A stretch of 41,965 nucleotides of DNA. It comes from Ralstonia sp. TCR112 (GTDB lineage Bacteria; Pseudomonadota; Gammaproteobacteria; Burkholderiales; Burkholderiaceae). How positions within the stretch are numbered: position 1 is the stretch's first letter; the number at the start of each line of letters is the position of its first letter. The notes under the pieces were generated by a model. That model did not search any database. It was not told where the DNA came from and saw only the letters and a list, made by a program, of their open reading frames with translations. The stretch spans positions 1 to 41,965 of the forward strand of contig NZ_VOSS01000049.1 of the NCBI RefSeq assembly GCF_007997035.1, read 5' to 3'. Shown here one piece after another: positions 1 to 41,965 of the stretch. The translations under genes were made by a program, and so were the position numbers.

Positions 1-18
1 TGCCCGGCAGGGTACGAA

Positions 19-42
19 AAGGGGATGCACCAAAAACCCCTT
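19..42 (-). terminator. Probable terminator of ubiA
   Basis: Reading the minus strand, the stem AAGGGG (37-42) pairs with CCCCTT (19-24) across a 12-nt loop, and Ts follow the stem. The hairpin overlaps the ubiA stop codon, so it would end the katG-ubiA side of the locus. This is inferred from the fold only; the stem is short. Confidence 0.5.
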
Positions 43-916
43 AGCGCAGCAAATACCCCCCAACCACTCCAGCAAACAAACAAGCCCCCAACCAATTGTT
101 ATGCCGGAAAACAAAAAAACACTTCATCCGATCCCGCGTCTGCAGCATCGGGTAATACCAAAGCGACAACGCCACGGCAGCGCCAAATCCAATCCAGTAC
201 GCCACGCCTAGCGCCATCACATGGCCAGCCCAGGCCATGATCCCGAAGAAGCCGACGTAGCACAGCATGATCGCCGCCACGTCGTAGCGTCCGAACGTAA
301 TGGCCGACGTTTTGATGCCGATGAGCAAATCGTCATCGCGGTCGACCATCGCATACGCGGTGTCGTAGGCGACGGCCCAGAACACATTGCCGGCGAGCAT
401 CAGCCACGCCAGCATCGGCACTTGATCCTGCACCGCGGCGGACGCCATCGGAATCCCAAACCCGAACGCAATGCCGAGGTACGCCTGCGGAATCGCGAAG
501 AACCGCTTGAAGAACGGATACGTGCCAGCAATCACGATGGCGGCAACCGACATCCACTTCGTCAGCGCATTGAGCGGCAGGATCAGTGCGAAGGCGACGA
601 GCGAGAGCACCGCCGCAACCGCCAGCGCCTCCCACGGGGCGATCAGGCCCGCGGTGATCGGCCGCTCCTTGGTGCGTTTGACGTGCTTGTCGAAGTCGCG
701 ATCGGCCCAGTCGTTGACCGCGCAGCCGGCCGAGCGCATCAGGAACGTGCCGACCGTGAAAATCACCACCAGCGACAGCGGCGGATGGCCGTCAGCCGCC
801 ATCCATAGCGCCCACAGCGTCGGCCACAGCAGCAGCAGCGTGCCGATCGGTTTGTCCATCCGCATCAGGCGCGCGTAGAGCACGAGGCGGCTGGGTTGGG
901 CAGCGGACGATTGCAT
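41..916 (-). CDS. ubiA: 4-hydroxybenzoate octaprenyltransferase UbiA
   Basis: Integral membrane prenyltransferase that attaches the polyprenyl tail to 4-hydroxybenzoate, the second step of ubiquinone synthesis. The 291-aa protein has the expected two Asp-rich motifs: NDxxDxxxD at about residues 68-76 and a DxxxxxxDRDDD region at about 185-196. These bind the Mg-diphosphate of the prenyl donor. Hydrophobic segments alternate along the whole length, and the size fits the family (about 290 aa). I chose the ATG at 916 over an in-frame TTG at 928 because the family begins close to the [10 protein letters not shown] stretch. It lies downstream of katG on the same strand, but a strong hairpin ends 15 bp before its start, so it probably has its own promoter or relies on read-through. 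Confidence 0.95.
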
Positions 917-931
917 GGAAATCACCAAAGA

Positions 932-965
932 AAAATGGCGCCTGCACGAGGCAAGGCGCCATTTT
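932..965 (-). terminator. Rho-independent terminator of katG
   Basis: A perfect 11-bp inverted repeat, AAAATGGCGCC (932-942) and GGCGCCATTTT (955-965), is separated by a 12-nt loop. On the minus strand it begins 18 bp after the katG stop and continues into a run of Ts. It also lies immediately before the ubiA start, so it separates the two genes transcriptionally. Confidence 0.85.
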
Positions 966-983
966 AGTCCCGCCGAAAGCAGC

Positions 984-3777
<2,794 letters not shown>

Positions 3778-3951
3778 CTAGATTCCCCTATGAAGTGGTG
3801 TGCAAAAACGCGATGCCGTTCCGCTCATTCAGCGTCGGGCCACGCGTGGTTCGAGCCTTCTTTCGGTTGCCGTTCGCACAGCAAGTTCCGATCGTCGCAT
3901 CGTCCTGTGACGAAACGCAGAACGGATGACAACCGAAGATCAGGCCGATCA

Positions 3952-4194
3952 TCAGACCATGAGCTGCACCATACCGTGCAGGAGCACGATCATAGCGCCG
4001 GCTGTCACGATGGTTAGACCGATCTGCTTGCGCACCCACTTCCGTTGCAGGCGGGCGGATTCTGCGACACGCGCAACGCGGCCGCCCGCTGCACTACCTG
4101 GCATGCCCGACAGCATCGGGACCTCTGCCTGCGAGGCGCGCACCGTGCCCGCAAATCCCTGCCACTCCGAAACGAACATCCGCACCATTGCCAT
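3952..4194 (-). CDS. Small single-pass membrane protein, unknown function
   Basis: An 80-aa protein that starts MAMVRMFVSEWQGF and ends in one hydrophobic segment (about residues 58-80), so it is probably a tail-anchored inner-membrane protein with a basic stretch (QRKWVRKQ) before the anchor. The ATG at 4194 is chosen because AAGGAGA lies 8 nt upstream; the frame is open for another 67 codons, but those look like random coding. I do not recognise a family. It sits upstream of dps on the same strand, just outside the left end of the transposon, and a good promoter lies about 220 bp further upstream. Confidence 0.6.
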   Translation of the reverse strand: MAMVRMFVSEWQGFAGTVRASQAEVPMLSGMPGSAAGGRVARVAESARLQRKWVRKQIGLTIVTAGAMIVLLHGMVQLMV

Positions 4195-4418
4195 GTTTTC
4201 TTCTCCTTGCGACCCTGCGCCTTCCTGATGCCCACACCATTCGCGCGAGCAACTTCGTGCATCCGTCAGGTCAGTGCGATTCGCCATAGGCAGCGAGCCA
4301 TTCCAGCACGGTCGCAACGGTGTTCGAGGCAAGCGACCAGGACATGACGGGCTCCACGGTGATCTGCAGTGAGCGATGCGCTCACCATGGAACACAGTCT
4401 ATCTTTACGCTATTGAAT

Positions 4419-4446
4419 CGTATATTTGATTGTTTTTATCTATCAA
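4419..4446 (-). promoter_or_regulatory. Candidate sigma70 promoter of the small membrane protein gene
   Basis: Minus strand: TTGATA (4441-4446), a 16-bp AT-rich spacer and TATACG (4419-4424). The stretch is unusually AT-rich for this genome. Several ATAG/CTAT half-sites occur around it, as in OxyR-controlled promoters, but they do not form a clean four-element OxyR site. The implied leader to the ATG at 4194 is about 220 nt, which is long. Confidence 0.4.
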
Positions 4447-4475
4447 TTAGGCGTGCGCTATGGCCGTCATGGGGT

Positions 4476-4480
4476 GACGG
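4476..4480. repeat. Left target-site duplication (GACGG)
   Basis: GACGG directly abuts the TGT terminus at 4481 and is repeated exactly at 31490-31494 after the other terminus. Tn7-family transposition makes 5-bp duplications, so this marks a single insertion event. Confidence 0.9.
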
Positions 4481-4536
4481 TGTTGGCATAGCGAAGAAAA
4501 TTAGAAAATATCGAAGTAGACTAGAAAATATCGAAG
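4481..4536. repeat. Transposon left end with TnsB-type sites
   Basis: The terminus TGTTGGCATAGCGAAG is followed by two direct copies of TAGAAAATATCGAAG (4502-4516 and 4522-4536), 20 bp apart; the terminal ATAGCGAAG (4488-4496) is a partial third copy. A 22-bp block (4487-4508) is identical, in reverse complement, to 31462-31483 at the other end. Spaced short repeats inside the ends are the usual TnsB binding sites in Tn7-like elements. Confidence 0.88.
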
Positions 4537-4954
4537 CTGGAAATGGCAGGATTTCCCATTAAACCCTTTGCTATAGCCATTCCATGCGTTTTCTCTGCTC
4601 CCAAAAATGATGCGGCGCACAATTTGATATGCGACGCATCCGCGCGTCGCGGCCATCTGGCCACAACTTTCACCGCGACTCGATACTTCGCCGGATAGCC
4701 CCAAACCACGTGGTGTTGTAGGGTTGAGCAACATAGCAACACCGGCGCAATCTCACTCTCACCTCTCCATGGCTGCCAAGGACATTCACCGTCACCAATC
4801 GACCCACGCGGCCGGTTCGGGCAGCCTCGCGTTCGTTCCGCTCGAACGAACCCGTACGCGAATAGCCGGCTGATCCTCAGCCTCGATTGGTCCCGGCATT
4901 GTCCGGTTCGACAACTGCGGCTACATGCCGCCAGTTCGCGTATGGAGAATCATC
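4537..4954. other. Non-coding left subterminal region
   Basis: About 420 bp with no convincing gene between the transposon left end and the AAA+ ATPase gene. The one clear structure is an inverted repeat at 4831-4851; the short open frames here show no protein-like composition or ribosome binding site. Confidence 0.6.
4831..4851. promoter_or_regulatory. Inverted repeat upstream of the AAA+ ATPase gene, possible operator
   Basis: GTTCGTTC (4831-4838) and GAACGAAC (4844-4851) form a perfect 8-bp palindrome with a 5-bp spacer, about 100 bp before the start at 4955. The size and symmetry suit a dimeric repressor or a hairpin; no regulator can be assigned. Confidence 0.4.
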
Positions 4955-6163
4955 ATGTCTGCTCCCGAGCACTCCTCGGAGCATCCCCCTGGGTTCTTGC
5001 CCTTAGGCGATCTCGCAGCACTGCGCAGCGCCGCAACATGGCGGTTGCTTATCCCCTCGGACACGCGCTCGGCTCTTGCCGCCGCCCGGCAGGACAATGA
5101 ACCCAAGGAGGAGATCCCTGGATTCTCAGTTGAGGAACCGTCCACAGTTGCGTCGGCGGCGCACGCACCTGCGCCTCGTCGAGCCAAGCCCGGGCATGTT
5201 CTTATCTTTGGGCCCGAGGCGCTAACGCTCGCCAACGTGAACTTGCGAGGTGCCGACCGCTACCAGCGGGATTACGCACAGACATTGTTGGAGCAAGCCA
5301 GCACCAATGACGGCTACCGCGCGCTGCCTCGTACCCGCTCGGCACTGAAGAAGCTCGCAACAGCCCAGACGTTGTTCGGCAACCTGCGCGAGCCAATTCA
5401 GAAGCTGAAGATTGATCTCACGCTTATCGGCGCAATGCGGGCGAAGGACTTTCGCGTTCGTCCGATCCTCCTGACAGGGCAACCTGGCGTGGGCAAAACG
5501 CATTTCGCGTTGAAGTTGGCGGAGATTTTGAATGTGCCGATGCGAAAGTGGTCTGCTGGAAGTGCCCAAGCAAGCTTCCAACTGACGGGCGGCGATAGCG
5601 CCTGGCACCACGCTCGGCCGGGGATGATTGTTGAGATGCTTGCCAGCGGCAAGTCGGCGACACCTGTCCTTATCCTGGACGAAGTGGACAAGATTGGCAG
5701 CGATGGCCGCTACCCGGTTACGCCAGTACTGCTGGATCTACTTGAGTCGGGAACAGCGAGCGCGTTCCAAGACGCGTTTTTCCGCATGACATTTGACGCC
5801 AGCCGAATCATCTATGTCCTGACAGCGAACGATCCCGACGCTGTGCCTCCGCCACTACTGAGCCGCGTAGAGGTATTCGACATCCCGGCACCCGAGCCCG
5901 AGCAACGGCTGCAGCTCATCTTGGCGGAAGTTCGTCGGCTGCAGCGGGCTACCGGCAAACGCATTGAACTGGACGCCAGTGCAGCAGAAGCCTTGTCAGA
6001 GAGAAGTGATGTCGATCTGCGCGCAACGCATCGCTTGGTGCAGGACGCGTTTGCGACAGCAATGGCATCAGGAAAGGCCTTCGCCGTGCTCAAGGTGCCG
6101 CGGCGTGCTGCGCGGCTGACGATCGGCTTCGTAGCGGATGGCCAATCGGGCGAGCGAGCCTAG
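4955..6163 (+). CDS. Lon-like AAA+ ATPase without protease domain
   Basis: A 402-aa protein with a long N-terminal region of unknown role (about residues 1-165) and a C-terminal AAA+ module. Walker A is GQPGVGKT (about 175-182), Walker B is LILDEVD (about 240-245), and SRVEVFDIP after the sensor region resembles the Lon ATPase core. No Ser-Lys protease domain is present, so it should act as a stand-alone motor or chaperone. The ATG at 4955 is chosen for the GGAG upstream. It is followed 140 bp later by a small gene and a metallophosphoesterase on the same strand, suggesting a three-gene unit, perhaps for defence. That role is inferred only from its place in mobile-element cargo. Confidence 0.75.
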   Translation: MSAPEHSSEHPPGFLPLGDLAALRSAATWRLLIPSDTRSALAAARQDNEPKEEIPGFSVEEPSTVASAAHAPAPRRAKPGHVLIFGPEALTLANVNLRGADRYQRDYAQTLLEQASTNDGYRALPRTRSALKKLATAQTLFGNLREPIQKLKIDLTLIGAMRAKDFRVRPILLTGQPGVGKTHFALKLAEILNVPMRKWSAGSAQASFQLTGGDSAWHHARPGMIVEMLASGKSATPVLILDEVDKIGSDGRYPVTPVLLDLLESGTASAFQDAFFRMTFDASRIIYVLTANDPDAVPPPLLSRVEVFDIPAPEPEQRLQLILAEVRRLQRATGKRIELDASAAEALSERSDVDLRATHRLVQDAFATAMASGKAFAVLKVPRRAARLTIGFVADGQSGERA

Positions 6164-6305
6164 GGCGTGGCGACATTGAATCCGCTGATGTCCAACAACT
6201 TGCGCTGCTGGAAGGCAGCCTGAGCAGGGTCACCCCTTTGAACGGCACGCTCGGCCGCGAAAGCGTGGAGGGAGTACTCTTGGGGCACGACAAATGGAGC
6301 AAGCC

Positions 6306-6533
6306 ATGGCGGCAGACAAACTCGGCCGATTCATGACCAGCGGCACATTCCTGGAACGTGCGAACGCGGCAGTGGCTAAGGCAGTGCGTCGCCTCGAAAA
6401 GCGAGGCATCGCACCGGCTTACATCCAGCGCCAACCAAGCCAGCAATCGAAAGTTGGCGCTGGACCGGGCGACAGTCCTCAAGAAGCAAGCTCAGGCGTT
6501 CCTGGACAACATGAATCTCCTCGTTCTAAGTGA
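6306..6533 (+). CDS. Small hypothetical protein coupled to a metallophosphoesterase
   Basis: A 75-aa protein starting MAADKLGRFMTSGTF; its first half looks helical (ERANAAVAKAVRRLEKRG) and its tail is polar. GGAG lies 8 nt before the ATG at 6306. Its 3' end overlaps the next gene by 23 nt, which suggests translational coupling. I do not recognise the family. The alternative frame across the same DNA has a less protein-like composition. Confidence 0.55.
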   Translation: MAADKLGRFMTSGTFLERANAAVAKAVRRLEKRGIAPAYIQRQPSQQSKVGAGPGDSPQEASSGVPGQHESPRSK

Positions 6534-7287
6534 CCTTCATCTCGAATTCTCCCCCCTCGACATCGACACGACCGAGGTAGACGTGATCGTGCTTGCCGGC
6601 GACATTCATCTTGGCAAGCGCGGAATGCCTTGGATTGAAGCCCAGAGCCGCGGCCTGCCGGTCATCTACGTGCCCGGCAACCACGAGTTCTACAAAGGTG
6701 AGCACAGTCGAGTGCTTCGAGATCTGCGTGCGGCGTGTGCCGCGACGCCGAACGTCCACCTTCTCGACATGGATAAGATCATGATCGGGGACGTGGAATT
6801 CCTGGGCGCCACGCTCTGGACAGACTTCGCGCTGTACGGTGGTGCAGAAGAGGAAGTGCGTGCCGCCGAGAGCTACGCTGCTCGGGGCATGACTGACTTC
6901 ACCGGAGCCATTCGCTTCGAAACGCGTGGGGTGTTCAGAAAGCTGCAACCGCGGGACACGGCTCGGATGCACGTCGTCGCACGCGAATGGCTGGACGAGG
7001 AGTTGACCACCCCTTCGCGGCGCAGACGGGTAGTTATCAGTCATCACGCTCCATCTGCGCGCAGTGTGTCTCCGCAATTTCAAGATGACCCGCTCACGCC
7101 GGCGTATGCCAGCCGCATGGATGAAGTGATCCAACTCGCCGATCTATGGATTCATGGCCATATGCACGAGAGCTCTGACTACAGCGCCGGAGCATGTCGG
7201 GTCATCTGCAATCCGCGAGGCTATGCGCCCAAGGGGCGGAGCACAGAAAACAGCGCATTCGATCCGAGGCTGATCTTGCAGGTCTAA
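6511..7287 (+). CDS. Calcineurin-like metallophosphoesterase
   Basis: A 258-aa cytoplasmic phosphoesterase with the full metal-binding set: DxH in LSDLHLEF (near residue 8), GDIH, GNHE in VPGNHEFY, the SHHAPS histidine and the C-terminal GHMH. Substrate unknown; the family includes nucleases, phosphodiesterases and phosphatases. The start at 6511 places the DxH motif at the N terminus as usual, although the frame is open 51 codons further upstream. It overlaps the preceding small gene and shares its strand with the AAA+ ATPase. An ATPase next to a metallophosphoesterase fits a nucleic-acid-acting pair, but this is inference. Confidence 0.82.
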   Translation: MNLLVLSDLHLEFSPLDIDTTEVDVIVLAGDIHLGKRGMPWIEAQSRGLPVIYVPGNHEFYKGEHSRVLRDLRAACAATPNVHLLDMDKIMIGDVEFLGATLWTDFALYGGAEEEVRAAESYAARGMTDFTGAIRFETRGVFRKLQPRDTARMHVVAREWLDEELTTPSRRRRVVISHHAPSARSVSPQFQDDPLTPAYASRMDEVIQLADLWIHGHMHESSDYSAGACRVICNPRGYAPKGRSTENSAFDPRLILQV

Positions 7288-7321
7288 AGCATCCGGTGTC
7301 GTCCAGCAAGCCTTAAAGCCC

Positions 7322-8584
7322 TCAAGAAAACAAGAAGGAGCGCTGCGACGGCAAGCGCAGAACATGATTGCCCTTCAGATTAACGCGCGCCCTGGACGGG
7401 TCGCCGGATTCATCGACCACGACGATCTCACCGCCTTGGTGAAGCTCTAACAGGGTGGCCTCCACCATTTCGCGAGTAGCAGGCGTTGTGTTGATCAGCT
7501 TCAGGAAGAACTGCTCGAAGGTCATCCCCTCAGCGCCATCGAATAACATCTCGGGGATCTGCTCGAGCATGGTTTCCTTGCTCACCGCTGCCGCCACCTC
7601 GCCGAAATCGAATCCTGCCTGCAGCTTGTGCTCATCGTCGATCTTGCTGATGTAGCCCGTGCTAAACATGTGGAACCCAGCGTCCCCATAGTGCGAGAAA
7701 TGGTTGTTGTGCTGCCAGTGCGTGGAGGCCATCACATCCCGAGCTTTCCAGTGCTGCGAGAGATGCAGCAACCAGAAATCTCCGTGCCCGCGCTCAGGGC
7801 GAATAAAGAACGGCGTGTAAAACTGGGCCGAGCATTGATTGGTGAGATTCTGGTAGAGCGAGGATTGGAGATGTACGCGCCAGCGTGGCGACTGCTTGAT
7901 CTCGTCGAGCTCGGATGCCCGCACAGATGTACTGACGCCTGTGGCCTTTTGGAAGGCCGCAAGGTTGCGCTCATTCAAGTACTTGATCAGCGCATCAATA
8001 TAAAAGGTGAGGATCACCTCGGCGTGCTTGAGCTTGGCAAAAATATCGCGCAAACACTGCATTGGCACGCCGGAATAGCCGTACTGATCAAGAACAAACA
8101 ATGCTCGCCCAGAACGCGGGCTTCGATCATGGCACCGCTGAATGGCCGCGCCGCAATGGTCGGCAAATTGGCCTTTGACCAAGCGCACCTTACCGTTGGC
8201 GAGTGCGGCTCCGTACCCGCGCTCTTCCAGCAAGCGACCAAGGTAGTGCAACGAGCTCTTTTTGGCGTCAACACAGATGAGTTCGACGTCGATCAGGATG
8301 GGCTTGCGACGCTCTTGCCGAATATTCAGGAGCGTCTCGGCCTCGCGTATGGCTTCAAGAATGACGAGAGGCGAGCCCGGAACTTCCTGGCCATCCTCGT
8401 TGAGATAGAGCCCCCCGCCACAAAAACCATCAACGATGGTCAGTTGGATCTTGTCCTGGTGCGGCAGCGACACCAGCGTCAGGAAATAGTCGACCAAATA
8501 GTTGCGCAGGAGCGCATGCTTGACCTCGCTATGCCGCTTAAGCTGCGGTGGCGGACTTCCCCAGACCCATTTGTAGTGTGGCAT
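7322..8584 (-). CDS. tcmP: Three-Cys-motif partner protein TcmP
   Basis: A 420-aa protein of the TcmP family, which is typically encoded beside a DUF5131 (phage Gp37/Gp68-like) protein carrying a three-Cys motif, as here. The N terminus, KWVWGSPPPQLKRHSEVKH followed by DGFCGGG at about residue 52, is characteristic; FCGGG resembles a nucleotide or AdoMet-binding loop, and FVLDQYGYSG follows near residue 165. Function is unknown. The ATG at 8584 is chosen because the family motif starts immediately after it; the longer open frame begins inside the upstream gene. It is the last gene of a minus-strand set: LexA-like repressor, DUF5131, TcmP. Confidence 0.8.
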   Translation of the reverse strand: MPHYKWVWGSPPPQLKRHSEVKHALLRNYLVDYFLTLVSLPHQDKIQLTIVDGFCGGGLYLNEDGQEVPGSPLVILEAIREAETLLNIRQERRKPILIDVELICVDAKKSSLHYLGRLLEERGYGAALANGKVRLVKGQFADHCGAAIQRCHDRSPRSGRALFVLDQYGYSGVPMQCLRDIFAKLKHAEVILTFYIDALIKYLNERNLAAFQKATGVSTSVRASELDEIKQSPRWRVHLQSSLYQNLTNQCSAQFYTPFFIRPERGHGDFWLLHLSQHWKARDVMASTHWQHNNHFSHYGDAGFHMFSTGYISKIDDEHKLQAGFDFGEVAAAVSKETMLEQIPEMLFDGAEGMTFEQFFLKLINTTPATREMVEATLLELHQGGEIVVVDESGDPSRARVNLKGNHVLRLPSQRSFLFS

Positions 8585-8663
8585 TGAGTGGCAGGCTTGG
8601 TGCGCTCTTGTGACCCCTGCCTGCCAATCTGCCCCCGCGGCCTCAAGGGCGCATCGATGCCTC

Positions 8664-9422
8664 TCACGTAGATGCCACGCGCTCGACGACGGTGACCGGC
8701 ATTTCGTCCCAGGTCCGGCCATTCAATTCGCGACCGTTGGCGGCCTTCGCCCGCTTTTTGCCGTCTGCGCCCCATCCGCCCCACTGCTTGAAGAAAAAGG
8801 CGACTCCCTGCTCCTGACATTGAGCCCGAACGGCCTCTGCCCATTCCATCTTCATTGGGCGCGCCTTCGGGCCAGACTCACCACCCACGATCACCCAATG
8901 AATGTCCGTCAAGTCGAGTTCACCAACATCGGCCAGTAGCGGTTCAACTGATAGGAACCGGATGGTCGCGGGCACTTGGCGTAGGTAGTCAATACGGGGA
9001 ACGCCGTACTTCCGGTCCTCGACAGAGACTCCAAGCCACGCATTCGTCGGCACGGAACGCTTCCGGAAATAGCGCGCCATCCGAGCAGCTCGTTTGGTAA
9101 GTATTTGATATGTATGGTGCGGTGTCTGTGCGATGACTTCGAATACTTTGTCGATATACGCGTCCGGCACCCGCTCGTGGAACAGATCCGACATGGAGTT
9201 CACAAAATAAACTGTCGGCTTCTTGCGTTTGATCGGGTCGTTGAAGCGCTCCGGCAAAAGAGTGAGCGCAAAACCGTTCTCATAGCCAGGCGTCCCCATA
9301 GCTTTCAGCCGCTTGGCCATGGCCTCCGCATAGCAATGCTTGCACCCGGGCGAGATCTTGGTGCACCCGACTGTCGGATTCCAAGTTTGCTCAGTCCACT
9401 CAATCTTGCTGATGGTTGTCAT
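8664..9422 (-). CDS. DUF5131 / phage Gp37-Gp68 family protein with three-Cys motif
   Basis: A 252-aa protein with an N-terminal CTKISPGCKHCYAE (about residues 20-33). The CxxxxxxCxxC spacing resembles a radical-SAM iron-sulfur site and is the three-Cys motif after which TcmP is named. FLSVEPLL and VIVGGESG later in the protein are typical of the family. Enzymatic activity is not established. It starts within the end of the LexA-like gene (23-nt overlap) and lies 79 bp before tcmP, so the three are probably co-transcribed. Confidence 0.88.
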   Translation of the reverse strand: MTTISKIEWTEQTWNPTVGCTKISPGCKHCYAEAMAKRLKAMGTPGYENGFALTLLPERFNDPIKRKKPTVYFVNSMSDLFHERVPDAYIDKVFEVIAQTPHHTYQILTKRAARMARYFRKRSVPTNAWLGVSVEDRKYGVPRIDYLRQVPATIRFLSVEPLLADVGELDLTDIHWVIVGGESGPKARPMKMEWAEAVRAQCQEQGVAFFFKQWGGWGADGKKRAKAANGRELNGRTWDEMPVTVVERVAST

Positions 9423-10055
9423 CGAGATATTCCCTGTTTTTTATCTTAGTCCCACCGGCCGGCTGCGGCCTATAGCTTCGGACAATGCCCCTGACGACGC
9501 CGATGATGTTCAGGGTCTTCTCCGGAGTCGCTGTCTTGCCATCCATGCCGTGCGATACGAGGCGCGGTTGACCTCGATCATTCCTGAATTCCTTGATGGT
9601 CTGGCTACCGTCGATTTCGGCCACCACGATGTCGCCGGTCAAAGCCTGCGAACTCGTCTCAACCACGCGACGTCGCCACTCAGAATCCCTGCGTTCAGCA
9701 TTGAATCGCCGCGCACCTTCACCAGCACGGTCTTCGAAGGCTTCGCCATCAACAGTTGATCGAGAGCCTGGGCTTGCACAAGGCCCGTAGCGCTGCCATC
9801 CGCGCCAAAGCCTGCTCGCACTTCATCGTCGCTCAACTCCAGCGTGAAAAAGGCGGGGCCCGGCGCCAAGCGCCCGCCCACAGACTTAGTCAGATGGCCG
9901 GAAGCAATCAGCCGCTGCGTCAGTTTGAAAGCTGCGTTCTTCGCCTTAAAGCCGAGCGCTTTGGCGATCTGGCTGTACGAGGGCACGCACCCCATCTGCG
10001 CATACGTGTCGCGAAGTCGGCGCAAATGCGCCTGGTCATTGTTGGTTCGAGCCAT
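9400..10055 (-). pseudogene. LexA-like S24 repressor, split by a frameshift
   Basis: The N-terminal part (10055 to about 9670) has a winged-helix-like DNA-binding region (PSYSQIAKALGF), an Ala-Gly pair suited to self-cleavage, and the catalytic Ser in VRGDSMLNAGILSGDV. The frame then runs into noise and stops at 9639. The natural continuation, VVETSSQALTGDIVVAEIDG followed by SQTIKEF with the catalytic Lys, is in another frame down to 9400. One missing base near 9663-9671 explains it: restoring it gives GDVxVVET, matching the LexA pattern. The broken gene can make the DNA-binding domain but not the full self-cleaving, dimer-forming domain. A sequencing error is possible. It heads the DUF5131-tcmP operon. 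Confidence 0.8.
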
Positions 10056-10067
10056 TTCTTTATTTTG

Positions 10068-10083
10068 GTGGACAATCGTCCAC
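10068..10083. promoter_or_regulatory. Candidate operator of the LexA-like repressor
   Basis: GTGGACAATCGTCCAC is a perfect 6-bp palindrome with a 4-bp spacer, 12 bp before the repressor start. It lies between a TTGATT-like -35 element (10085-10090, minus strand) and an AT-rich -10 region, so a bound repressor would block this promoter. The layout matches autoregulated LexA-type genes with xGGAC-N4-GTCCx operators. I saw no second copy in the window. Confidence 0.6.
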
Positions 10084-10155
10084 TAATCAAGAGAAATAAT
10101 TGGACGCGGCGGTGGCCGCGCCCGTCAGATCAACGAAGCAGATATAGACACCCGA

Positions 10156-11049
10156 TCAGGAATCGAACAGGCTCAGGTTGGGACTGCGAGCAATGTCATC
10201 CCAAATGCGGTCTGGCAACTCGTGCCGGGACAGGAACACCATTCGATAGATGATCCGCCCGTTACCATCGGTAATCTTCGGCATCTGAACACTGACCTTG
10301 AAACCCAGGTCCCGCACCGCGTCACACCATGCGTTGAAGAACCACCCCGGCAAGCTTGTCTTGGACAACATATCGGTAGGTACCCTGGACCTCCAGCCAG
10401 GCAGCGCATGGTCAAACCGATCCCGCTGCGAATCCAGTTCCATATCAATGTTGCGCGTTAGATCCATCAGACTGAAGTGGATGGCGAAGTCCACGTGCTG
10501 CAGTTTGGATAGGCGCTCGATGATTGAGAACGACAAGTGTTCTAAGTTGTAAGGGTCGATGTAGGCCAAAGCAAGCGCTCCAAACGGAACTGCCTTGATC
10601 ATGGCATCGACTGTGTCAGTCGCAGACCCAACGAAGCCCTGCACAGTGGCGCCGGTGGCACTAAGGCGCAACTGATTTGCTCGCACTCGCTCCGCATCGA
10701 TGTCGCCGACCAGGACACGTGTGAAGGGCGCGCCAGAGGCGGCGGATTGACGGTACGCCACTACCGAGCCGCCACTGCGGGTAAAGGATTCGCCTACAAC
10801 TTGAATGCGACCGGGACCGCAGAATGGATCAATCAGTACCCGCTGCTTGAACTTCGCCTGGGCCTTACGCGTGGCATGAATATACTGTTTGAGGTAGAGG
10901 TGCTTCTCTTCAGGGACCCACCTACCAACCCCACGCCCATGCGGGCCACGCTCGACTGGCAACTCAGGATAGGGATCTGGGTACTCGTCAACTAGCTTAT
11001 CTGCGTTCAATTGCTTTCTCAAAGGCATGATGGGGCTGGAAGTGACCAC
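10156..11049 (-). CDS. Second TcmP-family protein
   Basis: A protein of about 297 aa, shorter than the TcmP at 7322-8584 but of the same plan: an N-terminal KHLYLKQYIHAT region, then LIDPFCGPGRIQ at about residue 90, equivalent to DGFCGGG in the other copy, and LAYIDPYNLEHLSF in place of FVLDQYGYSG. It therefore probably belongs to the three-Cys-motif partner family. The start is uncertain: GTG at 11049 or ATG at 11028, neither with a clear ribosome binding site. It lies just upstream of the repressor gene, on the same strand but outside the operator-controlled unit. Confidence 0.72.
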   Translation of the reverse strand: MVTSSPIMPLRKQLNADKLVDEYPDPYPELPVERGPHGRGVGRWVPEEKHLYLKQYIHATRKAQAKFKQRVLIDPFCGPGRIQVVGESFTRSGGSVVAYRQSAASGAPFTRVLVGDIDAERVRANQLRLSATGATVQGFVGSATDTVDAMIKAVPFGALALAYIDPYNLEHLSFSIIERLSKLQHVDFAIHFSLMDLTRNIDMELDSQRDRFDHALPGWRSRVPTDMLSKTSLPGWFFNAWCDAVRDLGFKVSVQMPKITDGNGRIIYRMVFLSRHELPDRIWDDIARSPNLSLFDS

Positions 11050-11475
11050 GCGATCAGTGTCGCATTCAAAAATGTAAGCCGAAAAATTCCAATGTGCACC
11101 CCACCTTAGTATGGAAACCTCGGCAAAGGCAGCGATTACCGATGCGATAACAAGGAGAGGAAGATCCGGTCACAATATCCTTTATATCTGATATTAGAAA
11201 CGCGAAATTCCGGTGCTATGCATAAGGTGATGAAAGCTGCCTCAACGCTTGAGGCCATCTTCTGCAACTTCTGCCCAGCGCACAGCTTGTGCGCACTATT
11301 GCAGCTACCTGATTTCCCGTAAGTGGCGCTTCCCAACTAGAGAAGGGTGCAGCATGGTCGATCGATGTCGTTTCATTGATATCCAGGCTCGCTCGCGATT
11401 GCGTTTGACTGCGACCCGAGCCTTGCCCTGCGATCAACTTGAATCGGCATTTTTACCCGACCAACCACACAAAAA
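11050..11475. other. Intergenic region without recognisable genes
   Basis: About 425 bp between the second TcmP gene and a plus-strand membrane protein gene. Short open frames on both strands lack ribosome binding sites and family features. A patch near 11180-11205 is AT-rich and could hold promoters. Confidence 0.5.
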
Positions 11476-11826
11476 ATGCAATCTATCTTCGCCAAGACTT
11501 TCGGTGGCCTATCTCGTCCTTACTACTTCCGCCACTTCCTGTTCGGGTTGCTCTTTCCCGCGTTCTTCTTCTTTGTAAGCCACGCTGGAAAACCGATTCC
11601 CTTCCCAGTCGTTCTATTTTTTATCGCCAACACGTTCCTCTATCCATACGCCAGGTTCGTGTACGAAGGCGTCATGAGCTTCATCCTCGGCAACAACATC
11701 TTCTTTGTGAATGCAATCGTGATGCTGTTTGCCAAGTTCACTACGATGTTGATTTGCTGGGCTTTCGCGGTTTTCATTGCACCAATTGGGCTGGTGTACC
11801 TGTACTTCCGTCACAGCAGGGCGTAA
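11476..11826 (+). CDS. Small multi-pass membrane protein, unknown
   Basis: A 116-aa, very hydrophobic protein with about three membrane segments (roughly residues 20-37, 42-60 and 78-108) separated by short polar loops (PYARFVYEG, LGNNIF). The basic N terminus suggests an inner-membrane protein. I recognise no family. It lies between the TcmP genes and the TnsE-like gene on the TnsE strand. The consistent hydrophobic codon pattern supports a real gene, although no strong ribosome binding site is visible. Confidence 0.55.
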   Translation: MQSIFAKTFGGLSRPYYFRHFLFGLLFPAFFFFVSHAGKPIPFPVVLFFIANTFLYPYARFVYEGVMSFILGNNIFFVNAIVMLFAKFTTMLICWAFAVFIAPIGLVYLYFRHSRA

Positions 11827-11916
11827 GCAATCGCCAATTCGTCATGGGCGCGCGGCTGTCGCAGTTGGGCAGCGCTCCGGTGCATGGCGACGGTTTGACG
11901 ACAAAATCAGAGTTGC

Positions 11917-13599
11917 ATGCTTCGTATAGACGCGTTTCCTAAGAGCGGGGACCATTGGCGCGTGGACTGGTTCGGCCCCATCGCCTTCCCCGATCGCATG
12001 TTGCGGCGGCGGCATCCATCCGTGCTGGTCTCGCTATCCAAGGCCAACGCCCAAGATGGGGCCGGTCGCTTATCGCTCCTATCGTTCCACCAAGCCGAAA
12101 GGCAAGCAACCCGATGCTGGGTTTCAGTCGGAACCACAATGCTCTTGCGCATTGGTGACCTGTGGCGCGAGCAGGGCTTGGAATCCCGCGCGGCTGACGA
12201 GGAGTTGCTTTGTGAAGATTTGGCGATCAGCCGAGACACCTGCGAACTCGTAAAAGCCGGATCGAGCTTCGAAGACGGCACTTTCATGCTGCCGCTCCAC
12301 GAGCATGCGGGACATCGCGAAAACACGCACTCCTATTGCGTCCGGGTCACGCTACCGGACGGAAAGCTCCTTGTCGTACCGTGCATGGAGCTGATCCGCT
12401 TCTACTTTGGCTCGTCCAGCGAACTCCTCAATCGGCTGTTCTCACCCCAACTCCGTAAAGAGCATCTCTACACAGGGATGCCGGCAATCGATCGGCACAA
12501 CCGGATGACGCTCCAACTTGCCGATCGTATTCCGCGCGCAAGTGCCGAGGACATCGCCCGAATCGCTGGAAGCCGACTCGCCTGGCATGCGGCCGCAAAG
12601 ATCGGTGCCTCCTGTGCACAAGCCGCGCAGGCGCGCCAGGAGATCTATCCGCAGACCCTATTTCCGTTCGAAGGAACGACAACACTGCGAGCCTCTGGGA
12701 AATGGCTGTCGCGAGGCAATGACCCAAAAGGAACGTTCCTCGTCTATCAGCTCCTGAGTTGCTCGCACCCGTTCCCTTTCAAGTCATTGCGATTCCGCGT
12801 GACGGGCACAAAGAAAGCTCGCAGTGCCAGCATGGCGCCCGATTCCCCACCACAGGAAGCCATACCCCCAGCCCGGAGAACCAAGGAACCTTCCAAAATC
12901 AGCCTGGAGGAGCATGATCCTTCATCGCAGCTTGCTCCAGCTACGATGCCCGTGCGCAGCAATCGGCGGTTCGTCGACCTGGAGGACAAATGGGTCTTCG
13001 CTGACAGAGCCATTGCCGGACAAAAGCCTCGAGCCAGCGCTTCGTCCGGTGACCCGATCAGTGAGCATGCGATCGGCGAACCCGGCTCCACGAAGCGCAT
13101 CCGAGAAGCGCAGATCGTCGAAGGCGACAACGAGGTTCCAGACCCACCCGCATTCCTGGAACACGCCGTCAAAGCGCTATCCACACTGGACGACGCCTCC
13201 GTGCGAGTCCTGACGGCGAGCCGTGATGATGGATGGTCCGTCCCGATGCCACTGATCGCGGACGAAGACGGGGTACTGGACGAACATCTGCTGGTTCCGG
13301 ATGACAAACACCGGCTGAAGCGTGTAGCCGCCTTCGCTGTTTCTTCAAAGGAGGCATCCACGTTGCTCATGGTTCACGAAGCCAGCCCACCTATTTCGTT
13401 TGCCGTCCCCTTGCAGAACAAAGGTGACGAAGCGATTCAACGTGCGATTCAGGCGGCGACGGAAGCCTTCATCTCGGTCCAGAACGGCACCGATTATCAG
13501 GTGATGGCCTTGGAGCACACCCAGGTCAATGCTCCCGACGAATTGCGTTCTTGGATCTCAATGCAGCTGTACCACGCGGCCATCGCGTATCTGCGGTGA
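11917..13599 (+). CDS. TnsE-like transposition targeting protein (candidate)
   Basis: A 560-aa protein whose order of segments recalls Tn7 TnsE (about 540 aa): a beta-rich N-terminal half with KLLVVPCMELIRFYFGSSSE, like the HIPQLELARSLF region of TnsE; a helical stretch (ARIAGSRLAWHAAAKIG); FEGTTTLRASGKWL and LSCSHPFPFKSLRF; a Pro/Ser/Glu-rich linker (about 305-420); and a C-terminal domain with FLEHAVKALSTL, RLKRVAAFAVSS and TLLMVHEA resembling the TnsE C-terminal fold. In Tn7, TnsE directs insertion to replicating or conjugating DNA. The comparison is from memory, so the call is tentative. It converges with tniQ and the reading frames overlap by 42 bp; in Tn7 tnsE is co-directional with tnsABCD. 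Confidence 0.55.
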   Translation: MLRIDAFPKSGDHWRVDWFGPIAFPDRMLRRRHPSVLVSLSKANAQDGAGRLSLLSFHQAERQATRCWVSVGTTMLLRIGDLWREQGLESRAADEELLCEDLAISRDTCELVKAGSSFEDGTFMLPLHEHAGHRENTHSYCVRVTLPDGKLLVVPCMELIRFYFGSSSELLNRLFSPQLRKEHLYTGMPAIDRHNRMTLQLADRIPRASAEDIARIAGSRLAWHAAAKIGASCAQAAQARQEIYPQTLFPFEGTTTLRASGKWLSRGNDPKGTFLVYQLLSCSHPFPFKSLRFRVTGTKKARSASMAPDSPPQEAIPPARRTKEPSKISLEEHDPSSQLAPATMPVRSNRRFVDLEDKWVFADRAIAGQKPRASASSGDPISEHAIGEPGSTKRIREAQIVEGDNEVPDPPAFLEHAVKALSTLDDASVRVLTASRDDGWSVPMPLIADEDGVLDEHLLVPDDKHRLKRVAAFAVSSKEASTLLMVHEASPPISFAVPLQNKGDEAIQRAIQAATEAFISVQNGTDYQVMALEHTQVNAPDELRSWISMQLYHAAIAYLR

Positions 13600-14628
13600 G
13601 CTGCCATCTGCCATTGGCAGCTCTGCAAGCGAATCGCAACGCCTCTGGACACCAGCCTCCAGTCGGGGCTGCGTCAAGATGCCTTTGATGAACCGATGGT
13701 GTAGTGGAGCGACAGGCTTGACCGGCCGCTCATGCGCATCGGGATCGTATTGAAGAAGCCAGAGGGACCACAGCAGCACCGCATGCCGTGTCACCACAGA
13801 TTGCAGTTCCAGTGCCGGTTTTCTGGCCTGCTCAATCTCCAAGTCGGAGTAGCCGAAGCGGCACGCTAGGCAATTGCAGAGACGCGGCTTGGCCTTGCCC
13901 GACAACACCGTCACTGCCATAGCGTGTAGACGCTCCAACAAACCTGGCGGACCCACTGTGTTCACGACAGAAAGGTCGCGCGTCAACTGCTGTAACGTGG
14001 GAAGGAAACCACTTCCGCGGTCGTCTACGACGGGCGCCTCCGCCAATCGGAGATCGAAGTCGCAGTTGTGGCAATAGCAAATGCCGTCGGTTTCCGCATG
14101 ACACCAGTTTGTATCGACCCTCTGAACAAACAAGCAAGCGCCACAGCTTGGGCACCGATCAAGCAACAAACATTGGTGCCGCTCACAGAAGGTTTGAAGT
14201 GCAACTCTCCAGCAGAGACGGAAATACGGTACCGGATCACTCCTCAGACAGTACGGGCAGAACTGAAGACCTGGACCGAGCCGGGCACTCCGCGGCAGAT
14301 TGATGGCGATCACCCAAGGGAGGAATCCCCCAACGTGAAACTGTGGGTAAAGCGTCCCCTCGTAGACACGCAGCGTGGCCTGATGCACTGATTCCAGATG
14401 GGCCCCCGTGTGCAACGCCAGTGCTTCCAGAAGGGGGGTGGGACTGCGTCGGTCGATATCCATCGTCAACGCCAGAGCCGTGGGTCCGAGCGCCGCATTG
14501 CAGAACGGCATCACACCCATTCCATGGCCATGCGCTAGTCGCACAATCCAGCTCGAAAGAAGCTCACCGGGTATGGGCTTGTATCGTATCGGCCAGAGTT
14601 GCGTCTTCGCACATAACCACGCTTTCAT
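13558..14628 (-). CDS. tniQ: TniQ/TnsD-family target-site selector
   Basis: A 356-aa TniQ protein, which in Tn7-like elements chooses the target by DNA recognition and recruits TnsC. The family zinc-binding pattern is present: CPYC (124-127), CERH (148-151) and CPSC (159-162), with a further Cys/His-rich stretch (CHAETDGICYCHNC) after it. The N terminus PGELLSSWIVRLAHGHG is also typical. It is shorter than Tn7 TnsD (508 aa) but has room for a C-terminal DNA-binding part. Its ATG overlaps the tnsC stop by 4 nt (ATGA), so it is the last gene of the tnsABC-tniQ operon. Confidence 0.9.
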   Translation of the reverse strand: MKAWLCAKTQLWPIRYKPIPGELLSSWIVRLAHGHGMGVMPFCNAALGPTALALTMDIDRRSPTPLLEALALHTGAHLESVHQATLRVYEGTLYPQFHVGGFLPWVIAINLPRSARLGPGLQFCPYCLRSDPVPYFRLCWRVALQTFCERHQCLLLDRCPSCGACLFVQRVDTNWCHAETDGICYCHNCDFDLRLAEAPVVDDRGSGFLPTLQQLTRDLSVVNTVGPPGLLERLHAMAVTVLSGKAKPRLCNCLACRFGYSDLEIEQARKPALELQSVVTRHAVLLWSLWLLQYDPDAHERPVKPVAPLHHRFIKGILTQPRLEAGVQRRCDSLAELPMADGSSPQIRDGRVVQLH

Positions 14629-15530
14629 AGCCTCCGCCTGTACGTCTTGCGCTTAGAGGGTGGCACCCAATCCAACGCATCGAGCTGCTTTTCGGTAATC
14701 ACTTCCTCGCCGGAACGAATGGCGTCAACCGCCGCCACCTTCACGAGGTCGAAGATGTCACCAAGAGTGGATTCGCTCTTCACATAGATCGCCTGCATCA
14801 TATCGGGGTAATGCAGACCTGACGGCTTGCGCAGCGGTGTCCGGCGCTCTAGGGTCTTCAGCAACGTCCCTAGCTGCCGGCCAGGCGTCCAACTGGGCAT
14901 CTCGATCGGGACGAATCGACTCGACATCTGCGGATCAGCGTTGAACGCGTTGTAGGCTTCTTCGATTCCTGAGGCGACGATGCTGATCTTCGCCTCATTG
15001 CTCAGGGTTTTGAGAGCATTGCGAAATTCGCGCTGCTTGGTGAGGCCGCCGGCAATCAGGTGGTGAATCTCGTCGATGATGAGGATGCGCACATCCATCT
15101 CACCAAAGAGACGTTTGACCTGCGAGTACTTTTCATAGGCGGGAGCCGTCGGCTTGTACGGCGTCATCAGACTATCCATGATCCGGCTATAGAAGTCGGA
15201 CAGCTCGGGCTTCGGTGGCGCGTCGACCATCACCACCGGACACCGAGTTACCTCCTTATTGGGGTCCAAATCGGGAGGGTGGTCTCCGCGAAACCGCTCA
15301 AGAATAGACGTCTTGCCGCTGTATGAGGGGCCTACGATGAGATAGCTCGGCATCCTCGTCACCTTTGGATAGTCGAGCAAATCCTCCAGCTTCTGAAGTG
15401 TCGTCTTCGCATGGTCGAGGGGTAGCCAGGTGCCCGTCAGGATCTCTCGAATCCGATCCTTGTCCGGCAGCGCCAGATGCTTCTGTGCCGCCGGACTGAG
15501 ATGAGCGTACTCAGTCATCATGCTATTCAT
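14625..15530 (-). CDS. tnsC: TnsC/TniB-type AAA+ transposition regulator
   Basis: A 301-aa ATPase that bridges target selector and transposase. Walker A is GPSYSGKT (67-74) and Walker B is RILIIDEIHHL (D153, E154). Its length is closer to TniB of Tn5053 than to Tn7 TnsC (555 aa), so it lacks the long terminal extensions that contact TnsA/TnsB and TnsD in Tn7. The start overlaps the end of tnsB by 8 nt and the end overlaps tniQ by 4 nt, indicating tight translational coupling. Confidence 0.92.
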   Translation of the reverse strand: MNSMMTEYAHLSPAAQKHLALPDKDRIREILTGTWLPLDHAKTTLQKLEDLLDYPKVTRMPSYLIVGPSYSGKTSILERFRGDHPPDLDPNKEVTRCPVVMVDAPPKPELSDFYSRIMDSLMTPYKPTAPAYEKYSQVKRLFGEMDVRILIIDEIHHLIAGGLTKQREFRNALKTLSNEAKISIVASGIEEAYNAFNADPQMSSRFVPIEMPSWTPGRQLGTLLKTLERRTPLRKPSGLHYPDMMQAIYVKSESTLGDIFDLVKVAAVDAIRSGEEVITEKQLDALDWVPPSKRKTYRRRL

Positions 15531-17445
15531 CGTCGCTCAGCGGTTGGATATCGTCAGGGTCGTATCCCCGGATTGCCGGCGCGGATCTGGAAGGCTCCAC
15601 CTTCGAAGCCCGGGGCAGGTCTTGAGACTTCCGCGCGCGAGCCTTGTCCTGCTGCTTGCGTTGCTGCTCAGCGCGCCGCGCCGCCTTGGTCTTCGCAGCC
15701 GCAGCCTCTTCTAGTTCGCGCTGTCGTGCGATCAGCGCAAACAAATCCCGCTCGCTGTAGTCCTTCATGCCCGCCGCCTTTGCTGCACTCTTGGCCGCAC
15801 GGATTTCCCAAATACTTGCCGGCGGCAAGCTCGAATCTCGGTAGGGAATCGACTGATAACGTTTGAGATCAGTATCGAAGAAGTACAACACACTCATGTC
15901 GCGCGGGTCATAGCGGAACCGAAACTGCTTGCCTCGCTTGGGGTTGTCTGGATCACGCTCGCCCACCCATGGCCGCAAAACGTCGTGGAAGTAGTGAATT
16001 CCGTTCTCTCTGACGCCATCACCCTGTATCGTTCGCTCGGTATAGGGCATGAAGTCGATGCGAACCTTCTCAGCATCGGTCAGTATTGGCGGTATTCCGC
16101 GCCCCATTTTTCCTCGCGTGCCGAGAATGCCTTCACGCCATTTGGTCATTGGCGTCGTCCCAATGCCGGAGTGCACGTCTCGGTGATATCGGGCGAACAT
16201 AAGAACGAGCCACTTCTCCAGCTCGTCGAAAGTCATGCAGGCATTGCCCTCGGCATCGTATTCCCCTTTCTGTTGAGGGTTCGCGAAGGTTGCGCCCTTT
16301 AGCCCTTTCAACTCCTCCGATACGGTCCCCATGAGTCGCTCGATATGTGCACCATAGCGAGGCTGCTTTACGGGCCGTAGGTGAATATCGATGTGGTACT
16401 CCCGGGTGGCGACGGCCAGCATCTTGCCTCTGAATTCCTTGGCATTGTCCATATGGAGTACATCCATGGGGCCATGGAAAGGCCACTCGATATCGCCACA
16501 ACCCTGCCTTGCCATCCAATCACTCTTGGGTAGGATGGCGTGCGAAATGCACATGCCTGCAGACATCGCCGAAGGAGGATCCAAAGACAGATACATGCCC
16601 AAACAAACGCGACTGAAGACGTCGATTGCCAACGTGATCCACGCCCGACCGATCGGCTTGCGGTGCTTGTCGTCAACGATGATGACCGGCAACAAGGTGT
16701 GATCGACTTGAACGATCGCGAGCGGGTACTCAGCATCCGGAATTGATCCGATGTTCACGCGAAACCGTTGCTCTGCGGCGCGGCGGCCCTCCCGGCGCTT
16801 AAGCGATTCCCGTTCATCCAACCAACCTAGATGCCGGTAGATGGTCGAGACAGCGGGAAGAGGATCGAGCTCCGCAACGTGGCAGCGGCGACGGATCTCC
16901 CGGGCGGCCTTCGCTACAGAGGGCCTTTGCTGGGTCAGGTACTGTTCTTGAACGTAGTCGTCCAAGATCAGCTTCACTTCTGGTGCGAGCCGACTGCGCC
17001 CGCGGCCACCGTCCTTGGGCGTCGGTATCAGGGAAGACAACAGTTCGGAATCTGAGTACGCACTCAGCCAGTTATAGAGCGTCGGGACACTTACGCCTGC
17101 GTTAGCAGCCACAGCAACGTAGTCCGCCTTTGTCCGATTCCGTCTCCGGTCAAGCAGGGGACTAATGGTATCCAGGCGGCTTTGCGCGATCTCCCAGGCG
17201 TCGTTCGATACGTCTTCGAGATCGACCTGATCTCGGGGCTCGGGCGAGTTGTCACTGCCTTTGAACGGAGTCTTAAGCGACCCCACGTTCAGGATGACCG
17301 TCTCTCCTGACGCCACCTCGCGTGCAAGAACCTTGTCCAAGTCGGCATAGCGGAGAATTGTGTACGTCCGCCCATCATGACTAACGCTGCTGCCTTTCCT
17401 GATATGCAGAACAGTTGGCGTCTTTGCTAACGGCTTGCTTGCCAT
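15523..17445 (-). CDS. tnsB: TnsB-type DDE transposase
   Basis: A 640-aa transposase of the Mu/Tn7 integrase superfamily. An N-terminal bipartite DNA-binding part (about 80-235, with a helix-turn-helix near GVSVPTLYNWL) is followed by the catalytic core: Asp248 in IVQVDHT, Asp333 in HMDNAKEF and Glu369 in AHIERLMG. A Mu-type C-terminal barrel follows, ending in a charged helix rich in Ala, Arg, Lys and Gln (about 585-620), where TnsC would be contacted. It should cut the 3' ends and join them to target DNA, and bind the repeats at 4488-4536 and 31409-31489. It begins 3 bp after the tnsA stop. Confidence 0.95.
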   Translation of the reverse strand: MASKPLAKTPTVLHIRKGSSVSHDGRTYTILRYADLDKVLAREVASGETVILNVGSLKTPFKGSDNSPEPRDQVDLEDVSNDAWEIAQSRLDTISPLLDRRRNRTKADYVAVAANAGVSVPTLYNWLSAYSDSELLSSLIPTPKDGGRGRSRLAPEVKLILDDYVQEQYLTQQRPSVAKAAREIRRRCHVAELDPLPAVSTIYRHLGWLDERESLKRREGRRAAEQRFRVNIGSIPDAEYPLAIVQVDHTLLPVIIVDDKHRKPIGRAWITLAIDVFSRVCLGMYLSLDPPSAMSAGMCISHAILPKSDWMARQGCGDIEWPFHGPMDVLHMDNAKEFRGKMLAVATREYHIDIHLRPVKQPRYGAHIERLMGTVSEELKGLKGATFANPQQKGEYDAEGNACMTFDELEKWLVLMFARYHRDVHSGIGTTPMTKWREGILGTRGKMGRGIPPILTDAEKVRIDFMPYTERTIQGDGVRENGIHYFHDVLRPWVGERDPDNPKRGKQFRFRYDPRDMSVLYFFDTDLKRYQSIPYRDSSLPPASIWEIRAAKSAAKAAGMKDYSERDLFALIARQRELEEAAAAKTKAARRAEQQRKQQDKARARKSQDLPRASKVEPSRSAPAIRGYDPDDIQPLSDDE

Positions 17446-17448
17446 GGC

Positions 17449-18096
17449 CTAGCTCGGTAGAGATAGCTGCGTGCTTTCCGACAGCGGAACCTGCAGATCC
17501 GCTTGAATTGCGCCATGCGCGACAAGATGCCAAAGCACGGGAATCCAAACTGCACGTACCTCCAACCTGTCGGTCAAGCTGTCGAGCAACGCAAGCGGCG
17601 TTGTTGGACTGCCCACCTGACGCATCGCCTCAAGCAAGCGCTCAACAGCAGCCGGGTCAGCGGGCGTATGACGGTACCGGTGCAAGAATTTCAGGTTCTC
17701 GATACGAGGCGTCCTGATATCCAGTTCTGTTCGGGTAATGAAGATCCAGCCTCGCTCTTCCGCAAACGCTGCTGCCGCCGCAAACTTCTCTTGGTATTCC
17801 TCAGCGTGTCGCTCAAGGTGCTCCTGAATTTTGATTTCCACCAACTCTGGCGGTCGCTGGATTCCAGAAGACGTGGGGCGATATGTCACCAGCAGATCTG
17901 GGACATAGCTTCGACCTCGGGACAATGGGATTTCGACGGGCTGCACGTCGTACGATTCGAGGTGAGGATCCGAGTCCAACATGAGCATGTACTCCTTTTC
18001 CAAGATCGACTCGAACTCGAAGACCTCGTCCGCGTGCGGCGAGGCGTGGCGTCCAGTGACAAACAGGTAATTCTTGGGGATCCGGCGGACCGGCAT
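17449..18096 (-). CDS. tnsA: TnsA-type endonuclease
   Basis: A 215-aa restriction-like endonuclease that cuts the 5' ends of the element so that it leaves by cut-and-paste. The PD-(D/E)xK residues are visible: the Glu-rich FESILEKEY (about 28-36), Asp67 in YVPDLLV and ELVEIKIQE (about 85-92). FITRTELD and the C-terminal helical region are also family-like. The ATG at 18096 has GGAG 8 nt upstream; a TTG four codons earlier is less likely. It is the first gene of the transposition operon. TnsA separates this element from the Tn5053/Tn402 group. Confidence 0.88.
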   Translation of the reverse strand: MPVRRIPKNYLFVTGRHASPHADEVFEFESILEKEYMLMLDSDPHLESYDVQPVEIPLSRGRSYVPDLLVTYRPTSSGIQRPPELVEIKIQEHLERHAEEYQEKFAAAAAFAEERGWIFITRTELDIRTPRIENLKFLHRYRHTPADPAAVERLLEAMRQVGSPTTPLALLDSLTDRLEVRAVWIPVLWHLVAHGAIQADLQVPLSESTQLSLPS

Positions 18097-18661
18097 AAAG
18101 CGCTCCAAAAATCACACATCCGTGGAATCTTGCTTTCCCCACCCTGACTTGTCGACCCTCCATCGCGAGGGGCTCACGTAATGAGCGCATTGCAGTCTAG
18201 GTCGGGCAACGGTGCTTATGTAGTGCGCATATGGCAGTCAAGCCATTGCAGGTGCAAGCTGGCGCCTAGCCAACATGGCAGGTCTGCATCAGCAAGACGG
18301 CTGAATCGCTTCGATGAATGCCCTATAAATGGTGCAAACAAGCGGCGAAAGTTGCATAAATTGAGCAAGCGGCGATGAAAGATCTGCCGAAATGGGCTCT
18401 GCGCGGCTCTCTGGAGGTGCCCCTTCGTCATCCCGTCATCGGTCTGGACAACCGTTTGTCGCCGGGTCACTCCACTGCATCAACTTCACTGGTCAGTCCG
18501 ACAATTTTCGCGGGCGGTTGACAAACACACACGGCGGATCGAACTGTTCAATCGAGAAAGCGCAGTCGAGCATCGGGACGACTGCCGGCATGGAAAGGCG
18601 CCTAATGACCTACCCAAAAGCTCTGGGACTCCCCCCCTTTTGAACAGATGAGGTACCAATC
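18097..18661. other. Long spacer upstream of tnsA
   Basis: About 565 bp between divergent tnsA and the small gene at 18662, with no convincing gene. It must contain the tnsA promoter. Two direct copies of CAAGCGGCGA (18339-18348 and 18366-18375), 27 bp apart, lie in an AT-richer patch and could be regulatory. I looked for an older transposon end here and found no match to the terminal repeats. Confidence 0.5.
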
Positions 18662-18922
18662 GTGCGACTGATCGAACCGGATGAACAACGGGAATTTCTT
18701 GCAACCTTGCAGCGCAACGGTCAGGCAGAAGATGACTTCGAACTTCTTGAAGTAGATACGACTGACCCAAAAGGCGACGAGAACCTCGGTTTGCAGGGCT
18801 ACGTGACGGTAACCCGACTATCAACCAAAATTACAAGGGAATACCCACTCGGCGATGGAGCCGATTGGGTCCAGCATTTCAGGAAAGATATCGAAGCCGG
18901 CGCGTTCAATCAGTTGGAATGA
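18662..18922 (+). CDS. Small conserved protein, paralogue of the gene at 23396
   Basis: An 86-aa acidic cytoplasmic protein starting at a GTG with GAGGT upstream. It aligns along its length with the 85-aa product at 23396-23653: xRNGxxxDxFE/D near the start, a YVTVTRLSTKITREY segment matching CITVRMGKTAREY, and WVQHFRKDIEAGAF matching WVIDFEDDIRSRVF. Function unknown. Two copies in one element suggest expansion of a stress-related small protein family. Confidence 0.65.
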   Translation: MRLIEPDEQREFLATLQRNGQAEDDFELLEVDTTDPKGDENLGLQGYVTVTRLSTKITREYPLGDGADWVQHFRKDIEAGAFNQLE

Positions 18923-19008
18923 GTCTCGCATGCCGTTTTGACGCTGGCCACCTACCCCACGTGAAAACGAGACAGTTTGCGTTTGGGTCAAGAACCGAAA
19001 ACTCTCTC

Positions 19009-19530
19009 ATGAGCAGCCTTCTGGATTGGATCGAAAAGCATCCCGCGCTAGCGGCGTGGGTACAGGCAGTCGCCATCATTGTCGCGATTGCGGGAACGTG
19101 GCTGGCAGGTTGGCTCCTTCAGCGCACGGAAAGGCGAATGGAGAGGCGCACATTGGCGAAAGCGGTGAGCGAAATTGCCATGGCGGCAGAGGAGCTGGTA
19201 CGACGCGTTATCAGCGAGCTGCCCGATAAGCAAGCCGTCAGCGCGATCGCCACAGGAGAAAGGTCATTCGATATTCGCGCGATTGATGAGCTTGAAGCTG
19301 CGATCGCCGCAATTCAGTTGCACAACCTCAGTACCCCTGAACTCGTGCGCGATGTCATCGCATTGCTTGCCAACATTCGTCAGCTTAGAGAACAACTGGC
19401 CAATGCAATCGCGACGCATCATCGTATGGACGCGGCGCATTTCAGCGAGTTCTTAGACACGCTGACGAAGGTCCACGCGGTGATCACTAAAATCAGTGTA
19501 AGCATTGCGACGCACGTGAGCCAAATCTAA
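19009..19530 (+). CDS. Single-pass membrane protein with helical cytoplasmic tail
   Basis: A 173-aa protein with one membrane segment near the N terminus (AWVQAVAIIVAIAGTWLAGWL, about 15-35), then a positively charged stretch (QRTERRMERRTLAK) and a long, mostly helical region with many Ala, Glu and Leu. I recognise no family; the design resembles phage or envelope hypothetical proteins. The ATG at 19009 puts the membrane segment at the start; the frame is open upstream but overlaps the preceding gene. It is followed 45 bp later by the AI-2E-type permease. Confidence 0.6.
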   Translation: MSSLLDWIEKHPALAAWVQAVAIIVAIAGTWLAGWLLQRTERRMERRTLAKAVSEIAMAAEELVRRVISELPDKQAVSAIATGERSFDIRAIDELEAAIAAIQLHNLSTPELVRDVIALLANIRQLREQLANAIATHHRMDAAHFSEFLDTLTKVHAVITKISVSIATHVSQI

Positions 19531-19575
19531 CGATCGGGGTTCGCTTTGCTACAGCCCCGACAAGGAGGAATCGTC

Positions 19576-20628
19576 ATGCTCGGATTTGACCCACGTGCCG
19601 GCAAAATTGTCTGGACAGTTTTCTTATTCGCGCTTGCCGTACTGATCGTCTACAAGATTGCCTCCGTGCTGATGGTCACGGTGTTCGCTGTGTTCTTCAG
19701 CTACTTGCTGTACCCGCTGGTCGAGCGACTGGAACGGCACATGCCGCGCAAGGTACCACGTAGCGTATCGATCGGTATCGTCTTCATCCTGGTCGTTGTC
19801 GTGGCGATCGTCGCTGGCTCGGTGTTTGGTGTGACGGTCCAGGACGAAGCGGGCAGGCTCGCCGATCAACTCCCAAAGTTGCTTGATACCAGCACCATGG
19901 CAGATCGTCTTTCGCTGCCGAGCTTCCTGGAACCATTGCGTGCGCGCATCCTGGAATTCGTACGTGAGCAACTCTCGACGAGTTCAGACCAGGCCATGCC
20001 GCTGGTTCGCAGCGTTGGATTGGGTGTCATGCACGCGGCTAGCAATCTCGTCTATCTCGTGCTCATCCCCATCATGAGCTTTCTGATGATCAACGAAGCG
20101 CCATCGATTCATGCCGCGCTGCTTTCGTGGATACGCTCTTCCGATAGGCGCCTGTGGGCGGGCATCATTGAGGATTTGGACACGCTCCTGTCTCGCTATG
20201 TCCGGGCGCTCTTGCTGTTATCGCTGGCCACGCTGGTTGTCTACAGCATCGCGTTTTACCTGCTGGGTGTGCCCTATGCGCTGCTGCTGGCAACCACGGC
20301 CGCAGTGCTGGAGTTCATTCCGTTCGCTGGGCCGTTGGCCGCGGTGGTGGCGACAGTCACGGTCGCCGGCTTTAGCGGGTATCCGCACTTGCTCTGGCTG
20401 ATCGGATTCATCGTCGCCTACCGCCTGTTCCAAGACTACGCGCTGAACCCCTATCTGATGAGCGAGGGGGTGAAGGTCAGTCCACTCCTCGTCATTGTGG
20501 GGCTGCTCGCAGGCGAACAACTCGGTGGGGTTGCGGGCATTTTTTTGTCGGTACCCGTGATCGCCGCGCTTAAAATTGTGCTGTCACGAGCGTGGGCCGC
20601 ACAAAGCCTAGGCAACGAGGTGCGTTGA
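19576..20628 (+). CDS. AI-2E family transporter (PerM/YdiK type)
   Basis: A 350-aa multi-pass membrane protein. Paired N-terminal membrane segments, a soluble middle part (about 85-150) and a C-terminal cluster of hydrophobic segments with LLATTAAVLEFIPFAGPLAA and LFQDYALNPYLMSEGV are the hallmarks of the AI-2E/UPF0118 family. Members export diverse small molecules or sodium; the substrate here cannot be told. AAGGAGG lies before the ATG at 19576. It sits in the stress/envelope cargo, upstream of the Crp-type regulator. Confidence 0.88.
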   Translation: MLGFDPRAGKIVWTVFLFALAVLIVYKIASVLMVTVFAVFFSYLLYPLVERLERHMPRKVPRSVSIGIVFILVVVVAIVAGSVFGVTVQDEAGRLADQLPKLLDTSTMADRLSLPSFLEPLRARILEFVREQLSTSSDQAMPLVRSVGLGVMHAASNLVYLVLIPIMSFLMINEAPSIHAALLSWIRSSDRRLWAGIIEDLDTLLSRYVRALLLLSLATLVVYSIAFYLLGVPYALLLATTAAVLEFIPFAGPLAAVVATVTVAGFSGYPHLLWLIGFIVAYRLFQDYALNPYLMSEGVKVSPLLVIVGLLAGEQLGGVAGIFLSVPVIAALKIVLSRAWAAQSLGNEVR

Positions 20629-20635
20629 CCCACGG

Positions 20636-20674
20636 CAGCCATCGTTTCTGTAACCCTACAGTCATTGATGGCTG
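20636..20674. promoter_or_regulatory. Nested inverted repeat before the Crp/Fnr gene
   Basis: CAGCCATC (20636-20643) pairs with GATGGCTG (20667-20674), and inside them CTGTA (20648-20652) pairs with TACAG (20657-20661). The structure lies in the 82-bp gap between the permease and the regulator. It could end the permease transcript or act as an operator for the regulator; no T-tract follows, so the operator reading is somewhat favoured. Confidence 0.4.
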
Positions 20675-20710
20675 GGATACGAATCTACGGCGAGTGGAAA
20701 GGAGGCTGCC

Positions 20711-21430
20711 ATGGTGGCGCAACCAAATCCGAAGCGGAACCATCTGCTGTCCGTGCTTCCTCCTGACGACTGGTCGAGAATCTCGCCAGAGCTTGTCCTG
20801 GTCGACATGCCGCTGGGGCAAGTTGTCTACGAATCGGGCGACCGACCTGAGTACGTCTACTTTCCCATCACGGCCATCGTGTCCCTGCTCTATGTCATGG
20901 AGAACGGCTCGTCAGGAGAAATCGCGATTGTCGGGAACGAAGGGCTGATCGGCATCGCCATCTTCATGGGCGGCGAAACCACGCCCAGCCGCGCAGTGGT
21001 TCAAAGCGCGGGAGCCGCGTATCGCCTGAGCGCTCGCGTCCTCAAACAGGAGTTCGCCCGCGCCGGTGCCATGCAACGTCTTTTGTTGCGCTACACCCAG
21101 GCACTCATTACGCAGATGGCGCAAACGGCTGTCTGCAATCGCCACCACTCGATCGACCAGCAGTTGTGTCGTTGGCTGCTGCTGAGCCTGGACCGCCTGC
21201 CGTCCAACGAGCTGCGCATGACACAGGAACTGATCGCCAACATGCTGGGTGTGCGCAGGTCCGGCGTCACCGAGGCGGCGCTGAAGCTGCAGACCGCCGG
21301 ATTGATCCGCTATAGCCACGGGAATATTGAAGTGCTGGACCGGCCAGGCCTAGAAGGCCGCGTCTGTGAATGCTACGCCGTGGTCAAGCGGGAGTTTGAC
21401 CGCCTGCTCCCAGACCTTCAGGCGCTCTGA
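20711..21430 (+). CDS. Crp/Fnr-family transcriptional regulator
   Basis: A 239-aa regulator with an N-terminal cyclic-nucleotide-binding-like barrel (about 20-130; GQVVYESGDRPEYVYFP and EIAIVGNEGLIG are typical) and a C-terminal helix-turn-helix (MTQELIANMLGVRRSGVTEAA). The Cys residues of an Fnr iron-sulfur cluster are absent, so it does not look like an oxygen sensor of that type; the ligand is unknown. GGAGG lies just upstream. It may control the surrounding cargo, which shares upstream motifs, but this is inference. Confidence 0.85.
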   Translation: MVAQPNPKRNHLLSVLPPDDWSRISPELVLVDMPLGQVVYESGDRPEYVYFPITAIVSLLYVMENGSSGEIAIVGNEGLIGIAIFMGGETTPSRAVVQSAGAAYRLSARVLKQEFARAGAMQRLLLRYTQALITQMAQTAVCNRHHSIDQQLCRWLLLSLDRLPSNELRMTQELIANMLGVRRSGVTEAALKLQTAGLIRYSHGNIEVLDRPGLEGRVCECYAVVKREFDRLLPDLQAL

Positions 21431-21445
21431 TCGTCGGTCCGTCGT

Positions 21446-21480
21446 CCCTGAACGGTGGCGACCGCAACGGTCGCTCAGGG
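21446..21480. terminator. Shared hairpin between crp-type gene and csbD
   Basis: CCCTGA (21446-21451) pairs with TCAGGG (21475-21480), and inside it GCGACC (21458-21463) pairs with GGTCGC (21469-21474). The two flanking genes converge here, so it may stop transcription in both directions. There is no clear T-tract. Confidence 0.4.
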
Positions 21481-21657
21481 CTTGCGCTGCTTCTTGAGAG
21501 CTTCCTTCGCGTCGCCGTACGCGGCTTGCGCTTTTCCTGCAATCTGTTGGACCTTTCCTTTCGCTGCGGTTGCGTCTTTTCCGGTGACCTTACCGACGGC
21601 TTCCTTCATCTTTCCCTTCGCTTCTTCAATGCGGCCCTTCACTTGATCCTTGTTCAT
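21475..21657 (-). CDS. CsbD-family general stress protein
   Basis: A 60-aa highly charged protein starting MNKDQVKGRIEEAKGKMKEA, the CsbD signature, with repeated Lys-Gly and Ala-Lys-Gly units. CsbD proteins are made in bulk under general stress; their molecular role is unclear. The ATG at 21657 follows a strong GGAAGGAG site; 17 upstream in-frame codons do not fit the family. Confidence 0.88.
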   Translation of the reverse strand: MNKDQVKGRIEEAKGKMKEAVGKVTGKDATAAKGKVQQIAGKAQAAYGDAKEALKKQRKP

Positions 21658-22026
21658 GACAACGCTCCTTCCAAACTCGGCACCTGCGTTGATCGCCAGG
21701 TACATCACGTCTTAACCGCGCCATGCTTGGAGCGCCAAACTGCCACGCGACCTGCGCAGACGAAGACCCTGTCCAACGAATGACCATTCTTAGTCCAACG
21801 TCGGCATACCGTCTGTACGGCGGCGAACGAAGGCGACATGTTGACGCCCTCACTTGCCGCTTCGAATCGCTTGATCAGCAACGTTGGACCGAAACTGCCG
21901 ACGTGTAGCGCACGACGCCTCCCTCACAACCTCTGCTCAAGTCATACGTCTCGGTACGCTGTCGTACCGTCACCGCCGCCGCCGTCGCATAGGCTCAATG
22001 TACTTTGAGACATGGTGGAGACAGAG
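21658..22026. promoter_or_regulatory. Divergent regulatory region between csbD and the SYLF gene
   Basis: About 370 bp without a gene, holding the promoters of both neighbours. An inverted repeat of GGTAC (21954-21957 region) and GTACC (21964-21968), within CGGTACGCTGTCGTACCG, lies about 60 bp before the SYLF start. It resembles the GTACGGTACC-type motifs before other cargo genes. Confidence 0.4.
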
Positions 22027-22617
22027 ATGCGGAAAGACCGTTTGGTAGCAATGACGACGATGGCTGTCGCTACGACAATCAGTTTCATGACGCCCGGCCG
22101 CACAACGACCGGGGCATCGGAAGCAGCCGCGCACCAACCCGACAAGCGACACACGATCGATACGGCCGTCGACTCGACACTTGCGCGCCTGTATACCGCT
22201 GCCAATGGCTCACGTGAACTGGTTGGCAAAGCCCGAGGCGTACTGGTGTTCCCATCGGTCATTGCCGCCGGTTTTGGCATCGGTGGCCAGTATGGTGAAG
22301 GATCACTGCGCGCCGGCGGCGGCACGACTGGGTACTACAGCACGACAACGGCTTCGATTGGATGGCAGATTGGCGCGCAATCGAAAGCCATCATCTTCCT
22401 CTTCATGACCCAGGATTCGCTTGACCGATTTCGCAATAGCGAGGGCTGGTCCGTGGGTGGTGACGCGTCGGTTGCCGTGCTGAAGGTGGGTACAAACGGC
22501 ACCGTTGATAGCTCGACCGCGACTGGGCCAATCCAGGCATTCGTGCTCACAAACAGTGGATTGATGGCAGGCGTGACGCTAGAGGGCACGAAGGTCACAA
22601 AGCTCAAATCGCTGTAG
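22027..22617 (+). CDS. SYLF (YSC84-like) domain protein, probably exported
   Basis: A 196-aa protein with a basic N terminus and hydrophobic stretch suggesting a signal sequence (about 1-30), followed by a SYLF domain: ELVGKARGVLVFPSVIAAGF, GEGSLR, GWQIGAQSKAIIFLFMT and GWSVGGDASVAV. SYLF domains bind lipids in eukaryotes; bacterial members are probably periplasmic or envelope-associated stress proteins. The ATG at 22027 is preferred over 22012 because GGAG stands 7 nt before it. Confidence 0.82.
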   Translation: MRKDRLVAMTTMAVATTISFMTPGRTTTGASEAAAHQPDKRHTIDTAVDSTLARLYTAANGSRELVGKARGVLVFPSVIAAGFGIGGQYGEGSLRAGGGTTGYYSTTTASIGWQIGAQSKAIIFLFMTQDSLDRFRNSEGWSVGGDASVAVLKVGTNGTVDSSTATGPIQAFVLTNSGLMAGVTLEGTKVTKLKSL

Positions 22618-22695
22618 CGAAAAAGTGAGGCCGCCGGCCGTCTGTGCGGCTTGTGTCATCGCCTCATCGTAGGGCTACGTTGTCAGGAGGACATC

Positions 22696-22890
22696 ATGCG
22701 CGCGGTTATCTATACGGCCATGGGGATCTGGATCGCCTCGTTGGCTGGTTGCCTGTGGGTTCCTGATGGCGGTTACCACGACGCTCGACAGGGTGGCTAT
22801 GAAAATGGCCAACGTGGCGGATACGAGGGGAATCGCCACGGTGGCTACGAACGTGACCATGAGGAGTCCAGAGATCATGAGCATCGCTAG
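22696..22890 (+). CDS. Small lipoprotein with Gly-Gly-Tyr-Glu repeats
   Basis: A 64-aa protein with a short signal sequence ending in the lipobox LAGC, so Cys is probably lipidated. The mature part carries four related repeats around GGYE/GGYH and ends in a His/Asp/Glu-rich tail (RDHEESRDHEHR). It may bind metal or associate with the cell wall; neither is shown. AGGAGG lies upstream, and the leader AGGAGGACATCATG is identical to that of the DUF3309 gene at 23164. Confidence 0.7.
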   Translation: MRAVIYTAMGIWIASLAGCLWVPDGGYHDARQGGYENGQRGGYEGNRHGGYERDHEESRDHEHR

Positions 22891-22975
22891 GGGAGCCATC
22901 ACTCGACGCCCCGGCTGGCTACCGGGTGATCATCGCTTTTCGACGGCACAAGGTACGCAATCTGGCGTGCCAGTG

Positions 22976-22993
22976 CGTACGCTACCGGACCGT
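22976..22993 (+). promoter_or_regulatory. GTACGsTACCGGACCGT motif upstream of the first DUF3309 gene
   Basis: CGTACGCTACCGGACCGT differs at one base from the sequence at 27785-27802 (minus strand), which lies upstream of the second DUF3309 gene. Related shorter forms occur at 25194-25211 and 29790-29807. It lies about 170 bp before the gene, so it could be a regulator site. Confidence 0.4.
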
Positions 22994-23163
22994 TTTCAAG
23001 CCCGTTCCCATCTATCCTTTAAGGAGATGAGGCGCGCTCAGCCCCCACGAACAGCGATCAAGAAGAGGCGAGCGTCAACCTCATGATGAAACAACCGTGG
23101 AGCGCTTTTCGCCCAGCGTTGGGCACACGGGTGGGGGGGAATCTACTCAACGAGGAGGACATC

Positions 23164-23322
23164 ATGTCTCTCGGAATCCTACTGCTAATCGTCCTAGCCA
23201 TTTTGGTGGTTGGGGCGTTTCCAAGGTGGTCCTACAGCAATGGTTGGGGCTACGCGCCAAGCGGTGCGCTCGGCTTGGGTCTGCTCATCGTTCTCGTGCT
23301 ATTGCTCATGGGGCGACTCTAA
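23164..23322 (+). CDS. DUF3309 small membrane peptide (copy 1)
   Basis: A 52-aa peptide with two hydrophobic segments flanking a conserved polar loop (FPRWSYSNGWGYAPSG), the DUF3309 signature. A GAGGAGG site precedes the ATG. Function unknown; such peptides are common in stress clusters of proteobacteria. A second copy is at 27476-27634. Confidence 0.88.
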   Translation: MSLGILLLIVLAILVVGAFPRWSYSNGWGYAPSGALGLGLLIVLVLLLMGRL

Positions 23323-23395
23323 AGCGCATGTTTCGGTACACCCCAAGGGGTCCGAAGCATAGGCGGCGGCACAGCGCAAGCATGAGGAGAACGTG

Positions 23396-23653
23396 ATGCT
23401 CGATCAAACCATTCACCAATTCCCGGAGGTGGAGCGCGATGCATTTCGTGAGGTCTGCTTGCGAAACGGCCTGGCGCCCGATGGCTTCGACGTGTCCTCC
23501 GTCGAGCATTTTTCGAGCGCCTCGGCCGGCGCGGCGCTAGACCGCTGCATCACTGTACGGATGGGCAAGACTGCCCGCGAGTACGACGGAGCACTGGGCC
23601 CGGAATGGGTCATCGATTTTGAGGACGATATCCGGTCACGCGTTTTCGGATAG
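23396..23653 (+). CDS. Small conserved protein, paralogue of the gene at 18662
   Basis: An 85-aa acidic soluble protein. Its C-terminal half (CITVRMGKTAREYDGAL and WVIDFEDDIRSRVFG) matches the 86-aa protein at 18662-18922. GAGGAGA precedes the tandem GTG-ATG start; ATG at 23396 is used. Function unknown. Confidence 0.65.
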   Translation: MLDQTIHQFPEVERDAFREVCLRNGLAPDGFDVSSVEHFSSASAGAALDRCITVRMGKTAREYDGALGPEWVIDFEDDIRSRVFG

Positions 23654-23741
23654 GTAGGGGGTCGGGCATATCGGATCCCCGGTCCTAAAGAGCGTGTCTT
23701 TAGGCCATCGGTTGCAGCTTCATTCGCTTGCGAGGCCCTAT

Positions 23742-24623
23742 ATGAATCCCATCACCGCATTCCTCGTTGTGCTTCTCCTGTTCCTGGGGGCTGCCACCGG
23801 CGTATTCGTCTCTGTTCTGCTGGCGCCCCTGTTTGCCATCGCCGCAATCCTGCTCGCCGCAACACTCAAGATGGCCAACGCATGGCAGAAGTTCGTCATC
23901 TTGCGTGCGGGCAAGCTGCAAAGCGTAAAAGGGCCCGGGTTGTTCATGATCCTGCCGATTGTCGACAGCGTGACGGCAGTCATAGATGAACGCATCCAGA
24001 CTACCGGATTCAATGCGGAGCAGGCATTGACGAAAGACACCGTGCCAGTCAACGTTGACGCGATCATCTTCTGGCACGTCCATGACGCACAGAAAGCCGC
24101 ATTGGCCATTACCGACTATCGCCAGGCAATCGACCGCGTCGCGCAGACGTCGTTGCGTGAAATGATTGGGGCCTCGATGCTGTCGGCATTGCTATCCGAT
24201 CGCAAAGCGGCAGATGAGCAGTTGCGCGCCGAGATCGGCGAGAAGACTGCAGCATGGGGCGTGACCGTATCCTCGGTGGAGGTGCGCGACGTGGCCATCC
24301 CCGTGGCACTCCAGGATGCGATGTCCAGGCAAGCGCAGGCGGAACGCGAAAAGCAAGCCCGCGTCATTCTGGGCTCGGCCGAAGCGGCCATTGCAGCCAA
24401 GTTTGTCGAGGCTGCCGGCATGTACGAGGGGCATCCACAAGCGCTGCAGTTGCGCGCAATGAACATCATCTACGAGACCACTAAGGAGCGCGGTGCGACG
24501 ATCTTGATGCCAACGTCGATGGTCGACAGCATGAATCCCGTTGCGGTCGCGTTCGGGGTTTCCAGCAGTACAGAGCCGGTGAGTCCTGTCGTGCCCATCA
24601 AGACGGCGGTAGCTGTGGCGTAG
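23742..24623 (+). CDS. SPFH/band-7 (stomatin-like) membrane protein
   Basis: A 293-aa protein with two N-terminal hydrophobic segments, then an SPFH domain: FVILRAGKLQSVKGPGLFMILP, VNVDAIIFWHVHDAQKA, then LREMIG and WGVTVSSVEVRDVAIP, the classic stomatin/slipin stretch. A charged helical region (QAQAEREKQARVILGSAEA) mediates oligomerisation. Such proteins organise membrane microdomains. The start at 23742 puts the membrane anchor first. A strong hairpin follows the stop. Confidence 0.88.
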   Translation: MNPITAFLVVLLLFLGAATGVFVSVLLAPLFAIAAILLAATLKMANAWQKFVILRAGKLQSVKGPGLFMILPIVDSVTAVIDERIQTTGFNAEQALTKDTVPVNVDAIIFWHVHDAQKAALAITDYRQAIDRVAQTSLREMIGASMLSALLSDRKAADEQLRAEIGEKTAAWGVTVSSVEVRDVAIPVALQDAMSRQAQAEREKQARVILGSAEAAIAAKFVEAAGMYEGHPQALQLRAMNIIYETTKERGATILMPTSMVDSMNPVAVAFGVSSSTEPVSPVVPIKTAVAVA

Positions 24624-24630
24624 CGATACG

Positions 24631-24668
24631 GAACACGGCATTCCCGCAGATGTGGGAATGCCGTGTTC
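24631..24668. terminator. Bidirectional terminator, 15-bp stem
   Basis: GAACACGGCATTCCC (24631-24645) pairs perfectly with GGGAATGCCGTGTTC (24654-24668) across an 8-nt loop. It sits between the convergent band-7 and glycine-zipper lipoprotein genes and can serve both. Confidence 0.8.
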
Positions 24669-24692
24669 GGCTTCCATGGTCGCAGCTAAGCC

Positions 24693-24908
24693 CTATTTGC
24701 CAACTTGGTTGCCCACCACCCCGCCAACGACTGCACCACCCACTGTTCCCACGGCACTCCCGCCTGTCAGCACTGCGCCGGCGACACCGCCGACACCCGC
24801 ACCGATTGCGGTATCCGTACCGCGTCGAGACATCCCGGCACACCCAGTCGCAAGCGTCGCGATCAACACCATCGCGCCGCACAGTCCTGCTATTCGATCG
24901 TTACGCAT
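24693..24908 (-). CDS. Glycine-zipper lipoprotein (OsmB-like)
   Basis: A 71-aa protein with a signal sequence and lipobox (LATGC, Cys near residue 23), followed by a long glycine-zipper stretch (GAGVGGVAGAVLTGG and VGGAVVGGVVGNQVG). This arrangement is that of OsmB/17-kDa-type outer-membrane stress lipoproteins. GGAGGT precedes the ATG at 24908; a GTG three codons earlier is less well placed. Confidence 0.82.
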   Translation of the reverse strand: MRNDRIAGLCGAMVLIATLATGCAGMSRRGTDTAIGAGVGGVAGAVLTGGSAVGTVGGAVVGGVVGNQVGK

Positions 24909-25013
24909 TTTGTGCACCTCCGTCTCGATCGCACCCCAAGCATCTTGTTGCAGAGAACGCTGACGCGAGACTTGAATTTTCTGTACAGACCATGAACGGC
25001 GTACAGCCCATCA

Positions 25014-25695
25014 GGGCACCCCTGCGGCAATAGGTAGGTGTCGCGCGAATGCCTCAAGGATCAATATCCCCGGTCACAGCAACGGTGTCGGTACGGCGGC
25101 AGACGCAAATGCACGGGGCTCGATGCTCGATTGTGTTCGCGCATCTTGTCGGCGGTGCCGCGGGTTCGAGCAGGGAATAGAAAGAGCGAGTTCTGTACGG
25201 TACCGGGCCGACAGCGACTCCCCCATCACGTTACGCTGCAGTCACAAATTGCAGTGAGCCGGCACATCCCGGCATACCGAGGGAATCGCAACAAGGATCT
25301 CTATGAACAGTTCACTTAGCCTGTCAAACGGAATGCTTGAAATACGCACGACGCAGCGTAGTGACAGGCGATGGTTTTCTGAATATCGCTTTACGCCCAA
25401 CAATGGACGTGTCACCGCTTGGGCACAGGCTGCGATTCCGGAAGGATTCGTTTCTTCTGGTCTTGCATTCAGCGCGGGGATACTACTGGGGCAACAATGC
25501 GCTGAGCTTACCCGCTGAAGCAGGCAGTGCCATTGTGGGAGAGGTACCGCCGCACGAGATCAACATCGGCATGCTCACAATGTGTCTACGTGTCGACTCG
25601 TATCATAGGAACATCGCCATGGCGGCAGCGCCCATGATCGCCGTGGCGGTCCAGCCCAGAACGATCATGGGTCGGCTTGCGGTGTAAGGCCCCAT
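25014..25695. repeat. Diverged direct repeat, copy A
   Basis: About 680 bp similar along its length to 29615-30300 in the same direction (by eye clearly above half identical, much higher in the coding part). It contains a non-coding leader with TGTACGGTACCG, a small gene (25303-25518) and the 3' end of the NRAMP-related gene. The leader has no other recognisable gene. Confidence 0.8.
25303..25518 (+). CDS. Small duplicated protein, copy A
   Basis: A 71-aa protein containing EIRTTQRSDRRWFSEYRFTP and AIPEGFVSSGLAFSAG, closely matching the product of the second repeat copy. AAGGA lies 7 nt before the ATG. Unknown family; conservation of the reading frame between diverged copies argues that it is, or was, a real gene. 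Confidence 0.6.
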   Translation: MNSSLSLSNGMLEIRTTQRSDRRWFSEYRFTPNNGRVTAWAQAAIPEGFVSSGLAFSAGILLGQQCAELTR

Positions 25696-26889
25696 GACAG
25701 CGGGTTTCGAGACCAGCAGGATGATGACCACCATCAGCGGTACCGCCACCACGCCATTGATGACTGCGCTCCAAAAGAGCGCTTTCATCGGGCTGATCGG
25801 AGAGTACTGAATTGCAAGCCCTGCAAGTACGCTGACCGCGATGATGCTGTAGAACCCACGTGCGTCGCTTACCTTGCGTTCCAGCCCCTCCTTCCAACCC
25901 ATGGTTTCGGAAAGCGCGTAGGCGCCCGAGCCGGCCAGCACGGGTACGCCGATGAGGCCGACGCCCAAAATGCCGATGGTGAACAGCAGGTACGCAAAGT
26001 CTCCTGCAAGCGGCCGTAATGCACTGGCGGCCTGTGCCGCCGTCGTGATGTCGGTGACGCCGGACACATGAAGGGTCACGCCTGTCGCCAGGATGATGAA
26101 ATACGCGGTCACGTTCGAATAAAGCATGCCGCTCCACGTGTCCCACCGGATGCGCCGTAGCTCCGTGCGAGCCTTGGCGCCATCGCGTTTCAGCGATGGG
26201 CGCGCATGCATGTCCTCAACCTCCTCGGAAGCCTGCCAAAAGAAGAGATAGGGGCTGATAGTGGTCCCGAAGACCGCGACGACCATGGATGCGGCGCTCG
26301 CGTTGAGCTTGAAGTGGGGCCACACCGTATGCAGCGCAACTTGGCCCCACGGCACATGCACTGTAAACAAGACGGCCGCGTAGGCCAGCAAGGAAGCTGT
26401 CAGCCACTTCAGAAAGAAGACGTAACGATGGTAAGGAACGAATATCTGCAGCGCCAGCGTGCCAAACACGACGAATGCCGTCATGAGGTGCCGGTCGACA
26501 CCGGAAACAAGTTCTGCGACCTCGCCCATCGCCGCGACGTCTGCGGCGATATTCAGTGTGTTTGCGACCAGCAATAGCAGCACGACGCCGCGCAGCACAC
26601 TCGGCGGGAAGACATCCTTGATGTTGGCGGCGAGCCCCTTTCCGGTGACACGTCCCATGTTTGCGCACATGGATTGAATCGCGGCCATCAAGGGGAAAGC
26701 GAGCGGCATCGTCCAAAGCATGTCCAACCCAAACTGTGCGCCGGCCTGCGAATAGGTCGCGACCCCGCTCGGATCGTCATCGGCCACCCCGGTGATGAGG
26801 CCAGGGCCAACGCGGGACAAGGGATGATCTCTCAACCGCGCCCGCAAGGTGCGATAAAGATTGACCCGGTGGTGTCCACTGGCATCCAT
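25603..26889 (-). CDS. NRAMP-related divalent metal transporter
   Basis: A 428-aa, 11-segment inner-membrane transporter with the NRAMP fold. The first-helix motif is DDDPSGVATYSQ in place of the DPGN of Mn/Fe carriers, and helix 6 has TTISPYLFFWQASEE in place of the MPHxxxLHS motif, so the metal-binding Asn and Met of MntH/DMT1 are missing. This fits the NRAMP-related branch, some members of which move Mg or other ions; the substrate is uncertain. AAGGA precedes the ATG. Its last 30 codons lie in the duplicated block, and a remnant of the same end survives at 30207-30297. Confidence 0.85.
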   Translation of the reverse strand: MDASGHHRVNLYRTLRARLRDHPLSRVGPGLITGVADDDPSGVATYSQAGAQFGLDMLWTMPLAFPLMAAIQSMCANMGRVTGKGLAANIKDVFPPSVLRGVVLLLLVANTLNIAADVAAMGEVAELVSGVDRHLMTAFVVFGTLALQIFVPYHRYVFFLKWLTASLLAYAAVLFTVHVPWGQVALHTVWPHFKLNASAASMVVAVFGTTISPYLFFWQASEEVEDMHARPSLKRDGAKARTELRRIRWDTWSGMLYSNVTAYFIILATGVTLHVSGVTDITTAAQAASALRPLAGDFAYLLFTIGILGVGLIGVPVLAGSGAYALSETMGWKEGLERKVSDARGFYSIIAVSVLAGLAIQYSPISPMKALFWSAVINGVVAVPLMVVIILLVSKPAVMGPYTASRPMIVLGWTATAIMGAAAMAMFL

Positions 26890-27097
26890 TCTGGGAGTCC
26901 TTGTTCACCGAAGGTCGGCTGGAGATGATCATAGCGCTCTACCGAGGACCAGAAGCATCGCGGGTCCGCAAAAGCTGTTCTGCAACATCCCTGTGCATTG
27001 GTCTGCGCATTGAATGAAGAGAAGCGCATCCAAGACCAGCAAGCAACACCGGAGGCACAGGAAGCGCTGCAAGCGCCCGGCTTGGGGACGAAAGGGT

Positions 27098-27415
27098 TCA
27101 CCCCCGTGGCCTTTTCATTGCCTCCGCTTCTTTGGCCGCGTTTCGCTCCTCATAGGCCTCGGTAGGGTCCATTGCCTCGTCCACTGAAGATTCGGCACGC
27201 TCTGCGGATGCCTTCGCTTGCTCCAGAAATTCCACCGACTCCTCTTGCGCACCAATAGGAGGCGTCAGCATGTCTTTGAGCATGGCCTCCAACTCTGGCG
27301 TGTCCCACGGTTCATGCCGCCGCGTTTTGGCTTTGATGTAATGACGGATCTCGGCATCCTGGGCAGCGGTCAACGGGAGCCCTCGAAAAGTACGCCTTAC
27401 GTTCGTATCTGGCAT
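27098..27415 (-). CDS. Hypothetical acidic protein
   Basis: A 105-aa soluble protein with a basic N-terminal half (RRTFRGLPLTAAQDAEIRHY) and an acidic, Ala/Glu-rich helical C-terminal half. No family recognised. A purine-rich GAGGG site precedes the ATG at 27415. It lies 60 bp downstream of, and on the strand of, the second DUF3309 gene, so the two may be co-transcribed. Confidence 0.6.
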   Translation of the reverse strand: MPDTNVRRTFRGLPLTAAQDAEIRHYIKAKTRRHEPWDTPELEAMLKDMLTPPIGAQEESVEFLEQAKASAERAESSVDEAMDPTEAYEERNAAKEAEAMKRPRG

Positions 27416-27475
27416 GACATCCCTCGCATAACTGATTATTTTGGAAACTCATTGACGAAACTCTGCCGCGCGCGT

Positions 27476-27634
27476 TCAGATTTGCCCCGTGAGCATCAGC
27501 ACGAGCACGAAAAGAACAAGAACGCCAATGGCTCCGCTTGGCCCGTAAGTCCACTCAGCGCTGTAGGGCCACACCGGAATCGCCCCGACGAGAGCGATAG
27601 CCAAGATGGTAAGTAGCAGGACACCGACAGACAT
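27476..27634 (-). CDS. DUF3309 small membrane peptide (copy 2)
   Basis: A 52-aa peptide with the same length and layout as the product at 23164-23322: two hydrophobic segments around VWPYSAEWTYGPSG. GAGGAG precedes the ATG at 27634. Sequence differences show that this is an old paralogue and not a recent copy. Confidence 0.86.
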   Translation of the reverse strand: MSVGVLLLTILAIALVGAIPVWPYSAEWTYGPSGAIGVLVLFVLVLMLTGQI

Positions 27635-28061
27635 GACGCGCTCCTCTGGCAGGCTCCCGTGCACATCCTGGCGAACCCGCGTCCAACACGCTTCCAGTGC
27701 CAAATCGAGCCCGGAGCCGCAAGAACTCTCATTGAGAATACGTAGTTCCACCTTGATCCAGGGTAAGTGCTTGGGAGCGTAAAGACGGTCCGGTACCGTA
27801 CGTAACGTCCTACCGACGGGAAGCTTAAAGGATCGTGGTGGGAAGAACCGAGACAAGCTGGAAGAAGGCAGTTCAGGCTGCCTAAACGTCCGGCAGGAAG
27901 CGATCGAACTACCGCTTGGATTGGGCCTACTTGGCGCTCCGAACTGCACGATCCATTCTGGTTTGCCGCATAAGATGCGCACGACCGTTGCAATAACGGT
28001 CATTTCTCCCCGTTTGATGCACTACGCTTGCAGAGGCGGCAGCGAAGAATGGAGGCGCAGC
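27635..28061. promoter_or_regulatory. Divergent regulatory region with conserved motif
   Basis: About 430 bp without a gene between the second DUF3309 gene and the plus-strand small gene at 28062. On the minus strand 27785-27802 reads CGTACGGTACCGGACCGT, nearly the same as 22976-22993 upstream of the other DUF3309 gene. Longer open frames in this stretch are not protein-like. Confidence 0.45.
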
Positions 28062-28322
28062 ATGACCCGTACAACCGAGTACCGAGGCTTCGAAATTCAT
28101 CTGCAATTGATTGGGACGCAGAAGGACATGTTCGATCTGTGGTTCAGCATCGACGGCCCCATGAAGCCGCCTGGTGTCGCTGCGATAGGCAAGCGCATCA
28201 AGGTCCACGGCAGCCCTTTTTCTCGACGCTGGGCGCACCTGATTGGCGAACTGGCAGGCCGCGCCGCAGTAGACGTGATTCTCGGCCCAGAAGAGGAGTC
28301 TCCCGCGACGGACGAGCGATAA
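28062..28322 (+). CDS. Small hypothetical protein with YRGFEI start motif
   Basis: An 86-aa protein starting MTRTTEYRGFEIHLQ. Together with the 94-aa product at 29306-29590 (CQYKGYDVYPL) it belongs to a loose group of small proteins with an N-terminal Y-x-G-F/Y strand seen in stress clusters. GGAGG precedes the ATG. Function unknown. It converges with the transglutaminase-like gene, 17 bp apart. Confidence 0.6.
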   Translation: MTRTTEYRGFEIHLQLIGTQKDMFDLWFSIDGPMKPPGVAAIGKRIKVHGSPFSRRWAHLIGELAGRAAVDVILGPEEESPATDER

Positions 28323-28339
28323 GTCGCCACATCCACCTC

Positions 28340-29200
28340 TCACCACGTACTGATTCCTTGGACAGTGTCAATTGGCATGCTGGTTTTCAGATCCGCGTTC
28401 TCAAGGGCCTGAACTTCCACGATCGGCCGCGACAATTTGACGTTACCAAACACCAGGGCAATGGGCACGTCCGCCGCATCGCGTCCGGTACCGATTCGCA
28501 GAAGCCCCATGGGCACCGCCGCCTGCGAGGGGTCGACCAGATACCATTGGTTTCCCAGAAAAACCTCCACGAAGGCGTGGAAGTCAGGCAATCCCAGCGA
28601 TGGATCGGCACCATAGTCGAGACTGGTTGCGAAGCGCGCCGGTATGCTCAGCGCGCGGCACAATGCAATCATCAAGTGCGCATAGTCGCGGCACACGCCC
28701 TTTCGCTCCACGAGCGTGCCGACCGCAGACGTTCGCTCGCTCGTTGACTGCGGTACAAATCGCACGTAACGACAGACCCAGTCACGAATCCGGATAACCA
28801 GCGGATAGCCACGTTGGCAGCCGCCAAATTCCTGCTGCGCAAACTCCATGAGCCGGTCCGACTCGCAATAGCGACTAGGGGTCAAGAATGGGACAACGTA
28901 CAGCGGTAAATCCGCAATAGGGACTTCGTGCAGCAGTTCGGCGGGCGTCAATAGGTGTTCTATGTCCACCGTCGCTTCATAGGTCAAGGTGAAGTTGCCC
29001 CGAGGCGCCCGTACACGCAAACGGCGATTGCGCAAGGTCGGTTCGGTATGAGGCACGGTCGACATCGCCGGCGTCAGATGCAGTGACTCGGCGACGATCG
29101 TCTGGCGAGACGTCTTCGCGGCGTGAACATTAAAAATGAAATCCGCAGTTGGATCACGTACCTCATAGGCCAAGCGGACTGAGTAGCGCATGCGAACCAT
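28340..29200 (-). CDS. Transglutaminase-like cysteine peptidase family protein
   Basis: A 286-aa protein with an N-terminal beta-rich domain (about 1-115) and a transglutaminase core: Cys in RKGVCRDYAHL, His in LPDFHAFVEVFL and Asp in WYLVDPSQ form the catalytic triad. Bacterial members may be peptidases or amide-forming enzymes; no signal peptide is seen, so it is probably cytoplasmic. AGGAGGG precedes the ATG at 29200, ten codons inside the longest open frame. Confidence 0.86.
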   Translation of the reverse strand: MVRMRYSVRLAYEVRDPTADFIFNVHAAKTSRQTIVAESLHLTPAMSTVPHTEPTLRNRRLRVRAPRGNFTLTYEATVDIEHLLTPAELLHEVPIADLPLYVVPFLTPSRYCESDRLMEFAQQEFGGCQRGYPLVIRIRDWVCRYVRFVPQSTSERTSAVGTLVERKGVCRDYAHLMIALCRALSIPARFATSLDYGADPSLGLPDFHAFVEVFLGNQWYLVDPSQAAVPMGLLRIGTGRDAADVPIALVFGNVKLSRPIVEVQALENADLKTSMPIDTVQGISTW

Positions 29201-29305
29201 ACGACCCTCCTGTAGCCCCCGGAGCCACATGGTTGTTGGAAAAAAAGTGATGGGTGAATAGCCGCGTCGCGGAGTCCCGACCGTTGCCCAAAAACTGGTG
29301 GGCGA

Positions 29306-29590
29306 TCACGCGAAGGCCATGGACTGAACGGGAACGAAGCCGTTGATGATCTCTTCAGCGCCCTTCATGGCGGCACGCTTGGCCGTACCGATGCTCTCCC
29401 ATGGTTCACCGCTCAGGCGAAAAATACGGGAATGCGCCGCATCCGGAAATGCGCCTTCGAGGCAGATCATCACAGAGGCGCTGTATGACCGATCTGGACG
29501 ACGCTCGTGCCATTCCCGAGGCGGGTCAAACAGGTAGATCAAGGGATAAACGTCGTACCCCTTGTATTGGCAAGTCGGATAGGCATCCAT
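29306..29590 (-). CDS. Small hypothetical protein with YKGYDV start motif
   Basis: A 94-aa protein beginning MDAYPTCQYKGYDVYPL and ending with FRLSGEPWESIGTAKRAAMK, an ending often seen in small stress-cluster proteins of the Y-x-G-F/Y group. GGAGA precedes the ATG at 29590. Function unknown. The duplicated block starts about 25 bp upstream. Confidence 0.6.
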   Translation of the reverse strand: MDAYPTCQYKGYDVYPLIYLFDPPREWHERRPDRSYSASVMICLEGAFPDAAHSRIFRLSGEPWESIGTAKRAAMKGAEEIINGFVPVQSMAFA

Positions 29591-29876
29591 GGCGATCTCC
29601 GTTGGAGGGGGCACCCGTGCGGCAATAGGCATGTGTCGCGCGAATGTCCCAAGAACCAAGATCCTTGATCGCTGGGAAGGTGTCGGTACGGCAGCAGACG
29701 CATTGATCGCGTGGTCTGCTCCGATGTGTTTGTGCATGACGGGGCGGTGCAACAGCTTCGATCTAAGGGACCAACAACCGACCAACTTCTGTACGGTACC
29801 GAGCCGACAGGTCCTCACCAGCAAACTACGTTGGAATCACAAATAACAGTGAACCGGCACGTTCCGGCATACCAGG

Positions 29877-30113
29877 GTGACCGCAACGAGGATCTCCATA
29901 ATTAGCTCGCTTGACCTGCCCAACGGAGCACTCGAAGTGCGCACGACGCAGCGTAGTGACCGGCGATGGTTTTCCGAATATCGCTTCACGCCCAATGATG
30001 GACGTGCCACAGGCTGGGCAGGGGCCGCTATCCCGGAAGGATCCATTTCCTCTGGCATCGCATTCAGCGCTGGGATACGACCGGGGCAACAGTGCGCTGA
30101 GTTTGCGCGCTGA
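29877..30113 (+). pseudogene. Small duplicated protein, copy B, start codon lost
   Basis: Encodes EVRTTQRSDRRWFSEYRFTP and AIPEGSISSGIAFSAG, clearly homologous to the gene at 25303-25518. The position of the copy-A ATG reads ATA here, so translation would need the GTG at 29877 (78 aa) or a rare start. The frame is otherwise intact. Either a recently silenced copy or a gene with a shifted start. Confidence 0.5.
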
Positions 30114-30206
30114 AGCAGGCAGTGCCATTGAGGGAGGCACGGCGCCAACCCATTGCAAGAGGTCAGCGTCGAGATGCGCACAATGTGTTTGCGTGTCGAT
30201 GCCTAC

Positions 30207-30297
30207 AATGATAGGAACATCGCCATGGCGTCAGCGCCCATGATCGATGTGGCAGTCCAGTCCAGGACAATCCTGAGCCGGCTCGCGGTGTAGATCC
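30207..30297 (-). pseudogene. 3' remnant of a second NRAMP-related gene
   Basis: The minus strand reads GIYTASRLRIVLDWTATS then IMGADAMAMFLSL, matching the last residues of the transporter at 25603-26889 (PYTASRPMIVLGWTATA and IMGAAAMAMFL). Only about 28 codons survive; upstream sequence is replaced by the gene at 30319. This shows that the duplication once included a complete transporter gene. Confidence 0.75.
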
Positions 30298-30318
30298 CCA
30301 TCCTAGCGAGGGACGAAT

Positions 30319-30783
30319 ATGAGCTCTTATGACAAGCTTGACGCAGCAATGAATGCGTTCGACAAGCGCAAGGCCGAAGAGAAGGAAGACGCTGCCGACA
30401 AGCAGATCGCAGTGGAAAAATTTCGGACCGATTTCGCGGCGTTCCGAATGAAGACAGCGCATCCCGTCTTTGAAGACATCGGCGCCCATCTGCAGAAACG
30501 CGGCCATGGCTTCAAAGTCGAAATGACGGCACTGAGCACGACGCTCCATGTTTTTCCCGCCGGCAGGGAGGCACAGGAGTATGACTCAGGGCACGCCAAC
30601 CAATACCCCAAGATCACGTTGATAGGCGACGCGCTCGACCAAAAAGTTCACGTGCACATGGTGGTTTCCAACCGTAGCGGAACGGCGTCAACCTCTGAGA
30701 TCACCCTTGATCTGAGCGACCTGACTGCGAATTCTTTGCGCGATCTGATCGTGGAGTGCCTTGCGAAATCCTTTGCGGGCTGA
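30319..30783 (+). CDS. Hypothetical protein, coiled-coil N terminus
   Basis: A 154-aa soluble protein. The first 45 residues are a charged helix (MNAFDKRKAEEKEDAADKQ), followed by an alpha/beta region with VHVHMVVSNRSGT and SLRDLIVECLAKSF. I recognise no family. A GAGGGA-like site precedes the ATG. It is the last clear gene before the right end of the transposon. Confidence 0.62.
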   Translation: MSSYDKLDAAMNAFDKRKAEEKEDAADKQIAVEKFRTDFAAFRMKTAHPVFEDIGAHLQKRGHGFKVEMTALSTTLHVFPAGREAQEYDSGHANQYPKITLIGDALDQKVHVHMVVSNRSGTASTSEITLDLSDLTANSLRDLIVECLAKSFAG

Positions 30784-31408
30784 CTGCTCGATCGCAGCCC
30801 ATGGTGGTGGAGCTAGGCCCTTACAACGCCAACACACACAGCATCACGAATATTTGGCCCGCAGGCCAAGGCGACCATACACCCGCCGTGGTGGATTTGC
30901 CTGGCCGAGGCTTGGGGGCGCTGCCATATGCATAGTCGCAGACTCCTGGAAAGCTCTGACAGGCCGGGATGTGGTGCGTCGCGCGTGGCGCGCCAACGCG
31001 CCTCCACAATTCTGCCCCCGCAACCCACACGAGTTCCGAAGCCTGGATTGCGGTGTCCTTGCCAAGCGGAGTCCGAAAGCTGATGGATTGGCGGAGCTTT
31101 CCCGGAGCAGAACATCCGTGTCAAGCCTGAACCTCATACGGAGCAAGCGTCGACAAGCGTTGATCGATCATGGCGCAGCCAACGGTAAAGTGATACAGGC
31201 TTTGCCATGCGTGATCCTTGATGTCGAGCACGGCATGCATTTGGATATCGCGTTGCCAAGCTTGTCGAGCTAGGTTACAGGCGGCCATGGAGGGTTGCCA
31301 GTGTCGAGTCCCGGCGCGAGCGCGAAGCCTGTACTAGCACGAGCGAAGCAAGCCGGAATGGCCCAGCATTGACACCGCAACACGATCTACGCCATCCAGT
31401 TCAGCAAA
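30784..31408. other. Non-coding right subterminal region
   Basis: About 625 bp between the last cargo gene and the TnsB-type sites. Open frames on both strands are low in protein-like features. I see no RNA gene or repeat shared with the left end here. Confidence 0.55.
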
Positions 31409-31489
31409 CTTCGCTATTTTTTCTAACTTACTTCGCTATTTTCTCTAAGCAAGATAGCGTTTTTTCTAATTTTCTTCGCTATGGCGACA
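31409..31489. repeat. Transposon right end with TnsB-type sites
   Basis: Reading inward from the terminus (minus strand), TGTCGCCATAGCGAAG is followed by a variant site and two good sites (31431-31447 and 31409-31425, plus strand CTTCGCTATTTTCTCTA and CTTCGCTATTTTTTCTA), 22 bp apart. The 22-bp block at 31462-31483 is the reverse complement of 4487-4508. The right end carries more sites than the left, the asymmetry seen in Tn7. Confidence 0.88.
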
Positions 31490-31494
31490 GACGG
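31490..31494. repeat. Right target-site duplication (GACGG)
   Basis: Exact copy of 4476-4480, directly after the ACA terminus of the element. Confidence 0.9.
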
Positions 31495-31521
31495 CCCGCT
31501 CAGGGCTCGGGGATCAGTGAA

Positions 31522-32460
31522 TCAGCGGCGTGGGCGGCAACAGCTTGATGCCGGGCAGTCGCATTGCGCGACCGCCTTGGCCACCGCTTCGATCGCGGCG
31601 ATGCGGGTGAAACTCTTGCGCCAGGCCAGCACAACGCGGCGGTCGGGCACCGGCTCCTGAAATGGCACGTACGTCAGCAGATCATTGGCGGCGGGCTGCA
31701 TGTTCGGCACCGACGTACGCGGCAGCACGGTAATGCCCACGCCGCTGGCCACCATATGCCGGATCGTTTCCAGCGACGAACCCTCGAAGGTTTTCTGGAT
31801 GCCGTCTGCGTTCTGCGAGAAGCGCGACAGCTCCGGGCACACGCCCAGCACGTGGTCGCGGAAGCAATGGCCGTTGCCGAGCAGCAGCATGGTCTGCTGC
31901 TTGAGCGCCTCCGGGTCTACCGACGACGCCTTCGCCAGCTCGTGGCCGCGCGGCACCGCCACGACAAAGGGCTCGTCATACAGCGGCACCGTCATGAGGC
32001 CGGCTTCGGGAAACGGCTCGGCCATGATGGCGCAGTCGATCTCGCCTTGCTTGAGCAGCTCCACCAGCCGCACGGTGAAGTTCTCCTGCAGCATCAGCGG
32101 CATCTGCGGGACGGTGTCGATCATCTGCTTGACCAGCGCCGGCAGCAAGTACGGGCCGATCGTATAAATCACCCCGAGCCGCAGCGGCCCGGCCAGCGGG
32201 TCCATCCCCTGCTTGGCGATCTCGCGGATCGCCATCGTCTGCTCGAGCACGCGCTGCGCCTGGGTGACGATCTGCTCGCCGACGGGCGTGACGCTCACTT
32301 CCGACGCGCCGCGCTCGAAGATCTGCACGGCCAGTTCGTCTTCCAGCTTCTTGATGGCGACCGACAGCGTCGGTTGCGAGACGAAGCAGGCCTCGGCGGC
32401 ACGCCCAAAGTGGCGTTCCCGGGCGACGGCGACGATGTATTTGAGTTCGGTGAGCGTCAT
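31522..32460 (-). CDS. oxyR: Peroxide-sensing LysR regulator OxyR (C terminus altered)
   Basis: A 312-aa LysR-type regulator. The N-terminal helix-turn-helix (RHFGRAAEACFVSQPTLSVAIKK) and the redox pair Cys199 and Cys208 in GHCFRDHVLGVCPEL identify it as OxyR, which oxidation turns into an activator of katG, dps and others. The ATG at 32460 fits the family. The last residues, CDCPASSCCRPRR, are not OxyR-like; adding one base near 31558 would give CDLPGIKLLPPTPLIH with a stop at 31514-31516, so a 1-nt deletion is likely. The core domains are unaffected. The 3' end faces the right end of the transposon, 27 bp from the duplication. Confidence 0.93.
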   Translation of the reverse strand: MTLTELKYIVAVARERHFGRAAEACFVSQPTLSVAIKKLEDELAVQIFERGASEVSVTPVGEQIVTQAQRVLEQTMAIREIAKQGMDPLAGPLRLGVIYTIGPYLLPALVKQMIDTVPQMPLMLQENFTVRLVELLKQGEIDCAIMAEPFPEAGLMTVPLYDEPFVVAVPRGHELAKASSVDPEALKQQTMLLLGNGHCFRDHVLGVCPELSRFSQNADGIQKTFEGSSLETIRHMVASGVGITVLPRTSVPNMQPAANDLLTYVPFQEPVPDRRVVLAWRKSFTRIAAIEAVAKAVAQCDCPASSCCRPRR

Positions 32461-32612
32461 GACGATCAATCGGCTTGGGGATATCGATAGATTTTACCAA
32501 GGGACGTGCGATGTTGCTTGCGCTTCGAACGGGTGCCCGGCATTGACAACGCTGCCAGTCACCCCATCTTCCGTGGACACGTCTCACCAAGACCCAAAGG
32601 AGCCGCCCCAGC

Positions 32613-33782
32613 ATGCGTGACGAACCTAACGGCAGCCGATCCCTGCCCCGCGGCAGGCGCCGCTTTCTGACGACGGTCGTGGCGCTGATGGCAGCGCTGC
32701 ACCTCTACATCGGATGGCGGCTGCTGCCGGATCTGGGCTGGAATGGCACCGGCTGGGCTGCGGGCATCATCTTTCTGCTCATATCGACGGTGATGATTCC
32801 TACCGGGATGGCGGCGCGCTTCGTGATCCGGCCCATCTCGCTGGCGGACCGCGTCACCTGGTTTGGCGCGTTGCTGATGGGCCTGTTCTCGTCGCTGCTG
32901 GTGCTGACGCTGCTGCGCGACATCGCGCTGATCGTGCTTCCACACGCCTATCGCCACGATTCGGCCCTGCTTGTCGTCGGCCTCACCGTGCTGGTGACCG
33001 TGATCGGCTATATCAACGCGCGCCGCATTCCGCGCGTGGCGCGGGTGACGGTGCCCATCGCAGGCCTGCCGGCGGCGCTGCACGGTTTCACCATCGCGCA
33101 GATCACCGACCTGCATGTCGGCCCCACCATCAAGCGCGCCTATGTGGCTGGCGTGGTCGAACGGCTCAATGCATTGCAGCCCGATGTGATTGCCGTGACG
33201 GGCGATCTGGTGGACGGCGAGGTGGAAGTGCTGCGTCCACACATCGCGCCGCTTGCCGGCATGTCGGCAAGGCACGGCGTTTTTGCGGTGACCGGCAATC
33301 ACGAGTACTACTCGGGCGTCGGACCGTGGGTGTCGGAGTTCGAGCGGCTCGGCATGCGGGTCTTGATGAACGAGCATGCGGTGCTGGAACACGACGGCGC
33401 GCCGCTGGTGATTGCGGGCGTGACCGATTTCAGCGCAGGCAAGTTCGACGCTGCGCACACGAGCGATCCGGCCCGGGCGTTGGCAGGGTCGCCGCCTGGG
33501 GTGACGCCGACCGTCCTGCTCGCGCACCAACCCCGCACCGCTCCCGCCGCTGCGGAGGCCGGCTTCGACCTGCAGCTTTCTGGGCACACCCATGGCGGCC
33601 AGTTCTGGCCATGGAGCCTCTTTGTCCCGCTGCAGCAGCCTTTTACGGCGGGATTACACAGGCTGGGACGCCTGTGGATCTACACCAGCCGCGGCACCGG
33701 ATATTGGGGCCCGCCCAAGCGATTCGGTGCGCCGTCGGAAATCACGCTGCTGCGTCTGGAGCCGGCCGTCGGCCAAACCTGA
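32613..33782 (+). CDS. Membrane-anchored metallophosphoesterase (YkuE/YaeI type)
   Basis: A 389-aa protein with four N-terminal membrane segments (about 18-140) and a C-terminal phosphoesterase domain: DLH in ITDLHVGP, GDLVDG, GNHEYYSG, LLAHQP and GHTHGGQFWP supply the metal ligands. Relatives hydrolyse lipid or nucleotide phosphoesters at the membrane; the substrate is unknown. AAAGGAG precedes the ATG at 32613. It is divergent from oxyR, with a 150-bp shared promoter region. Confidence 0.88.
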   Translation: MRDEPNGSRSLPRGRRRFLTTVVALMAALHLYIGWRLLPDLGWNGTGWAAGIIFLLISTVMIPTGMAARFVIRPISLADRVTWFGALLMGLFSSLLVLTLLRDIALIVLPHAYRHDSALLVVGLTVLVTVIGYINARRIPRVARVTVPIAGLPAALHGFTIAQITDLHVGPTIKRAYVAGVVERLNALQPDVIAVTGDLVDGEVEVLRPHIAPLAGMSARHGVFAVTGNHEYYSGVGPWVSEFERLGMRVLMNEHAVLEHDGAPLVIAGVTDFSAGKFDAAHTSDPARALAGSPPGVTPTVLLAHQPRTAPAAAEAGFDLQLSGHTHGGQFWPWSLFVPLQQPFTAGLHRLGRLWIYTSRGTGYWGPPKRFGAPSEITLLRLEPAVGQT

Positions 33783-33902
33783 GAACTGATATCCGACGAA
33801 GAAAACGTTCAGTTGACGGAGGTCCCCGCACTGATGGACCAGGCCGATCGTGCGGTGTATACCGCCAAGCGCTTACGCAAGCAGGCTCGGCTAGCGCACT
33901 AA
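33783..33902 (+). pseudogene. C-terminal remnant of a GGDEF-domain gene
   Basis: Directly after the phosphoesterase stop, an open frame without a start reads ELISDEENVQLTEVPALM then DQADRAVYTAKRLRKQARLA and stops at 33902. A-D-x-A-x-Y-x-A-K-R is the conserved end of GGDEF diguanylate cyclase domains. Only about 39 codons are left, so it is a fragment of a lost gene. Confidence 0.55.
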
Positions 33903-33922
33903 AAAGCCGTGCGCCGCCGGTC

Positions 33923-36070
33923 TTAGACGCGCAGGTAGTGCTCGCGCTCGCCCAGCCAGCGCTTAAGGTGGGTGTCCACGGCTTCAGGAAAGCGCGCGAG
34001 CATCTCGTCTGCAGCGCCCTGCGCAAATTCGACGAGCCACGCATCGTGGTTCAGATCGGCAAAACGCAGCATCGCTTCGCCTGATTGCCGCGCGCCGAGG
34101 AATTCACCGGGCCCGCGGATCTCCAGGTCGCGCCGGGCGATTTCGAAACCATCGGTGGTCTCGCGCATGGTTTGCAGGCGCTGCTTGGCCGTCGGCGACA
34201 GCGGCGCCTGATACAGCAGCACACAGACCGATTCCGCAGTGCCGCGTCCCACCCGCCCGCGTAGCTGGTGCAGCTGCGCAAGGCCAAAGCGCTCGGCGTG
34301 CTCGATCACCATCAGCGAGGCATTGGGCACATCCACACCCACTTCGATGACGGTGGTGGCGACCAGCACGTGCAGGTCGCCGCCGGCGAAGGCGCTCATC
34401 ACGGCGGCCTTCTCGGCGGATGGCAGGCGTCCGTGTACAAGGCCCACTTTTAGGCCTTGCAGACTTTGCGAGAGCGTCTCGAAGGTTTCAACGGCGGTCT
34501 GCAGTTGCAGCGCTTCGCTTTCCTCGATCAGCGGGCAAACCCAGTAGACCTGTCGCCCCTCGCGTGCGGCGGCGTAGATGCGTTCAATCACTTCGTCGCG
34601 CCGCGCATCGTTGACCAGGCGGGTGACGATGGGCGTACGGCCGGGCGGCAACTCGTCGATCGCCGAGACGTCGAGGTCGGCGTAGTACGTCATTGCGAGC
34701 GTGCGCGGGATCGGCGTGGCGGACATCATCAGCTGGTGCGGCACCTGGGCGTTGGCGGCAGGTGCATCGCCGTTGCTTGCCTTGCCGCGCAAAGCCAGGC
34801 GCTGCGCGACGCCAAAGCGATGCTGCTCATCCACCACCGCCAGGCCCAGCCGCGCGAACGTGACCGCATCCTGGATCAGCGCGTGCGTACCGATCACGAG
34901 TTGCGCCGTGCCGCCCGCCACGCGTGCGGCCGCCTCGTCCTTCTGCTTGCGCTTGAGGCTGCCGGCCAGCCAGACGATGTCGACGCCCAGCGGTTCGAGC
35001 CACGCAGAAAGCTTGCGATAGTGCTGCTCGGCCAGCAGTTCGGTCGGCGCCATCAGCGCAGCCTGCCAGCCGGCATCGATGGCCTGGCAGGCCGCCAGCG
35101 CGGCGATGACGGTCTTGCCGCTGCCCACGTCGCCCTGCAGCAACCGCTGCATCGGGTACGGGTGCGCGAGGTCGGCGCGAATCTCTTCCCACACGCGGGC
35201 CTGGGCGCCGGTCAGCTTGAACGGCAGCGCTTTCATGAAGCGCGCGAGCAGCCCATCCTTGCCGCTGCCGCGCAGGACGGGCGCGTTGCGCATGCGGCGC
35301 GCGGCCTGCGCACGCTTGAGCGAGAGCTGCTGGGAGAGCAGCTCATCAAACTTGATGCGCAGCCACGCCGGGTGCGTGCGCTCGACGAGGCTGTGCTCAT
35401 CGACATCGGGCGTCGGCTGATGCAGCAGGCGCACGGCATCGGCCGGCGTCATCAGCTTGAGCGGCGCGAGCGGGCCGGTGACGAGGCTGTTCGGCAGCGT
35501 TTCCGGCAGCGGCGTGCGCGTGAGCGCGTTCAGGATCGCTTTGCGCAGATAAGCCTGTGCGACGCCCGCCGTGCTCGGATAGACCGGCGTCAGGCGATCG
35601 GGCAGCGGTTCATCGTCCGCCACGGCGCGCACGGTCGGGTGCACCATCTCGGCGCCGAAAAAGCCGCCGCGCACTTCGCCGCGCACGCGCAAGCGCACGC
35701 CCTCGGCCATCTGCTTGACCTGGCTGCCGTAGAAATTCAGAAAACGCAGAACCAGTTCGCCCGAGTCATCGGCGATATGCACGACCAGCTGCCGGCGCGG
35801 CCGGAACGCCACTTCGTTGCGCGTGACCGTGCCCTCGACCTGCGCAGCCCACCCGGTGTTGGCGCGGGCTGTGGCCTCGGCAATGGTCAGCAGCGTGGTT
35901 TCATCCTCGTAGCGCATCGGCAGATGCAGGACGAGATCGACGTCGCGGTGCAGGCCAAGCTTGGCGAGTTTGTCTGCGGGGCGGGCCGCCTTGGCCGCTG
36001 CCTTGGCAGGCTGGTCCGTCGCGGTTGCGCGTTTTGGCTTCGGCGCCGGCGCAGTATCAGCGTCGGGCAT
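33923..36070 (-). CDS. recG: ATP-dependent DNA helicase RecG
   Basis: A 715-aa superfamily-2 helicase that remodels stalled replication forks and recombination intermediates. After an Ala/Lys/Pro-rich N-terminal extension come the wedge domain ([11 protein letters not shown], about 55-190) and the helicase motifs: [30 protein letters not shown], and [12 protein letters not shown]. The ATG at 36070 gives a protein of normal length; the frame is open for another 1.1 kb on the opposite strand of queA, which is not real coding. It is divergent from queA. In related bacteria recG and oxyR are neighbours, as here. Confidence 0.94.
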
Positions 36071-36202
36071 AGGAGCAGCATCAGTGGCGGAACGGGCGCG
36101 AGGCGGCACAGGGCGTTTACAATGGCGAACTTTGCGGTTTCGCCCGATTGTACCGGCGCCCGCGACCATCACTTGGCGCAATCCACGTCTGCGCCACTTT
36201 TC
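36071..36202. promoter_or_regulatory. Divergent recG-queA intergenic region
   Basis: The 132-bp gap separates the divergent starts of recG and queA and must hold both promoters; no operator-like repeat stands out. Confidence 0.5.
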
Positions 36203-38409
<2,207 letters not shown>

Positions 38410-38514
38410 GCCGCCTTCGAAGGGCGCCGGGCGCGCCCATTTGCCGCAGCATCGCAATGGTAGAATGTCCGGTCCGATTTTTGACCGATTGACGAACCAT
38501 TACGGAGTTCTGAC

Positions 38515-38847
38515 GTGTTCCTGATTTCCGACGCTTACGCGCAAACTGCACCGGCAGCTGGTGGTGCCGCGGGTGGCCTGATGAGCTTCCTGCCGATCAT
38601 CCTGATGTTCGTGGTGCTGTGGTTCATCATGATCCGCCCGCAAATGAAGCGCCAGAAAGAAACCAAGGCGATGCTCGAAGCCCTGGCCAAGGGCGACGAA
38701 GTCGTCACCGCCGGCGGCATTCTCGGCAAGGTCAGCAAGGTGGCTGAGCAGTACGTCACCGTGGAAATCGCTGCCAACACCGAAATCACTGTCCAGAAGA
38801 GCGCCGTGACCACCGTGCTGCCCAAGGGCACGCTCAAGGCGCTGTAA
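38515..38847 (+). CDS. yajC: Preprotein translocase accessory subunit YajC
   Basis: A 110-aa inner-membrane protein of the SecDF-YajC complex: a single N-terminal membrane helix (about 20-42), MIRPQMKRQKE and GDEVVTAGGILGKV are typical. It starts with GTG, preceded by CGGAG. It lies between tgt and secD on the same strand, the standard order. Confidence 0.95.
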   Translation: MFLISDAYAQTAPAAGGAAGGLMSFLPIILMFVVLWFIMIRPQMKRQKETKAMLEALAKGDEVVTAGGILGKVSKVAEQYVTVEIAANTEITVQKSAVTTVLPKGTLKAL

Positions 38848-38960
38848 TCGGCCCCTCCCGGCGCCGCCGCGCACGATTGCGCCGGCGCCGGCACCCCAGG
38901 CAGCGCCTATTCTAAGAATCCGCGCCCGCGCCCCTAGGCGTCGCCTCTCTGCATTCCAAG

Positions 38961-40850
38961 ATGAATCGCTATCCGCTCTGGAAATACATTGTGATCCTGG
39001 TGGCGCTTGCCATTGGGTTCCTCTATACGCTGCCGAACTTCTTCGGCGAGGCCCCTGCCGTGCAGGTGTCTTCTGGCAAGGCCACCGTCAAGGTCGACCT
39101 GAACGTGCAAAAGCAGGTCGAGAGCCTGCTGGCTGCGGCCAGCATTCAGCCCGACGGCGTGTTCTTCGACAACAACGGCACCTCCGCCAGCGTGCGCGTG
39201 CGCTTTGCCGACACCGACACGCAGCTCAAGGCCAAGGACGTGCTGGCCCGCGGCCTGAACACCGATCAGGCCGACCCGACCTACATCGTGGCGCTGAACC
39301 TGCTTCCCGGTTCGCCGCGCTGGTTGAGCGGCGCACCGTTCTTTGCCAAGCCGATGTTCCTGGGCCTGGATTTGCGCGGTGGCGTGCACTTCCTGCTGCA
39401 GGTCGACATGAACGGCGCCGTGACGAAAAAGCTCGACTCGCTGGCTGGCGACATCCGTACGCAGCTGCGTGACAAGGGCATCCGCCACAGCGGCATCGAC
39501 CGCAACAACAACACAATCACGATCAAGTTCGCCAACCCGGACGACGCCGATCGCGCCCGCGGGCTGCTGGCCGACTCCACGCGCGAACTGGCCTACACCG
39601 TCGACAAGAGCGCCGACGGCGCCACGCTCACCGGCACCTTCACCGCCGCCGCGATGAAGGAAGTGCAGGACAACGCGGTCAAGCAGAACATCGTCACGCT
39701 GCACAACCGCGTGAACGAACTCGGCGTGGCTGAGCCGGTGATCCAGCAGCAGGGCCCGGACCGCATCGTCGTGCAATTGCCGGGCGTGCAGGATACGGCC
39801 AAGGCAAAGGACATCATCGGCCGCACGGCAACGCTGGAAGCGCGCCTTGCCGATCCCAACGCGCCGCTCGTGCCGCGCGCCGGCGACCCGGTACCGCTGG
39901 GCGACGAGCTGTTCACGCAAGGCCGCAGCGCGCCCGTTCTGCTGCAGAAGCAGGTGATCTTCACGGGTGACCGCATCACGAGCGCCTCGGCAGGCTTCGA
40001 CCAGAACCACAATTCGTCGGTCGACATCACGCTCGACGGCCAGGGTGGCCGCATGCTGCGCGATGTCTCGCGTGACAACATCGGCAAGCGCATGGGCATC
40101 GTGCTCTTTGAAAAGGGCAAGGGCGAAGTGCTGACGGTGGCGACCATCCAGTCCGAACTCGGCTCGCGCTTCCAGATCACCGGCATGGGCTCGACCGAGG
40201 CAGCTTCCGACCTCGCGCTGCTGCTGCGTGCAGGCTCGCTGGCCGCGCCGATGGAGATCATCGAAGAACGCACCATCGGCCCGTCGCTGGGTGCCGACAA
40301 CATCAGGAAGGGCTTCGATTCGGCGCTGTACGGCTTCCTTGCCATCTCGGTGTTCATGGTGCTGTACTACATGCTGTTCGGTGCGTTCTCGGTGGCAGCG
40401 CTGGGCGTGAACGTGTTCCTGCTGATCGCGCTGCTCTCCATGCTGCAGGCCACGCTCACGCTGCCCGGCATTGCGGCTATCGCACTGGCGCTCGGTATGG
40501 CCATTGACGCGAACGTGCTGATCAACGAGCGCGTGCGTGAAGAGCTGCGCAACGGCGCCTCGGCGCAGATGGCCATCTCCGCCGGCTTTGACCGCGCCTG
40601 GGCGACCATCCTCGATTCGAACGTGACGACGCTCATCGCTGGTCTGGCGCTGATTGCCTTCGGCTCGGGCCCCGTGCGCGGCTTCGCGATCGTGCACTGC
40701 CTGGGGATTGGCACGTCCATGTTCTCGGCGGTGTTCTTCAACCGCGGTCTCGTGAACCTCTGGTACGGCCGCAAGAAGAAGCTGCAGAGCGTCGCCATCG
40801 GCCAAGTGTGGAAGCCGGGCAATACGAACACGGAATCGCCCGCCAAGTAA
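38961..40850 (+). CDS. secD: Protein translocase subunit SecD
   Basis: A 629-aa RND-like membrane protein that uses the proton gradient to help pull secreted proteins across the inner membrane. One N-terminal helix, a large periplasmic region containing GLDLRGGVHFLLQVDM and GPDRIVVQLPGVQD, and five C-terminal helices with ALGMAIDANVLINERVREE (conserved Asp) are visible. Upstream of secF, 78 bp apart. Confidence 0.96.
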   Translation: MNRYPLWKYIVILVALAIGFLYTLPNFFGEAPAVQVSSGKATVKVDLNVQKQVESLLAAASIQPDGVFFDNNGTSASVRVRFADTDTQLKAKDVLARGLNTDQADPTYIVALNLLPGSPRWLSGAPFFAKPMFLGLDLRGGVHFLLQVDMNGAVTKKLDSLAGDIRTQLRDKGIRHSGIDRNNNTITIKFANPDDADRARGLLADSTRELAYTVDKSADGATLTGTFTAAAMKEVQDNAVKQNIVTLHNRVNELGVAEPVIQQQGPDRIVVQLPGVQDTAKAKDIIGRTATLEARLADPNAPLVPRAGDPVPLGDELFTQGRSAPVLLQKQVIFTGDRITSASAGFDQNHNSSVDITLDGQGGRMLRDVSRDNIGKRMGIVLFEKGKGEVLTVATIQSELGSRFQITGMGSTEAASDLALLLRAGSLAAPMEIIEERTIGPSLGADNIRKGFDSALYGFLAISVFMVLYYMLFGAFSVAALGVNVFLLIALLSMLQATLTLPGIAAIALALGMAIDANVLINERVREELRNGASAQMAISAGFDRAWATILDSNVTTLIAGLALIAFGSGPVRGFAIVHCLGIGTSMFSAVFFNRGLVNLWYGRKKKLQSVAIGQVWKPGNTNTESPAK

Positions 40851-40928
40851 TCACGCCTCCCACAACGAATCTCGCATAGAACCGGCGCTGCCCCGACACG
40901 AAGGGGCGGCCGCCACAAAGGGCAGACC

Positions 40929-41900
40929 ATGGAGTTTTTCCGCATCCGCCGCGACATTCCGTTCATGAAGCACGCGTTGATCCTCAACGCGCTGTCGTTC
41001 CTGACGTTTATCGCCGCTGTCTTCTTCCTGTTCCACAAGGGACTGCACCTGTCGGTGGAGTTCACCGGCGGTACGGTGATGGAAGTCGCTTACACCCAGG
41101 CCGCCGATCTGCCGAAGATCCGCGGCGACGTTGAGAAGCTCGGCTACGCCGACGCCCAGGTGCAGAACTTCGGCACCTCGCGCGACGTGATGATCCGCCT
41201 GCCGCTCAAGAACGGTCCGGACGGCAAACCCATCGCCTCGGCAGTCCAGAGCCAACAGGTGATGACGGCGCTGACCGCCGTGAACCCCGACGCCAAGCTC
41301 CAGCGCGTTGAGTTCGTCGGCCCGCAGGTCGGCAAGGAACTCGCCACGGATGGCCTGCTGGCGCTGCTGTTCGTGGTGATCGGCATCGTGATCTACCTGT
41401 CGATCCGCTTCGAATGGAAGTTTGCCGTGGCGGGCGTGATCGCCAACCTGCACGACGTCGTGATCATCCTGGGCTTCTTCGCCTTCTTCCAGTGGGAGTT
41501 CTCGCTGTCGGTGCTGGCAGGGGTGCTCGCGGTGCTGGGCTATTCGGTCAACGAATCCGTGGTGATTTTCGACCGGATCCGCGAAGCGTTCCGCAAGTAC
41601 CGCAAGATGAACACGCACGAGGTGATTGATCACGCGATTACCAGCACCATCTCGCGCACGATCATCACCCACGGCTCGACCGAAATGATGGTGGTGTCGA
41701 TGCTGGTGTTCGGCGGTCCGACGCTGCACTACTTCGCCCTGGCGCTGACGATCGGTATTCTGTTCGGCATCTACTCGTCGGTGTTCGTGGCCGCTGCGCT
41801 GTGCATGTGGCTGGGCGTCAAACGCGAAGATCTGGTCAAGGCCGATAAAAAGGCCGGTGGTCCGAAGGAAGACGATCCGAACTTCGGCGCGCAGGTCTGA
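40929..41900 (+). CDS. secF: Protein translocase subunit SecF
   Basis: A 323-aa partner of SecD. The N-terminal helix is followed by VEFTGGTVMEV in the periplasmic part, then LGYSVNESVVIFDRIRE and the C-terminal helices. A hairpin follows the stop. It ends the tgt-yajC-secD-secF series. Confidence 0.96.
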   Translation: MEFFRIRRDIPFMKHALILNALSFLTFIAAVFFLFHKGLHLSVEFTGGTVMEVAYTQAADLPKIRGDVEKLGYADAQVQNFGTSRDVMIRLPLKNGPDGKPIASAVQSQQVMTALTAVNPDAKLQRVEFVGPQVGKELATDGLLALLFVVIGIVIYLSIRFEWKFAVAGVIANLHDVVIILGFFAFFQWEFSLSVLAGVLAVLGYSVNESVVIFDRIREAFRKYRKMNTHEVIDHAITSTISRTIITHGSTEMMVVSMLVFGGPTLHYFALALTIGILFGIYSSVFVAAALCMWLGVKREDLVKADKKAGGPKEDDPNFGAQV

Positions 41901-41916
41901 AGACCCTGCTCCGCGC

Positions 41917-41943
41917 TGCCCGGACGACTCCGTTCTTCGGGCA
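41917..41943 (+). terminator. Weak hairpin after secF
   Basis: TGCCCG (41917-41922) pairs with CGGGCA (41938-41943) over a 15-nt loop, 16 bp after the secF stop. No T-tract follows; instead an A-run and AGCCCCGC begin what looks like a second terminator cut by the window edge. Confidence 0.35.
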
Positions 41944-41965
41944 ACAAAAAAGCCCCGCAATTGCG

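Follow-up and report, generated by a model that had tools for sequence, protein, structure and literature searches.

Which element occupies the 27 kb between dps and oxyR in this Ralstonia genome, and how did it come to lie there? The window, i.e., the whole 41,965-bp stretch of DNA analyzed here, holds a bounded element with its own gene set, and insertion at this one site has occurred repeatedly, in several lineages. We conclude, with a probability of roughly 0.8, that the element represents a complete transposon of the Tn7-like, cut-and-paste type that inserts 3′ of oxyR in a TniQ-dependent manner, with TnsE probably providing a second route.

Boundaries and termini of the element

The initial annotation had called a complete Tn7-like transposon at 4476–31494, between dps and oxyR. 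This assignment holds, although the range includes both copies of the target duplication: the transposon proper spans 4481–31489 (27,009 bp), flanked on one side by a Dps-like ferritin and on the other by a protein of the LysR type, which we take for the product of the stress-response gene oxyR.

3277–3777: Dps-like ferritin, neighbor
4476–4480, unstranded: left copy of the target-site duplication GACGG, from the sequence
4481–4536, + strand: left end, with a TGT terminus and three repeats resembling TnsB sites, spaced by 20 bp
31409–31489, − strand: right end, proximal to oxyR, with an ACA terminus and an array of repeats
31490–31494, unstranded: right copy of GACGG, from the sequence
31522–32469: ORF of the LysR-type protein taken as OxyR, neighbor

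The left end reads TGTTGGCATAGCGAAG from 4481, and the right end, on the reverse strand up to 31489, reads TGTCGCCATAGCGAAG. As first annotated, the terminal 28 bp agree at 26 positions, with mismatches at positions 4 and 6, and GACGG is duplicated exactly. Repeat arrays had also been described at both ends; the repeats do cluster at the termini, with two exact left-end copies of TAGAAAATANCGAAG (4502 and 4522), but the right-end copies are variants, with one mismatch at 31431 and two at 31409. The remaining listed matches, on both strands of the 41,965 bp, carry four mismatches each. Near-matches are thus confined to the termini, and the arrays are real. TGT…ACA termini, arrays of TnsB-like sites and a 5-bp duplication, all characteristic of Tn7-like ends, are also found in the elements of three other Ralstonia genomes (G005, G012 and G014).

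Architecture of the transposition module

The transposition genes lie in the middle of the element, preceded by a conserved small ORF.

11476–11826, + strand: small protein, hydrophobic by eye, encoded 5′ of tnsE and conserved in both the window element and that of G005
11917–13599, + strand: tnsE homologue, 560 aa, divergent, convergent with tniQ (remote homology)
13558–14628, − strand: tniQ, 356 aa
14625–15530, − strand: tnsC, TniB-type AAA ATPase (PF05621, 9.9e-62; Walker A)
15523–17445, − strand: tnsB, DDE transposase (PF09299; D248/D333/E369)
17449–18108, − strand: tnsA endonuclease (PF08722 and PF08721; VPD...VEIK)

The combination of a TnsB DDE transposase, a TnsC ATPase and a TniQ-domain protein defines a Tn7-like gene set, and TnsA places it in the cut-and-paste branch. 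The catalytic residues, previously described as intact, are so: TnsB D248, D333 and E369 are invariant across three aligned homologues, TnsA contains VPD...VEIK, and TnsC has the Walker A motif GPSYSGKT. The nearest solved relative of TnsB is Tn6677 TnsB (2e-45). In TniQ, seven cysteines are invariant and His151 nearly so among 23 aligned homologues. The predicted model of TniQ has a confident core at residues ~10–300 and a tail of mostly low confidence (res. 302–313 and 319–356); the protein looks like a core only and, ending at 356 aa, leaves no room past a core of ~300 aa for the long C-terminal extension of a TnsD.

The initial annotation listed TnsA, TnsB, TnsC and TniQ correctly and overlooked TnsE. 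The ORF at 11917–13599 encodes a remote homologue of TnsE, as found in Tn7, an assignment made through intermediates. Its product matches L149 (BLASTP, 1e-15), which itself passes the PF18623 cut-off; a relative, L117, has a TnsE_C match at 2e-5, slightly short of the cut-off; and a profile comparison gives a match, with a P-value of 7e-6, to the C-terminal part of two proteins that score strongly for TnsE_C, compared with P = 0.43 for TniQ against TnsE profiles as a negative control. The window protein itself has no TnsE_C match in the Pfam scan. Sequence searches of the PDB returned one insignificant match with phmmer (E = 0.98) and none with a profile, while a Foldseek search with the AF2 model, whose C-terminus is poor, found nothing at E ≤ 0.001 and ranked the TnsE C-terminal structure 5d17 twelfth (E = 3.6). 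The region of the small hydrophobic protein is 78% identical in DNA over 479 columns between the window and G005, and the protein has no PADLOC match.

In the mechanism that we propose, cleavage and joining of the ends would fall to TnsA and TnsB, which the TniB-type TnsC would couple to a target selector. A TniQ-dependent pathway would direct chromosomal insertion to one site just 3′ of oxyR, with the right end facing oxyR, and insertion into GCCGTCA...TGACGGC would duplicate GACGG or ACGGT. TnsE, which by analogy may work as in Tn7, probably opens another route, with plasmids or replicating DNA as targets, that would account for movement between species. The genes may still be active today.

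Plasmid records contain no DNA match to window positions 4300–4900 and, for 4481–29480 (25 of the 27 kb), only short matches of 1–2% of the query in four Cupriavidus records. TnsB protein matches occur in 3,439 of 72,556 plasmid records, all below 60% identity and the best among those listed at ~42%, so these records hold no close relative and the putative plasmid route lacks a direct example. Among viral contigs, 41 stretches fit a pattern and none was confirmed.

A recurrent insertion site 3′ of oxyR

We compared the locus across 16 genomes of the genus, the window's own (G000) and 15 others. Twelve of the others were aligned to the joined flanks (4480/31495), and G005, G012 and G014 were scored separately as occupied. 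The uninterrupted site that the initial annotation predicted in sister genomes is indeed present: nine of the 15 span the junction, with small indels, one of which (G002) is divergent exactly at the junction. Two genomes, G008 and G011, have an interrupted site and represent relicts. The site is missing from G003, where two left ends of the same family are located upstream (5′) of oxyR, not 3′. The three occupied genomes carry elements of the same family at this position with 5-bp duplications, ACGGT in G014 and GACGG in G005 and G012; that of G005 was read from contig ends, from which adjacency was inferred. TnsB, or a long fragment of it, at least 85% identical is found in four of the 16 genomes, each time at the oxyR 3′ site. 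A candidate second copy in the window's genome, a 230-bp tnsB piece at the end of contig C268, is joined to an apparent ftsY gene with small differences and was rejected as a probable assembly chimera.

A tree of the flanks groups G000 with the empty G004 (support 1.000), G014 with the empty G007 (0.984) and G005 with the empty G001 and G006 (0.990). The elements of G014 and G005, two R. pickettii strains, are both 35,033 bp long and differ by one mismatch, whereas their flanks are 92.0% identical and their duplications lie 1 bp apart. Empty sisters, offset duplications and a shared element in diverged hosts identify the region just 3′ of oxyR as a recurrent attachment site, which looks like a dedicated docking site. 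The initial annotation is right about the insertion itself and missed the repeated use of the same site. Its suggestion of a fairly recent event, drawn from the exact duplication, gains further support from G012: window positions 19.0–31.5 kb are ~99% identical to that element (95.8–100% in 500-bp bins), compared with 82–93% for the host flanks, and identity falls at the right end.

Could a single old insertion, passed on by vertical descent and later lost by most species, explain this distribution, with the duplication merely surviving? Every intact copy in the genus set sits at one position, and the window tns proteins differ by ~10–27% from those of G005/G014 and G012, as such a history would allow. 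We consider it very improbable, since three occupied genomes have empty sisters with no excision scar and a 35-kb element with a single mismatch is shared by hosts whose flanks differ by 8%; the 1-bp offset between the G014 and G005 duplications disfavors it strongly. Landing by chance or under the direction of TnsE, whose homologue is present, has a negligible probability and is refuted for the genus-wide pattern because at least three lineages have insertions at the same nucleotide or the next.

Cargo genes

Accessory genes lie on both sides of the transposition module.

4925–6163, + strand: AAA+ ATPase (Lon-like AAA module), accessory, beside the left end (PF00004, 1.8e-15)
6358–7287, + strand: calcineurin-like metallophosphoesterase, paired with the AAA gene (PF00149, 2e-11; PADLOC PDC-S10, 1.8e-9)
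7322–8722, − strand: TcmP (three-Cys-motif partner), candidate defense (TIGR04474, 5.9e-65; PADLOC PDC-M30A, 1.2e-21)
8664–9422, − strand: DUF5131/radical-SAM-like partner of TcmP (PF07505, 1.1e-112; PADLOC PDC-M30B, 2.9e-114)
9639–10055, − strand: LexA-like S24 peptidase/regulator (PF00717, 9e-6)
10156–11049, − strand: second TcmP-like gene (TIGR04474, 7.1e-36)
18865–30549, unstranded: right-hand cargo, including unknowns and the following seven
19546–20628: AI-2E-type transporter
20711–21430: Crp-type regulator
22012–22617: SYLF lipoprotein
23694–24623: SPFH/Band 7 protein
25603–26889: Nramp transporter
27476–28003: DUF3309 protein
28340–29230: transglutaminase-like protein

The AAA gene is 75% identical in the G005/G014 element. 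Relatives in G004 and G010 (70% and 57%) lie away from oxyR and lack the ends described above. The initial annotation had named cargo without these ends as evidence against its bounds; for the left-end AAA gene, the one followed here, such copies are diverged, and the bounds stand. The G004 relative adjoins a different Tn7-like gene set, together with a phosphoesterase partner, which shows an accessory gene common to different transposons and weakens the pair as a candidate site selector. In G012, no AAA match reaches E ≤ 1e-40. An Rfam scan at gathering scores gave no match. Overall, the family appears to carry stress-related and candidate defense genes between Ralstonia species.

Recognition of the attachment site

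The insertion point falls inside the inverted repeat GCCGTCA...TGACGGC. Counted by eye, it lies ~14–20 bp from the oxyR stop codon and ~28–32 bp from a conserved block on the other side; both distances vary and do not prove recognition of either flank. The C-terminus of OxyR was compared for nine of the 15 loci and the window protein, with G004 at the DNA level and G008, G009, G011 and G013 left out. An A+T-rich block, TTTGATTGTTTTTATCTATCAATTAG, adjoins the site and is nearly invariant in the genomes shown except G003 and, partly, G013; it may be an OxyR box. The position of this block ~30 bp from the insertion, and of the insertion inside an inverted repeat, would fit attraction of the transposon by host OxyR or by a structure at the site. 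We regard this as unlikely, given that a relative in Ideonella sits 3′ of an unrelated gene.

Among 34 named loci from other genera, that element, in Ideonella sp. MAG2 (PTEU01000001.1), comes closest (TnsB 61% identical). Like the window element, it has exact ends, a duplication (GTGGC), a position 3′ of a conserved gene, which its right end faces, and a TnsE-like ORF whose N-terminus looks similar by eye. Unlike it, the Ideonella element has a redoxin/TlpA-like gene as its neighbor, at a distance of 31 bp on the 3′ side of that gene, and encodes a type III module (Cas10/Cas6/RAMP/CorA) along with CRISPR repeats. Five spacers were compared with 59 kb around the element; outside the arrays, no match exceeds 16 nt (one mismatch, located within the element), and beyond the right end none exceeds 13 nt (one mismatch). 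These poor matches give no sign of guide-directed homing.

Our best guess is that the site is read by TniQ, and we infer this role for TniQ rather than for a partner or host factor. In PMC10293859, a short TniQ is described as a hallmark of additional selectors and usually points to the presence of one. Such a partner may have escaped recognition here, with TniQ acting only as an adaptor, as in Tn6022 with TnsF. The 356-aa length, with its confidently predicted core and low-confidence tail, is consistent with this possibility, whose chances we put somewhat below even. Against it, DNA and protein comparison shows that the window and G005/G014 elements share, beyond tnsABC–tniQ–tnsE, the AAA, phosphoesterase and small hydrophobic proteins; the first two also accompany the other gene set in G004, and G012 lacks an AAA match at the E-value cut-off given above, although a diverged selector could sit in unshared cargo. 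The element ORFs scanned include no recognizable TnsD tail, TnsF or Cas gene. Returning to TniQ, it is conceivable, though less likely than not, that a core-only protein reads the oxyR 3′ DNA by itself, with no TnsD tail, TnsF or guide RNA; the site would then be a new safe harbor across Ralstonia, and the switch in Ideonella would reflect TniQ divergence.

Comparison with known systems

The kind of element is already known. PMC10293859, PMC8649781 and PMC10702557 never mention oxyR in their main texts, and we did not find it in print there as a Tn7-like attachment site. The locus adds a recurrent attachment site in which natural replicates (empty, occupied, offset by 1 bp and relict) define the insertion point with single-base precision. 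In addition, it provides a small system for asking how a short TniQ locates a chromosomal site without a recognized partner selector.

Tn5053/Tn402 elements have no TnsA and carry a serine resolvase; the window element has TnsA, and no resolvase domain was found among the ORFs scanned. Among type I-F3 CASTs, Tn6677 provides the nearest solved relative of its TnsB; the TniQ core fold is shared, and the PADLOC CAST models of TniQ, TnsB and TnsC match its proteins. Those three are the only PADLOC CAST matches, no Cas effector was found among the ORFs scanned, and the element contains no CRISPR-like array, as judged by direct repeats ≥24 bp within 200 bp.

TnsB proteins of relatives on Acinetobacter plasmids, presumably Tn6022-like, are 36–38% identical to the window TnsB. 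The Tn6022 family shares the short TniQ and the opposite-strand tnsE (main text of PMC10293859) but resides in comM, unlike the window element, in which domain searches of the element ORFs found no recombinase-like domain that would indicate a TnsF beside tniQ.

The resemblance to Tn7 of E. coli (in part after PMC11406308) extends to TnsA, TnsB, TnsC, a TniQ-domain selector and TnsE, to TGT/ACA ends, repeat arrays and a 5-bp duplication, and to insertion 3′ of a conserved gene with the right end proximal to it. The window element differs from Tn7 in its TniB-type TnsC (PF05621), its 356-aa TniQ without a long tail, a divergent tnsE on the opposite strand and tns genes placed mid-element; and whereas Tn7 inserts 3′ of glmS, this element inserts 3′ of oxyR.

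Bounds and gene content of the element

The Tn7-like element between the Dps-like ferritin gene and oxyR (31522–32469) spans positions 4481–31489 (27,009 bp), flanked on each side by GACGG. Its two ends match at 26 of 28 terminal bp, and a comparison with all 15-mers of the window on both strands placed the 15-mer repeat (≤3 mismatches) at four places only, two per element end, bearing out the precise bounds proposed in the initial annotation. G+C content in 1-kb bins is ~0.51–0.61 across the element and 0.63–0.69 from 32 kb on. The TnsA, TnsB, TnsC and TniQ homologues named earlier are also present, with TnsC of the TniB type (PF05621, 9.9e-62) and TniQ matching PF06527.

Transposition genes of the element
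18108 to 13558, row pointing leftward: tnsA, tnsB, tnsC, tniQ
11917–13599, convergent with tniQ: 560-aa ORF, divergent TnsE

Family searches of the 560-aa ORF returned no family match. Among the 34 loci fetched, six more (L111, L113, L117, L118, L122 and L126) have a relative of it near a distant tnsABC-tniQ set; one of the six matches TnsE_C at 2e-5, narrowly missing the curated cut-off. The window protein aligns at 1e-15 with a protein above that cut-off (L149), and its profile aligns with two strong TnsE_C proteins at their C-terminus (P-value 7e-6); a structure model added no support for a TnsE identity. Judged from these sequence comparisons, the ORF is a divergent TnsE, and a two-selector (TniQ and TnsE) architecture is probable.

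Next to the left end, an AAA gene (4925–6163) is paired with a phosphoesterase gene (6358–7287). Relatives of this pair in Ralstonia genome G004 (contig C3, 8704–10713; L164) adjoin a different Tn7-like gene set, with a TnsB-like gene of 733 aa and further genes of 506 and 624 aa, all identified by eye. The pair is a candidate for a Tn7-associated role, either accessory or in defence. At 7322–11049, two TcmP-like genes together with a DUF5131 gene match the PADLOC candidate systems PDC-M30/M41.

The region 3' of oxyR is a recurrent attachment site

The element is inserted 3' of oxyR, within an arm of the inverted repeat GCCGTCA...TGACGGC, ~19 bp beyond the relatives' oxyR stop codon by eye (14 bp in G012, 20 in G005, 19 in G014). 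Its right end faces oxyR, and the tns genes run in the oxyR direction. Beside the insertion lies an A+T-rich block that contains an imperfect palindrome (4415–4475); it is nearly invariant in most of the genus and is possibly a LysR-type (OxyR) box. Compared with three relatives, the window oxyR has a one-base difference in length close to its 3' end, which makes the last ~15 residues of OxyR unlike those of nine genus genomes; this is either a real frameshift or a sequencing error.

The genus set holds 16 genomes including that of the window, and 12 others were aligned to the joined flanks. An empty site had been expected in sister genomes, and the junction is indeed uninterrupted, with small indels, in nine of the 12 (G001, G002, G004, G006, G007, G009, G010, G013 and G015); in G002 the sequence diverges exactly at the junction. 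Besides the window, five genomes are occupied. The elements of the R. pickettii strains G014 and G005 measure 35,033 bp and that of G012 ~21.6 kb; the insertions in G008 (~4.3 kb) and G011 (~16 kb) are decayed at their ends and are not clearly flanked by a duplication. GACGG is the duplicated sequence in the window, G005 and G012; in G014 it is ACGGT. The G005 junctions were read from contig ends, with C2 (reversed) ending ...ATGACGG, C26 starting GACGGCC and C35 being exactly the element. That 35,033-bp contig (L022/L023) runs from TGT to ACA; multiple copies or an extra-chromosomal form may have caused the assembly to break at its two ends.

The G014 element differs from that of G005 at a single position out of 35,033, whereas the flanks of the two are 92.0% identical. 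In a flank tree built on 3,678 columns, the window genome pairs with the empty G004 (support 1.000), G014 with the empty G007 (0.984) and G005 with the empty G001/G006 (0.990); support is low at some of the remaining nodes (e.g. 0.100 and 0.040). These three pairings of occupied with empty sisters, together with the 1-bp offset of the duplication, mean at least three separate insertions. G012, which lacks a close empty sister in the genus set, is probably a fourth. The region 3' of oxyR is therefore a recurrent attachment site, a finding that goes beyond the initial annotation.

A search with 65 bases of the left end gave matches in 6 of the 16 genomes. Ralstonia sp. ASV6 (G003) is without the conserved site 3' of oxyR; its contig C87 (L163) carries two tandem left ends, at 10062 and 12073, 5' of oxyR and near the contig end, with no right end seen up to that end. 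Outside the oxyR region, the search gave one solitary end-like sequence (G011:C2:276238-276268; L179), near two genes that look by eye like an IS21-type pair. The window's own genome has 230 bp of tnsB joined, at the end of a contig (G000:C268; L026), to a gene that by eye resembles ftsY; the join is probably an assembly chimera.

Mosaic history

Between 19.0 and 31.5 kb, the window is ~99% identical to G012 (95.8–100% in 500-bp bins); identity is 78–84% in the tns module and 82–93% in the host flanks. Only parts of tnsB are present in G012, and no AAA match turned up there at E ≤ 1e-40. Recent sharing between elements therefore took in the right-hand cargo together with the right end, while the transposition modules of these elements are older and have diverged.

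Relatives and comparison with known transposons

A family-wide search of 398 genomes, taken from a larger group, gave a TniQ match at E ≤ 1e-20 in 11, with identity above 36% only in the four genus genomes carrying the element. Of the 34 named loci, an element of an Ideonella MAG (TnsB 61%) stands nearest to that of the window outside the genus.

Closest relative outside the genus
PTEU01000001.1, G398:C2:489246-509932: Ideonella sp. MAG2 element (L109/L176/L177), same lineage as the window element

This element is exactly bounded (20,687 bp, GTGGC duplication, 16/16 terminal bases identical) and lies 3' of a redoxin/TlpA-like gene, at a distance of 31 bp and in the same polarity as the window element. 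Directly after tniQ it encodes Cas6, a protein resembling CorA, Cas10 and large RAMP proteins, a set that PADLOC classes as type III-D-like and that may be either cargo or a targeting module. The element also holds a TnsE-like ORF and 36-nt CRISPR repeats in two clusters. For five of its spacers, the flank of the attachment site held no real match. PMC8649781 already mentions two Tn7-like elements that carry type III systems. An oxyR attachment site for Tn7-like elements was not found in the literature searched, which covered main texts. The element itself belongs to the already known Tn7-like transposons, and the Tn7 pattern of insertion 3' of a gene is kept by the window and Ideonella elements, but with other genes.
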